Positions 1 to 64,000 of a DNA stretch of 64,000 bases are shown here, in pieces. Position numbers and translations under genes: made by a program. A model generated the notes under the pieces. It saw only the letters and a list, made by a program, of their open reading frames with translations, did no database searches and was not told where the DNA came from. The DNA comes from Aphanomyces cochlioides (taxonomy: Eukaryota > Oomycota > Saprolegniomycetes > Saprolegniales > Verrucalvaceae): assembly GCA_019828595.1 (NCBI GenBank), contig JAHQRK010000004.1, positions 3,782,001 through 3,846,000 of the forward strand. Direction: 5' to 3'. Numbering within the stretch: position 1 is the first letter of the stretch; each line of letters starts with the position of its first letter.

Positions 1-2186
1 TTCTCCTGGACAACCTTTCTTAAGCCTACGCTTATCGTGGATGAATCTGTGTCGAAGGAATCAATTGTTGAAGCTCTACTAAACCACAAGCTATTCAAGA
101 ACCTGGATCGTGAAGTTTTGGCTCGGCATCTTGTGTACTCGAAGGATGAATACGGCCGAGAGGCATATTTTGTAGCAACTGCCGACATGAGGGACTTTTT
201 GCGGAAACAGCTCTACTTTGCCAACCGCTACGAAATTATTGAAGGTCCGCCTATGCATGCTAGCGAATCTGCTGTCATTCTTCTTGCATACGACCATGGA
301 ATTTGCACACAGGTTTTTCACGAGTATGCCAGCACGGAGGGTTTGAATTTGGATGGATTTATTAACTGCAATAATCTCTTGGGGCGACTGAGTACTGACC
401 GCCGAGCCTCTGACAACGAGGTAATTAAGTTCAAATTTACTGGAAATAACATATTTCATAGGAAACCGTTGAGCAATTATGGTCAAATGAGTTTGATATG
501 CTCGATACATCGAACGGTGGACTTATGAGCGAGGATACGTTCAAGATTTACTGCGAAAAACACTTTGGCAGCAAGCTAAAAGTTGCTTTAAAGTTTATGC
601 GGTATCAAGACGAATACAACCGAGAAATTACAATTCGAAAACAACTGGATGCAAAGTTCGCGCTGGGACTGTTGCCTTCTTTAGATGAATCAGTTTTTCG
701 GGAGCACGCCGTTCATCTGAAAGTGGACGACGAGCTGTCAATGGGCGAATACCCATTTGTTTTAGTAATGCCAGCGGCGGACCGTAGCTTGGAAGACGTT
801 TATCTCAAGGAGCGTCGTAGCCCCACGTACATTCGTTTTGCTCTGGAAGAAGTTGTGCTCGCGTTACAGCATTTGCATTCAAAAGCCATTGTCCATGGAG
901 ACTTGAAGAAATTGAATGTGCTACGTGTGCATAATGGGTTCAAATTGATTGACTTTGATGCATCCACATTTGAGGGTAAGCCTATGGGAATGAAATTCAG
1001 CTCCGGTATTTTGCCCCCAGGTATAATTACAAGAAAATTGTGGTGGCTTATAATTTCTGTAGAAATGTTCTACAAGTTGCAAAACAGCTCTGAAAGAGCT
1101 CAATATGAGCAGTCTTGCAATTTGGACGAATGGAGCAAACTGAGACCTAAGCACAACTATGTCGTCAGATCCTTTCGTGGTGAGGAGAAAGTTCCATACA
1201 GCTTTGTGGAGGCTAGTCCAAGTGTTGATATGTGGGCGCTCGGTTGTATGATGTTTCAATTGTGGACTGGTATTGAGCTGGTTTCCACTGATGTCAATCA
1301 AGACGTTGTACCAGACCGAATTGAAATTGCAGCTACATGGACTGACGAAAAATTGAAAGCATATATCGAAGAGAATATCCAATGCCGAGTAAAGCGTGAC
1401 CTATTGCCGCATTTGCTCGTCGTTGACCCCCGTCAACGCATCAGTTGCCAAGATGTTCTTAATCACTCATATTTTACTGGCACTGATACTATCAATTCTA
1501 CCGGAGAGAACGAAAAAAAAGTTGCTGCACAGAATGTGCGATTTGACACCACTCAGTTCTCTGGGAAAGCTCCTACAACATTTGTAATATTACCCTTCCT
1601 TGTGGAAAATCGCCAAGCTAAAGAAGTTCTCCTTGATGTCAGCCAGTTTGCAGCTAGATTTGCCGGATTCTGTCACCAGATCCTTGCAAATTCGACCCGA
1701 CGGACACCACGAGAGATGATAGACTCGTTTACTCTGGGCAAGCCAATGTATTTTTACTTGGTGGATGAAATTGAGAGAAAACTTGCCATAAACGACTTTG
1801 ACGCTGTGTATCCCATCGAAATACCTCCAAACCTGCATTTGCTCCTAGCCAGCATGCTGCCATTTGTACAAAGAGGGTTGAAACTTGTTCTGCACGAGCA
1901 TAGTTATCAATCAGACGCCCAAAGTGCAATTCGGGAAGCTCATAGACTTGTTGAGAGCGTCCCCCCATTAGCTTTCGACCTATTGGCTTCATTGACGACA
2001 ACTCCAGTCCACGACGTGCAGCAGCTTGCATTGGACATGCTGGAGCAATTTTACTGCGAGCGAGACCCTGAAGATTCCTTTGCAGGACTTGAAAGAGTTA
2101 TGACAAGCGAGAGAACTTTAGCATGGACTTCGAAATCACACGCCCAGGCAATACGAAGAAGGCGAACAGAGCTTTTAGGAAAATAG
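1..2186 (+). CDS. Ankyrin-type protein kinase with C-terminal extension, 5' end outside window
   Basis: Three exons are visible: 1-420 (open to the left edge), 462-1020 and 1063-2186, giving about 700 residues. Introns 421-461 and 1021-1062 are GT-AG and 41-42 nt. The second has a length divisible by three and stays open, but splicing it restores the P-P-E end of the activation segment (ILPPE), as in the paralogue at 2949-5323. Kinase marks are the beta3 lysine in VALKFM, a catalytic loop HGDLKKLN and a metal-binding DFD. The usual HRD and DFG are altered, so catalytic competence is uncertain. The first visible exon matches the ankyrin-derived region of the paralogue (WTTFL, DESVSKE, YDHGIC). 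After the kinase, at about nt 1490, there is a roughly 230-residue extension I do not recognise. The paralogue lacks it. Serine/threonine signalling kinase is the family-level inference. Confidence 0.8.
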
Positions 2187-2948
2187 TCGATTAAAATATC
2201 AAAATTGCACTCAGCAATTCCATGCCTCAATTGAAATGGATTAATGAGTTATCCTAATGCTGATGAACTCGACATTGTTAAAATTCTTGCATGTAGTTGG
2301 CTTTTGTTCCGCACAAAGACGGACGAGGAGCTGAGTTGTTGACAGCATGTTTCCTCGTCAGTGAAACTGCAACTCTTTTTTTGTTCACAAATGCTGCGAT
2401 TGGATTCCAGCGCGGTGCATCAGAGGAAGAGGGGTAAAATTGCACCCTTCGTTTCATGCTGTTGAGTATCTGAATAGAAGAGATGGCCAGACAACAAGAA
2501 GAAAAGAGCGTCTCGTTTCACATATTTCAAATGTCCCAGAGATTCACTTGCAAAAAATTCAGAAACATGTTGGAAGTTGAAATGGAAAAAAGTAGATATT
2601 TCCTCTGTGTCAAAAATCCACTTCAAATAATTTACACAAATTTGAATTTATTCAAGTATTCAGCAACCTACCACCACTCGTTGTGCAAATGCAACGAAGG
2701 ATCTTCATCCATGGAGAAAATCCTGCACCACAAACACTAATCGCTGCACCTATCAACACTGGACTCTTGAAAAAGCTGATCCATCGAGCCAGGTACCTCC
2801 TTCCAGCTCGTTTTTTAATGACTGAATGTATGTGGAATGTCATATATAGTATCATTTTGTGACACGCCAAAGCAGAAAAGTCGCGCGCAAAATGGGTTAT
2901 TTTTCAATTCAACCCCACAAGCACATCACACCCAATAGAGAGAAGAGA
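2187..2948. other. Intergenic region between the two kinase paralogues
   Basis: AT-rich sequence separating the stop codon of the upstream kinase gene from the start of the downstream paralogue. Open frames here are short, lie on both strands and show no recognisable domain. It presumably carries the 3' end of the first gene and the promoter of the second, but I see no clear motif for either. Confidence 0.5.
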
Positions 2949-5323
2949 ATGGCGGGAGGAGACATATTCGACGCGATATCCGACGATGATGTAGAGCATC
3001 TCCAAATGCTCCTAGACTCTGGTTCAGTCGACGTCAATGTTGTGAAGAAAATCAATAAGGTAAGCGAATTCTGGGTGCAAACTTCGACGACTGAAAACCA
3101 ACTTACAGGTTCCCTATACGCCTTTAATGCTGGCATCAGAACAAGGACATGTCGAAATGGTTCGCATACTTCTTGCTCGTGAAGACATCAATGTAAACCG
3201 ACCGGATGGCGATACGAAGGTTCGTTCTTCTTCCTTGGATATCCCTAACTTTCGATTTATAATAGAGAACGCCCACGCCTCTGATACGAGCATCAAGCAA
3301 AGGCCATGAAGAGATTGTTAAATTGCTGATTGAACGAGATGATGTGGATGTTAACGCGACGATTGAAGTAATTGCTGAAAGGGGATGTCCTGTCTAATGA
3401 TTTGGTAGAAAAATGAAACCGCTATTCAAAAAGCTGCATTTTTCGGTCGAGCGTCCGTTGTTGATCTTTTGTGGCCTGTGTCAGATGAGCCTCACAAAGA
3501 CAGAGTAGGGCAATTCAATGAGATAGGCGCTCACATGACCCAACCATAGAGTCTCGAAGTGGCATTGAATGCTAAGAAATTTGAAGTTGTTGCATTGATT
3601 ATAGAGAAAGGACGAGAATTTCCACCGGTATTTCAGGTATGAAATAACCTTCTTGATTGTATTGACTCATCGATATGAAGGGCAAGCCATTGATGTGTTA
3701 CGTGGCCCCATATTTATCTCTTCCATCCATCGTTCAAATGCTCGTTCGCGACTTACCGTTTGAAATCGTTGATCACAAGATCGAACCACGTGCAGACCAC
3801 AAATACACATGGACAACTTTTCTTGATCCATGTGTACAAATGGACGAATCAGTCTCGAAAGAAGCAGTCGTAGAAGCTTTACTGGAGCACAAGGATTGTA
3901 AATCAGTTGGCCGAGAGGTATTAATCCAACATCTATTGTCCTCCAAAGACCCACACGACCGCGATGCGCTTACAATCGCCGATACGAGCATGAGATCGTT
4001 TCTTCAAGGAATGCTCTATTTTCTAAACCGCTACGAAATCTTCCACGGTCCACCCTGCCATGTCAGTGCCACAGCAGTCGTTGTGCTTGCGTATGATCAT
4101 GGAATTTGCAATCAAGTGTTTGGAGAGTACGCCTCCAATGGTTCCCTCGACGTTGATGGATTTATTCTTTGCAACGAAGTTTTAGCTCGTTTGGCTACCG
4201 ACAGTAACATGTTCTACGAGAAGGTATGTCAATTGGTGACCTCAATCAATCAAGTTTGTGTTAATTTTAGGCTGCCTCAGAAAGGGAGCTGTGGTCAAAG
4301 GAATTTGAGAAAATGGAGAAAACTCAGCAGAATTTAATCTCTGGCACAGAATATCAGGCATTCTGTGCGAACTACTTTGGTGCCAAGTTCAGAGTTGCAA
4401 TAAAATTCATGCGCAACGAAGACGAATATGAACGCGAAATTGCGACCCGAAAGAGCCTTGATGCCAACTTTGTTCTCGGCTTGGTGCCTTGCCCATCACA
4501 AGAGAAATTTCAGAAGCACGTGCGTCTCTTGACAATCAATCACGAGTTATCCATGGCAAACTACCCACATGTAGTGGTCATGCCTTCAGCAGATCGCAGC
4601 TTGGAGGATATTTTTCTGAAAGAGCGGCCGAGCGAGAATGCGGTTCGTTATTTGTTGGAAGAAGTTGTCCTTGCACTTCAGCATTTACATTCCCATGGAA
4701 TTGTTCATGGTGACCTGAAAAAGTTGAACATATTGCGAGTCCAAAGTCATTTGAAGTTGATTGATTTTGATGCTGCTACTAAATTTGGTCAGCAAATCGG
4801 AACCAAATTCAGCTCGGGGATCTTACCTCCAGGTAATTAAACGTCACAATCTTTGATGCCTTACAAAATATTAGAAATGTTCTGCAAGCTAAACAGTGAC
4901 GCAGAAAAGCGATTGCACGAGTCATATTGGAAATCCGATGATCCAGCTACATACTTCAAAGTCAAACCAAAAGAAGATTATGTCATCAAAGCTTATCGCC
5001 TAGGCAGCGATTGCAGCTCCTTGCCGTATACACTTGTTCAAGCAACCCCTGCATTCGATCTGTGGTCTTTGGGCTGTTTGATGTACCAAATGTGGACGGG
5101 GGTGGAATTTATTTCAACTGACATAAACCAAGATGTTGTTGATGACCGCATCGAAACTGCAGCTACCTGGACTGATGAAAAGTTGAAGCAACGTATCGTC
5201 GCCAAAGTTGCAAACAGCGTCGCTCAAGATTTGCTCTTGAAATTGCTGGTTGTTGATCCGAAGAAGAGGTTACCCCTTTCAGACGTGCTTAGTCATCCAT
5301 ATTTTAAGGCAATGAATACTTGA
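2949..5323 (+). CDS. Ankyrin-repeat protein kinase, complete
   Basis: Spliced model of eight exons: 2949-3059, 3109-3219, 3266-3367, 3409-3504, 3550-3636, 3681-4223, 4271-4832 and 4875-5323. They join in frame to 686 aa. All seven introns are GT-AG and 41-49 nt. Exons 1-5 (residues 1-169) encode ankyrin repeats, for example TPLMLASEQGHVEMVRILL and TPLIRASSKGHEEIVKLLI, about one repeat per exon with phase-0 introns. Residues 170-350 are a divergent ankyrin-like linker. The kinase domain spans about 385-683: beta3 K395, HGD loop (D498, K500, N503), DFD (D515), PPE (E538), DLWSLG of helix F and DPKKR near the end. A glycine-rich loop is not evident. HGD and DFD replace HRD and DFG as in the neighbouring paralogue. 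Likely a cytoplasmic kinase using ankyrin repeats to bind partners; substrate unknown. The start ATG at 2949 is the first that continues into the repeats. Confidence 0.85.
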
Positions 5324-5592
5324 ATGAGCACATGAATGAAAGTAAAAAAACTCATTACAGGACAAAGATTTGACATTTTTAGTCCTTCTACTCGGCCCCT
5401 CAAAAGTAGTGGTCCACCTATAAAAAAACATCGAGTGCTCCATAATCTTCATCGTCAGTCGATTCCATATTCACCAGACTGCGATGGACTTCTTCCGAAG
5501 GAGATGGTCCAAACAGAAAGACTAAAATTATCTTTGCACTCAAACTTTCTTTTGTTTCATTTAGAAGTCCGCTTGATCTTTAGTGATATGGT
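5324..5592. other. 3' flank of kinase gene up to transposon target duplication
   Basis: No supported gene. An open frame at 5336-5605 has no recognised domain and runs into the transposon terminus. It may contain a decayed remnant of the C-terminal extension found in the upstream paralogue (a short RFD-containing stretch near 5360), but the similarity is too weak to call. Confidence 0.4.
5585..5592. repeat. Left target-site duplication of Merlin element (GATATGGT)
   Basis: Eight-base direct repeat GATATGGT immediately outside the left inverted terminus. The same eight bases follow the right terminus at 7096-7103. Confidence 0.85.
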
Positions 5593-5660
5593 GGCACTCA
5601 TTTAATTCAACCCCCGATACAGTTTTCTATACCAAAAAACACATCCGGATAATTATCCGG
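5593..5660 (+). repeat. Left terminal inverted repeat of Merlin element
   Basis: Pairs with 7028-7095 in inverted orientation apart from small indels in A/T runs. Contains AATTCAACCCCCGATACAG and ends in the palindromic ATCCGGATAATTATCCGG. Confidence 0.85.
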
Positions 5661-5865
5661 AGAATCTGGGTGATAAACAGGAAATCCGGATAGTTGAATT
5701 GGTCATCCGGATGACTTTCGAAACAACGTTGGGTTCTAGTTTAACCCCCGATTTTGGTGGCATTTCAAGATGGCCATTCATTTTTTGACGGCAGTTTTGT
5801 ATAAGCATCTAATCGAACCCCCGCTTTTCTTTGCCATTCAATTTGAAGTCATTGTTTCATTTGCC

Positions 5866-6952
5866 ATGGACAGTCTATACGACCTGTCTGACTTGACCGA
5901 TTACACCTTCAAAGTTGTCATGGAGGCAACAAATACCGAAGAAACCGCCGTAGAATGGTGTATGAAAGTAAGTTCCATCTCATGAAAACCCTCATACTAA
6001 CTCATTTCTAGGTAGGATTACTACGAGATAACATGACCTGTTCGATGTGTATGCGTCCTATGTCTTTGCAAAGAGACAGGTTGCGTTGGAGATGCCGCCG
6101 AGAAGATGACAGCGAAATTGGCCTGCGCAGTGGCTCTCCCTTCAAGAAAACGACCCTACCCATCGCTCAGATTGTCCGGGTCCTCTTCTACTGGGCGACT
6201 ATGAAGTCGTGCCGTTCGGTAGTTGAGGACCTTGAAGTATCGAACGCCACAGCGATCAAGTGGTTCAAGTACTGCCGTCAAAAGTGTTCGGAGGAAATGC
6301 GGTCATGTACTGTTAAGGTAACTGCAACAACAAATATATTTTGTATTAATTCTTGCGAGTTATTAGATTGGAGGATATGGTTCAGTTACTGAGATCGACG
6401 AAACGTCTTTGAAAAAGAAATCCAAGTACGGTCGCGGAACTCAACATGAAGATCGATGGTTGTTTGGCGGAGTTGATCGATCCACGAAAACGTGGTTTGA
6501 TGTTCTTACGGGCACTGATCGAACGAAAGAGACTCTTTCAAGACATATTGCCAATCATATTGCAGAAGGTATGTCTATTGACGTCATTTTGGCCAATGAA
6601 ATCAATTTTAGGGTGTCTCATTGTATCGGACAAATTTGCCTCCTACGTCTCTACGAACGAGCGCCACACGATTGCCAACAACCCAAGACTAACCCACATG
6701 CGCTATTCGCACATGTGGGTGAATCATTCGACGAACTTTGTCAACCCTGACAATGGAGCCCACACCCAGTCCATTGAAGGGGTGTGGGAAGTCAGGGTGA
6801 AACAGTACCTCAAGGCAATGCGAGGAGCTGAAAGCAAGCAACTGCAATCTTACTTGGATCAATTCATGTGGCGAAGTTGGTATTTCCCCCCCAACGCGAC
6901 AGGTATAATGTACTTGAAAGGCTTAGTGATTGCTATTCGTAAGCACAATTAA
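5866..6952 (+). CDS. Merlin (IS1595/ISXO2-like) transposase
   Basis: Four exons, 5866-5967, 6012-6317, 6367-6568 and 6612-6952, join in frame to 316 aa. Introns are 43-49 nt GT-AG; the first contains a TACTAAC branch site at about 5995. An N-terminal zinc-ribbon remnant is visible (C44, C47, C62). The DDE catalytic triad is readable: D147 in TEIDETS, D210 in IVSDKF and E259 in QSIEGVW, each in the context typical of the IS1595/Merlin superfamily. The protein cuts and pastes the element by binding its inverted termini. An in-frame upstream ATG at 5770 would add 32 residues without recognisable features, so I chose 5866. No frameshift or internal stop appears after splicing. Confidence 0.85.
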
Positions 6953-7027
6953 TACAGTACATCTATGTTGTATTTTCAATTGAGTCTTGGTCATCATCAT
7001 GTATCCGGGTAAAATTCCGGAAATATA

Positions 7028-7095
7028 CCGGATAATTATCCGGATGTTTTTTTGTATAGAAAACTGTATCGGGGGTTGAATTAAAAATGAGTGCC
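7028..7095 (-). repeat. Right terminal inverted repeat of Merlin element
   Basis: Inverted partner of 5593-5660. It begins with the palindrome CCGGATAATTATCCGG and ends AAATGAGTGCC at the target duplication. Confidence 0.85.
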
Positions 7096-7103
7096 GATAT
7101 GGT
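7096..7103. repeat. Right target-site duplication of Merlin element (GATATGGT)
   Basis: Direct repeat of 5585-5592 directly outside the right terminus. Confidence 0.85.
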
Positions 7104-7246
7104 TTGCTCTGTTGAGTGCAAAAAGCGCAGAATATGTATCAAGGTCGATGACTCCTTCCCTCCTCCCTGTATATTTTTATACTTCCACATCAGTACTCAT
7201 GTAAAAAATGTCTTGCAGGAACATACATAATCAAGATTTGTAAATC
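7104..7246. other. Unique sequence between Merlin element and tRNA array
   Basis: About 140 bp of unique DNA with no recognised feature. It marks the left border of the tRNA-Phe repeat array. Confidence 0.5.
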
Positions 7247-7433
7247 GAAATGAAACGGGATACTTTGTAGTATGGGATGTCAGTTAGTTGACAATGGTGT
7301 GTTTGAGTGTGCGTGTTGTTGCATAAGCTGAAGGAGGTAGTGTTCAGGGTGTATGGGGGGTGTTGTCAGGTGTGTGTATGTGTGTGGAAGAGGACGTGCG
7401 AGTGTGTGTGCATGGTCCTATGGAAGCATATAC
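7247..7433 (+). repeat. Partial array spacer (last 187 bp of the 1051-bp unit)
   Basis: Matches the final 187 bp of the array spacer (compare 8371-8557) and leads directly into the first tRNA gene. The array therefore starts with a truncated unit. GT-rich. Confidence 0.9.

Positions 7434-7440
<7 letters not shown>

Positions 7441-7452
<12 letters not shown>
7441..7452 (+). promoter_or_regulatory. tRNA-Phe internal A box, also the LINE target
   Basis: TAGCTCAGTTGG matches the pol III A-box consensus. In other units the LINEs enter between its A and G (tRNA positions 14 and 15), splitting the box in the half-tRNA left behind. Confidence 0.85.
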
Positions 7453-7481
<29 letters not shown>

Positions 7482-7484
7482 ACT

Positions 7485-7495
7485 GGTTCGATCCC
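7485..7495 (+). promoter_or_regulatory. tRNA-Phe internal B box
   Basis: GGTTCGATCCC fits the B-box consensus GGTTCGANNCC bound by TFIIIC. Present in all seven intact copies and absent from all half copies. Confidence 0.9.
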
Positions 7496-7506
7496 GGTTC
7501 GTGGCA

Positions 7507-8557
7507 TTGTTTTCACCACCACGCCTGCTTTTTCATTCACAACATCGCACCCTTCTTTTACACCACGGAGCGCACTTACACGCGCACACACTAACACATT
7601 GGACTTGTCCATTTCATTCACAACTCACACACCAACATAACCATGGACTGCACCTTTTACACTGCCATTCAAATTGCAAAGACAAAACACAGCATCCACG
7701 CACAGAATGCGATGCCATACATTCCTCCAAAGTCTCACGCCCAAGCTTGTCTCGCTCCTCTCTCAACGATCGAATGAAGCACAACTCATTCTCATGTCTT
7801 ACTCTCGACAGCACACACAACCAAAATGGCGTCTAAGCAAGACGTTGATGTTTTCAGCGACAATACACATTACAAGGCGATGGCTTCCTTCAGGACAGCA
7901 CACACTTAACAATCATACGCGGAGGAGTTCCATCATGTAGAGGCCATGCATCATATGCTGGACGTCGTATCGTGTTCTCTTCAAAGAGCTATGAATAGAA
8001 AGAACGACCCATCCAATGCATGTGAAAGTTGCACGTAATGTGGAGCAAGCATATGTTGTCCACACTGATTCAAGTTCGACGAGGAGAATACTCTATGCTC
8101 CAAAAAGTGCTCTTTTGACGACTTCTCGAGGCGAGGGACAATGACCCTCGATTTCTGTCAATATTCCGATCTCATTCGAATCCCTCCTGTGGATAGTTCT
8201 TTCAACCACACATCGTTTGCTTTCTGAGCTACAAGACTCTAGATATTACTGTAGGATGAGTTTTTATGTCATTGCTTTAAAGTATATGTCATAGCATGGG
8301 AATCGCCAGAAGAAAGGACCATGACGTGGTTAGCGAAGCATGGGCAGACGAGTGTATTCCCTGTGATGTGGAAATGAAACGGGATACTTTGTAGTATGGG
8401 ATGTCAGTTAGTTGACAATGGTGTGTTTGAGTGTGCGTGTTGTTGCATAAGCTGAAGGAGGTAGTGTTCAGGGTGTATGGGAGGTGTTGTCAGGTGTGTG
8501 TATGTGTGTGGAAGAGGACGTGCGAGTGTGTGTGCATGGTCCTATGGAAGCATATAC
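7507..8557 (+). repeat. Array spacer 1 (1051 bp)
   Basis: Spacer between tRNA copies. CA-rich just after the tRNA and GT-rich just before the next one. Short open frames occur on both strands but overlap one another and the tRNA, so I call no gene. Differs from the other spacers by one base (CATATG instead of CATACG near 8051) and carries the GGGAGG variant near its end. Confidence 0.9.
7510..7513 (+). terminator. Pol III terminator T4 (same in all copies)
   Basis: TTTT four bases after the tRNA 3' end, with a back-up TTTTT at 7529-7533. Equivalent T4 runs lie at 18233, 30901, 32025, 41299, 42423 and 59016. Confidence 0.8.
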
Positions 8558-8571
8558 GCCGCGATAGCTCA
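8558..8571 (+). pseudogene. Half tRNA-Phe (nt 1-14) left of LINE A1
   Basis: GCCGCGATAGCTCA, the first 14 nt of tRNA-Phe, joined directly to the 3' end of A1. It is the left arm of the target duplication. Confidence 0.9.
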
Positions 8572-8589
8572 ATGTCAATGGGGAGTCTA

Positions 8590-8631
8590 TTTGTAGTTAA
8601 TGTAAACTACAAACTAATATTGCCCGAAGGC
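8590..8631 (-). promoter_or_regulatory. Family A 3'-tail double hairpin
   Basis: In the element RNA (minus strand), GCC-TTCG-GGC (8622-8631) forms a UUCG tetraloop hairpin. It is followed by a 9-bp stem made from 8590-8598 and 8605-8613. Family B has the same two-hairpin layout with different sequence, so this is probably the signal recognised by the ORF2 protein for target-primed reverse transcription. Confidence 0.6.
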
Positions 8632-8649
8632 TCATCCCATTTCCAACTG

Positions 8650-9503
8650 CTAGGCTGAATTGGAAATCAATTTGGCTTTTCGTTTTCTTGATTCGCTTCG
8701 ACGTTGGGACTTCGATTTCTTCGGTGTTTGTAAGCTAACACGGCGAATATGTCGGATAAAACTGACTCTTGGCATCTGACCCAGGGGGTATACATTTTCA
8801 TTGTCTTGGATCATACATAGACTTCGGTCTATGCAGCGCTTGTATCGCTTGGCGAGGACCCAGCAATGGGATGTTGAATCAGTGACAGAAACAACCAAGA
8901 ATTCTCCGTCAGGCTCATCCAATATCGCTCTACAGATATCACGAATTGGATCACCCACCGATTGCTTGAGCAGTTGACGGGAGAATATGGCGTCGTTGTA
9001 GTGGAATCCATGTGTGTATGCCAGCTTGAGAAAATCATGCATCTTGGAAGGGGGAATGCCCGCGTCTTGAGGAACTCCATGGGCCTCTTTGAAACCCGAA
9101 ATGACTTCTTCGCTGAGCTCAAAATTGGAGACATTCAAATTGGTAGCAACGATTCGGATTGCAGCCGCAAGACAAGATTTGTCACTGTTGTTGCCAATTT
9201 CTAGCCACAGAGGATCCATCGCTCGAAATTCAGCAAGCGTTGGGGCGAGACCAGTGTTCGTGAGGAAGTGGGCTCCAGCTTGTCGCCATCGTTGGTACAT
9301 CGCCACGGCTTCTTGACACCCGCTGAGGTCTTTTTCGTCGAACCAGTCTTTGTCGAGTCCATCCGGGCGTTGAAACTTCCAGTTGACTTGGTATTGAATA
9401 GTTGAAATTCGATTTCGCATTGATGCCACTTCGCGGTGGTCATCGATAAACAACACTTCATCGATGTCATCATCGTCGGTTGGAATTCGCAGAGTGCGTG
9501 GGC
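8650..9503 (-). pseudogene. ORF3 remnant in A1 (chromodomain plus protease-like)
   Basis: Encodes from about residue 121 to the end of the 404-aa ORF3 of A3, with no internal stop. It keeps the chromodomain-like and Cys/His/Asp protease-like regions but has lost its start through 5' truncation. The open frame runs past the truncation into the adjoining tRNA half, which is fortuitous. Confidence 0.85.
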
Positions 9504-9517
9504 GCTGCGATAGCTCA
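9504..9517 (+). pseudogene. Half tRNA-Phe left of LINE C1, C3-to-T variant
   Basis: GCTGCGATAGCTCA: tRNA nt 1-14 with T at position 3. The same T occurs in the intact tRNA on the other side of C1 (18157), proving they are the two arms of one duplication. Confidence 0.9.
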
Positions 9518-9527
9518 GTGTACAATC

Positions 9528-9589
9528 GCGTATATTAAATTTAATTATACGCTAAATAATAATGACCGTCATTAATCACTCTTGAGTGA
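9528..9589 (-). promoter_or_regulatory. Family C 3'-tail with three hairpins
   Basis: Three consecutive inverted repeats: GCGTATA/TATACGC (9528-9552), AATGA-CCG-TCATT (9561-9573) and TCACT-CTTG-AGTGA (9576-9589). They are conserved in C2 (60088-60149) although the neighbouring 3' region has diverged strongly. Likely reverse-transcriptase recognition structure. Confidence 0.6.
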
Positions 9590-11430
9590 ATAATATTGGT
9601 ACTTGTGAGATTTGAACGCAGGCAGATTTACCTCTTGAAATTTGATTTTTGTTGTATCAGTTGATACAGGTAAAAGTTGGCATCTTGACACGTCGCATGT
9701 GCTGTCGATCGTGGTCTTCATGTCGTGTAACAACATGGATGGTCTTGGGTGATGTGGACATGGGACAGACTTGTCTTGTCTTCGACGTCAGATGGGTGCG
9801 GAGTAATCTTGGACTGGCTTCAGAACGTCCACATGTTGTCTTTGACTAATCTTGTACGGGGCCATGGGCACCAGATGATGTGTGAACTAATCTTCCACTG
9901 GATTTTTCTTGTCGCAGCGTGACATCGTCGTTGATTGTTGGCTTGTCACCGTCGATTGTGCAGTCGTCATGGGTGCCTTGATGTCGCATGTTGTTGAGTC
10001 GACGATCGTATCTTGGTCTTTGTATGGTCTTGGTTGAGAAGTTTCACTGGATTTTTTCTTGTCGGACTTGAAAATTTTGAGTGGCTGAGAACTTCCTTGG
10101 GGATTTGAAGTTTGGTTTGGAGTCATTTTTCGATTTCCTCGCTGCCGTGATGCTGTCCCTCTGTTGTCGTGCCGTGGCTGCCGTTGTTGTCCGTGTCTGC
10201 TGTGGCCTTGCTGTGGCTGTGCTGTCTTCGTTGCCGCTTGCTGTGTCGTGTCTGCGTGCTGTGCTGTGTGTGTTGCGTCCTGCTGCGTTTGTCGTCGTTC
10301 CCGCTGCGAGCTGTCGCCATTGTCGCTGTGGTGCCGTGATGCTTCTGTCGTTGCTGCTGCTGCTGTGTTGTCGTGCCCTTGCCGCTGCTTTGTCGTCGTG
10401 CCGCTGCCGGATGTTGCCGCGATTGTTGTCCGTGGGTGCGAAACGCGTTGGGTGCGCTGCGACACGCGTTGGTTGAAGAAGGCGACTGGCTCAAGGAAGG
10501 CGTTCAAGCAAGGCGTTCAAGACCCAAGAGCGGCTGGAGCGAAACGCGAGGAGTCAAATCTCCGTTCCTTCGATGGTGTCGGGACGCGGGGCCTCACAAG
10601 TCTTTCGACTCGCGTTTTGATTCGGCTTGCTCTTGGTGAAGACGGCGTCCAAGGCGTTCAAGGAAGAAAGCGCGAAGACTTTGACAGCCTTGGCTTGTTG
10701 AGACGGACCGTTCCGCGAAGGTGCATTGTTGGCTGACCCCCTTCATGCACTGACGCGGGGCGAAGGACCTGGTCAGTCCGTGTCCGTGGATATGAGTCGA
10801 GTGCTTTGGGTTTGTCTCTTGGTTGTCCCTTTTGTGGCGCTTGTGCCTTTGATGTGGCCTTTGGCCTTTCGATCTGGGTGTCCCCTTTTTCCTGATTTCC
10901 TAAACTCCTTTGATGGAGCCCCCGGGGGTAGCGTCCAAGTGAAGACTTCTTCGAAAAAGGCGGTTGGGCTCTTGTTGCTTTGATGACTTGTTTGCGTAGG
11001 TTGGCGAGCGATCGAGTGATTTTTTTTTGCGTTGCGTTTGTTGGCCATGGCGGCGAATTTTGGCGTTGCGTTTGTTGGCACTGTTGGCGTTGAAGAAAAG
11101 CGTGAAGAAACGTGGAAGTCAGCCCACGAGCGCAGCTACGGGCGGTTTTTTGCTTGACTTTGCCGCCGTTGGCACTTGGATTTCGCGAAGGTCGCTTGAA
11201 ATCTCCAAGTCGCCGCAAAAAAGCTCGCTGATTTTATGCGAAGCGCTGCCCAAAACTTTAATTCCGTAATTCACACTTGAATTGCCGATGTTTCTTGTTT
11301 TTTGTAGTTGACTTTCAAACTTGGCCGCATTTGACTTCAAAATTTGGAGTCACTTTCAAGTAAGTTGTCAAAAAGTCATACATGTTTCTAACTTGTCTTG
11401 TAGATGACTTGTCCAGGACAGTACTCAACA
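9590..11430 (-). other. Long 3' region of LINE C1
   Basis: About 1.8 kb between ORF2 and the hairpin tail, strongly GT-rich on the plus strand around 10140-10460. Minus-strand open frames (9887-10507, 10658-11218) are low-complexity (Q/T/R/H-rich), and their frames are not kept in C2, so I treat the region as untranslated. Confidence 0.6.
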
Positions 11431-14400
11431 TCAAGTCAACTTGAAGATGGCTGGATGTTTGTCCAAGAATCTCCGGTACGAACTGCGTTGGCTCAGCAAA
11501 CCAAGAGTCGCCATGGTTTGTTGAGAGGTTGCTGGGTCTTGATTCATTCGAAGCCATCGGCGAACATTGGACGCCCAAAATGTCAAGGCAACATCGTTCA
11601 ACCCAGGCAAGTAAGGTGGCTTGGTTGTATCAAATTTAACTTTGTTGCGATGTGTCCATAGGAGATGAAGAATGCTGCAAACCAGCATAAACCAAAGACG
11701 ATGGAGAACGTTTCGATATCGTTGCCACCGCTGAGCGACTTGGAAGGCATCGATGTTGGTAATCCAGTCCCAGGTAAAGCGAACGCCAAATATACTCCAT
11801 GCCTCACGATGCTGTAGCCACACACGACAAGTAACTGGGCAGTCCAAGAACAAGTGCTGGCGGGTTTCACGCGCAAAGCAGTTGGGATAACCACATCGGA
11901 GTGCACTCGGGTCAGTGGCCTCTTTGTACTTGAACTTATCACCCACTGGGATCATATCGTAGAGAATTCTTGTCCAAAGGTCTGCTTGGACCGGCGTCAC
12001 AAGACTTGAAAAGGGCTTTACGAAGGTTGAAAGGTAATTGGCGACTTTGGTATGATTCTCACGTGTGTTGGAACGCAAGGGATGAGGTCGCGTCAACATG
12101 GGAGCGTGAAAACTCACTCGCTTGATTACTTTGGTTGTCCATGAGTTGAATGGTACGTCGGTGTCTCCTTGTCGACCTGAAATCACCATTTGAGGCGTAA
12201 GGTCGTTATCAACCGGTGCGTCGAGCTGCTTGTTGGCCTGAGTCCAAACATTCGTTGCAATTAGTGTCACCAACTTGTAGAAGTATCTGAAGGACGTCGG
12301 CACGGGTAATTCCTCGACAAAATGGTCCAAATGATCCTCCATTGACTCGCGAAACTCTTCGTAGGTTGGCCACGTTCTTGCTGGCGTCAAGAAGTCTTCC
12401 AAGCAATGTACGCCCCTCCAAGCAAGGTGTCTGTACCAGTCGCGATGGTTTCGAAGCGTGACTGCAAGCGATGACATCCCATCTCGACCCGGGACTTGGA
12501 AAAGCGGGTGCGACGACAGCCACAATGGCATTTGCGTCATCTGATTCAACGTAGGTTCATGTGGCGTCTTGTTTGTGAGCGGAATTTGACTCCAATGCTT
12601 CCAAATATCATTCCAAAGAGGTGAGATCAAGTCCCGCTGCACAAGCTTATTGTTTGCGCTAGGATTGTACAGCATGAAGTCCCAAGTTGTTGCCCGCGAG
12701 TATGGGTACATACAGCGCTTCAATCGATCTGCTGGTAAGAGTGCCCACAATTCAGGATTGTCCTGATTGGTTTGGACTAGAAGTTGAAGACGTGTGATGC
12801 GTTGCTTTCGAATCACCGAAGCGATATGCGGCACTTTGAAGCCTGTCTTTGAGTCATGAAGCAAGCCACTTGGGGCCAAGGCCAGATACTTGTCTTGGGC
12901 ATGTGTGCGCCGACTCAAGACAAACTTGTTCACCATCGACTGCCATTTTTGCACGGTATGGTTTGGAATTGGAAGAACCATGGTGTAATGCCAAAGTTGT
13001 GATAGGATCATTGTGCTCACAAGCAATCGTCTGCCTTTGAGGGTTCTTGCTCGACACGCCCACGTGGTAAATGACTTGTAGAACTTGTCGGTGATGGCAT
13101 TGATTTGAAGCATAGGGTCCAACTTGTGTCCCAACTCGATCCCAAGGTACTTGATTGGCCTTCCACTTGGTACCATGGTCAATCTTGGGTGTTCAAAAAC
13201 TGATTGAGTATTGTCTAGGGTCAAGACCTTGCTTTTGTTGCGATTGAGCTTGGCGCCGGAATGCCGACAGAATTCATTCGACGAGCTCCAGTTGCGCTTC
13301 CAAGTCTCCAACCGAGCTTGAGATGAGCGTGGTATCGTCCGCGAAGAGAAGAACCGATGCGATCCCCGAGTCCGAGAAAGCGTAGCCGTATTCGGGGTGG
13401 TTGCGAAGCATTTGAGCGAGTGGTTCGATCGTCAATACAAAGAGCATCGACGACAATGGATCGCCTTGCTTGACACCTCGAGACGGGTAGAATGGATCGG
13501 TAAGTCTGCCATTGATGTTCAAGCTGACTTGGGTTTGGTTGTAGAGTAACTTAACCCAGTCAATGAACTGATCTCCGACATTGAACTTCTTGAGAACGGC
13601 AAACATGAATTCATGATTCACACGATCATAGGCCTTTTCAAAGTCCAAGAACATTGCATAGGCTTCTTGGTTGAAGGTCGTGCAGTGGTGTTGAAGATCT
13701 TGAAGGAAGATAACATGGTCATGGATGCGTCTGCCCTTGACAAAGCCATTTTGCCCAGGTTGAATGATCGCTGGTAGGACTTGAGACATTCTGTACGCTA
13801 AAGCGCGTGATAGGACTTTGACTTCGACCGGAATCAAGGCTATGGGTCTGTAGTTCGCAGGGTTGCGGCGGTCACCACCTTTGAACAGCAATGATATCGC
13901 CGACCATCTCTGCGATTCTAACATGATGCCTTGCTGGAGCTGATGATTGAAGACTATCGACAAAATTTCGCCAAACAAGGTAGGATGCAATTGATAGAAT
14001 CCAGCTGAGAACCCGTCAATTCCAGGCGACTTGTGAGGATTCATCGTCTTGATGGATTGCGCCAGTTCTTCAGTCGTTAATGGGGCGTCCAACATGTCCG
14101 AGTCGTCTTGGGGTAGGTGTCTTTCGAGCACAGTTAAGAATTGGTCTTTGGCATGTTGACTTGTAGGTTGAAAGTCGCCTTCGCTCATCACTGCAGACCA
14201 ATGACGAGTGAATGCAGCGTGGATTTCTTCGGGTATGGCAGTGACATTCCCATGTTCATCATAACAATCAACGATAGGAATGGAGAACTGCCTTGCCCGG
14301 GGTTTTCGAAAGAAGTGACTTGTCGGAGCTTCATTTTTGGTTGCGTGGAAGTCGAAACTCAAGTCTGCTTGGTGTTGTTTCAAGTCTCGCGTCTTCGTCT

Positions 14401-15557
14401 CATACTGTGCCTTTGCAGTATTGAGAGCTGCTTCGGTGAGTCGTCCTCGATGATGCTTTAACTGAGCTTGTAACCATAGGATTTTTGCTTCCTGGAGTGC
14501 ATTCCTTTGACTTGTGATTATCCGAGCATGGTACTTTTGAAGAAAGCGCTTGGTGCGGCGTTGCCATTGCGTCCACAAGACTCCTGGGCGGTCCGAAACT
14601 TTCAAGCGCTCGAGGAGGTCTCTTGCCTCAGACACGATTGCTTCTCGGACTTCTTGGATCGTCAGAAGTTCTTTTGGCAGCTTCCAATAGCTTTTAACCC
14701 GCGTTGTTTGCACCGGTTGGAGCTCCACTTTATGCCACATGTGATCCGTGTTTGCTGTAGGTTCAAAGTATTCGCCAGTGGAATACATTCGGCACAAGGC
14801 GGAGTTCAGGAAGATGTAATCAAGACGATTGAGCCGCTTGGGTGAAGAGTAAACACACTTTGTAGGGTTGAAAGATCTCCAAGCGTCAACGACATCAAGC
14901 TCTTGAAGCCAAGCGAAGCAAGACTGCCTGTTGACTTGGTGGTTCGAGTTGGTGGAGCCTCTGGAATCCAATGTTCGATCCATTGGAAGGTTGAAGTCTC
15001 CCATGACGACGTGTTTGGATCCCATGGGAAAGTTTCGTGGCAAAGCCTCGAAGAAAGCGTCGCGCTCGCTGTCGACAACAGGTGCGTAAACATTGTGGTA
15101 GTAGATGGGGTCTTCTCCCCACATTGAACTGACAACCATGTAGCGATCTTCGACGTCGTATTGGCGTTCGTGTTGAAGTGAGTCGAAGCCAGGAATCGTA
15201 TGATGGAAGACCATGGCGACGCCACCGGATCTGTATTGCTCAAGTTCTTCTCCATGCAGCCGATGGTCGTTGGCAGCGATAAAGTAGTTCTTGTGGCCAA
15301 GCGCATGATCAAGGTGAAACTTGAACGTGGAGAACATCTTCTCACTGGCAAATTTTGTTTCTTGTAGGGCAATAATCTCGTGCCTTGAGATCATCGAGTT
15401 GACGAGTTGGTTTCCGTTGTCTCTCGCCAGTCCGTTGATGTTGGCGGTGACGATAGACAAGTTGGTAAGTTTTGAGTTGGGAAACGTGGCTGATGGATGT
15501 TGTAGAGGGGGTTGATGGTTGGGATGTGTTGCGGTTGCTTGGACTGAGGCCGCGGAG
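11431..15557 (-). pseudogene. LINE C1 ORF2: APE endonuclease and reverse transcriptase, frameshifted
   Basis: Two overlapping frames, about 15557-13274 and 13311-11431, form one ORF2 broken by an apparent one-base insertion near 13276, just after the RT active site. The N-terminal APE domain shows TANINGL, LQETKF, HNVYAP, MGDFN, NRLDY and a terminal DH. The RT shows LDFEKAYD, GVKQGDPLS and FADD. The C-terminal part has a Cys/His motif (CGYPNC...HLFLDC) as in L1/Tx1-type ORF2. Its product would nick the tRNA gene and reverse-transcribe the element. No ATG lies between the ORF1 stop and the first APE motif, so initiation must be non-AUG or coupled to ORF1. Intact function is unlikely because of the frameshift, unless it is a sequencing error. 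Confidence 0.85.
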
Positions 15558-15560
15558 ACC

Positions 15561-18095
15561 TTAGTACAACAAGTTGTTCCTGCGCTGCAGGCGGGTATTG
15601 TCGTTGCCGACGAACGCTGTTAACGAGTTGTCTGTAGGCTGGTAGGCATCGATACTGAGTTGCCAGATCCGCGACGACATCTCCGACTTGCAGACGCGAT
15701 TGAGCTCTTCAGCGAAGTATTGCCCAAACGGCGACTTGAGCAAGGCCCACAACGTATTGGGAGCCAACATGCGGCCATGCTTTGTTGGCAGCCATGCTAC
15801 CGGTTGGCGTGTGAGGTATAAAATCCACTCGTCGTTTCTGAATACTAATGGCGCTTGAACAGCGAGCCACAATTCGAACGCGGCGAGTGCATCTTCCACT
15901 TGTTCCGTTGAGAAGGCAGGGTGTTTTGGCGCAGCTTCGAAGAACTCTCCGACGCTCGATATTGCTTCGAGTCTGGTCCACTTGGGGTGTTCTTGGAAGG
16001 CAAATTTGAAGCCATTGGTGAACGAATCAACCACTGGTAGCTGTGTCGCCGACATCCATCGTTGCCAAGCGTGCATACGGACGACCTTGAGGTAATCACT
16101 GTACGCATGCGTGGCTAACTTGGTCAGGACTACGTTCATGTTTTGGGTGTGTGAGTGCACCACCTTCCAGAGGCCGTCGACGTTGCATCGACGGATGTAG
16201 TCGACCACATCGAGCTCCGTCCCGGAGATATCGGCTGTGTTGACTTGGTTGTGGTGTTGAAAAGCGGCCCCTTCCTCGACACTGGTACGGAGCACCTGGA
16301 CTAGCTCGTCCATTGTGAGGTTGTCAGGATGCCATCGAAGCTTGTTTTCGACAACTTGTTGTTTCTTGACGAAGGCGTCGCGAGTGGTGACTACACCTTC
16401 GGGGATCTTCGTGATCGTGGGTAAGTACACTCGAGTTGGAGTTTCATGCTGAGAGTCCACTGGCATAGTGGTAATCTCAATCGTTGCGAGGACATCAAAG
16501 AAGTTGTCGGAGGCCCACAAGACTGCCGATGACGACGCTTGCTCAGCGACAACTCTCTTCTTTGAGCGCGGTACAACAAATCCGTCTTCATCAGTTGACT
16601 GAATCGTGGCACGTTTAGCTGATTTTGGATCAACCTCCATGTCACCACTCAACGGCGGAGCATCAACCGGGGCAATTGTTTCGGGTTCGGGAGGTGTTAT
16701 TTCCATATCTTTTGACTCTTCAATTTCACGTTGGGTTGTAGGTTCGTCGGGCTTTTGTTCTTGGTCCGTTTTTGCTCGTTTGGCTTGTTGGGCTCCTTGG
16801 TCTTCGTCATTTTGTTCTTGTTGTGGTTCGGGCGCTTGCTTCCCTTGGCTTTGCATCACCGCAGCAGCGTGATCCAATTCCAAGCAATGAGGCGAAACGC
16901 CAGTGGTGCGAGCAGCGGAGCGTTCAAAGTTCTTGACGAACACGTTGTAGGCCACGCCGTCAAGTTTCAGCTGATCGGCGGGGTGTCCATTGACTACAAG
17001 TTGTTTGGGGACTTCTGCTTCCAAGAAGTAGACGCGCCACACATTGGATTGACAGGAGACATTGGGTATGTATTGTCGATATGCTTGAAAGATCGGCTTC
17101 ATCTTCAGACGACGTAGCAAACGAAAGAGCTTCCCCGAGTCGAAGTTGAAGCGGATGCCAACAATGTCCATGAAGAAGAACTTGTCCATGGGGTCGGTCG
17201 AGTCTTTCGTTGATCCACTGATTTTGGCAGTAGGCGCTGGAATGGTAAAAGTCTTACCAAAGATCGAGATGGGTTTGCCAACGAGCTGGTCCTTCACGAC
17301 TTTCGAGGTAATGGACACAACGATGTCACCGGTGCGTGTTTTGTTGAGCTGAACGAAATCCAATAGGAGATCCGCCCAGTCGGCGTCTTGGTTCTCTTTG
17401 AAGAGCGCATCGATGATCTTCTCGTTGGAGTACTGCTTGTCTGCAAAGGCTCCACCAGTTTCGATCCACATCGTCGTGGTGGCCCTCTTGGTCTTGACCG
17501 GCGTTGCCTTGGAGATGGCTTCAAGCAAGTCTTCCTCGCTTGCGTCTTCTTGGCTTGCAAGTTCGATGAGCTTGTCGAGGTACTCGGTCTTGGGACGAGT
17601 GACAACTGTCTTGACTTTTTTTGGAGGTGTATTTCCTTGGCCGCTCTTGAGGAGATCGGCGTAGGACATTTTCTTGGGTTGTTGTTGCGGCGTTATCTCG
17701 CGTAGGGGAGTGTCAAGTGGGTCGGAGAGATCAATGAGAACTCGACGGGATGCGGGATCGCCGGCTTGGTCGGTTGGAGGGCTATCCTGGGGCTTGGTGG
17801 TATCTTCGACGCGCTCGTACAAACCATCTTGGCGATCGACGGAAACTTTCGAATTAGTCTTGCTTGACATATCTTCGTGTTCTTCGGGAGGAGAAGGATC
17901 GGCGGCATTCGCGGCGTCGGCGTCGACTGGGCCAAGTGCAACATCCTCATCCTCACCAGGATGGAGCGATTGCAACGGCGGGTCGACAGCGCTTTCGAAA
18001 CTTTCCTTGGGAGAGAGGTTCTCAGCAGGAGGCAGGACAACTTGCTTGGCGGATTCGAGATCGGTGGCGGGAACGGAAGCGGCGGCGGACGACAT
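15561..18095 (-). CDS. LINE C1 ORF1 protein (844 aa)
   Basis: First cistron of C1, uninterrupted, starting at ATG 61 nt from the element's 5' end. The N-terminal half is acidic and S/T/P-rich. A central folded block (around FFMDIVGIRF...NVWRVYFLEAEV) corresponds in position to the conserved centre of the A and B ORF1 proteins. The second half has a K/E/Q-rich stretch and a further conserved-looking helical block. I see no CCHC knuckle. By position it should be the RNA-binding particle protein typical of two-ORF LINEs, but the sequence itself gives no recognised domain. Its TAA stop overlaps the beginning of the ORF2 frame. Confidence 0.75.
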   Translation of the reverse strand: MSSAAASVPATDLESAKQVVLPPAENLSPKESFESAVDPPLQSLHPGEDEDVALGPVDADAANAADPSPPEEHEDMSSKTNSKVSVDRQDGLYERVEDTTKPQDSPPTDQAGDPASRRVLIDLSDPLDTPLREITPQQQPKKMSYADLLKSGQGNTPPKKVKTVVTRPKTEYLDKLIELASQEDASEEDLLEAISKATPVKTKRATTTMWIETGGAFADKQYSNEKIIDALFKENQDADWADLLLDFVQLNKTRTGDIVVSITSKVVKDQLVGKPISIFGKTFTIPAPTAKISGSTKDSTDPMDKFFFMDIVGIRFNFDSGKLFRLLRRLKMKPIFQAYRQYIPNVSCQSNVWRVYFLEAEVPKQLVVNGHPADQLKLDGVAYNVFVKNFERSAARTTGVSPHCLELDHAAAVMQSQGKQAPEPQQEQNDEDQGAQQAKRAKTDQEQKPDEPTTQREIEESKDMEITPPEPETIAPVDAPPLSGDMEVDPKSAKRATIQSTDEDGFVVPRSKKRVVAEQASSSAVLWASDNFFDVLATIEITTMPVDSQHETPTRVYLPTITKIPEGVVTTRDAFVKKQQVVENKLRWHPDNLTMDELVQVLRTSVEEGAAFQHHNQVNTADISGTELDVVDYIRRCNVDGLWKVVHSHTQNMNVVLTKLATHAYSDYLKVVRMHAWQRWMSATQLPVVDSFTNGFKFAFQEHPKWTRLEAISSVGEFFEAAPKHPAFSTEQVEDALAAFELWLAVQAPLVFRNDEWILYLTRQPVAWLPTKHGRMLAPNTLWALLKSPFGQYFAEELNRVCKSEMSSRIWQLSIDAYQPTDNSLTAFVGNDNTRLQRRNNLLY

Positions 18096-18156
18096 GGTGC
18101 GCGGGGTACCTTACTTTGGCAGTTGACTTGAGTGGTTGACGGCAAAAGTAAAAGTT

Positions 18157-18159
18157 GCT

Positions 18160-18204
<45 letters not shown>

Positions 18205-18229
18205 ACTGGTTCGATCCCGGTTCGTGGCA
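18157..18229 (+). tRNA. tRNA-Phe (GAA), array copy 2, C3-to-T variant
   Basis: Complete tRNA rebuilt at the 5' end of C1 by target duplication. T3 opposite G70 sits next to the usual G4-T69, giving two consecutive wobble pairs in the acceptor stem, so function may be weakened. The rest is identical to copy 1. Confidence 0.95.
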
Positions 18230-19280
18230 TTGTTTTCACCACCACGCCTGCTTTTTCATTCACAACATCGCACCCTTCTTTTACACCACGGAGCGCACTT
18301 ACACGCGCACACACTAACACATTGGACTTGTCCATTTCATTCACAACTCACACACCAACATAACCATGGACTGCACCTTTTACACTGCCATTCAAATTGC
18401 AAAGACAAAACACAGCATCCACGCACAGAATGCGATGCCATACATTCCTCCAAAGTCTCACGCCCAAGCTTGTCTCGCTCCTCTCTCAACGATCGAATGA
18501 AGCACAACTCATTCTCATGTCTTACTCTCGACAGCACACACAACCAAAATGGCGTCTAAGCAAGACGTTGATGTTTTCAGCGACAATACACATTACAAGG
18601 CGATGGCTTCCTTCAGGACAGCACACACTTAACAATCATACGCGGAGGAGTTCCATCATGTAGAGGCCATGCATCATATGCTGGACGTCGTATCGTGTTC
18701 TCTTCAAAGAGCTATGAATAGAAAGAACGACCCATCCAATGCATGTGAAAGTTGCACGTAATGTGGAGCAAGCATACGTTGTCCACACTGATTCAAGTTC
18801 GACGAGGAGAATACTCTATGCTCCAAAAAGTGCTCTTTTGACGACTTCTCGAGGCGAGGGACAATGACCCTCGATTTCTGTCAATATTCCGATCTCATTC
18901 GAATCCCTCCTGTGGATAGTTCTTTCAACCACACATCGTTTGCTTTCTGAGCTACAAGACTCTAGATATTACTGTAGGATGAGTTTTTATGTCATTGCTT
19001 TAAAGTATATGTCATAGCATGGGAATCGCCAGAAGAAAGGACCATGACGTGGTTAGCGAAGCATGGGCAGACGAGTGTATTCCCTGTGATGTGGAAATGA
19101 AACGGGATACTTTGTAGTATGGGATGTCAGTTAGTTGACAATGGTGTGTTTGAGTGTGCGTGTTGTTGCATAAGCTGAAGGAGGTAGTGTTCAGGGTGTA
19201 TGGGAGGTGTTGTCAGGTGTGTGTATGTGTGTGGAAGAGGACGTGCGAGTGTGTGTGCATGGTCCTATGGAAGCATATAC
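18230..19280 (+). repeat. Array spacer 2 (1051 bp)
   Basis: Same length and near-identical to spacer 1. Carries CATACG and the GGGAGG variant. No gene called. Confidence 0.9.
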
Positions 19281-19294
19281 GCCGCGATAGCTCA
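19281..19294 (+). pseudogene. Half tRNA-Phe (nt 1-14) left of LINE B1
   Basis: GCCGCGATAGCTCA fused to the family B 3' end. Confidence 0.9.
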
Positions 19295-19309
19295 CTGCAA
19301 TGGGGAGGT

Positions 19310-19360
19310 ATATTAATAGACTTTCAATATCTACTAATACTAATATTGCCTACTAACGGC
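19310..19360 (-). promoter_or_regulatory. Family B 3'-tail double hairpin
   Basis: In element RNA, GCC-(7-nt loop)-GGC (19348-19360) is followed by a stem of about 11 bp built on TAGTAGA/TCTATTA (19314-19336) that includes G-U pairs. Layout and spacing match family A while the stem sequences differ. Confidence 0.6.
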
Positions 19361-19451
19361 TCATCCCACTTCCAAATGCTTCAGCAGATTTTCTACTTTG
19401 GGCTTTGGAGTACAGCGATTTTTGACTTGTTGAATAAATACTTGGGGCTTG

Positions 19452-22400
19452 TTAATTTGGGGCTGAAGGTTGGAGCGCGAGCAAAGTCGGGTACTTGGCT
19501 ACCAGTGGGCGATAGACAGGTTGTCTATGCAAAGTATTGATTGCTGAAATTGCTTCCACTCGTTGAGGGCTGTCAACTTCTTGGAGGCGAAGCCATCTGC
19601 GGATCGATGCATGCCATCGGATGAAGCTGACTTCTTGCCAAATTTCTGGCGGAGGCGGCTCCTTCGATTCGAACTTGGCGGCGTTGTGCGTTGTCCAAAT
19701 ATAGTGAAGGTTGGAAGCACACAGAAGAGCCCAGAGCACAAACAGTATGTCTTGAAGCTGGCTACCGCGTTCGTTGACTTGAAAGCGGTCGATGTTGGTG
19801 ATGGCAGTCCAATCGAAATTGACACCGAAGCATCGCCAAGCGGTCGCGTGAAAACGCCAAAGGGGATACACGCGAGAGCAGGTGTGGAAGGCGTGGTGTT
19901 GGTTCTCCGGTGCGTCGCAATTGGTATAGACACAGCAAATTACGTCTGGCTGCTGAGGTTGCAAGTAGAACAAGCGCGAGTTGACAGGCAGCATGTTGAA
20001 CAACAGTCGAAACCAAACGTCGCCATGGAGGGGAGGCGGCCAACGGCATGTTTTGCGGATGAGTCGCACGTAGGTCGCAATATCTTGTTGCTCGACGCGG
20101 GACGATGTCGCCACTGGGTGCGGTTTTCCATCCGAAGGGGCGTGATGCGCCAAACGTGATACGAGTCGCTTGGGCCAACGCTCGAAGGATAGCAATTGAT
20201 CTTTGAAAAGTGCCTTGAAAGGGTGACTTGTTGTATCGATATCGGTCAAAGCAGTTCCAGTTCGAACGCCAGACGTGCGGAGGACTTGGTCGAATATCTT
20301 GGTGAGGTGGCTATAAACTTGACCAGCACGTTCGGGTGCTGCAAATCCCATCGCGCCGTTCGCTTGTAACGTCACTTGTGCCGCACGGTTGTTGGATGAC
20401 AGTCGATCAATAAACGCAGCTCTTGTAGGCCATGTCCCTTGCCGTGTCAAGAAGTCTTTGAGGCAGTGGAAACCGTTTTGAGACGCATGTCTACACCATC
20501 GACGACACAGAGCAGTCTTCACGACATTTGATGTAGCACCCGCAGGACCAACTTGCAGAGCGGGGTAGGATGTCAGCCACACGGGGAGGTTCAAAAGTTC
20601 TTCGAGGCTTGGTGGCGAAGCGGTTCGCTTGGCCATAGGTGTGGCGGCCCATTGATGCCAAATGTCGTGCCAAAGAGGATGCAGCTCCCACAAAAACAAC
20701 CACTTGGAGCTGTGGTTGGGGAAGTACGTGAGAAAGTCGAACGGGTGGGTGTCGCGATACAGCTTGTTCATGACACGGGAAAATTGTCTCTTGACAAGCA
20801 ACTTCCATGGGGCAAATGTGTTGGGTGAATTGGGCTGCATCAAGAGTTGGAGCCGCAGCAGTCGCTGAGTCCGAAGCTTCGAAGCCACATGCGGAATACC
20901 GAGGCCGAGTTTTTGATCGAACTGCCACTTGCGGCAAATAGTTGAGCGATGATGGTCGGTGATTTGCGTCTTCCGACCAAGGATGTACTTGTTGACCATT
21001 CTTTGCCAAACGGCAACCATCGTTGGAGGCACATACACTGCAGCCGTGACATGCCATAACAACGACAAAAACATGGTCGATACGATGAGTTTGCGGCCTT
21101 GGATGGTTCGCGCACGACTTCCCCACGTTTGAAACGCAGCCAGAAACTTGTCGTTCAGTTGCTGGACTTGAAAATCGCGCGGCAGTCGGTGGCCAAAGAG
21201 AATACCAAGGTATTTCACTGGCTTCTCGCTCGGCAAGACGTTCAAGAGGCCACCATCGTCGATGTCTTCGATATCGAGATTGTTGTTGAGCGCCAAAGTC
21301 ATGCACTTGGCAACGTTGAGACGAGCTCCAGACACAGAGCAAAAGTCTTCGACAATTGCCATTTGCTCGACCGCCGCTTGGAGGGATGACGAGAGTAGAG
21401 TCGTGTCGTCGGCAAAGTAGATGCTCGTCAGTGAGTCTCCATTTGGAAGGGGAATACCAAAATCAGGAGATCCGCGTAGCATTTCGCCGAGTGGCTCGAG
21501 GTAAAGTACGAAGAGCATGCACGATAGGGGGCAACCTTGCTTGACTCCGCGGGTAGGCCGTATGGTAGGGCCAAGACCGTCGTTGAAAATGATCTGGACC
21601 AGAGGCGTATTGTAAAGCAACTGAACCCAAGACACAAATGTGGGACCGATGTTCATCTCCTTGAGTACGTCGAAGAGAAAGCCTTGGTCAACCATATCGT
21701 ATGCCTTGGAAAAGTCGAGAAACGTCGCGTAGTAGTCGTGGTCTTCATTGGTACAGAAAGTCTGCAATGCTTGTACCAGCATCACGTGGTCGTGCAAGCG
21801 ACGGCCAGGGACAAAACCAGCTTGGCTTGGGTGAGCGAGGTATGGGGCAACTTGTGCAAGACGGTAGGCCAGCGCCCGCGATAGAATCTTGACTTCAACC
21901 GACATGAGAGTAATCGGCCGATAGTTGCCAGGGTCGCCTCTGTCTCCAGCCTTGAACAAGAGCGCCACTGCACTTCGGCGTTGTTGGAGCAGGAGGTGAC
22001 CGTGATGGGTGAGTTGGTAGTTGAACACCTTGAGCAGGATTTGGGCGAATACGTCCGGGGAGACTTGAAAGAAAGCTGCAGGCCAGCCGTCTGAACCAGG
22101 AGACTTGTTCGGGTTCATAGACTTGAGCGCGCCGCACAGGTCTTCCGCCGTGAGAGGACTTTCCAGAGCGTCGCGCTGTTCTTGAGTGAGACGTCGAGTA
22201 ATGGCTCGAATGATAGCTCGGCGACGGGCCCGATTCAACGGTGGTTGGTCTCTTGGAGTGACCATGATGTTTTTCCAATGAGACGTAAAACCAGCCTTGA
22301 CTTCAGACGGGTCAGTCGACGTTACACCGTTGATTGTCACGGACGAGAGCGGCACTTTGATCCCCTTGGGTCGACGAAAAAAGTGACTGGTACCTCGCTC

Positions 22401-22532
22401 GTTGACGTTGGCGTGAAAGTCGAATTGCTGATCCAGGTTGAACTGTCGGTACTCGCTGCGGGCAGTGTCAAGGGCTTGACGGGCGGTATTAACAATGGAT
22501 GTCTCAACGAGTCCCATGTCGAATGCTCGGCC
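19452..22532 (-). pseudogene. LINE B1 truncated ORF2 (RT and C-terminal part)
   Basis: Uninterrupted frame covering the end of the linker, the whole RT (FADD, LDFSKAYD, GVKQGCPLS) and the C-terminal Cys/His motif (CVYTNC...HAFHTC). The APE domain and start are missing. Only a few residues differ from B2 (for example F for L in the STMLLS stretch). Confidence 0.9.
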
Positions 22533-22546
22533 GCCGCGATAGCTCA
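22533..22546 (+). pseudogene. Half tRNA-Phe (nt 1-14) between B1 and B2
   Basis: The only sequence separating the truncated 5' end of B1 from the 3' end of B2. It is the trace of a second insertion into the tRNA rebuilt by B1. Confidence 0.9.
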
Positions 22547-22703
22547 CTGCAATGGGGAGGTATATTAATAGACTTTCAATATCTACTAATACTAATATTG
22601 CCTACTAACGGCTCATCCCACTTCCAAATGCTTCAGCAGATTTTCTACTTTGGGCTTTGGAGTACAGCGATTTTTGACTTGTTGAATAAATACTTGGGGC
22701 TTG

Positions 22704-25700
22704 TTAATTTGGGGCTGAAGGTTGGAGCGCGAGCAAAGTCGGGTACTTGGCTACCAGTGGGCGATAGACAGGTTGTCTATGCAAAGTATTGATTGCTGAA
22801 ATTGCTTCCACTCGTTGAGGGCTGTCAACTTCTTGGAGGCGAAGCCATCTGCGGATCGATGCATGCCATCGGATGAAGCTGACTTCTTGCCAAATTTCTG
22901 GCGGAGGCGGCTCCTTCGATTCGAACTTGGCGGCGTTGTGCGTTGTCCAAATATAGTGAAGGTTGGAAGCACACAGAAGAGCCCAGAGCACAAACAGTAT
23001 GTCTTGAAGCTGGCTACCGCGTTCGTTGACTTGAAAGCGGTCGATGTTGGTGATGGCAGTCCAATCGAAATTGACACCGAAGCATCGCCAAGCGGTCGCG
23101 TGAAAACGCCAAAGGGGATACACGCGAGAGCAGGTGTGGAAGGCGTGGTGTTGGTTCTCCGGTGCGTCGCAATTGGTATAGACACAGCAAATTACGTCTG
23201 GCTGCTGAGGTTGCAAGTAGAACAAGCGCGAGTTGACAGGCAGCATGTTGAACAACAGTCGAAACCAAACGTCGCCATGGAGGGGAGGCGGCCAACGGCA
23301 TGTTTTGCGGATGAGTCGCACGTAGGTCGCAATATCTTGTTGCTCGACGCGGGACGATGTCGCCACTGGGTGCGGTTTTCCATCCGAAGGGGCGTGATGC
23401 GCCAAACGTGATACGAGTCGCTTGGGCCAACGCTCGAAGGATAGCAATTGATCTTTGAAAAGTGCCTTGAAAGGGTGACTTGTTGTATCGATATCGGTCA
23501 AAGCAGTTCCAGTTCGAACGCCTAACGTGCGGAGGACTTGGTCGAATATCTTGGTGAGGTGGCTATAAACTTGACCAGCACGTTCGGGTGCTGCAAATCC
23601 CATCGCGCCGTTCGCTTGTAACGTCACTTGTGCCGCACGGTTGTTGGATGACAGTCGATCAATAAACGCAGCTCTTGTAGGCCATGTCCCTTGCCGTGTC
23701 AAGAAGTCTTTGAGGCAGTGGAAACCGTTTTGAGACGCATGTCTACACCATCGACGACACAGAGCAGTCTTCACGACATTTGATGTAGCACCCGCAGGAC
23801 CAACTTGCAGAGCGGGGTAGGATGTCAGCCACACGGGGAGGTTCAAAAGTTCTTCGAGGCTTGGTGGCGAAGCGGTTCGCTTGGCCATAGGTGTGGCGGC
23901 CCATTGATGCCAAATGTCGTGCCAAAGAGGATGCAGCTCCCACAAAAACAACCACTTGGAGCTGTGGTTGGGGAAGTACGTGAGAAAGTCGAACGGGTGG
24001 GTGTCGCGATACAGCTTGTTCATGACACGGGAAAATTGTCTCTTGACAAGCAACTTCCATGGGGCAAATGTGTTGGGTGAATTGGGCTGCATCAAGAGTT
24101 GGAGCCGCAGCAGTCGCTGAGTCCGAAGCTTCGAAGCCACATGCGGAATACCGAGGCCGAGTTTTTGATCGAACTGCCACTTGCGGCAAATAGTTGAGCG
24201 ATGATGGTCGGTGATTTGCGTCTTCCGACCAAGGATGTACTTGTTGACCATTCTTTGCCAAACGGCAACCATCGTTGGAGGCACATACACTGCAGCCGTG
24301 ACATGCCATAACAACGACAACAACATGGTCGATACGATGAGTTTGCGGCCTTGGATGGTTCGCGCACGACTTCCCCACGTTTGAAACGCAGCCAGAAACT
24401 TGTCGTTCAGTTGCTGGACTTGAAAATCGCGCGGCAGTCGGTGGCCAAAGAGAATACCAAGGTATTTCACTGGCTTCTCGCTCGGCAAGACGTTCAAGAG
24501 GCCACCATCGTCGATGTCTTCGATATCGAGATTGTTGTTGAGCGCCAAAGTCATGCACTTGGCAACGTTGAGACGAGCTCCAGACACAGAGCAAAAGTCT
24601 TCGACAATTGCCATTTGCTCGACCGCCGCTTGGAGGGATGACGAGAGTAGAGTCGTGTCGTCGGCAAAGTAGATGCTCGTCAGTGAGTCTCCATTTGGAA
24701 GGGGAATACCAAAATCAGGAGATCCGCGTAGCATTTCGCCGAGTGGCTCGAGGTAAAGTACGAAGAGCATGCACGATAGGGGGCAACCTTGCTTGACTCC
24801 GCGGGTAGGCCGTATGGTAGGGCCAAGACCGTCGTTGAAAATGATCTGGACCAGAGGCGTATTGTAAAGCAACTGAACCCAAGACACAAATGTGGGACCG
24901 ATGTTCATCTCCTTGAGTACGTCGAAGAGAAAGCCTTGGTCAACCATATCGTATGCCTTGGAAAAGTCGAGAAACGTCGCGTAGTAGTCGTGGTCTTCAT
25001 TGGTACAGAAAGTCTGCAATGCTTGTACCAGCATCACGTGGTCGTGCAAGCGACGGCCAGGGACAAAACCAGCTTGGCTTGGGTGAGCGAGGTATGGGGC
25101 AACTTGTGCAAGACGGTAGGCCAGCGCCCGCGATAGAATCTTGACTTCAACCGACATGAGAGTAATCGGCCGATAGTTGCCAGGGTCGCCTCTGTCTCCA
25201 GCCTTGAACAAGAGCGCCACTGCACTTCGGCGTTGTTGGAGCAGGAGGTGACCGTGATGGGTGAGTTGGTAGTTGAACACCTTGAGCAGGATTTGGGCGA
25301 ATACGTCCGGGGAGACTTGAAAGAAAGCTGCAGGCCAGCCGTCTGAACCAGGAGACTTGTTCGGGTTCATAGACTTGAGCGCGCCGCACAGGTCTTCCGC
25401 CGTGAGAGGACTTTCCAGAGCGTCGCGCTGTTCTTGAGTGAGACGTCGAGTAATGGCTCGAATGATAGCTCGGCGACGGGCCCGATTCAACGGTGGTTGG
25501 TCTCTTGGAGTGACCATGATGTTTTTCCAATGAGACGTAAAACCAGCCTTGACTTCAGACGGGTCAGTCGACGTTACACCGTTGATTGTCACGGACGAGA
25601 GCGGCACTTTGATCCCCTTGGGTCGACGAAAAAAGTGACTGGTACCTCGCTCGTTGACGTTGGCGTGAAAGTCGAATTGCTGATCCAGGTTGAACTGTCG

Positions 25701-26858
25701 GTACTCGCTGCGGGCAGTGTCAAGGGCTTGACGGGCGGTATTAACAATGGATGTCTCAACGAGTCCCATGTCGAATGCTCGGCGGGAAGTAAGCCACTTC
25801 ATCTTGAGGCTGTTGAGTGTGTACTTCATCGAGTCAATGTACTGGCGATGACTGACTTGGAGACGCTTCTTCATTCTCTTCAACCAGCCGTACCACTTTG
25901 CGCCAAAGTTTTGAGTGTCGTCTGCGCGCATCTCGTCCAAAAGTTGATTGGCTTCGGCCTTGATCGCTGCGACTACTTGAGGGTTCTTTAAGAGCTCACG
26001 GGGGAGGCGCCAGTAACTTCGGTCGGGAGCTCGCTGCTCGCAGGAGAGGACCACTTTGTGTTCCATGTGGTCGCCTGCAAAGCTGCTTGGGGAATAGCTT
26101 GAACGTGCGTACGTTTGAGCGACGATATCTTGGTCCACAAACAGGTAGTCGAGGCGGTTGCTTCGACCAGGGCCGCTGTAAACGCGCTCGTTGGGGTGGT
26201 GCATCCTCCACGCATCGATAACACCAAGTGCTGAAAGCCAGGCAATGCATTCCGCCTTACCAGCGTTGTGGTCTTGGCGAGGTCGAGTCGCGTCCAGATG
26301 CTCCTCCAGGGGTAAGTTGAAATCGCCTCCGACAAAGTGAATGCTGTCGTCTTCAAAGTCGCGAGGCAGATCGTCGAAAAACGGTGCTCGAGAGTGAGCG
26401 ATAACCGGGGCATAGACGTTGTGAAAGTACACAGGAACGCCGTCCCACTGAGTTCGAACAACCATGTATCTTCCAGGTCGGTCATGGGTGGTCAAGTGTT
26501 GCAGGTCGAGGAATCCAGGCATGGATCCATGGAAATACGATGCCACACCGCAGCGCCGATTGTTGAGTGAGTCGACGCGATCAGTGCGGAGATCGTTGGT
26601 GAAGAGCTTGTATTTGCCAACGCCTACTTCGTTGTTGAGGTGGAGTTGGAAGGTTTCGAGATGTTTGATGTTATTGATTTTGGTTTCTTGAAAGAAAACG
26701 GCTTGGGTCGGAATTTGGAGTCGCCGCGCCACAAGATGTCCGTTGTCTTTCAGCCCATTGAGGTTGGCAGTGGTCAGTTCGAGTATGGGGAACTTGGTGA
26801 AGAGACCGGCCGCGACCACCTTAGCCACGGAACGCGACAGACGTTGCGTTCGCAACAT
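22704..26858 (-). CDS. LINE B2 ORF2: APE endonuclease and reverse transcriptase (1384 aa)
   Basis: APE domain at about 25-270 (TANLNGL, FQETK with E58, HNVYAP, GGDFN with D179, NRLDY, GDH). A linker follows, then RT at about 500-745 (NKSPGSDGWPAAFF, NYRPITLMSVEVK, LDFSKAYD, GVKQGCPLS, FADD) and a long C-terminal region with a CVYTNC...HAFHTC zinc-binding-like motif. The enzyme should nick the tRNA-Phe top strand after position 14 and prime cDNA synthesis there. The ATG at 26858 lies 38 nt inside ORF1. Families A and C have no such ATG, so the real start may instead be at the conserved junction GTGGCTAA (26828-26821). No stop or frameshift. Most similar to family A ORF2. Confidence 0.9.
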   Translation of the reverse strand: MLRTQRLSRSVAKVVAAGLFTKFPILELTTANLNGLKDNGHLVARRLQIPTQAVFFQETKINNIKHLETFQLHLNNEVGVGKYKLFTNDLRTDRVDSLNNRRCGVASYFHGSMPGFLDLQHLTTHDRPGRYMVVRTQWDGVPVYFHNVYAPVIAHSRAPFFDDLPRDFEDDSIHFVGGDFNLPLEEHLDATRPRQDHNAGKAECIAWLSALGVIDAWRMHHPNERVYSGPGRSNRLDYLFVDQDIVAQTYARSSYSPSSFAGDHMEHKVVLSCEQRAPDRSYWRLPRELLKNPQVVAAIKAEANQLLDEMRADDTQNFGAKWYGWLKRMKKRLQVSHRQYIDSMKYTLNSLKMKWLTSRRAFDMGLVETSIVNTARQALDTARSEYRQFNLDQQFDFHANVNERGTSHFFRRPKGIKVPLSSVTINGVTSTDPSEVKAGFTSHWKNIMVTPRDQPPLNRARRRAIIRAITRRLTQEQRDALESPLTAEDLCGALKSMNPNKSPGSDGWPAAFFQVSPDVFAQILLKVFNYQLTHHGHLLLQQRRSAVALLFKAGDRGDPGNYRPITLMSVEVKILSRALAYRLAQVAPYLAHPSQAGFVPGRRLHDHVMLVQALQTFCTNEDHDYYATFLDFSKAYDMVDQGFLFDVLKEMNIGPTFVSWVQLLYNTPLVQIIFNDGLGPTIRPTRGVKQGCPLSCMLFVLYLEPLGEMLRGSPDFGIPLPNGDSLTSIYFADDTTLLSSSLQAAVEQMAIVEDFCSVSGARLNVAKCMTLALNNNLDIEDIDDGGLLNVLPSEKPVKYLGILFGHRLPRDFQVQQLNDKFLAAFQTWGSRARTIQGRKLIVSTMLLSLLWHVTAAVYVPPTMVAVWQRMVNKYILGRKTQITDHHRSTICRKWQFDQKLGLGIPHVASKLRTQRLLRLQLLMQPNSPNTFAPWKLLVKRQFSRVMNKLYRDTHPFDFLTYFPNHSSKWLFLWELHPLWHDIWHQWAATPMAKRTASPPSLEELLNLPVWLTSYPALQVGPAGATSNVVKTALCRRWCRHASQNGFHCLKDFLTRQGTWPTRAAFIDRLSSNNRAAQVTLQANGAMGFAAPERAGQVYSHLTKIFDQVLRTLGVRTGTALTDIDTTSHPFKALFKDQLLSFERWPKRLVSRLAHHAPSDGKPHPVATSSRVEQQDIATYVRLIRKTCRWPPPLHGDVWFRLLFNMLPVNSRLFYLQPQQPDVICCVYTNCDAPENQHHAFHTCSRVYPLWRFHATAWRCFGVNFDWTAITNIDRFQVNERGSQLQDILFVLWALLCASNLHYIWTTHNAAKFESKEPPPPEIWQEVSFIRWHASIRRWLRLQEVDSPQRVEAISAINTLHRQPVYRPLVAKYPTLLALQPSAPN

Positions 26859-29826
26859 CTCCCAGCATGAGTGTCTGAGTGTCGGGTTGGAACATCACTT
26901 GGTTGTCGAAGGTGGGGTCCAGGGAGCCAGCCTCATGGAATTCCAGGATCGTGGTCAAGACGTATCGCGACTTCTCGTCTTCGCCGGCATACAACGTTTC
27001 CATGATATTCCAAATCAAGAGGCCGAAGCTCGTGTCAAGCAATATGGCAGATAGCGATACGCCCGACAAACAGCGGGAGCCCAAATGAGAAGCCAGTGCA
27101 GTGACCGGGTACTTGGTAGAGGCCACGATCGCAGCATCACTGTTGTAGTTCGTTGGAGCATGAATGGCCAAGAGAACTTCTGCCACAGCCAACACTTCTT
27201 CCAGGTCGCCGCGGTGGAGGGAAATCTCGTCGCCGTCAATGGTAGTATCGATGAAGTCGATGTTCTTGAATAGCTCGATGTTGCTGAAGATGGCTTGAAC
27301 GTGCTCGCGGGTCATACGCACACCCCACGTCAATGAGTACAGCTGGGAGAACGGTTTGTCTCCACCCCAAGTCGCTCGAAGCCACCGATGGAGGAGGCGT
27401 TGTCTCACAAAGTACTCAAAGCATGCACGGTCTTCATCAAAAAGTCGGTGCAGTTGCAAGCCAAATTCAATCGGGGAACGCTCGAGATGGCTACACAGCA
27501 TGTCGACGCGGCCGTCGTTGATGAGTTGGGCAAGGTTGAACGAGCTGTTGGTCACTGCATCTTCGACTTGGGTTGAGAGATGCAATGGAACTTTGGCTGT
27601 CTTGGTGTCGAGGTCTTGTAGTTCGGCGAGAATTTCGTCAAGAGACATTTCTATGCGCTTGGGAACGCCATCTTGGATCTTGGTGCCGCCGACAAATTGA
27701 CCGGACGTAGGGAGGTGGGGAGGGTCATCCGAGACGTCCAGCTTGGGTACAATCGTTGAGATCTTGTAATCGCCAAACTGAGCAACGTGTTCCTCGGGGT
27801 TGACACACACACGTTCGTCGAGGGCTTCAAACATGTTGGGCGAAATCCAAGAGCGGCCATGCTCGGGGGAATCCACTTGCTGTTGCGTCTTCTTGCGCTT
27901 GCCTCTCGACGCCTTGACGCCAGTCCACTGCGGAGGGTTGGCTTGCGCAGTTTTCCGACGTTTTGGCGCCTTGGGAGTCGAAGAAGGCGGGTTGGTTGGG
28001 CTGGGAGCTGGCTTGTTCAATCCATATTGGCGGGACGTTGCATCAAGGTCCAAACGAACCAAGTTCTTGTCACGAAAATACCACCCTTGACCGTACACGC
28101 GGAGACAACGGCCCTTGAAAAGAATTTCTTCGACGAGACGGCCGTCGCGCTGTATGGTCGTTGGTACGGAGGTTCCTTCAAAGTAAAGGCGGTACCGAGA
28201 GCTCGCCATACCGCTTGAAGAGGAAACGTTGGGGTAGGAGCCCCACAGGAAGCGTGGCTCCAACTCCAACTTGGTCATGACGTCGAAGATCAGGCGCTCT
28301 TCGTCTTGATCTTGAAGGCCTTGAGGGATGTCCATGAAAAATCCGCCGAGGACGTGCGGAACGTTCATCGTGAAGTGTTGGGACGAGCCATCTCGAGCGA
28401 CTTGAATCTTAAACGCGATGCCTCGCAGCTTCGTCATCGCTTCGTGAGAGGCAACACCCCACTTGAGCATGCGGTTCGGGATGTCCTTCTCGCATCTCAC
28501 AATGTCAGCAATCGCAGTGTCGAGGCCGAGGGCTTGGTTGTCGAAAAGGATCGATGCCATGGCAGCTGAAACATCGATGGTCTTCGTGTGTGCACCCGTG
28601 GGCATCTGCAACCAGCCGACGATGCCGCGCGCCGAGTGCTTCTGGATCGGGAGGGTGTCTTCAAACGTGAGGGTTCCAGCAGCACGCTTGCGAAGGAGGG
28701 GTTCGAGTTCCTCCATCGTGGGCTGGTAAGGAGCAACGTCCTTGGTCTTGATGGCCTTGGCAGACTGAGACCGCTGTTGCGCTTGGAAGGCCCATACGTC
28801 GTTGGGGGCCTGGCGGTTGTTGGGTTGGCCACGGCCAGGTGTCTGGGCTCCGCCAGATTGAGAAATGTTTTCCAAATGCGATCCGGGTGAAGCCTGAGAC
28901 GATGGCTGGCGGACTGAGTGAGAGTCCGAGTCGTGCGTCAGACCAACACTCAAGCGTGCGTCAGAGGCTTGGTCTTGTCCGGACCCTGTCCCATGGTGGA
29001 CAGAGTCACACGTTTGACCTTCACTCGCGTTGGACTTCGAGAAGCTTCCATGGGTGACTTGGTCTTGAGTATTCCCATGACCAACACTGGCCACAGGGTT
29101 GTTCGCGATTGTTCCAGATCTTGCCCGATGATTCTTCGAGAAGAGACCATCACTCATGGAGCGACTAGTCTCGATGGGATCTTGACCTGTCGCCAGAGTG
29201 GACTTGTCGCTCGGGGGATTCTTCGAGAAGGGACCTTCACTCAGGGATGGACTGTTCTCGAATCTTCCTTGACATGTCGTCATGTTGACGTCGGTGCTTG
29301 AGCGAGTCTTCGAGAAGCCACTATCACTCGTCGAGAGAACATTCTCGAAAGGAACAGAACCCAACGGAGTCTTGCCAGGCAAGCCACCATCACTCACGAT
29401 GGACGTGGTTGATGGAGATTCTTCGGGCAAGGTCGTTGACGTCATGAGCACATCTTCCGAGGTTGGAACGCCGTCTTGCCAGGCTTCGTCGCAAGTGTCA
29501 GAGGTCGTTGGATCATTCGCGGGATCGCAAGCCTTCGTCGAGCGAGTCACAGGCAAGGGTTCAAAACGGCGCGGTTTCGAAGGGGTTGCACGTTGACGTG
29601 GAAACGGAACGCGCGTTGGAGTAGGGAGCGGATTCGTAGACGCGTCATGATGCGAAGCGTTGGAAGCATCGTCGACGTCCTCTTCCAACGACGACGCCAT
29701 GTCGGTATCGCTTGGGGATGGGTCAGCAACGACGATGACGTCCATATCGCTGGGGCTGGACGCCGAGGGAGAGAACGCGGAGGAGCAAGATGGGGCACGA
29801 GGGTTGGTCGAGCGGGTAGCAACCAT
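26821..29826 (-). CDS. LINE B2 ORF1 protein (1001 aa)
   Basis: Starts at the ATG 52 nt from the element end; the same start is used in B3. An upstream in-frame start at 29868 is unlikely because it lies in the conserved 5' terminal box. The N-terminal 350 residues are S/T/D-rich with degenerate repeats around G-x-FSK. The central block (GWLQMPTG, SSRYRLYFEG, KGRCLRVYGQGW) and C-terminal block (RSPIEFGLQLHRLF, VLLAIHAP) are conserved with family A ORF1. No CCHC knuckle. Presumed RNA-binding partner of ORF2. It has two extra residues (a second LE) relative to B3. The stop TAA overlaps the ORF2 frame. Confidence 0.8.
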   Translation of the reverse strand: MVATRSTNPRAPSCSSAFSPSASSPSDMDVIVVADPSPSDTDMASSLEEDVDDASNASHHDASTNPLPTPTRVPFPRQRATPSKPRRFEPLPVTRSTKACDPANDPTTSDTCDEAWQDGVPTSEDVLMTSTTLPEESPSTTSIVSDGGLPGKTPLGSVPFENVLSTSDSGFSKTRSSTDVNMTTCQGRFENSPSLSEGPFSKNPPSDKSTLATGQDPIETSRSMSDGLFSKNHRARSGTIANNPVASVGHGNTQDQVTHGSFSKSNASEGQTCDSVHHGTGSGQDQASDARLSVGLTHDSDSHSVRQPSSQASPGSHLENISQSGGAQTPGRGQPNNRQAPNDVWAFQAQQRSQSAKAIKTKDVAPYQPTMEELEPLLRKRAAGTLTFEDTLPIQKHSARGIVGWLQMPTGAHTKTIDVSAAMASILFDNQALGLDTAIADIVRCEKDIPNRMLKWGVASHEAMTKLRGIAFKIQVARDGSSQHFTMNVPHVLGGFFMDIPQGLQDQDEERLIFDVMTKLELEPRFLWGSYPNVSSSSGMASSRYRLYFEGTSVPTTIQRDGRLVEEILFKGRCLRVYGQGWYFRDKNLVRLDLDATSRQYGLNKPAPSPTNPPSSTPKAPKRRKTAQANPPQWTGVKASRGKRKKTQQQVDSPEHGRSWISPNMFEALDERVCVNPEEHVAQFGDYKISTIVPKLDVSDDPPHLPTSGQFVGGTKIQDGVPKRIEMSLDEILAELQDLDTKTAKVPLHLSTQVEDAVTNSSFNLAQLINDGRVDMLCSHLERSPIEFGLQLHRLFDEDRACFEYFVRQRLLHRWLRATWGGDKPFSQLYSLTWGVRMTREHVQAIFSNIELFKNIDFIDTTIDGDEISLHRGDLEEVLAVAEVLLAIHAPTNYNSDAAIVASTKYPVTALASHLGSRCLSGVSLSAILLDTSFGLLIWNIMETLYAGEDEKSRYVLTTILEFHEAGSLDPTFDNQVMFQPDTQTLMLGDVANATSVAFRG

Positions 29827-29844
29827 ATTGTTAGATAGCGTAGA

Positions 29845-29878
29845 GTGGTACTGCGGGGTAGCTGGCAAATTGGAAACT
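29845..29878 (-). promoter_or_regulatory. 34-bp 5' terminal box of family B
   Basis: Identical to the terminal box of family A (41188-41221) even though the adjoining leader differs. It abuts the 5' end of the tRNA sequence. With a leader of only 52 nt, this is the best candidate for promoter or initiator function. That role is inferred. Confidence 0.5.
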
Positions 29879-29892
29879 GCCGCGATAGCTCA
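29879..29892 (+). pseudogene. Half tRNA-Phe (nt 1-14) between B2 and A2
   Basis: Junction of the B2 5' end and the A2 3' end, with no spacer. Confidence 0.9.
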
Positions 29893-30824
29893 ATGTCAAT
29901 GGGGAGTCTATTTGTAGTTAATGTAAACTACAAACTAATATTGCCCGAAGGCTCATCCCATTTCCAACTGCTAGGCTGAATTGGAAATCAATTTGGCTTT
30001 TCGTTTTCTTGATTCGCTTCGACGTTGGGACTTCGATTTCTTCGGTGTTTGTAAGCTAACACGGCGAATATGTCGGATAAAACTGACTCTTGGCATCTGA
30101 CCCAGGGGGTATACATTTTCATTGTCTTGGATCATACATAGACTTCGGTCTATGCAGCGCTTGTATCGCTTGGCGAGGACCCAGCAATGGGATGTTGAAT
30201 CAGTGACAGAAACAACCAAGAATTCTCCGTCAGGCTCATCCAATATCGCTCTACAGATATCACGAATTGGATCGCCCACCGATTGCTTGAGCAGTTGACG
30301 GGAGAATATGGCGTCGTTGTAGTGGAATCCATGTGTGTATGCCAGCTTGAGAAAATCATGCATCTTGGAAGGGGGAATGCCCGCGTCTTGAGGAACTCCA
30401 TGGGCCTCTTTGAAACCCGAAATGACTTCTTCGCTGAGCTCAAAATTGGAGACATTCAAATTGGTAGCAACGATTCGGATTGCAGCCGCAAGACAAGATT
30501 TGTCACTGTTGTTGCCAATTTCTAGCCACAGAGGATCCATCGCTCGAAATTCAGCAAGCGTTGGGGCGAGACCAGTGTTCGTGAGGAAGTGGGCTCCAGC
30601 TTGTCGCCATCGTTGGTACATCGCCACGGCTTCTTGACACCCGCTGAGGTCTTTTTCGTCGAACCAGTCTTTGTCGAGTCCATCCGGGCGTTGAAACTTC
30701 CAGTTGACTTGGTATTGAATAGTTGAAATTCGATTTCGCATTGATGCCACTTCGCGGTGGTCATCGATAAACAACACTTCATCGATGTCATCATCGTCGG
30801 TTGGAATTCGCAGAGTGCGTGGGC
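29893..30824 (-). mobile_element. LINE A2, 5'-truncated family A copy
   Basis: 932 bp, same truncation point and nearly the same sequence as A1. Here the intact tRNA follows directly. Confidence 0.9.
29971..30824 (-). pseudogene. ORF3 remnant in A2
   Basis: Same part of ORF3 as in A1 (about residues 121-404), without internal stops and lacking the start. Confidence 0.85.
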
Positions 30825-30872
<48 letters not shown>

Positions 30873-30897
30873 ACTGGTTCGATCCCGGTTCGTGGCA
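30825..30897 (+). tRNA. tRNA-Phe (GAA), array copy 3
   Basis: Identical to copy 1, rebuilt at the truncated 5' end of A2. A and B boxes complete. Confidence 0.97.
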
Positions 30898-31948
30898 TTG
30901 TTTTCACCACCACGCCTGCTTTTTCATTCACAACATCGCACCCTTCTTTTACACCACGGAGCGCACTTACACGCGCACACACTAACACATTGGACTTGTC
31001 CATTTCATTCACAACTCACACACCAACATAACCATGGACTGCACCTTTTACACTGCCATTCAAATTGCAAAGACAAAACACAGCATCCACGCACAGAATG
31101 CGATGCCATACATTCCTCCAAAGTCTCACGCCCAAGCTTGTCTCGCTCCTCTCTCAACGATCGAATGAAGCACAACTCATTCTCATGTCTTACTCTCGAC
31201 AGCACACACAACCAAAATGGCGTCTAAGCAAGACGTTGATGTTTTCAGCGACAATACACATTACAAGGCGATGGCTTCCTTCAGGACAGCACACACTTAA
31301 CAATCATACGCGGAGGAGTTCCATCATGTAGAGGCCATGCATCATATGCTGGACGTCGTATCGTGTTCTCTTCAAAGAGCTATGAATAGAAAGAACGACC
31401 CATCCAATGCATGTGAAAGTTGCACGTAATGTGGAGCAAGCATACGTTGTCCACACTGATTCAAGTTCGACGAGGAGAATACTCTATGCTCCAAAAAGTG
31501 CTCTTTTGACGACTTCTCGAGGCGAGGGACAATGACCCTCGATTTCTGTCAATATTCCGATCTCATTCGAATCCCTCCTGTGGATAGTTCTTTCAACCAC
31601 ACATCGTTTGCTTTCTGAGCTACAAGACTCTAGATATTACTGTAGGATGAGTTTTTATGTCATTGCTTTAAAGTATATGTCATAGCATGGGAATCGCCAG
31701 AAGAAAGGACCATGACGTGGTTAGCGAAGCATGGGCAGACGAGTGTATTCCCTGTGATGTGGAAATGAAACGGGATACTTTGTAGTATGGGATGTCAGTT
31801 AGTTGACAATGGTGTGTTTGAGTGTGCGTGTTGTTGCATAAGCTGAAGGAGGTAGTGTTCAGGGTGTATGGGGGGTGTTGTCAGGTGTGTGTATGTGTGT
31901 GGAAGAGGACGTGCGAGTGTGTGTGCATGGTCCTATGGAAGCATATAC
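30898..31948 (+). repeat. Array spacer 3 (1051 bp)
   Basis: Same unit, GGGGGG variant near the end. Lies between two intact tRNA genes with no insertion, so it shows the uninterrupted 1124-bp period. Confidence 0.9.
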
Positions 31949-31996
<48 letters not shown>

Positions 31997-32021
31997 ACTG
32001 GTTCGATCCCGGTTCGTGGCA
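31949..32021 (+). tRNA. tRNA-Phe (GAA), array copy 4
   Basis: Identical to copy 1. Both flanks are array spacer, so this is an uninvaded unit. Confidence 0.97.
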
Positions 32022-33072
32022 TTGTTTTCACCACCACGCCTGCTTTTTCATTCACAACATCGCACCCTTCTTTTACACCACGGAGCGCACTTACACGCGC
32101 ACACACTAACACATTGGACTTGTCCATTTCATTCACAACTCACACACCAACATAACCATGGACTGCACCTTTTACACTGCCATTCAAATTGCAAAGACAA
32201 AACACAGCATCCACGCACAGAATGCGATGCCATACATTCCTCCAAAGTCTCACGCCCAAGCTTGTCTCGCTCCTCTCTCAACGATCGAATGAAGCACAAC
32301 TCATTCTCATGTCTTACTCTCGACAGCACACACAACCAAAATGGCGTCTAAGCAAGACGTTGATGTTTTCAGCGACAATACACATTACAAGGCGATGGCT
32401 TCCTTCAGGACAGCACACACTTAACAATCATACGCGGAGGAGTTCCATCATGTAGAGGCCATGCATCATATGCTGGACGTCGTATCGTGTTCTCTTCAAA
32501 GAGCTATGAATAGAAAGAACGACCCATCCAATGCATGTGAAAGTTGCACGTAATGTGGAGCAAGCATACGTTGTCCACACTGATTCAAGTTCGACGAGGA
32601 GAATACTCTATGCTCCAAAAAGTGCTCTTTTGACGACTTCTCGAGGCGAGGGACAATGACCCTCGATTTCTGTCAATATTCCGATCTCATTCGAATCCCT
32701 CCTGTGGATAGTTCTTTCAACCACACATCGTTTGCTTTCTGAGCTACAAGACTCTAGATATTACTGTAGGATGAGTTTTTATGTCATTGCTTTAAAGTAT
32801 ATGTCATAGCATGGGAATCGCCAGAAGAAAGGACCATGACGTGGTTAGCGAAGCATGGGCAGACGAGTGTATTCCCTGTGATGTGGAAATGAAACGGGAT
32901 ACTTTGTAGTATGGGATGTCAGTTAGTTGACAATGGTGTGTTTGAGTGTGCGTGTTGTTGCATAAGCTGAAGGAGGTAGTGTTCAGGGTGTATGGGGGGT
33001 GTTGTCAGGTGTGTGTATGTGTGTGGAAGAGGACGTGCGAGTGTGTGTGCATGGTCCTATGGAAGCATATAC
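32022..33072 (+). repeat. Array spacer 4 (1051 bp)
   Basis: Same unit, GGGGGG variant. No gene called. Confidence 0.9.
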
Positions 33073-33086
33073 GCCGCGATAGCTCA
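33073..33086 (+). pseudogene. Half tRNA-Phe (nt 1-14) left of LINE A3
   Basis: GCCGCGATAGCTCA joined to the family A 3' end. Confidence 0.9.
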
Positions 33087-33164
33087 ATGTCAATGGGGAG
33101 TCTATTTGTAGTTAATGTAAACTACAAACTAATATTGCCCGAAGGCTCATCCCATTTCCAACTG

Positions 33165-34379
33165 CTAGGCTGAATTGGAAATCAATTTGGCTTTTCGTTT
33201 TCTTGATTCGCTTCGACGTTGGGACTTCGATTTCTTCGGTGTTTGTAAGCTAACACGGCGAATATGTCGGATAAAACTGACTCTTGGCATCTGACCCAGG
33301 GGGTATACATTTTCATTGTCTTGGATCATACATAGACTTCGGTCTATGCAGCGCTTGTATCGCTTGGCGAGGACCCAGCAATGGGATGTTGAATCAGTGA
33401 CAGAAACAACCAAGAATTCTCCGTCAGGCTCATCCAATATCGCTCTACAGATATCACGAATTGGATCACCCACCGATTGCTTGAGCAGTTGACGGGAGAA
33501 TATGGCGTCGTTGTAGTGGAATCCATGTGTGTATGCCAGCTTGAGAAAATCATGCATCTTGGAAGGGGGAATGCCCGCGTCGTGAGGAACTCCATGGGCC
33601 TCTTTGAAACCCGAAATGACTTCTTCGCTGAGCTCAAAATTGGAGACATTCAAATTGGTAGCAACGATTCGGATTGCAGCCGCAAGACAAGATTTGTCAC
33701 TGTTGTTGCCAATTTCTAGCCACAGAGGATCCATCGCTCGAAATTCAGCAAGCGTTGGGGCGAGACCAGTGTTCGTGAGGAAGTGGGCTCCAGCTTGTCG
33801 CCATCGTTGGTACATCGCCACGGCTTCTTGACACCCGCTGAGGTCTTTTTCGTCGAACCAGTCTTTGTCGAGTCCATCCGGGCGTTGAAACTTCCAGTTG
33901 ACTTGGTATTGAATAGTTGAAATTCGATTTCGCATTGATGCCACTTCGCGGTGGTCATCGATAAACAACACTTCATCGATGTCATCATCGTCGGTTGGAA
34001 TTCGCAGAGTGCGTGGGCGGTTGGTTGGGGCATCAGCCGTTGTCGCATTCGTTTGTGGCCTGGCTGGAACAGAAACATCGTCCAATAGATCCATGAGGGA
34101 TGGTAGCGGAGATCCATTGTCATTGCCCAAGGGGTCAAATTCGCGGGTGCTCGAGTTCAAAATGGACATATCAGGAGTAAATTGGTGTTCTTCAGTTGTA
34201 ACTGGACTTGAAGGACGAGTGTCGGATGATTGCGTCATAGGTACAGAAATCTCAACTCCATCCACTCCCTCAAGAGTAATCCCTGGAGACATCGAGCTCC
34301 CCACACCTCGTGTAGTTATGGGTCTCGACGTCTGCGCGGGGAGTACGCTATCGGCAGTGAAAATCGTTGAAGCTTCCAT
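33165..34379 (-). CDS. LINE A3 ORF3: chromodomain plus papain-like protease-like protein (404 aa)
   Basis: Third cistron, 217 nt after the ORF2 stop. The frame is open further upstream, but the A-run at 34540-34548 is nine long here and five in A4, so the intercistronic part cannot be coding in both. I start at the first Met (34379). Residues 1-130 are S/T/P-rich. Residues 134-194 read as a chromodomain: EVLFIDDHR, YQVNWK, WFDEKDLSGC, AVAMYQRW. Residues 225-360 resemble a papain-like cysteine protease: C231 in DKSCLAAAIR, H333 in TSHCWVLAKR, D354 in CMIQDNENVYPL. The tail (382-398) is very basic and nuclear-signal-like. Families B and C lack it. Role unknown; chromatin contact and processing of element or host proteins are possible. 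Domain calls are by eye. Confidence 0.75.
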   Translation of the reverse strand: MEASTIFTADSVLPAQTSRPITTRGVGSSMSPGITLEGVDGVEISVPMTQSSDTRPSSPVTTEEHQFTPDMSILNSSTREFDPLGNDNGSPLPSLMDLLDDVSVPARPQTNATTADAPTNRPRTLRIPTDDDDIDEVLFIDDHREVASMRNRISTIQYQVNWKFQRPDGLDKDWFDEKDLSGCQEAVAMYQRWRQAGAHFLTNTGLAPTLAEFRAMDPLWLEIGNNSDKSCLAAAIRIVATNLNVSNFELSEEVISGFKEAHGVPHDAGIPPSKMHDFLKLAYTHGFHYNDAIFSRQLLKQSVGDPIRDICRAILDEPDGEFLVVSVTDSTSHCWVLAKRYKRCIDRSLCMIQDNENVYPLGQMPRVSFIRHIRRVSLQTPKKSKSQRRSESRKRKAKLISNSA

Positions 34380-34596
34380 TGTTGTTGTCTTGGGTAAAAT
34401 CAAAAGTGAGTCTTGGAGAATTGTTTTGAGATTCTCACTGAACTTATTCTCAGTTGCGACACTTGAGTCAGGCACGATTTGATTGGGCAGTGAAATGTTT
34501 TGCGCGGATCGTGAGTGATGGTCGCCAGGATTCCCAATCAAAAAAAAATTCAGCTGGGATACCAAGTCAAGAATACAGCTGGGGCTTGTAATCAAA

Positions 34597-37500
34597 TTAC
34601 TGGTGTTCAACTCGAAAAGACATGGGATATTTTTCGAATAGCTCGTTGTATCCAGCTTGAGAGAAAAGGACTGAGACCGCTTCGATGATGTTTCGATAGT
34701 CGAAGTCGTCAGGCGAGAGCAAACGAATTGTTCGCCTGATGGAAGCTGTCCAACTGACAAATATAATCTCGTTCCATAGTAAAATCGGTAGAGGCTTTTT
34801 GCCATCGAACTTGGTTGCATTTCTTTGAGTCCATAAGGAGTACGTGATGGAAGCACAAAGGAGGGACCATAATTTGAATAATGCGTCATGCAGGTGTTTT
34901 CCTCGCGTATTGGTCTTGAAGCGACTGATATTCGTGGTGGTTGCCCAATCAAACTTAACACCATAAGCTCTCCATGCTCGCTCTTGGAACATCCAAACTT
35001 GATGTACATGATGACATGTATGGAAGGCATGATGAAAAGTCTCAACATCCGAGCAATCTTCATAGACACAACAAATAGCGTCAGGGTTTTGGATCTGCAT
35101 ATAGGAAAACCTCGAGTTGACGGGTAACATCTTCATGTGCAATCGAAACCATACATCGCCTTGAACAGGTGGAGGTAGATTACACACAGTACGAATGAGA
35201 CGGATATACTTTGCTATGTCTTTGTCAGTTCTTGTCGTAGTCTTCATAGGATGTATAGCTTCAGTCTGGGGGGCGTGGTAAGCTAAATGCACCACGTTTT
35301 TCTTGGGCCACGACTCGAAAGGTAAATCAGCATCCTTGATTCTGGCTGTAAACGGATGTTGACAAGTCGGGACATTAGGCAGTGGCGACCCTTGCCGAAT
35401 GTCAAACGATCGAACAACTTTGTCGAAGATTCGTGTGAGTTGATTGTAAATGTCGGTTGTGCGGGGCAATGTGGCAAAGTCCATGACTCCGTCCTGGTTT
35501 AGACAAACTTGGGCAGCTGGATTGTTCGACGACATTCGGTTCACGAACATGGTCTCTGTTGGCCAAGCGCCATGTGGGGTCAGGAAATCCTTCAGGCATC
35601 TGAGACCATTTTTGGCCCCGTGGCGGCACCAGAGACGCATGTCTTCATCTTTCACGACATTTGCTAACATCTTAGCAGAGCCGAAGTGCATTGCGTCGTA
35701 GGCTGTGAGCCATACCGGGAGGTTCAGTACCGTGTCGAGATTTGGAGGCACGCCGATTCGCTTACTCATGTCTGTGGCTGACCAATGTTTCCAAGTATCA
35801 AGCCACAGTGGATGGAGCTCGCGAAGCAAAAGCCACTTGGAGCTTGCATTTGGGTAGTATGAAAGAAAATCGAATGGGTGACTGTCTCGGAATAACTGAT
35901 GTATTGTGCGGCTAAATTGTCGCTGTACAAGTTTCTTCCACACCAGGATTTCACCAGGAGAATCGGCAGACATAAAGAGCTGTAAACGAAGAAGGCGTTG
36001 TGTTCGCAGCCTCGATGCAATGTGGGGGATTCCCAAGCCTAAAGGCTTGTCGTACTGCCACCTTCTATGGATTGAGGGACGGTAACTCTCATCGAGCTGG
36101 GTCTTGCGGCAAAGTATGAACTTGTTTAACATTTGTTGCCACGTAACGACCATAGCAGGAGGCACAGGTACAACGGCTGTTACATGCCACAACATAGATA
36201 GCAACATCGTGGAGGCAATAAGCTTTCGGCCCTGCAATGTCCTTGCTCGTTTACCCCATAGTTGAAAGGACGAGATGAATTTGTCGTTGAGTTTTTGAAG
36301 TTGGGAGTCAGCCGAAAGTCGATGGCCAAAGAGAATACCAAGATATTTCGTACACTGACCAGTTGGTACGATATTGAGCAAACCATCTGCTTCGATGTCT
36401 TCTTGATCGAGATGGTCGTTGAGAACCAAGGTCATGCACTTGGAACGATTCAGACGGGCCCCTGAAGCCGTGCAAAACTCTTCCACAATTGCCATTTGCT
36501 CCACAGCAGATTGCAGCGAGTTTGATAACAACGTCGAGTCGTCGGCAAAGAATATACTCGTAATAACTGAGTCGTGGGGGAGAGCGATTCCAAGATGTGG
36601 GGACGCTCGGAGCATCTCACCAAGAGGTTCTAGGTATAGGACGAACAGTAGGCATGATAAAGGACAGCCTTGTTTGACGCCTCGGGTAGGTCGGATCTTA
36701 GGGCCAAGCTCGCCATTGAAGATGATCTGGACCAAAGGTGAGTCGTACAAAAGAGCTACCCACGCAATGAAACCATCACCAGTGTTGACTTCTCTCAGCA
36801 CATCAAGCATGAATTCTCGATCCACCATGTCGTACGCTTTCGAAAAGTCAAGGAATGTTGCATAGTAGTCGTGATCTTCGTTGGTGCAAAACGTTTGCAA
36901 AGTTTGCACAAGCAGGACGTGGTCATGCAGCCGTCGTCCTGGGACAAAGCCAGCTTGACTTGGGTGAATGAGATGAGGAGCTACTGTAGCCAGGCGATAA
37001 GCGAGGGCACGGGATAGTATCTTCACCTCCACTGACATGAGTGCAATAGGTCGGTAGTTTCCAGGATCGCCTCGATCACCAGCTTTGAAGAGCAGAGCCA
37101 CAGCACTACGCCTTTGTTGAAGGAGTAGTTTACCGTGGTGGTGAAGTTGGTAGTTGAAGACCCTGACCAGGATTTCGGAGAAAGCCTCGGGTGCTACTTG
37201 GAAGAAGGCCGCTGGCCATCCATCAGGACCAGGAGACTTGTTTGGACTCATTGTCTTGAGAGCACTACACAGCTCGGCTGCTGTGATAGGTCTGTCTAGC
37301 TCCTCGCGTTGCTCATCATTGAGTTTGCGGGAGATAAACCGTATGACAGCCCTCCGCCTCGCCCGGTTTAGCCGAGGTTGTTCGCCACGAGTGGTAGTCA
37401 TTATTGCCTTCCAATGGGCAGTGAATCTCTCTTTGATAGTGGTAGGATCAGACACGGGAATGCCATCGACGTTGACCGTCGTGATAGGAACCTTGAGTCC

Positions 37501-38712
37501 TTGTGGCCTTCGAAAGAAGTGGCTCGTACCGCGTTCGTTGACATTTGCATGAAAATCGAATTGCTGATCCATGCGGTATTGGCGATATTCGATTCTTGCG
37601 TTTTCCAGCGCCAACCGAGTAGCATCAACGGCAGCCTCGTCGAGCAAGCCAGCTTCGTATGATCGTTGTGCAGATATATGTCTCAGTTTTAGGCTTTTGA
37701 GCTCGTGTTGCATGGATTGGAGGTGGTGGCGATGACATTGTTGTAAACGTCGTTTGATTCGCTTAAGCCACCCATACCAGACGGCTCCCATGTTTGTCGA
37801 TTCGTCCGCACGCATCTCAGAGAGGAGGTGTGATGCCTCTTCTCGTATGGCTTTGATGACGAGCGGGTCTTTGAGTAGCTCTCTCGGCAGCCTCCAGTAG
37901 CCACGGGTCGTGGGTGTATGACTTGTAGAGAGAACGACAGTGTGCTCCAAGTGATCTCCGGCAAAGCTGTTAGTGGCATATTTTGAGCTTTGGTAGGATT
38001 GGGCAACTAAATCTTGGTCAATGAACCAGTAGTCCAGACGATTGCTTCGTCCTGGACCGCTTGCCAGTCTTTCGTGAGGGTGGTGTAGGCGCCACGCGTC
38101 GATGACTCCTAGTTGTGACAGCCAGGCAAGACATTCGACTTTTCCAAAGGTGTGATCTTGCCGTGGTTTGGAAGCATCGAGGTGTTCGTTGACAGGAAGG
38201 TTAAAATCTCCCCCAACCAGGTGTACACTGTTAGCTTCAAAAGCGCGAGGGAGACTGTCAAAGAAACTAGCCCGATGTTGAGGGGTAACTGGCGCGTAAA
38301 TGTTGTGGATGTAGACTGGGGTTTCATCCCAGTACGTTTTGATCACAATATAACGGCCAGGGATATCGTGTTGTGATAAGTGCACCAGGCTTGAGAATCC
38401 AGGCATCGATTCGTGAAAGTATGATGCAACGCCACATCGACGGTTGTTCAAATTGTCCGTGCGGGTTGTTCGTAAGTCGTTGGTAAAAAGTTTGTACTTG
38501 CTAACACCCACTTCGTTGTCGAGGTGAGTGTGGAAAGTGTCAAGATGTTTTGCGTTGTTGAGTTTCGTTTCTTGAAAGAGAACAGCTTGTGTCGGTTTCC
38601 GAAGACGCCGTGCAACAAGATGTCCGTTTTCTTTCAGCCCATTGAGGTTGCTCGTCGTCACTTCAAGTATGGGGAGCTTGACAAAATGACCAGCCGCGAC
38701 CACTTTAGCCAC
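34597..38712 (-). CDS. LINE A3 ORF2: APE endonuclease and reverse transcriptase (about 1371 aa)
   Basis: APE motifs: SNLNGL (22-26), FQETK (E48), HNIYAP (136-141), GGDFN (D169), NRLDY (D227), GDH (252-254). RT core at about 490-740: LDFSKAYD (D622), GVKQGCPLS, FADD (D724, D725). A C-terminal Cys/His motif sits near 1215-1233 (CVYEDC...HAFHTC). The frame has a stop just upstream and its first Met is residue 103, past two APE motifs, so translation must start without AUG. The likely point is the GTG at 38712 in GTGGCTAA, where the last A's are the ORF1 stop. Termination-reinitiation or +1 frameshifting is therefore implied. No internal stop. Confidence 0.9.
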   Translation of the reverse strand: MAKVVAAGHFVKLPILEVTTSNLNGLKENGHLVARRLRKPTQAVLFQETKLNNAKHLDTFHTHLDNEVGVSKYKLFTNDLRTTRTDNLNNRRCGVASYFHESMPGFSSLVHLSQHDIPGRYIVIKTYWDETPVYIHNIYAPVTPQHRASFFDSLPRAFEANSVHLVGGDFNLPVNEHLDASKPRQDHTFGKVECLAWLSQLGVIDAWRLHHPHERLASGPGRSNRLDYWFIDQDLVAQSYQSSKYATNSFAGDHLEHTVVLSTSHTPTTRGYWRLPRELLKDPLVIKAIREEASHLLSEMRADESTNMGAVWYGWLKRIKRRLQQCHRHHLQSMQHELKSLKLRHISAQRSYEAGLLDEAAVDATRLALENARIEYRQYRMDQQFDFHANVNERGTSHFFRRPQGLKVPITTVNVDGIPVSDPTTIKERFTAHWKAIMTTTRGEQPRLNRARRRAVIRFISRKLNDEQREELDRPITAAELCSALKTMSPNKSPGPDGWPAAFFQVAPEAFSEILVRVFNYQLHHHGKLLLQQRRSAVALLFKAGDRGDPGNYRPIALMSVEVKILSRALAYRLATVAPHLIHPSQAGFVPGRRLHDHVLLVQTLQTFCTNEDHDYYATFLDFSKAYDMVDREFMLDVLREVNTGDGFIAWVALLYDSPLVQIIFNGELGPKIRPTRGVKQGCPLSCLLFVLYLEPLGEMLRASPHLGIALPHDSVITSIFFADDSTLLSNSLQSAVEQMAIVEEFCTASGARLNRSKCMTLVLNDHLDQEDIEADGLLNIVPTGQCTKYLGILFGHRLSADSQLQKLNDKFISSFQLWGKRARTLQGRKLIASTMLLSMLWHVTAVVPVPPAMVVTWQQMLNKFILCRKTQLDESYRPSIHRRWQYDKPLGLGIPHIASRLRTQRLLRLQLFMSADSPGEILVWKKLVQRQFSRTIHQLFRDSHPFDFLSYYPNASSKWLLLRELHPLWLDTWKHWSATDMSKRIGVPPNLDTVLNLPVWLTAYDAMHFGSAKMLANVVKDEDMRLWCRHGAKNGLRCLKDFLTPHGAWPTETMFVNRMSSNNPAAQVCLNQDGVMDFATLPRTTDIYNQLTRIFDKVVRSFDIRQGSPLPNVPTCQHPFTARIKDADLPFESWPKKNVVHLAYHAPQTEAIHPMKTTTRTDKDIAKYIRLIRTVCNLPPPVQGDVWFRLHMKMLPVNSRFSYMQIQNPDAICCVYEDCSDVETFHHAFHTCHHVHQVWMFQERAWRAYGVKFDWATTTNISRFKTNTRGKHLHDALFKLWSLLCASITYSLWTQRNATKFDGKKPLPILLWNEIIFVSWTASIRRTIRLLSPDDFDYRNIIEAVSVLFSQAGYNELFEKYPMSFRVEHQ

Positions 38713-41170
38713 GGGAAGCGATCGTTGTGAGGTCCGCTAGGTCGCCGTGAATTAAAGTAGGTTCGCTTGGGTGAAACATGACTTGATTGTGGAGAGTGAT
38801 ATCCAAATCGTTGCTTTCGTGTAGTTGAAGGATTTTTGTCATGATGTGACACATCGATTCTCCGTCGCCAGTGTACATGAATTCCATTCTGTTCCATATG
38901 TGGAGGCCAAGGTCGGTGTACATCAGGAGTGACATGAGCGTTTCGGAGGATAGACTGCGTTTACCAAGGCGAGAGGGTAACGCTGTCACTGGACTTTTTG
39001 TTGAGGCCAAAATTGCCGCATCGCTATTGAAATATAGTGGAGCATGAACTGCCATCAATACTTCTGCAATGGCCAGCACTTCTTCGACTTCAACTCTGTT
39101 GAGGACGATGTCATCATCGGTGATGATTGCCTCGATGAGTGGGAGGTTGTTGACCATCTTCTGGTCACTGAACACCGAGATCACGTGGTCGTGAGTGATT
39201 GGAGTGCCGAATGTTGCCTCGTAGAGCTGACCAAAAGATTTTGTGCCACCACCAGACGCTCTTAGCCAACGATTAAGCAGTCGAAGACGAACAAAGTATT
39301 CGAAGCTGTCACGATTGGAGACAAAAATTTGGTGCAGTTGCAGTCCAAATTCGATTGGCGCACGTTCTAGATGGATGCAGATCGTGTCAACACGCCCGTC
39401 CGTAATCAATTTCAATAAGTTGAAGGAATCGTGCGCTAACGCTTCCTTAACTTGGGCCGGGATATGTTGTGGTGCGTTTTGAGCCTTGGTGTCAAGGTCG
39501 TTGAGCTCGGCAAGTATGGCATCGAGAGACTTCTCAAACCTTTGGATTGAGTCCTCGTGGGGTTTGATCCCGCTAATGAACTCTTCAGCGGCAACGTGCA
39601 CCTTGTCACCAGATTTGAGTGTCAGCTTTGGAACAATTACTTTGACAGTGGTGTTGCCAACTGTCGTTTCGTGTTCCTCGGGCTCAACATTAGCGCGTTC
39701 GTCCAGAGCCGCAAACATGTTCGGGGAGATCCAAGGACGATCAGGAGCTGGGATTGAGCCAGCGGAGATTGGGGTTTTCTTTCTTTTGCCTGTAGTTTGA
39801 ACTTCAGTCCATTCCTTGTTGCTGTCTCGGGTCGTTTTCTGCCGTTTGGCAGTGGATGTCGAGACAGCGGCGTCTCCCCGTGGGCGGTGAGGGGTTGCGT
39901 GAAGTCCATGTTGGGTGGCGATTACATCGAGGTCAAGGCGCGCGAGCTTCTTGTCACGGTAAAACCATCCTTGACCAAACACGCGGAGGCACCGACCCTT
40001 GAAAATGAATTCTTCAATTGATCGACCGTCATTGTGCATAGATTCGGGTATAGCTGTCCCTTCAAAATACAAGCGATAACGAGAGCTAGCCAAGCCAGTC
40101 GTCGAGGAAACTGTGGAGTATGAGCCCCACAAAAAGCGCGGCTCAAGCTTTGACATGATGCTGAACATGAGACGTTCTTCATCCTGTCCTTGGAGACCAG
40201 ATGGGATATCGATGAAATATCCATCAAGTATATGGGGCTCAGTCATGACAAATCTCTGAGAGCTGCCATCCTTTGCCACTTGGATCTTGAGAGAGACTCC
40301 ACGCAGCTTTTTAAGAGCATCTTCAGAGGCTATGCCCCACTTGAGAAGACGATTGGAGACATCTTTCTCGCACTTGATGACATCGACAAATGCATCGTCC
40401 AAATCAAGCGCTTGGTTGTCAAACAATAGAGATGTCATTGCCTTGGAGATGTCGATGTATTTGGTGTATTGGCCAGTGGACATTTGTAGCCAGCCAACAA
40501 CATCTCTGGGGGAATGTTTTTGGATGGGCAAAGTGTCGTCAAACGTGAGAGATCCTGTCGCGCGTTTTTGCAACAAGGACGCCAGCTCGGCCATAGTTGG
40601 TCGATAATGGCCGACGTCACTGTTCCGCTGAGCCTTGGCAGATTTAGCTCTCTGCTTGGCTTGGAATTCCCACACGCATTCGTTTGGCTTTTTGGTCGAG
40701 GTGTTCGACTCGGGTGGTATTGGCACGGAGCGTGTTGTAGCAGGAGGCGAGGCATCGATTTGAGCTTCAGGCTCCATTTCCACATCAACATTGGTGTCGC
40801 GAATCGATTGGTCTTCAGAGCGCGGCTCCAGCTCAGTGGCTTGAGTAATCGGTGGGGTATGTGGTTGGTTGTTGTTGGAGATATCCTCTATGTCTTCATC
40901 AGGCATCGGAGAAACATTATCCTTGTTGACAGTTTTGTCGCTGGTACGAGCGCTTGGTAATGGCACGCGACCACCGAGTGTAGCAAGACGTATGGGCGGT
41001 TGAGCAGCAGGCGGAGTTTTGTCGATGATTGAGTCAGGTTCATCGTCATCATCATCGTCAACAATCACCTCCATGATACTAGAAGCGTCCGAGGTATTGC
41101 GAAAGGGAGAGGCAGAAAAAGCTGAGGGCTTGTGTGCATGAGCACGGCTGGAAGAGCGGGTAGTCGCCAT
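38705..41170 (-). CDS. LINE A3 ORF1 protein (821 aa)
   Basis: ATG 52 nt from the element's 5' end. The N-terminal 160 residues are acidic and S/T/P-rich and include a run of six Asp at about 38-43. The central block (GWLQMSTG, SSRYRLYFEG, KGRCLRVFGQGW) and C-terminal block (RAPIEFGLQLHQIF, VLMAVHAP) are shared with family B; only the N-terminus differs in length and sequence. No zinc knuckle seen. Presumed RNA-binding protein of the retrotransposition particle. The TAA stop overlaps the ORF2 frame by 8 nt. Confidence 0.8.
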   Translation of the reverse strand: MATTRSSSRAHAHKPSAFSASPFRNTSDASSIMEVIVDDDDDDEPDSIIDKTPPAAQPPIRLATLGGRVPLPSARTSDKTVNKDNVSPMPDEDIEDISNNNQPHTPPITQATELEPRSEDQSIRDTNVDVEMEPEAQIDASPPATTRSVPIPPESNTSTKKPNECVWEFQAKQRAKSAKAQRNSDVGHYRPTMAELASLLQKRATGSLTFDDTLPIQKHSPRDVVGWLQMSTGQYTKYIDISKAMTSLLFDNQALDLDDAFVDVIKCEKDVSNRLLKWGIASEDALKKLRGVSLKIQVAKDGSSQRFVMTEPHILDGYFIDIPSGLQGQDEERLMFSIMSKLEPRFLWGSYSTVSSTTGLASSRYRLYFEGTAIPESMHNDGRSIEEFIFKGRCLRVFGQGWFYRDKKLARLDLDVIATQHGLHATPHRPRGDAAVSTSTAKRQKTTRDSNKEWTEVQTTGKRKKTPISAGSIPAPDRPWISPNMFAALDERANVEPEEHETTVGNTTVKVIVPKLTLKSGDKVHVAAEEFISGIKPHEDSIQRFEKSLDAILAELNDLDTKAQNAPQHIPAQVKEALAHDSFNLLKLITDGRVDTICIHLERAPIEFGLQLHQIFVSNRDSFEYFVRLRLLNRWLRASGGGTKSFGQLYEATFGTPITHDHVISVFSDQKMVNNLPLIEAIITDDDIVLNRVEVEEVLAIAEVLMAVHAPLYFNSDAAILASTKSPVTALPSRLGKRSLSSETLMSLLMYTDLGLHIWNRMEFMYTGDGESMCHIMTKILQLHESNDLDITLHNQVMFHPSEPTLIHGDLADLTTIASRG

Positions 41171-41187
41171 GTTGTCAGTTTTGGACA

Positions 41188-41221
41188 GTGGTACTGCGGG
41201 GTAGCTGGCAAATTGGAAACT
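41188..41221 (-). promoter_or_regulatory. 34-bp 5' terminal box of family A
   Basis: Identical to B2 29845-29878. One extra C separates it from the tRNA here, two bases (GC) in A4. It lies head-to-head with the tRNA gene. Promoter role inferred. Confidence 0.5.
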
Positions 41222-41222
41222 C

Positions 41223-41270
<48 letters not shown>

Positions 41271-41295
41271 ACTGGTTCGATCCCGGTTCGTGGCA
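41223..41295 (+). tRNA. tRNA-Phe (GAA), array copy 5
   Basis: Complete, identical to copy 1, rebuilt at the 5' end of A3. Confidence 0.97.
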
Positions 41296-42346
41296 TTGTT
41301 TTCACCACCACGCCTGCTTTTTCATTCACAACATCGCACCCTTCTTTTACACCACGGAGCGCACTTACACGCGCACACACTAACACATTGGACTTGTCCA
41401 TTTCATTCACAACTCACACACCAACATAACCATGGACTGCACCTTTTACACTGCCATTCAAATTGCAAAGACAAAACACAGCATCCACGCACAGAATGCG
41501 ATGCCATACATTCCTCCAAAGTCTCACGCCCAAGCTTGTCTCGCTCCTCTCTCAACGATCGAATGAAGCACAACTCATTCTCATGTCTTACTCTCGACAG
41601 CACACACAACCAAAATGGCGTCTAAGCAAGACGTTGATGTTTTCAGCGACAATACACATTACAAGGCGATGGCTTCCTTCAGGACAGCACACACTTAACA
41701 ATCATACGCGGAGGAGTTCCATCATGTAGAGGCCATGCATCATATGCTGGACGTCGTATCGTGTTCTCTTCAAAGAGCTATGAATAGAAAGAACGACCCA
41801 TCCAATGCATGTGAAAGTTGCACGTAATGTGGAGCAAGCATACGTTGTCCACACTGATTCAAGTTCGACGAGGAGAATACTCTATGCTCCAAAAAGTGCT
41901 CTTTTGACGACTTCTCGAGGCGAGGGACAATGACCCTCGATTTCTGTCAATATTCCGATCTCATTCGAATCCCTCCTGTGGATAGTTCTTTCAACCACAC
42001 ATCGTTTGCTTTCTGAGCTACAAGACTCTAGATATTACTGTAGGATGAGTTTTTATGTCATTGCTTTAAAGTATATGTCATAGCATGGGAATCGCCAGAA
42101 GAAAGGACCATGACGTGGTTAGCGAAGCATGGGCAGACGAGTGTATTCCCTGTGATGTGGAAATGAAACGGGATACTTTGTAGTATGGGATGTCAGTTAG
42201 TTGACAATGGTGTGTTTGAGTGTGCGTGTTGTTGCATAAGCTGAAGGAGGTAGTGTTCAGGGTGTATGGGAGGTGTTGTCAGGTGTGTGTATGTGTGTGG
42301 AAGAGGACGTGCGAGTGTGTGTGCATGGTCCTATGGAAGCATATAC
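41296..42346 (+). repeat. Array spacer 5 (1051 bp)
   Basis: Same unit, GGGAGG variant. No gene called. Confidence 0.9.
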
Positions 42347-42394
<48 letters not shown>

Positions 42395-42419
42395 ACTGGT
42401 TCGATCCCGGTTCGTGGCA
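42347..42419 (+). tRNA. tRNA-Phe (GAA), array copy 6
   Basis: Identical to copy 1, spacer on both sides, uninvaded. Confidence 0.97.
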
Positions 42420-43470
42420 TTGTTTTCACCACCACGCCTGCTTTTTCATTCACAACATCGCACCCTTCTTTTACACCACGGAGCGCACTTACACGCGCAC
42501 ACACTAACACATTGGACTTGTCCATTTCATTCACAACTCACACACCAACATAACCATGGACTGCACCTTTTACACTGCCATTCAAATTGCAAAGACAAAA
42601 CACAGCATCCACGCACAGAATGCGATGCCATACATTCCTCCAAAGTCTCACGCCCAAGCTTGTCTCGCTCCTCTCTCAACGATCGAATGAAGCACAACTC
42701 ATTCTCATGTCTTACTCTCGACAGCACACACAACCAAAATGGCGTCTAAGCAAGACGTTGATGTTTTCAGCGACAATACACATTACAAGGCGATGGCTTC
42801 CTTCAGGACAGCACACACTTAACAATCATACGCGGAGGAGTTCCATCATGTAGAGGCCATGCATCATATGCTGGACGTCGTATCGTGTTCTCTTCAAAGA
42901 GCTATGAATAGAAAGAACGACCCATCCAATGCATGTGAAAGTTGCACGTAATGTGGAGCAAGCATACGTTGTCCACACTGATTCAAGTTCGACGAGGAGA
43001 ATACTCTATGCTCCAAAAAGTGCTCTTTTGACGACTTCTCGAGGCGAGGGACAATGACCCTCGATTTCTGTCAATATTCCGATCTCATTCGAATCCCTCC
43101 TGTGGATAGTTCTTTCAACCACACATCGTTTGCTTTCTGAGCTACAAGACTCTAGATATTACTGTAGGATGAGTTTTTATGTCATTGCTTTAAAGTATAT
43201 GTCATAGCATGGGAATCGCCAGAAGAAAGGACCATGACGTGGTTAGCGAAGCATGGGCAGACGAGTGTATTCCCTGTGATGTGGAAATGAAACGGGATAC
43301 TTTGTAGTATGGGATGTCAGTTAGTTGACAATGGTGTGTTTGAGTGTGCGTGTTGTTGCATAAGCTGAAGGAGGTAGTGTTCAGGGTGTATGGGAGGTGT
43401 TGTCAGGTGTGTGTATGTGTGTGGAAGAGGACGTGCGAGTGTGTGTGCATGGTCCTATGGAAGCATATAC
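42420..43470 (+). repeat. Array spacer 6 (1051 bp)
   Basis: Same unit, GGGAGG variant. No gene called. Confidence 0.9.
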
Positions 43471-43484
43471 GCCGCGATAGCTCA
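43471..43484 (+). pseudogene. Half tRNA-Phe (nt 1-14) left of LINE A4
   Basis: GCCGCGATAGCTCA joined to the family A 3' end. Confidence 0.9.
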
Positions 43485-43519
43485 ATGTCAATGGGGAGTC
43501 TATTTGTAGTTAATGTAAA

Positions 43520-44776
43520 CTACAAACTAATATTGCCCGAAGGCTCATCCCATTTCAAATGGTAGGCTGAATTGGAAATCAATTTGGCTTTTCGTTTTCT
43601 TGATTCGCTTCGACGTTGGGACTTCGATTTCTTCGGTGTTTGTAAGCTAACACGGCGAATATGTCGGATAAAACTGACTCTTGGCATCTGACCCAGGGGG
43701 TATACATTTTCATTGTCTTGGATCATACATAGACTTCGGTCTATGCAGCGCTTGTATCGCTTGGCGAGGACCCAGCAATGGGATGTTGAATCAGTGACAG
43801 AAACAACCAAGAATTCTCCGTCAGGCTCATCCAATATCGCTCTACAGATATCACGAATTGGATCACCCACCGATTGCTTGAGCAGTTTACGGGAGAATAT
43901 GGCGTCGTTGTAGTGGAATCCATGTGTGTATGCCAGCTTGAGAAAATCATGCATCTTGGAAGGGGGAATGCCCGCGTCTTGAGGAACTCCATGGGCCTCT
44001 TTGAAACCCGAAATGACTTCTTCGCTGAGCTCAAAATTGGAGACATTCAAATTGGTAGCAACGATTCGGATTGCAGCCGCAAGACAAGATTTGTCACTGT
44101 TGTTGCCAATTTCTAGCCACAGAGGATCCATCGCTCGAAATTCAGCAAGCGTTGGGGCGAGACCAGTGTTCGTGAGGAAGTGGGCTCCAGCTTGTCGCCA
44201 TCGTTGGTACATCGCCACGGCTTCTTGACACCCGCTGAGGTCTTTTTCGTCGAACCAGTCTTTGTCGAGTCCATCCGGGCGTTGAAACTTCCAGTTGACT
44301 TGGTATTGAATAGTTGAAATTCGATTTCGCATTGATGCCACTTCGCGGTGGTCATCGATAAACAACACTTCATCGATGTCATCATCGTCGGTTGGAATTC
44401 GCAGAGTGCGTGGGCGGTTGGTTGGGGCATCAGCCGTTGTCGCATTCGTTTGTGGCCTGGCTGGAACAGAAACATCGTCCAATAGATCCATGAGGGATGG
44501 TAGCGGAGATCCATTGTCATTGCCCAAGGGGTCAAATTCGCGGGTGCTCGAGTTCAAAATGGACATATCAGGAGTAAATTGGTGTTCTTCAGTTGTAACT
44601 GGACTTGAAGGACGAGTGTCGGATGATTGCGTCATAGGTACAGAAATCTCAACTCCATCCACTCCCTCAAGAGTAATCCCTGGAGACATCGAGCTCCCCA
44701 CACCTCGTGTAGTTATGGGTCTCGACGTCTGCGCGGGGAGTACGCTATCGGCAGTGAAAATCGTTGAAGCTTCCAT
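43520..44776 (-). CDS. LINE A4 ORF3, C-terminally extended (418 aa)
   Basis: Same protein as A3 ORF3, with the chromodomain and Cys/His/Asp set preserved. A short change at about 43553-43562 destroys the TAG stop and adds 14 residues before the next stop, running into the first 3' hairpin. Q instead of H at residue 266, as in A1 and A2. Confidence 0.75.
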   Translation of the reverse strand: MEASTIFTADSVLPAQTSRPITTRGVGSSMSPGITLEGVDGVEISVPMTQSSDTRPSSPVTTEEHQFTPDMSILNSSTREFDPLGNDNGSPLPSLMDLLDDVSVPARPQTNATTADAPTNRPRTLRIPTDDDDIDEVLFIDDHREVASMRNRISTIQYQVNWKFQRPDGLDKDWFDEKDLSGCQEAVAMYQRWRQAGAHFLTNTGLAPTLAEFRAMDPLWLEIGNNSDKSCLAAAIRIVATNLNVSNFELSEEVISGFKEAHGVPQDAGIPPSKMHDFLKLAYTHGFHYNDAIFSRKLLKQSVGDPIRDICRAILDEPDGEFLVVSVTDSTSHCWVLAKRYKRCIDRSLCMIQDNENVYPLGQMPRVSFIRHIRRVSLQTPKKSKSQRRSESRKRKAKLISNSAYHLKWDEPSGNISL

Positions 44777-44989
44777 TGTTGTTGTCTTGGGTAATATCAA
44801 AAGTGAGTCTTGGAGAATTGTTTTGAGATTCTCACTGAACTTATTCTCAGTTGCGACACTTGAGTCAGGCACGATTTGATTGGGCAGTGAAATGTTTTGC
44901 GCGGATCGTGAGTGATGGTCGCCAGGATTCCCAATCAAAAATTCAGCTGGGATACCAAGTCAAGAATACAGCTGGGGCTTGTAATCAAA

Positions 44990-47900
44990 TTACTGGTGTT
45001 CAACTCGAAAAGACATGGGATATTTTTCGAATAGCTCGTTGTATCCAGCTTGAGAGAAAAGGACTGAGACCGCTTCGATGATGTTTCGATAGTCGAAGTC
45101 GTCAGGCGAGAGCAAACGAATTGTTCGCCTGATGGAAGCTGTCCAACTGACAAATATAATCTCGTTCCATAGTAAAATCGGTAGAGGCCTTTTGCCATCG
45201 AACTTGGTTGCATTTCTTTGAGTCCATAAGGAGTACGTGATGGAAGCACAAAGGAGGGACCATAATTTGAATAATGCGTCATGCAGGTGTTTTCCTCGCG
45301 TATTGGTCTTGAAGCGACTGATATTCGTGGTGGTTGCCCAATCAAACTTAATACCATAAGCTCTCCATGCTCGCTCGTGGAACATCCAAACTTGATGTAC
45401 ATGATGACATGTATGGAAGGCATGATGAAAAGTCTCAACATCCGAGCAATCTTCATAGACACAACAAATAGCGTCAGGGTTTTGGATCTGCATATAGGAA
45501 AACCTCGAGTTGACGGGTAACATCTTCATGTGCAATCGAAACCATACATCGCCTTGAACAGGTGGAGGTAGATTACACACAGTACGAATGAGACGGATAT
45601 ACTTTGCTATGTCTTTGTCAGTTCTTGTCGTAGTCTTCATAGGATGTATAGCTTCAGTCTGGGGGGCGTGGTAAGCTAAATGCACCACGTTTTTCTTGGG
45701 CCACGACTCGAAAGGTAAATCAGCATCCTTGATTCTGGCTGTAAACGGATGTTGACAAGTCGGGACATTAGGCAGTGGCGACCCTTGCCGAATGTCAAAC
45801 GATCGAACAACTTTGTCGAAGATTCGTGTGAGTTGATTGTAAATGTCGGTTGTGCGGGGCAATGTGGCAAAGTCCATGACTCCGTCCTGGTTTAGACAAA
45901 CTTGGGCAGCTGGATTGTTCGACGACATTCGGTTCACGAACATGGTCTCTGTTGGCCAAGCGCCATGTGGGGTCAGGAAATCCTTCAGGCATCTGAGACC
46001 ATTTTTGGCCCCGTGGCGGCACCAGAGACGCATGTCTTCATCTTTCACGACATTTGCTAACATCTTAGCAGAGCCGAAGTGCATTGCGTCGTAGGCTGTG
46101 AGCCATACCGGGAGGTTCAGTACCGTGTCGAGATTTGGAGGCACGCCGATTCGCTTACTCATGTCTGTGGCTGACCAATGTTTCCAAGTATCAAGCCACA
46201 GTGGATGGAGCTCGCGAAGCAAAAGCCACTTGGAGCTTGCATTTGGGTAGTATGAAAGAAAATCGAATGGGTGACTGTCTCGGAATAACTATGTATTGTG
46301 CGGCTAAATTGTCGCTGTACAAGTTTCTTCCACACCAGGATTTCACCAGGAGAATCGGCAGACATAAAGAGCTGTAAACGAAGAAGGCGTTGTGTTCGCA
46401 GCCTCGATGCAATGTGGGGGATTCCCAAGCCTAAAGGCTTGTCGTACTGCCACCTTCTATGGATTGAGGGACGGTAACTCTCATCGAGCTGGGTCTTGCG
46501 GCAAAGTATGAACTTGTTTAACATTTGTTGCCACGTAACGACCATAGCAGGAGGCACAGGTACAACGGCTGTTACATGCCACAACATAGATAGCAACATC
46601 GTGGAGGCAATAAGCTTTCGGCCCTGCAATGTCCTTGCTCGTTTACCCCATAGTTGAAAGGACGAGATGAATTTGTCGTTGAGTTTTTGAAGTTGGGAGT
46701 CAGCCGAAAGTCGATGGCCAAAGAGAATACCAAGATATTTCGTACACTGACCAGTTGGTACGATATTGAGCAAACCATCTGCTTCGATGTCTTCTTGATC
46801 GAGATGGTCGTTGAGAACCAAGGTCATGCACTTGGAACGATTCAGACGGGCCCCTGAAGCCGTGCAAAACTCTTCCACAATTGCCATTTGCTCCACAGCA
46901 GATTGCAGCGAGTTTGATAACAACGTCGAGTCGTCGGCAAAGAATATACTCGTAATAACTGAGTCGTGGGGGAGAGCGATTCCAAGATGTGGGGACGCTC
47001 GGAGCATCTCACCAAGAGGTTCTAGGTATAGGACGAACAGTAGGCATGATAAAGGACAGCCTTGTTTGACGCCTCGGGTAGGTCGGATCTTAGGGCCAAG
47101 CTCGCCATTGAAGATGATCTGGACCAAAGGTGAGTCGTACAAAAGAGCTACCCACGCAATGAAACCATCACCAGTGTTGACTTCTCTCAGCACATCAAGC
47201 ATGAATTCTCGATCCACCATGTCGTACGCTTTCGAAAAGTCAAGGAATGTTGCATAGTAGTCGTGATCTTCGTTGGTGCAAAACGTTTGCAAAGTTTGCA
47301 CAAGCAGGACGTGGTCATGCAGCCGTCGTCCTGGGACAAAGCCAGCTTGACTTGGGTGAATGAGATGAGGAGCTACTGTAGCCAGGCGATAAGCGAGGGC
47401 ACGGGATAGTATCTTCACCTCCACTGACATGAGTGCAATAGGTCGGTAGTTTCCAGGATCGCCTCGATCACCAGCTTTGAAGAGCAGAGCCACAGCACTA
47501 CGCCTTTGTTGAAGGAGTAGTTTACCGTGGTGGTGAAGTTGGTAGTTGAAGACCCTGACCAGGATTTCGGAGAAAGCCTCGGGTGCTACTTGGAAGAAGG
47601 CCGCTGGCCATCCATCAGGACCAGGAGACTTGTTTGGACTCATTGTCTTGAGAGCACTACACAGCTCGGCTGCTGTGATAGGTCTGTCTAGCTCCTCGCG
47701 TTGCTCATCATTGAGTTTGCGGGAGATAAACCGTATGACAGCCCTCCGCCTCGCCCGGTTTAGCCGAGGTTGTTCGCCACGAGTGGTAGTCATTATTGCC
47801 TTCCAATGGGCAGTGAATCTCTCTTTGATAGTGGTAGGATCAGACACGGGAATGCCATCGACGTTGACCGTCGTGATAGGAACCTTGAGTCCTTGTGGCC

Positions 47901-49104
47901 TTCGAAAGAAGTGGCTCGTACCGCGTTCGTTGACATTTGCATGAAAATCGAATTGCTGATCCATGCGGTATTGGCGATATTCGATTCTTGCGTTTTCCAG
48001 CGCCAACCGAGTAGCATCAACGGCAGCCTCGTCGAGCAAGCCAGCTTCGTATGATCGTTGTGCAGATATATGTCTCAGTTTTAGGCTTTTGAGCTCGTGT
48101 TGCATGGATTGGAGGTGGTGGCGATGACATTGTTGTAAACGTCGTTTGATTCGCTTAAGCCACCCATACCAGACGGCTCCCATGTTTGTCGATTCGTCCG
48201 CACGCATCTCAGAGAGGAGGTGTGATGCCTCTTCTCGTATGGCTTTGATGACGAGCGGGTCTTTGAGTAGCTCTCTCGGCAGCCTCCAGTAGCCACGGGT
48301 CGTGGGTGTATGACTTGTAGAGAGAACGACAGTGTGCTCCAAGTGATCTCCGGCAAAGCTGTTAGTGGCATATTTTGAGCTTTGGTAGGATTGGGCAACT
48401 AAATCTTGGTCAATGAACCAGTAGTCCAGACGATTGCTTCGTCCTGGACCGCTTGCCAGTCTTTCGTGAGGGTGGTGTAGGCGCCACGCGTCGATGACTC
48501 CTAGTTGTGACAGCCAGGCAAGACATTCGACTTTTCCAAAGGTGTGATCTTGCCGTGGTTTGGAAGCATCGAGGTGTTCGTTGACAGGAAGGTTAAAATC
48601 TCCCCCAACCAGGTGTACACTGTTAGCTTCAAAAGCGCGAGGGAGACTGTCAAAGAAACTAGCCCGATGTTGAGGGGTAACTGGCGCGTAAATGTTGTGG
48701 ATGTAGACTGGGGTTTCATCCCAGTACGTTTTGATCACAATATAACGGCCAGGGATATCGTGTTGTGATAAGTGCACCAGGCTTGAGAATCCAGGCATCG
48801 ATTCGTGAAAGTATGATGCAACGCCACATCGACGGTTGTTCAAATTGTCCGTGCGGGTTGTTCGTAAGTCGTTGGTAAAAAGTTTGTACTTGCTAACACC
48901 CACTTCGTTGTCGAGGTGAGTGTGGAAAGTGTCAAGATGTTTTGCGTTGTTGAGTTTCGTTTCTTGAAAGAGAACAGCTTGTGTCGGTTTCCGAAGACGC
49001 CGTGCAACAAGATGTCCGTTTTCTTTCAGCCCATTGAGGTTGCTCGTCGTCACTTCAAGTATGGGGAGCTTGACAAAATGACCAGCCGCGACCACTTTAG
49101 CCAC
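44990..49104 (-). pseudogene. LINE A4 ORF2, one-base deletion
   Basis: Frames 49104-46159 and 46222-44990 together make the same ORF2 as A3. One G present in A3 is missing after 46290, shifting the frame in the thumb/C-terminal region about 940 residues in. APE and RT core are intact, but the Cys/His motif is out of frame. Probably defective unless the deletion is a sequencing error. Confidence 0.88.
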
Positions 49105-51562
49105 GGGAAGCGATCGTTGTGAGGTCCGCTAGGTCGCCGTGAATTAAAGTAGGTTCGCTTGGGTGAAACATGACTTGATTGTGGAGAGTGATATCCAAAT
49201 CGTTGCTTTCGTGTAGTTGAAGGATTTTTGTCATGATGTGACACATCGATTCTCCGTCGCCAGTGTACATGAATTCCATTCTGTTCCATATGTGGAGGCC
49301 AAGGTCGGTGTACATCAGGAGTGACATGAGCGTTTCGGAGGATAGACTGCGTTTACCAAGGCGAGAGGGTAACGCTGTCACTGGACTTTTTGTTGAGGCC
49401 AAAATTGCCGCATCGCTATTGAAATATAGTGGAGCATGAACTGCCATCAATACTTCTGCAATGGCCAGCACTTCTTCGACTTCAACTCTGTTGAGGACGA
49501 TGTCATCATCGGTGATGATTGCCTCGATGAGTGGGAGGTTGTTGACCATCTTCTGGTCACTGAACACCGAGATCACGTGGTCGTGAGTGATTGGAGTGCC
49601 GAATGTTGCCTCGTAGAGCTGACCAAAAGATTTTGTGCCACCACCAGACGCTCTTAGCCAACGATTAAGCAGTCGAAGACGAACAAAGTATTCGAAGCTG
49701 TCACGATTGGAGACAAAAATTTGGTGCAGTTGCAGTCCAAATTCGATTGGCGCACGTTCTAGATGGATGCAGATCGTGTCAACACGCCCGTCCGTAATCA
49801 ATTTCAATAAGTTGAAGGAATCGTGCGCTAACGCTTCCTTAACTTGGGCCGGGATATGTTGTGGTGCGTTTTGAGCCTTGGTGTCAAGGTCGTTGAGCTC
49901 GGCAAGTATGGCATCGAGAGACTTCTCAAACCTTTGGATTGAGTCCTCGTGGGGTTTGATCCCGCTAATGAACTCTTCAGCGGCAACGTGCACCTTGTCA
50001 CCAGATTTGAGTGTCAGCTTTGGAACAATTACTTTGACAGTGGTGTTGCCAACTGTCGTTTCGTGTTCCTCGGGCTCAACATTAGCGCGTTCGTCCAGAG
50101 CCGCAAACATGTTCGGGGAGATCCAAGGACGATCAGGAGCTGGGATTGAGCCAGCGGAGATTGGGGTTTTCTTTCTTTTGCCTGTAGTTTGAACTTCAGT
50201 CCATTCCTTGTTGCTGTCTCGGGTCATTTTCTGCCGTTTGGCAGTGGATGTCGAGACAGCGGCGTCTCCCCGTGGGCGGTGAGGGGTTGCGTGAAGTCCA
50301 TGTTGGGTGGCGATTACATCGAGGTCAAGGCGCGCGAGCTTCTTGTCACGGTAAAACCATCCTTGACCAAACACGCGGAGGCACCGACCCTTGAAAATGA
50401 ATTCTTCAATTGATCGACCGTCATTGTGCATAGATTCGGGTATAGCTGTCCCTTCAAAATACAAGCGATAACGAGAGCTAGCCAAGCCAGTCGTCGAGGA
50501 AACTGTGGAGTATGAGCCCCACAAAAAGCGCGGCTCAAGCTTTGACATGATGCTGAACATGAGACGTTCTTCATCCTGTCCTTGGAGACCAGATGGGATA
50601 TCGATGAAATATCCATCAAGTATATGGGGCTCAGTCATGACAAATCTCTGAGAGCTGCCATCCTTTGCCACTTGGATCTTGAGAGAGACTCCACGCAGCT
50701 TTTTAAGAGCATCTTCAGAGGCTATGCCCCACTTGAGAAGACGATTGGAGACATCTTTCTCGCACTTGATGACATCGACAAATGCATCGTCCAAATCAAG
50801 CGCTTGGTTGTCAAACAATAGAGATGTCATTGCCTTGGAGATGTCGATGTATTTGGTGTATTGGCCAGTGGACATTTGTAGCCAGCCAACAACATCTCTG
50901 GGGGAATGTTTTTGGATGGGCAAAGTGTCGTCAAACGTGAGAGATCCTGTCGCGCGTTTTTGCAACAAGGACGCCAGCTCGGCCATAGTTGGTCGATAAT
51001 GGCCGACGTCACTGTTCCGCTGAGCCTTGGCAGATTTAGCTCTCTGCTTGGCTTGGAATTCCCACACGCATTCGTTTGGCTTTTTGGTCGAGGTGTTCGA
51101 CTCGGGTGGTATTGGCACGGAGCGTGTTGTAGCAGGAGGCGAGGCATCGATTTGAGCTTCAGGCTCCATTTCCACATCAACATTGGTGTCGCGAATCGAT
51201 TGGTCTTCAGAGCGCGGCTCCAGCTCAGTGGCTTGAGTAATCGGTGGGGTATGTGGTTGGTTGTTGTTGGAGATATCCTCTATGTCTTCATCAGGCATCG
51301 GAGAAACATTATCCTTGTTGACAGTTTTGTCGCTGGTACGAGCGCTTGGTAATGGCACGCGACCACCGAGTGTAGCAAGACGTATGGGCGGTTGAGCAGC
51401 AGGCGGAGTTTTGTCGATGATTGAGTCAGGTTCATCGTCATCATCATCGTCAACAATCACCTCCATGATACTAGAAGCGTCCGAGGTATTGCGAAAGGGA
51501 GAGGCAGAAAAAGCTGAGGGCTTGTGTGCATGAGCACGGCTGGAAGAGCGGGTAGTCGCCAT
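49097..51562 (-). CDS. LINE A4 ORF1 protein (821 aa)
   Basis: Near-identical to A3 ORF1 (one T-to-M change in the KRQKTTRD stretch noticed). Intact, with the same overlap with the ORF2 frame. Confidence 0.8.
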   Translation of the reverse strand: MATTRSSSRAHAHKPSAFSASPFRNTSDASSIMEVIVDDDDDDEPDSIIDKTPPAAQPPIRLATLGGRVPLPSARTSDKTVNKDNVSPMPDEDIEDISNNNQPHTPPITQATELEPRSEDQSIRDTNVDVEMEPEAQIDASPPATTRSVPIPPESNTSTKKPNECVWEFQAKQRAKSAKAQRNSDVGHYRPTMAELASLLQKRATGSLTFDDTLPIQKHSPRDVVGWLQMSTGQYTKYIDISKAMTSLLFDNQALDLDDAFVDVIKCEKDVSNRLLKWGIASEDALKKLRGVSLKIQVAKDGSSQRFVMTEPHILDGYFIDIPSGLQGQDEERLMFSIMSKLEPRFLWGSYSTVSSTTGLASSRYRLYFEGTAIPESMHNDGRSIEEFIFKGRCLRVFGQGWFYRDKKLARLDLDVIATQHGLHATPHRPRGDAAVSTSTAKRQKMTRDSNKEWTEVQTTGKRKKTPISAGSIPAPDRPWISPNMFAALDERANVEPEEHETTVGNTTVKVIVPKLTLKSGDKVHVAAEEFISGIKPHEDSIQRFEKSLDAILAELNDLDTKAQNAPQHIPAQVKEALAHDSFNLLKLITDGRVDTICIHLERAPIEFGLQLHQIFVSNRDSFEYFVRLRLLNRWLRASGGGTKSFGQLYEATFGTPITHDHVISVFSDQKMVNNLPLIEAIITDDDIVLNRVEVEEVLAIAEVLMAVHAPLYFNSDAAILASTKSPVTALPSRLGKRSLSSETLMSLLMYTDLGLHIWNRMEFMYTGDGESMCHIMTKILQLHESNDLDITLHNQVMFHPSEPTLIHGDLADLTTIASRG

Positions 51563-51615
51563 GTTGTCAGTTTTGGACAGTGGTACTGCGGGGTAGCTGG
51601 CAAATTGGAAACTGC

Positions 51616-51629
51616 GCCGCGATAGCTCA
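51616..51629 (+). pseudogene. Half tRNA-Phe (nt 1-14) between A4 and B3
   Basis: Marks insertion of B3 into the tRNA rebuilt by A4; no spacer between the two elements. Confidence 0.9.
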
Positions 51630-51786
51630 CTGCAATGGGGAGGTATATTAATAGACTTTCAATATCTACTAATACTAATATTGCCTACTAACGGCTCATC
51701 CCACTTCCAAATGCTTCAGCAGATTTTCTACTTTGGGCTTTGGAGTACAGCGATTTTTGACTTGTTGAATAAATACTTGGGGCTTG

Positions 51787-54700
51787 TTAATTTGGGGCTG
51801 AAGGTTGGAGCGCGAGCAAAGTCGGGTACTTGGCTACCAGTGGGCGATAGACAGGTTGTCTATGCAAAGTATTGATTGCTGAAATTGCTTCCACTCGTTG
51901 AGGGCTGTCAACTTCTTGGAGGCGAAGCCATCTGCGGATCGATGCATGCCATCGGATGAAGCTGACTTCTTGCCAAATTTCTGGCGGAGGCGGCTTCTTC
52001 GATTCGAACTTGGCGGCGTTGTGCGTTGTCCAAATATAGTGAAGGTTGGAAGCACACAGAAGAGCCCAGAGCACAAACAGTATGTCTTGAAGCTGGCTAC
52101 CGCGTTCGTTGACTTGAAAGCGGTCGATGTTGGTGATGGCAGTCCAATCGAAATTGACACCGAAGCATCGCCAAGCGGTCGCGTGAAAACGCCAAAGGGG
52201 ATACACGCGAGAGCAGGTGTGGAAGGCGTGGTGTTGGTTCTCCGGTGCGTCGCAATTGGTATAGACACAGCAAATTACGTCTGGCTGCTGAGGTTGCAAG
52301 TAGAACAAGCGCGAGTTGACAGGCAGCATGTTGAACAACAGTCGAAACCAAACGTCGCCATGGAGGGGAGGCGGCCAACGGCATGTTTTGCGGATGAGTC
52401 GCACGTAGGTCGCAATATCTTGTTGCTCGACGCGGGACGATGTCGCCACTGGGTGCGGTTTTCCATCCGAAGGGGCGTGATGCGCCAAACGTGATACGAG
52501 TCGCTTGGGCCAACGCTCGAAGGATAGCAATTGATCTTTGAAAAGTGCCTTGAAAGGGTGACTTGTTGTATCGATATCGGTCAAAGCAGTTCCAGTTCGA
52601 ACGCCAGACGTGCGGAGGACTTGGTCGAATATCTTGGTGAGGTGGCTATAAACTTGACCAGCACGTTCGGGTGCTGCAAATCCCATCGCGCCGTTCGCTT
52701 GTAACGTCACTTGTGCCGCACGGTTGTTGGATGACAGTCGATCAATAAACGCAGCTCTTGTAGGCCATGTCCCTTGCCGTGTCAAGAAGTCTTTGAGGCA
52801 GTGGAAACCGTTTTGAGACGCATGTCTACACCATCGACGACACAGAGCAGTCTTCACGACATTTGATGTAGCACCCGCAGGACCAACTTGCAGAGCGGGG
52901 TAGGATGTCAGCCACACGGGGAGGTTCAAAAGTTCTTCGAGGCTTGGTGGCGAAGCGGTTCGCTTGGCCATAGGTGTGGCGGCCCATTGATGCCAAATGT
53001 CGTGCCAAAGAGGATGCAGCTCCCACAAAAACAACCACTTGGAGCTGTGGTTGGGGAAGTACGTGAGAAAGTCGAACGGGTGGGTGTCGCGATACAGCTT
53101 GTTCATGACACGGGAAAATTGTCTCTTGACAAGCAACTTCCATGGGGCAAATGTGTTGGGTGAATTGGGCTGCATCAAGAGTTGGAGCCGCAGCAGTCGC
53201 TGAGTCCGAAGCTTCGAAGCCACATGCGGAATACCGAGGCCGAGTTTTTGATCGAACTGCCACTTGCGGCAAATAGTTGAGCGATGATGGTCGGTGATTT
53301 GCGTCTTCCGACCAAGGATGTACTTGTTGACCATTCTTTGCCAAACGGCAACCATCGTTGGAGGCACATACACTGCAGCCGTGACATGCCATAACAACGA
53401 CAACAACATGGTCGATACGATGAGTTTGCGGCCTTGGATGGTTCGCGCACGACTTCCCCACGTTTGAAACGCAGCCAGAAACTTGTCGTTCAGTTGCTGG
53501 ACTTGAAAATCGCGCGGCAGTCGGTGGCCAAAGAGAATACCAAGGTATTTCACTGGCTTCTCGCTCGGCAAGACGTTCAAGAGGCCACCATCGTCGATGT
53601 CTTCGATATCGAGATTGTTGTTGAGCGCCAAAGTCATGCACTTGGCAACGTTGAGACGAGCTCCAGACACAGAGCAAAAGTCTTCGACAATTGCCATTTG
53701 CTCGACCGCCGCTTGGAGGGATGACGAGAGTAGAGTCGTGTCGTCGGCAAAGTAGATGCTCGTCAGTGAGTCTCCATTTGGAAGGGGAATACCAAAATCA
53801 GGAGATCCGCGTAGCATTTCGCCGAGTGGCTCGAGGTAAAGTACGAAGAGCATGCACGATAGGGGGCAACCTTGCTTGACTCCGCGGGTAGGCCGTATGG
53901 TAGGGCCAAGACCGTCGTTGAAAATGATCTGGACCAGAGGCGTATTGTAAAGCAACTGAACCCAAGACACAAATGTGGGACCGATGTTCATCTCCTTGAG
54001 TACGTCGAAGAGAAAGCCTTGGTCAACCATATCGTATGCCTTGGAAAAGTCGAGAAACGTCGCGTAGTAGTCGTGGTCTTCATTGGTACAGAAAGTCTGC
54101 AATGCTTGTACCAGCATCACGTGGTCGTGCAAGCGACGGCCAGGGACAAAACCAGCTTGGCTTGGGTGAGCGAGGTATGGGGCAACTTGTGCAAGACGGT
54201 AGGCCAGCGCCCGCGATAGAATCTTGACTTCAACCGACATGAGAGTAATCGGCCGATAGTTGCCAGGGTCGCCTCTGTCTCCAGCCTTGAACAAGAGCGC
54301 CACTGCACTTCGGCGTTGTTGGAGCAGGAGGTGACCGTGATGGGTGAGTTGGTAGTTGAACACCTTGAGCAGGATTTGGGCGAATACGTCCGGGGAGACT
54401 TGAAAGAAAGCTGCAGGCCAGCCGTCTGAACCAGGAGACTTGTTCGGGTTCATAGACTTGAGCGCGCCGCACAGGTCTTCCGCCGTGAGAGGACTTTCCA
54501 GAGCGTCGCGCTGTTCTTGAGTGAGACGTCGAGTAATGGCTCGAATGATAGCTCGGCGACGGGCCCGATTCAACGGTGGTTGGTCTCTTGGAGTGACCAT
54601 GATGTTTTTCCAATGAGACGTAAAACCAGCCTTGACTTCAGACGGGTCAGTCGACGTTACACCGTTGATTGTCACGGACGAGAGCGGCACTTTGATCCCC

Positions 54701-55941
54701 TTGGGTCGACGAAAAAAGTGACTGGTACCTCGCTCGTTGACGTTGGCGTGAAAGTCGAATTGCTGATCCAGGTTGAACTGTCGGTACTCGCTGCGGGCAG
54801 TGTCAAGGGCTTGACGGGCGGTATTAACAATGGATGTCTCAACGAGTCCCATGTCGAATGCTCGGCGGGAAGTAAGCCACTTCATCTTGAGGCTGTTGAG
54901 TGTGTACTTCATCGAGTCAATGTACTGGCGATGACTGACTTGGAGACGCTTCTTCATTCTCTTCAACCAGCCGTACCACTTTGCGCCAAAGTTTTGAGTG
55001 TCGTCTGCGCGCATCTCGTCCAAAAGTTGATTGGCTTCGGCCTTGATCGCTGCGACTACTTGAGGGTTCTTTAAGAGCTCACGGGGGAGGCGCCAGTAAC
55101 TTCGGTCGGGAGCTCGCTGCTCGCAGGAGAGGACCACTTTGTGTTCCATGTGGTCGCCTGCAAAGCTGCTTGGGGAATAGCTTGAACGTGCGTACGTTTG
55201 AGCGACGATATCTTGGTCCACAAACAGGTAGTCGAGGCGGTTGCTTCGACCAGGGCCGCTGTAAACGCGCTCGTTGGGGTGGTGCATCCTCCACGCATCG
55301 ATAACACCAAGTGCTGAAAGCCAGGCAATGCATTCCGCCTTACCAGCGTTGTGGTCTTGGCGAGGTCGAGTCGCGTCCAGATGCTCTTCCAGGGGTAAGT
55401 TGAAATCGCCTCCGACAAAGTGAATGCTGTCGTCTTCAAAGTCGCGAGGCAGATCGTCGAAAAACGGTGCTCGAGAGTGAGCGATAACCGGGGCATAGAC
55501 GTTGTGAAAGTACACAGGAACGCCGTCCCACTGAGTTCGAACAACCATGTATCTTCCAGGTCGGTCATGGGTGGTCAAGTGTTGCAGGTCGAGGAATCCA
55601 GGCATGGATCCATGGAAATACGATGCCACACCGCAGCGCCGATTGTTGAGTGAGTCGACGCGATCAGTGCGGAGATCGTTGGTGAAGAGCTTGTATTTGC
55701 CAACGCCTACTTCGTTGTTGAGGTGGAGTTGGAAGGTTTCGAGATGTTTGATGTTATTGATTTTGGTTTCTTGAAAGAAAACGGCTTGGGTCGGAATTTG
55801 GAGTCGCCGCGCCACAAGATGTCCGTTGTCTTTCAGCCCATTGAGGTTGGCAGTGGTCAGTTCGAGTATGGGGAACTTGGTGAAGAGACCGGCCGCGACC
55901 ACCTTAGCCACGGAACGCGACAGACGTTGCGTTCGCAACAT
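51787..55941 (-). CDS. LINE B3 ORF2: APE endonuclease and reverse transcriptase (1384 aa)
   Basis: Same length and domain order as B2 ORF2, with all APE and RT motifs and the C-terminal Cys/His motif present. A few substitutions only (for example KKPPPPE for KEPPPPE near the C-terminus). No stop or frameshift, so coding-competent. Confidence 0.9.
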   Translation of the reverse strand: MLRTQRLSRSVAKVVAAGLFTKFPILELTTANLNGLKDNGHLVARRLQIPTQAVFFQETKINNIKHLETFQLHLNNEVGVGKYKLFTNDLRTDRVDSLNNRRCGVASYFHGSMPGFLDLQHLTTHDRPGRYMVVRTQWDGVPVYFHNVYAPVIAHSRAPFFDDLPRDFEDDSIHFVGGDFNLPLEEHLDATRPRQDHNAGKAECIAWLSALGVIDAWRMHHPNERVYSGPGRSNRLDYLFVDQDIVAQTYARSSYSPSSFAGDHMEHKVVLSCEQRAPDRSYWRLPRELLKNPQVVAAIKAEANQLLDEMRADDTQNFGAKWYGWLKRMKKRLQVSHRQYIDSMKYTLNSLKMKWLTSRRAFDMGLVETSIVNTARQALDTARSEYRQFNLDQQFDFHANVNERGTSHFFRRPKGIKVPLSSVTINGVTSTDPSEVKAGFTSHWKNIMVTPRDQPPLNRARRRAIIRAITRRLTQEQRDALESPLTAEDLCGALKSMNPNKSPGSDGWPAAFFQVSPDVFAQILLKVFNYQLTHHGHLLLQQRRSAVALLFKAGDRGDPGNYRPITLMSVEVKILSRALAYRLAQVAPYLAHPSQAGFVPGRRLHDHVMLVQALQTFCTNEDHDYYATFLDFSKAYDMVDQGFLFDVLKEMNIGPTFVSWVQLLYNTPLVQIIFNDGLGPTIRPTRGVKQGCPLSCMLFVLYLEPLGEMLRGSPDFGIPLPNGDSLTSIYFADDTTLLSSSLQAAVEQMAIVEDFCSVSGARLNVAKCMTLALNNNLDIEDIDDGGLLNVLPSEKPVKYLGILFGHRLPRDFQVQQLNDKFLAAFQTWGSRARTIQGRKLIVSTMLLSLLWHVTAAVYVPPTMVAVWQRMVNKYILGRKTQITDHHRSTICRKWQFDQKLGLGIPHVASKLRTQRLLRLQLLMQPNSPNTFAPWKLLVKRQFSRVMNKLYRDTHPFDFLTYFPNHSSKWLFLWELHPLWHDIWHQWAATPMAKRTASPPSLEELLNLPVWLTSYPALQVGPAGATSNVVKTALCRRWCRHASQNGFHCLKDFLTRQGTWPTRAAFIDRLSSNNRAAQVTLQANGAMGFAAPERAGQVYSHLTKIFDQVLRTSGVRTGTALTDIDTTSHPFKALFKDQLLSFERWPKRLVSRLAHHAPSDGKPHPVATSSRVEQQDIATYVRLIRKTCRWPPPLHGDVWFRLLFNMLPVNSRLFYLQPQQPDVICCVYTNCDAPENQHHAFHTCSRVYPLWRFHATAWRCFGVNFDWTAITNIDRFQVNERGSQLQDILFVLWALLCASNLHYIWTTHNAAKFESKKPPPPEIWQEVSFIRWHASIRRWLRLQEVDSPQRVEAISAINTLHRQPVYRPLVAKYPTLLALQPSAPN

Positions 55942-58903
55942 CTCCCAGCATGAGTGTCTGAGTGTCGGGTTGGAACATCACTTGGTTGTCGAAGGTGGGG
56001 TCCAGGGAGCCAGCCTCATGGAATTCCAGGATCGTGGTCAAGACGTATCGCGACTTCTCGTCTTCGCCGGCATACAACGTTTCCATGATATTCCAAATCA
56101 AGAGGCCGAAGCTCGTGTCAAGCAATATGGCAGATAGCGATACGCCCGACAAACAGCGGGAGCCCAAATGAGAAGCCAGTGCAGTGACCGGGTACTTGGT
56201 AGAGGCCACGATCGCAGCATCACTGTTGTAGTACGTTGGAGCATGAATGGCCAAGAGAACTTCTGCCACAGCCAACACTTCTTCCAGGTCGCCGCGGTGG
56301 AGGGAAATCTCGTCGCCGTCAATGGTAGTATCGATGAAGTCGATGTTCTTGAATAGCTCGATGTTGCTGAAGATGGCTTGAACGTGCTCGCGGGTCATAC
56401 GCACACCCCACGTCAATGAGTACAGCTGGGAGAACGGTTTGTCTCCACCCCAAGTCGCTCGAAGCCACCGATGGAGGAGGCGTTGTCTCACAAAGTACTC
56501 AAAGCATGCACGGTCTTCATCAAAAAGTCGGTGCAGTTGCAAGCCAAATTCAATCGGGGAACGCTCGAGATGGCTACACAGCATGTCGACGCGGCCGTCG
56601 TTGATGAGTTGGGCAAGGTTGAACGAGCTGTTGGTCACTGCATCTTCGACTTGGGTTGAGAGATGCAATGGAACTTTGGCTGTCTTGGTGTCGAGGTCTT
56701 GTAGTTCGGCGAGAATTTCGTCAAGAGACATTTCTATGCGCTTGGGAACGCCATCTTGGATCTTGGTGCCGCCGACAAATTGACCGGACGTAGGGAGGTG
56801 GGGAGGGTCATCCGAGACGTCCAGCTTGGGTACAATCGTTGAGATCTTGTAATCGCCAAACTGAGCAACGTGTTCCTCGGGGTTGACACACACACGTTCG
56901 TCGAGGGCTTCAAACATGTTGGGCGAAATCCAAGAGCGGCCATGCTCGGGGGAATCCACTTGCTGTTGCGTCTTCTTGCGCTTGCCTCTCGACGCCTTGA
57001 CGCCAGTCCACTGCGGAGGGTTGGCTTGCGCAGTTTTCCGACGTTTTGGCGCCTTGGGAGTCGAAGAAGGCGGGTTGGTTGGGCTGGGAGCTGGCTTGTT
57101 CAATCCATATTGGCGGGACGTTGCATCAAGGTCCAAACGAACCAAGTTCTTGTCACGAAAATACCACCCTTGACCGTACACGCGGAGACAACGGCCCTTG
57201 AAAAGAATTTCTTCGACGAGACGGCCGTCGCGCTGTATGGTCGTTGGTACGGAGGTTCCTTCAAAGTAAAGGCGGTACCGAGAGCTCGCCATACCGCTTG
57301 AAGAGGAAACGTTGGGGTAGGAGCCCCACAGGAAGCGTGGCTCCAACTTGGTCATGACGTCGAAGATCAGGCGCTCTTCGTCTTGATCTTGAAGGCCTTG
57401 AGGGATGTCCATGAAAAATCCGCCGAGGACGTGCGGAACGTTCATCGTGAAGTGTTGGGACGAGCCATCTCGAGCGACTTGAATCTTAAACGCGATGCCT
57501 CGCAGCTTCGTCATCGCTTCGTGAGAGGCAACACCCCACTTGAGCATGCGGTTCGGGATGTCCTTCTCGCATCTCACAATGTCAGCAATCGCAGTGTCGA
57601 GGCCGAGGGCTTGGTTGTCGAAAAGGATCGATGCCATGGCAGCTGAAACATCGATGGTCTTCGTGTGTGCACCCGTGGGCATCTGCAACCAGCCGACGAT
57701 GCCGCGCGCCGAGTGCTTCTGGATCGGGAGGGTGTCTTCAAACGTGAGGGTTCCAGCAGCACGCTTGCGAAGGAGGGGTTCGAGTTCCTCCATCGTGGGC
57801 TGGTAAGGAGCAACGTCCTTGGTCTTGATGGCCTTGGCAGACTGAGACCGCTGTTGCGCTTGGAAGGCCCATACGTCGTTGGGGGCCTGGCGGTTGTTGG
57901 GTTGGCCACGGCCAGGTGTCTGGGCTCCGCCAGATTGAGAAATGTTTTCCAAATGCGATCCGGGTGAAGCCTGAGACGACGGCTGGCGGACTGAGTGAGA
58001 GTCCGAGTCGTGCGTCAGACCAACACTCAAGCGTGCGTCAGAGGCTTGGTCTTGTCCGGACCCTGTCCCATGGTGGACAGAGTCACACGTTTGACCTTCA
58101 CTCGCGTTGGACTTCGAGAAGCTTCCATGGGTGACTTGGTCTTGAGTATTCCCATGACCAACACTGGCCACAGGGTTGTTCGCGATTGTTCCAGATCTTG
58201 CCCGATGATTCTTCGAGAAGAGACCATCACTCATGGAGCGACTAGTCTCGATGGGATCTTGACCTGTCGCCAGAGTGGACTTGTCGCTCGGGGGATTCTT
58301 CGAGAAGGGACCTTCACTCAGGGATGGACTGTTCTCGAATCTTCCTTGACATGTCGTCATGTTGACGTCGGTGCTTGAGCGAGTCTTCGAGAAGCCACTA
58401 TCACTCGTCGAGAGAACATTCTCGAAAGGAACAGAACCCAACGGAGTCTTGCCAGGCAAGCCACCATCACTCACGATGGACGTGGTTGATGGAGATTCTT
58501 CGGGCAAGGTCGTTGACGTCATGAGCACATCTTCCGAGGTTGGAACGCCGTCTTGCCAGGCTTCGTCGCAAGTGTCAGAGGTCGTTGGATCATTCGCGGG
58601 ATCGCAAGCCTTCGTCGAGCGAGTCACAGGCAAGGGTTCAAAACGGCGCGGTTTCGAAGGGGTTGCACGTTGACGTGGAAACGGAACGCGCGTTGGAGTA
58701 GGGAGCGGATTCGTAGACGCGTCATGATGCGAAGCGTTGGAAGCATCGTCGACGTCCTCTTCCAACGACGACGCCATGTCGGTATCGCTTGGGGATGGGT
58801 CAGCAACGACGATGACGTCCATATCGCTGGGGCTGGACGCCGAGGGAGAGAACGCGGAGGAGCAAGATGGGGCACGAGGGTTGGTCGAGCGGGTAGCAAC
58901 CAT
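55904..58903 (-). CDS. LINE B3 ORF1 protein (999 aa)
   Basis: Same as B2 ORF1 but with one LE pair fewer in the TKLEPRFLW stretch, which matches the length in family A. The ATG at 58903 supports the equivalent start chosen for B2. N-terminal G-x-FSK repeats present. Confidence 0.8.
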   Translation of the reverse strand: MVATRSTNPRAPSCSSAFSPSASSPSDMDVIVVADPSPSDTDMASSLEEDVDDASNASHHDASTNPLPTPTRVPFPRQRATPSKPRRFEPLPVTRSTKACDPANDPTTSDTCDEAWQDGVPTSEDVLMTSTTLPEESPSTTSIVSDGGLPGKTPLGSVPFENVLSTSDSGFSKTRSSTDVNMTTCQGRFENSPSLSEGPFSKNPPSDKSTLATGQDPIETSRSMSDGLFSKNHRARSGTIANNPVASVGHGNTQDQVTHGSFSKSNASEGQTCDSVHHGTGSGQDQASDARLSVGLTHDSDSHSVRQPSSQASPGSHLENISQSGGAQTPGRGQPNNRQAPNDVWAFQAQQRSQSAKAIKTKDVAPYQPTMEELEPLLRKRAAGTLTFEDTLPIQKHSARGIVGWLQMPTGAHTKTIDVSAAMASILFDNQALGLDTAIADIVRCEKDIPNRMLKWGVASHEAMTKLRGIAFKIQVARDGSSQHFTMNVPHVLGGFFMDIPQGLQDQDEERLIFDVMTKLEPRFLWGSYPNVSSSSGMASSRYRLYFEGTSVPTTIQRDGRLVEEILFKGRCLRVYGQGWYFRDKNLVRLDLDATSRQYGLNKPAPSPTNPPSSTPKAPKRRKTAQANPPQWTGVKASRGKRKKTQQQVDSPEHGRSWISPNMFEALDERVCVNPEEHVAQFGDYKISTIVPKLDVSDDPPHLPTSGQFVGGTKIQDGVPKRIEMSLDEILAELQDLDTKTAKVPLHLSTQVEDAVTNSSFNLAQLINDGRVDMLCSHLERSPIEFGLQLHRLFDEDRACFEYFVRQRLLHRWLRATWGGDKPFSQLYSLTWGVRMTREHVQAIFSNIELFKNIDFIDTTIDGDEISLHRGDLEEVLAVAEVLLAIHAPTYYNSDAAIVASTKYPVTALASHLGSRCLSGVSLSAILLDTSFGLLIWNIMETLYAGEDEKSRYVLTTILEFHEAGSLDPTFDNQVMFQPDTQTLMLGDVANATSVAFRG

Positions 58904-58939
58904 ATTGTCAGATAGCGTAGAGTGGTACTGCGGGGTAGC

Positions 58940-58987
<48 letters not shown>

Positions 58988-59012
58988 ACTGGTTCGATCC
59001 CGGTTCGTGGCA
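58940..59012 (+). tRNA. tRNA-Phe (GAA), array copy 7
   Basis: Complete, identical to copy 1, rebuilt at the 5' end of B3. Confidence 0.97.
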
Positions 59013-60063
59013 TTGTTTTCACCACCACGCCTGCTTTTTCATTCACAACATCGCACCCTTCTTTTACACCACGGAGCGCACTTACACGCGCACACACTAA
59101 CACATTGGACTTGTCTATTTCATTCACAACTCACACACCAACATAACCATGGACTGCACCTTTTACACTGCCATTCAAATTGCAAAGACAAAACACAGCA
59201 TCCACGCACAGAATGCGATGCCATACATTCCTCCAAAGTCTCACGCCCAAGCTTGTCTCGCTCCTCTCTCAACGATCGAATGAAGCACAACTCATTCTCA
59301 TGTCTTACTCTCGACAGCACACACAACCAAAATGGCGTCTAAGCAAGACGTTGATGTTTTCAGCGACAATACACATTACAAGGCGATGGCTTCCTTCAGG
59401 ACAGCACACACTTAACAATCATACGCGGAGGAGTTCCATCATGTAGAGGCCATGCATCATATGCTGGACGTCGTATCGTGTTCTCTTCAAAGAGCTATGA
59501 ATAGAAAGAACGACCCATCCAATGCATGTGAAAGTTGCACGTAATGTGGAGCAAGCATACGTTGTCCACACTGATTCAAGTTCGACGAGGAGAATACTCT
59601 ATGCTCCAAAAAGTGCTCTTTTGACGACTTCTCGAGGCGAGGGACAATGACCCTCGATTTCTGTCAATATTCCGATCTCATTCGAATCCCTCCTGTGGAT
59701 AGTTCTTTCAACCACACATCGTTTGCTTTCTGAGCTACAAGACTCTAGATATTACTGTAGGATGAGTTTTTATGTCATTGCTTTAAAGTATATGTCATAG
59801 CATGGGAATCGCCAGAAGAAAGGACCATGACGTGGTTAGCGAAGCATGGGCAGACGAGTGTATTCCCTGTGATGTGGAAATGAAACGGGATACTTTGTAG
59901 TATGGGATGTCAGTTAGTTGACAATGGTGTGTTTGAGTGTGCGTGTTGTTGCATAAGCTGAAGGAGGTAGTGTTCAGGGTGTATGGGGGGTGTTGTCAGG
60001 TGTGTGTATGTGTGTGGAAGAGGACGTGCGAGTGTGTGTGCATGGTCCTATGGAAGCATATAC
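59013..60063 (+). repeat. Array spacer 7 (1051 bp)
   Basis: Same unit, GGGGGG variant plus one private change (TTGTCTATTTC for TTGTCCATTTC near 59117). Confidence 0.9.
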
Positions 60064-60077
60064 GCCGCGATAGCTCA
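60064..60077 (+). pseudogene. Half tRNA-Phe (nt 1-14) left of LINE C2
   Basis: GCCGCGATAGCTCA joined to a family C 3' tail. Confidence 0.9.
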
Positions 60078-60087
60078 GTGTACAATC

Positions 60088-60149
60088 GCGTATATTGAAT
60101 TTAATTATACGCTAAATAGTAATGACCGTCATTAATCACTCTTGAGTGA
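60088..60149 (-). promoter_or_regulatory. C2 3'-tail with three hairpins
   Basis: Same three inverted repeats as C1: 60088-60112, 60121-60133 and 60136-60149. The changes relative to C1 lie outside the stems (for example TTGAA for TTAAA in the first loop). Confidence 0.6.
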
Positions 60150-62419
60150 ATAATATTGGTGCTTGTGAGATTTGAACTCAAGAAGTTTTACCTCTTGAAA
60201 CTTGATTTCTGTTGTATCAGTTGATACAGTGCAATGTTGACACTTGACACGTCGAATCTTGGACTTGGGTGAGGGTCATCATGTTTCGTGACAAGGTGAC
60301 TGGTCTTGGGTGTTGTAGACATGGGACAGAAGTGTCTGTTCTTCGTCATCAGATGGCTGTGGAATAATCTTGGACGGGGCCATCATCTGGAGAACTCCCA
60401 AATGTTGGCTTGACTCATCTTGGACGGGACCAGTGCCATAGGAAATATCCACATGTTGGTTGGACTCATCTTGGACGGAGCAGATTTCTTGTCTCAATGG
60501 CGCGTCATTGTCGGAACATGGGTGCGCTGTGTCCAAATGTTTCTTCGGCCACATCTTGTATCTTGATTTTTGTATAGGGCGTCTTGGAGTCCACTCGTTG
60601 GGTAGTGTGAAATTCTTGAGGATGAGATTGGAGAACTTCCTTGTGGATTTAATGGCTGCGGGTTCATTTTCCGATTTGCCTGCTGCCCAACACACCGTCA
60701 GGCTGCCTCTCCGTTGCCTCGCTTTGGTTGCTTGCCTCTCGTTTGCGTTCCTTCTCGTCCGTGGTTTGGCCTTGCTTGTCCGACGTTGTTCCCTCTGCCT
60801 TGAAGCTCGACCTGCCTCGTTGTGTTCCTGCTTTGCGCCACACTTGTTGCTGCGTCTCTCGTGTTCTCCTGTCTCGCTGTTCGATCGTCGTTGTTGCCGT
60901 CGCTGTCGTCTCTGCCGTGTGGCTGCTCGCTTGTCTCTGTCTTGGCCGTGTCGCTGTCTCTGTCGTGTCTGCCGTGTGGCTGCTCGCTTGTCTCTGTCTT
61001 GGCCGTGTCGCTGTCTCTGTCGTGTCTGCTGTGTGATTGCTCGCTTGTATCTGTTGTGGCCGTGTCGCTGTCTCTGTCGTCTCTGCCGTGTGGCTGCTCG
61101 CTTGTCTCTGTCTTGGCCGTGTCGCTGTCTCTGTCGTGTGATTGCTCGCTTATCTCTGTCTTGGCCGTGTCGCTGTCTCTGTCGTGTCTGCCGTGTGACT
61201 GCTCGCTTGTCTCTGTTGTGGCCGTGTCGCTGTCGCTGTCGTGTCTGCCGTGTGGCTGCTCGCTTGTCTCTGTTTTGGCCGTGTCGCTGTCGCTGTCATC
61301 TCTGCCGTGTGGCTGCTCGCTTGTCTCTGTTTTGGCCGTGTCGCTGTCGCTGTCGTCTCTGCCGTGTGGCTGCTCGCTTGTCTGCTGCTACGATGGGCGT
61401 TTCCAAGGAAGAATTTCAAGGCGTTGAAGACATCAAGGCGTTCAAGACTTGGTTTTTTGAAGCTATGGCTCCGAATGGCGACCATCCTGTGTACTTCGCT
61501 CGTCGGAGGAAGGGGTGGTAGAAGGAGTCTGAACTGCCAGCGATGGGGGCCTTCCTGGAGGGCTCTCTACGCATATGGACGTCTTCTCGCAATGACCCCG
61601 GTCTGAGGGTAGCGGTTGACTTGCTTCGACATTTTTTGGCCTCAATTCATGGAGCCGGACAGTTCTGCGGAAGTGTATGTTGGCTGACTCCCTTCATGCA
61701 TGGATGCAGGGCTAAGAACCTGGTCAGTTCGTGTCCGTGGAAGTGGATTGAGTGCTTTGGGTTTGCCTCTTTGTGGGTTTGTCTCTTTATGGCTTTATGC
61801 CTTTCGGCCTTTGGCCTTGATTTTGGGTGTCCCTTTCTTTTTACTCCTTTGTTGGAGCCCCCGGGGGTAGCGGTCAAGTCAAGACTTCGTCGGAAAAGGA
61901 AAAGGAGGTTTGGCGACTTTGGCTTTGATGACTTGTTTGTGTAGGGTGGCGAGCGCGCGCGATATTTGCTTTTTGTGTTTGTTGGCGATCAAGTTTGGCG
62001 ATTTTCGACTTCAAGAAAGCGCGAAGAAACGTGGGGGTTAGCACACGAGCGCAGCTATGGGCGGCCTGTTCACCAACTTTCGGTAAGTTTCTTCTTTGTT
62101 TTTGTGGCTTGACTTTTGCTTAGTTTGCTTTTGGTTTGCGACGAAACCTTCTGAAAATCGCTAAGTCTTCAAGAAATTCTCGCCGATTTCACGCGAAGCG
62201 CTGCCCAAATTCTTAATTTTGTAATTCAGCCTTGAATTACCAATTTTTCTTGTGTTTTTTGGTTTGATTTCAAGTTTGCCTTGGCTGCAAGTAAGTTGGT
62301 CAGCTAGAATCACTTCTAACTTGAAAATTTAGTTTGAATTTGCATTGGATCGATCAAGTTCAAATCCACTCTTGAAATTTGGAGCGGCTTTATGTTGGCT
62401 GAAGAAGGCGAGTCGATTT
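60150..62419 (-). other. Long 3' region of LINE C2
   Basis: About 2.3 kb between ORF2 and the hairpin tail. Patches align with C1, but reading frames are not kept, so I call no protein. Contains a 57-bp minisatellite (60911-61383). Confidence 0.55.
60911..61383. repeat. 57-bp minisatellite in the C2 3' region
   Basis: About eight and a half head-to-tail copies of a 57-bp GT/CT-rich unit starting TCTGCCGTGTGGCTGCTCGC. Unit starts include 60911, 60968, 61025, 61082, 61187, 61244, 61301 and 61358; one unit (61139-61186) has lost 9 bp. Because 57 is divisible by three, several frames stay open, giving 19-residue repeats without other coding support. Confidence 0.85.
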
Positions 62420-64000
62420 TTATGAAGTTGATCCTCCGCGTCCATGACTTGCAAACGCCTTGGTATGTCGTTTGAAATATTCCTTGTATTGAGTTTGTCG
62501 TTTTAGGACAACAAGAATGCGGTTGACGGTTTGGAGCGTCTGCTCATCGTTATTTTGACGAAGCCATCGGCGAACGTTTGAACTCCAAAACGTGAACGCG
62601 ATATCATTGAGAGCAGGTATGTATGGTGTTGGAGCATTGTCGAATTTGACTCGGTTGCGGTGTGTCCATAGGAGATGAAGGATGGTGCACATCAACATGA
62701 ACCATAACTGGTGCAACAAGTCCTTGTGCGAAGACCAACGCCTTGCGACTTGAAAGGAGTCAAGATTTTCAATCCAATCCCAACTGAAGCGTACTCCGAA
62801 TGGACCCCAAGCTTCTCTGTGAGGTAACCAAACACTGCGGATCCGTCGGCAATCCATGAATAGATGCTGCTTAGTCTCGCGTTCGTAGCACTGGGGATAG
62901 CAGCATTGTACAGCATTGGGGTGAGCAGATTCCATGAATCGAAACTTGTCGCTAACGGGAAGAATGTCATAGATAGCACGAAACCAAACGTCCGCCTGAA
63001 CTGGTGTAACAATCTTGGACAATGGCTTGACGTATCTCGACAGGTAAACGCTGATCGTTTTCTTGTCTGGTCTCATTGATGTTTCTAGGGGATGCTCCTT
63101 CGTCATTGGCGGTGCATGGAAGGTTATCTGCTTCAGTATCTTGGCTGTCCAGGAACAGAAAGGTATGTCTTGTTCATTGTGTCGAAAGACAATGAAGCTT
63201 TGTTGTTCAGGACTACGTGGAACTGCACCTGCAACCGGCACGTCAGCCTGAGTCCAAACATCGGTTGCCATTGAGGTCAAGAGCTTGTAGAAGTGTTGGA
63301 AACTCGTTGGAATTGGTGAGTCATCGACAAAGTCGTCTTCGAGTGCGGTCATCATGGCTTTGAATTCGTCGTAGGTTGGCCATGTCCTTGTTGGAGTCAA
63401 GAAATCTTGCAAGCTTTGAAAGCCACTGCGGGCCAAGTGACGATACCAATCGCGATGATTTTTCAACTTGATCGCCAAGGAAGACGTCCCCTCTCGACCG
63501 GACACTTGGAACAGTGGGTGCGACGACAACCAAATCGGCATTTGGATCATCTGATGAATTGTAGGTTCATGTGGCGTTTTGGCAGTCATTGGAATTTTGG
63601 CCCAATGCTTCCAAATGTCTTGCCATAATGGCGACAGCAAATTGCGTTGGACAAGCTTGTTGTTGAGCGATGGATGGTATACCAAGAAATCCCACCGATC
63701 ATTACGAGAATATGGGCTCATACATCGGCGCAATCGATCTGAAGGTAAAATTGCCCACGATTGCGATGTATCATGCTCCTCTTTGACTAGAAGCTGGAGC
63801 CGTATGAGTCGTTGTTTGCGAATAGTTGAGGCTATGTGAGGCACTTTCAAGCCAATTTTTGGGTCGTGCACAAGGCCACCAGCAGCAAGAGCCAGATATT
63901 TTTCTGTCGTTTGAGTCCTGCGACTGAGAACAAATTTGTTCACCATGGATTGCCACTGCTGAATGGTACTGTCTTGAATTGGTAAAACCATGGTGTAATG
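62420..64000 (-). CDS. LINE C2 ORF2, C-terminal part, 5' end outside window
   Basis: Open frame from the right edge to the stop at 62420 (over 520 residues). It aligns with the post-RT part of C1 ORF2 (HYTMVLPI, KFVLSRRT, ASTIRKQRLIRLQLLV) and contains the Cys/His motif CCYPQC...HLFMDC. APE and RT lie beyond the window. No frameshift visible. Confidence 0.85.
   Translation of the reverse strand, partial: HYTMVLPIQDSTIQQWQSMVNKFVLSRRTQTTEKYLALAAGGLVHDPKIGLKVPHIASTIRKQRLIRLQLLVKEEHDTSQSWAILPSDRLRRCMSPYSRNDRWDFLVYHPSLNNKLVQRNLLSPLWQDIWKHWAKIPMTAKTPHEPTIHQMIQMPIWLSSHPLFQVSGREGTSSLAIKLKNHRDWYRHLARSGFQSLQDFLTPTRTWPTYDEFKAMMTALEDDFVDDSPIPTSFQHFYKLLTSMATDVWTQADVPVAGAVPRSPEQQSFIVFRHNEQDIPFCSWTAKILKQITFHAPPMTKEHPLETSMRPDKKTISVYLSRYVKPLSKIVTPVQADVWFRAIYDILPVSDKFRFMESAHPNAVQCCYPQCYERETKQHLFMDCRRIRSVWLPHREAWGPFGVRFSWDWIENLDSFQVARRWSSHKDLLHQLWFMLMCTILHLLWTHRNRVKFDNAPTPYIPALNDIAFTFWSSNVRRWLRQNNDEQTLQTVNRILVVLKRQTQYKEYFKRHTKAFASHGRGGSTS

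What the first reader, a model, noticed from the sequence alone, without database searches (positions are those of the whole stretch)
7434..64000. Nine LINE insertions at one nucleotide inside a tRNA-Phe gene array
Every LINE junction on the element 3' side reads GCCGCGATAGCTCA followed at once by the element tail (8571/8572, 9517/9518, 19294/19295, 22546/22547, 29892/29893, 33086/33087, 43484/43485, 51629/51630, 60077/60078). All nine are in the same orientation. Site-specific LINEs in rDNA, snRNA, 5S and telomeric repeats are known, and Dictyostelium TRE elements insert near tRNA genes. Insertion inside the tRNA body, within the A box, appears different from those.
Basis: partly seen in the sequence, partly recalled or inferred. 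Interest (0 to 1): 0.92.

Follow-up and report, generated by a model that had tools for sequence, protein, structure and literature searches.

The report
LINEs landing inside tRNA-gene A boxes
In the genome of a water mould, several families of jumping genes (LINEs) sit at one fixed nucleotide inside many kinds of tRNA genes, and the bases they duplicate rebuild the start of the tRNA gene beside them, which may spare the host.

Summary
The window lies in an Aphanomyces cochlioides assembly: a tandem tRNA-Phe array (1,124-bp unit) with nine L1-like LINE copies whose tails join tRNA nt 1-14 directly (8 of 9 exact, one with a substitution). They belong to at least four families. The site is not tRNA-Phe-specific. 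Genome-wide there are 510 tail matches; of 470 whose flanks were printed, 454 end in GCTCA and 440 fit identified tRNA species (11 species, 8 amino acids), right after A14 of the A box. Of 30 elements with both ends in view, 28 have 14-18-bp duplications equal to tRNA nt 1-14 or slightly more, so the tRNA gene is rebuilt at the LINE's 5' end and elements stack. His and Val-CAC tRNAs, which lack TRGCTCA but share arrays with targets, have about 122 uninterrupted 5' ends and none of the 470 insertions. This argues for A-box sequence recognition; the heptamer alone is not enough. LINEs for single tRNA genes, LINEs beside tRNA genes and A-box DNA transposons are published. An APE-type LINE using the A box as a general address and rebuilding the gene is a new variant.

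The parts
7434..7506 (+). intact tRNA-Phe(GAA), a 1124-bp unit begins here; further full units at 18157, 30825, 31949, 41223, 42347, 58940
8558..8571 (+). tRNA nt 1-14 (target copy) left of E1
8572..9503 (-). E1: family A LINE, 5'-truncated to 932 bp
9504..9517 (+). target copy GCTGCGATAGCTCA (one substitution), same as at 18157
9518..18156 (-). E2: family C1 LINE, 8639 bp; ORF1 849 aa; ORF2 frame interrupted (781 and 666 aa pieces)
18157..18229 (+). tRNA-Phe restored at the 5' end of E2
19295..22532 (-). E3: family B LINE, 5'-truncated, 3238 bp
22533..22546 (+). target duplication between E3 and E4
22547..29878 (-). E4: family B LINE, 7332 bp, open ORF1 (1018 aa) and ORF2 (1396 aa)
29879..29892 (+). 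target duplication between E4 and E5
29893..30824 (-). E5: family A LINE, same 932-bp truncation as E1 (probably an array copy of it)
30825..30897 (+). tRNA-Phe restored at the 5' end of E5
33087..41222 (-). E6: family A LINE, 8136 bp, open ORF1 (838 aa), ORF2 (1379 aa) and a third ORF
34597..38736 (-). E6 ORF2: reverse transcriptase; AP-endonuclease-like domain and zf-RVT below Pfam cut-off
41223..41295 (+). tRNA-Phe restored at the 5' end of E6
43485..51615 (-). E7: family A LINE, 8131 bp, ORF2 frame broken
51616..51629 (+). target duplication between E7 and E8
51630..58939 (-). E8: family B LINE, 7310 bp, open ORF1 (1011 aa) and ORF2 (1396 aa)
58940..59012 (+). tRNA-Phe restored at the 5' end of E8
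60078..64000 (-). E9: family C2 LINE, runs off the window

Best explanation
These are L1-like LINEs (APE-type endonuclease plus reverse transcriptase) that use the A box of tRNA genes as their address. Inferred mechanism: ORF2p nicks the tRNA sense strand after A14 (TRGCTCA^G). The 3'-OH ending in ..GCTCA primes reverse transcription of the element RNA from its exact 3' end. The other strand is cut about 14-15 nt upstream, near tRNA nt 1. Repair duplicates nt 1-14(15), leaving a half-tRNA at the LINE 3' end and restoring the full 5' end of the tRNA gene, A box included, at the LINE 5' end. The restored gene is a fresh target, so elements stack head to tail before one surviving tRNA. Shown: site, duplication, orientation, stacking, number of families, breadth over tRNA species, and the lack of insertions in two tRNA species without TRGCTCA. 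Inferred: order of nicks, direct recognition by the endonuclease, transcription of the restored genes. The confidence given is for the anatomy and the target-primed reading; for direct recognition by the endonuclease alone it would be about 0.45.
For: Tail matches genome-wide: A 203, B 224, C 83 (84 with two mismatches). The 14 nt before the tail were printed for 470: A 187 of 203, B 200 of 224, C 83 of 83. Hand count: 454 of 470 end in GCTCA (A 187, B 197, C 70), 450 of them in TRGCTCA. Four more show GCTCA followed by a repeat of the tail's first bases; eight are A-box-like variants (TAGCGCA 2, TAGCTTA 4, TAGATCA 2). 440 of 470 (A 186, B 198, C 56) carry the 14-mer of an identified tRNA species, exactly or one base off, or (the four stutters) lie on a contig with that array. 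Duplication: of 35 junctions in L001-L020 and the window, 30 had a right copy in view and 28 of those were identical over 14-18 bp. tRNA species: Phe-GAA, Thr-CGT, Thr-AGT, Lys-TTT, Lys-CTT, Asn-GTT, Ala-AGC, Ala-CGC, Tyr-GTA, Ile-AAT, Met-CAT (Thr-AGT is my reading of L019, Ala-CGC comes from a copy broken by another element). Control: a joint pattern for His-GTG and Val-CAC 5' ends has 122 matches, 100 listed (80 His, 20 Val), lying among target tRNAs; none of the 470 junctions carries their 14-mers. Against 739 uninterrupted TRGCTCAGNNGGKAGAGC, about 67 would be expected if all were hit alike (my arithmetic). Protein: best solved relative is human L1 ORF2p, E 7e-57; the endonuclease model matches AP endonucleases and L1 EN. 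A-B ORF2: pS 0.80, pN 0.24.
Against: The heptamer is not sufficient: in 262 kb, 54 TRGCTCA copies are neither tRNA/SINE heads nor element junctions and stand empty (many are copies of one site in repeated DNA), 7 of them TAGCTCAG in the Phe spacer, and no printed junction carries that spacer 14-mer. So more tRNA sequence (D arm) or Pol III chromatin is needed too. Family C is looser: 27 of 83 sites do not fit an identified tRNA species, some lie in dispersed repeats, three have no A box. 40 A and B sites were not listed. Array copying multiplies insertions, so 470 are not 470 events and the expected 67 is generous. No cleavage or expression data. The endonuclease model is of middling confidence (pLDDT 66.8, 3 sequences), and Pfam does not call the domain in family B.
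Confidence: 0.82

Rival explanations
1. Recognition step only: targeting by the Pol III machinery alone. LINE proteins bind TFIIIC or TFIIIB on tRNA genes, as proposed for Dictyostelium TRE5-A and yeast Ty3, and the endonuclease then cuts nearby.
For: The heptamer alone is not enough; A and B are found almost only at tRNA genes among the printed sites; SINE heads with A boxes are hit too.
Against: His-GTG and Val-CAC genes are Pol III genes in the same arrays and are not among the 470 printed insertions. The site is fixed to one nucleotide, whereas TRE5 and TRE3 show windows of tens of bp at a distance (PMC5006619, PMC5911963).
Confidence: 0.2
2. Recognition step only: a combination. Pol III chromatin brings the element to tRNA genes and the endonuclease then demands TRGCTCA.
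For: Explains both the empty spacer heptamers and the empty His/Val genes.
Against: Equally explained by a longer DNA site that includes the D arm shared by the targets seen (GCTCAG..GG.AGAGC). The two were not separated here.
Confidence: 0.35
3. Random or weakly biased insertion, with copies elsewhere removed by selection.
For: Genomes do purge harmful insertions; family C has some off-target copies.
Against: 454 of 470 printed junctions share GCTCA at one position in a 76-Mb genome.
Confidence: 0.03
4. One ancestral insertion per family spread by tandem-array duplication, or an assembly artefact.
For: Array copying is real: E1 and E5 share a truncation and units are nearly identical.
Against: The same families sit at the homologous site of 11 tRNA species on many contigs, with element lengths from 146 to 8639 bp and local duplications.
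Confidence: 0.03

Closest known systems
NeSL-1_TV (tRNA-Pro), LIN15_SM (tRNA-Arg), LIN25_SM (tRNA-Glu), LINEs related to the NeSL clade (PMC4640811, passages read)
   Same: LINEs specific for tRNA genes
   Different: The paper groups them with LINEs that encode a restriction-like endonuclease, each for one tRNA species; ours have an APE-type endonuclease and L1-like RT and use the A box of many tRNA species. Where in the tRNA those insert, and whether they restore it, I did not see.
Dictyostelid TRE5, TRE3, NLTR-A, NLTR-B (PMC5006619, PMC5911963, passages read)
   Same: LINEs aimed at tRNA genes, TREs with an APE domain; NLTR-A lies only 2-6 bp upstream of the mature tRNA
   Different: They lie beside the gene; TRE5-A is linked to TFIIIB and needs the B box; no fixed A-box sequence is reported in the passages I read.
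Dada DNA transposons (PMC3706591, PMC8869645, passages read)
   Same: Same place in the gene: duplications at tRNA nt 8-13 (TAGCTC) in several families, and a second hot spot at the anticodon
   Different: DDE transposase, duplications of 6-7 bp, mostly one main tRNA species per family
Tx1-clade LINEs (Mutsu, Keno, Dewa: targets in PMC3706591; that they are Tx1-clade is recalled)
   Same: Said to be APE-type with targets in small RNA genes; Dewa in the tRNA-Leu spacer
   Different: Targets differ; clade membership of ours not tested because no Tx1 reference sequences were at hand
Prokaryotic integrative elements in tRNA genes (recalled)
   Same: Insertion restores the tRNA gene
   Different: Site-specific recombinase, 3' end of the gene; analogy only

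Membership tests
L1-like (APE-type) LINE | Reverse transcriptase closest to L1 among solved relatives | tested here: met
   B: full-length L1 ORF2p E 7e-57 to 5e-56, R2 proteins E 6e-25 or worse; same order for C
L1-like (APE-type) LINE | N-terminal AP-endonuclease-like domain | tested here: met
   PF03372 E 4e-14 in C, below cut-off in A, not reported in B; L1 EN aligned in PDB searches; Foldseek E about 1e-11 to AP endonucleases and 4e-11 to L1 EN on a pLDDT 66.8 model of B
L1-like (APE-type) LINE | Two ORFs, 5' truncations, flanking target duplications | tested here: met
Tx1 clade | RT groups with Tx1, Mutsu, Keno | not tested
Restriction-like-endonuclease LINEs (NeSL group) | Restriction-like endonuclease instead of APE | tested here: not met
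   APE-type domain present; absence of a C-terminal endonuclease was not tested on its own
TRE-type targeting | Insertion at a distance from the tRNA gene, over a window | tested here: not met
   fixed site after A14
TRE-type targeting | Contact with TFIIIB/TFIIIC | not testable with these tools
   -
Dada | DDE transposase, duplications of 6-7 bp | tested here: not met
   RT and APE-type domain encoded; duplications of 14-18 bp

The most novel reading that the evidence does not exclude
An old group of APE LINEs has turned the Pol III A box into a general, renewable landing pad: the endonuclease reads the A box/D arm directly, and the distance between the two cuts matches tRNA nt 1-14, so an insertion restores its own target and costs the host little. 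The same genome holds a related LINE (D) and a SINE (E) at another place, the anticodon arm, and D's 5' end carries a sequence that completes the broken tRNA-Ala into a tRNA-like sequence.
Probability: 0.45. Interest if true: 0.82.

Novelty: new variant of a known kind. Interest (0 to 1): 0.72.

Why it matters
It gives a natural example of how a retrotransposon can live in an essential gene type without breaking it, and at least four diverged LINE families with APE-type endonucleases that share one short DNA target. That makes two open questions testable: what makes an APE-type LINE endonuclease sequence-specific, and whether tRNA-directed LINEs read DNA or Pol III factors. Site-specific, non-disruptive LINEs are also of interest as models for gene insertion.

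Tried and rejected
Rejected: tRNA-Phe specificity; pure array duplication; heptamer-only recognition; targeting of any Pol III gene alike. Led nowhere: one viral-contig scan with the family B ORF2 protein found no DNA, so target sites in other species could not be read; Pfam on the ORF1 proteins gave no match at or near a cut-off. RF00005 over the genome scored only 63 of 5429 candidates, so it is not a tRNA census. Literature searches: no title or abstract start in the listings named this system; the held library lacks most subscription journals. Of six papers (PMC4640811, PMC3706591, PMC8869645, PMC5006619, PMC5911963, PMC9584435) I saw passages, none in full.
Full report
WHERE. The window is contig C34:3782001-3846000 of a 76.2-Mb assembly in 94 contigs. 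The lengths of C34, C78 and C89 (3994282, 2878150, 2775065) equal the longest contigs listed for three proteins whose source names are Aphanomyces cochlioides AC1031, so it is that oomycete's assembly. Large tandem tRNA arrays are already described in another oomycete, Phytophthora infestans (PMC9584435, passages), so the array itself is not the news.

OBSERVATION. Seven full 1,124-bp tRNA-Phe units are present, differing by 0-3 bases, with nine elements between them. Each element's tail abuts tRNA nt 14. ORFs lie on the minus strand, so the tail is the LINE 3' end. Eight junctions read GCCGCGATAGCTCA and one GCTGCGATAGCTCA. E4, E6 and E8 have open ORF1 and ORF2; E2 and E7 have interrupted ORF2; E1, E3 and E5 are 5'-truncated; E9 leaves the window. 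E1 and E5 share one truncation point and are best read as one event copied with the array; E6 and E7 may also be array copies.

GENOME-WIDE. With up to two mismatches the tails occur 203 (A), 224 (B) and 84 (C) times. Printing the 14 bases before each tail gave A 87 of 87 and 100 of 116, B 100 of 111 and 100 of 113, C 83 of 83: 470 printed, 40 not listed. Hand count, ending in GCTCA: A 187/187, B 197/200, C 70/83; in TRGCTCA: 184, 196, 70. The other three B and one C show GCTCA followed by a repeat of the tail's first bases, each repeat ending in CA before the tail starts anew. The remaining twelve C are A-box-like variants (8), TAGGTCA (1) and three sites with no A box (ending CTCCA, CATCA, ACTCA; flanks). 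Fitting an identified tRNA species (14-mer equal or one base off; the four stutters by their contig): 186/187, 198/200, 56/83. The rest lie in SINE heads, dispersed repeats whose flanks recur (L027/L028, L029/L030) or single sites.

DUPLICATION. Among 35 junctions in L001-L020 and the window, five run out of the sequence held. Of the 30 others, 28 show identity of 14 (10), 15 (14), 16 (2), 17 (1) or 18 bp (1); one extra matching base is expected by chance in a quarter of cases. The two exceptions are E1 (11 bp, the C/T difference) and one element in L007 (9 bp) whose right end I could not settle. After the right copy, 8 continue into the next element's tail, 2 into a SINE head (L005, L020), 1 is cut off by the end of L018, and 19 into a tRNA gene. 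In 4 of those 19 (L006, L008, L011, L017) the tRNA-Ala is broken further on, in its anticodon arm, by another element. In the window the four closed stacks each end in a tRNA-Phe that ARAGORN and Rfam accept.

WHAT IS READ. Target tRNAs share TRGCTCAG and the D arm that pairs with it. Val-CAC (TCGTCTA) alternates with Thr-CGT (TAGCTCA) in L002, and His-GTG (TAGTATA) lies beside Ala in L009, L011 and L017. A joint pattern for the two has 122 matches, 100 listed: 80 His, 20 Val. None appears among the 470 junctions. The target-type pattern counts 739 uninterrupted 5' ends (it misses Thr, whose D loop is shorter). Equal use would predict about 67 insertions in His plus Val-CAC (my arithmetic; array copying makes this generous). 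Against a heptamer-only rule, of 128 TRGCTCA in 262 kb, 40 are tRNA/SINE-type, 34 precede a tail and 54 others are empty, 7 of them TAGCTCAG in the Phe spacer. So TRGCTCA looks needed and is not sufficient. The recurring CA before the tail, even at the odd C sites and in the stutters, suggests that the primer's last bases pair with the element RNA or a read-through copy of the target; this is inference.

WHAT THEY ARE. ORF2 has an RT (PF00078); an AP-endonuclease-like domain is called by Pfam in C only. Human L1 ORF2p is the best solved relative of B and C and the modelled endonuclease of B falls with AP endonucleases and L1 EN. The RT tree (unrooted, with long outlying rows such as P0035) puts A and B among close relatives that include named A. 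astaci and Thraustotheca proteins, C with an A. astaci protein, and D farther off; it does not decide whether A-C form a clade without D. A and B ORF2 are 64% identical with synonymous sites near saturation (pS 0.80, pN 0.24); A and C 42% over 746 codons; C1 and C2 59% over 516 residues. So lineages long apart share one target, by inheritance or convergence.

KNOWN AND NEW. Known: LINEs for single tRNA genes in the NeSL group, LINEs beside tRNA genes in dictyostelids, Dada DNA transposons at nt 8-13. New in what I could search: APE-type, L1-like LINEs using the A box of at least 11 tRNA species in hundreds of copies, with a duplication that gives back the gene's 5' end. Hence 'new variant of a known kind'.

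Noticed in passing
L006, L008, L011, L017, L005 (e.g. L011 minus strand from 2377): A second, related APE LINE (D; 34% identity to A in the RT) has its 5' end in the anticodon-arm/variable region of tRNA-Ala and tRNA-Val-GAC, sense to the tRNA. A tail AATATACTCAGTTAA, presumably D's (both ends of one copy were not seen), precedes the anticodon arm of Ala (L006, L009, L011, L017) and of a Thr tRNA (L019). Here the tRNA is split.
   Followed up: partly
L006, L008, L011, L017: tRNA-Ala 5' part plus D 5' end: The fusion reads as a tRNA-like of about 83-90 nt ending in CCA and passes Rfam's tRNA cut-off at 31.7-34 bits. 14 of 1000 shuffled D ends also give an ARAGORN call, and the lowest-energy fold is not a clean cloverleaf (z -2.6). 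It might supply a Pol III promoter or a processing site.
   Followed up: partly
L005 1993 and 3544; L017 minus strand 1702, 2909, 4116; L020 2424: A tRNA-headed SINE (E, head GGGAAATTGGCTCA, tail AATATACTCAATAAA similar to D's presumed tail), in the same anticodon-arm region in L005 and L017 but at a non-tRNA site in L020. Family A (L005) and family C (L020) inserted into its A box.
   Followed up: partly
window 38705-38736, 55904-55977, 15561-15619 (minus): In A, B and C ORF2 overlaps the end of ORF1 in the +1 frame (coordinates); the first ATG of the ORF2 frame is codon 111 in A, 76 in C, 13 in B. A and B share CGTGGCTAA-R-GTGGTCGCGGC at the ORF1 stop, hinting at frameshift or reinitiation.
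   Followed up: no
window 33165-34560 (minus): Family A carries a third ORF; three relatives found, two from A. cochlioides and one JGI protein. A sub-threshold chromodomain match in the JGI relative; Cys, His and Asp are among many invariant residues (a protease is my guess).
   Followed up: partly
C34:2519368, C36:171043, C36:200840, C42:110119: Tail-end stutters at the 3' junction, each unit ending in CA, as expected of repeated starts of reverse transcription.
   Followed up: no
window 1-7246: Left of the array: other sequence with a protein-kinase ORF (462-2186); the array begins inside a unit, at unit position 938.
   Followed up: no
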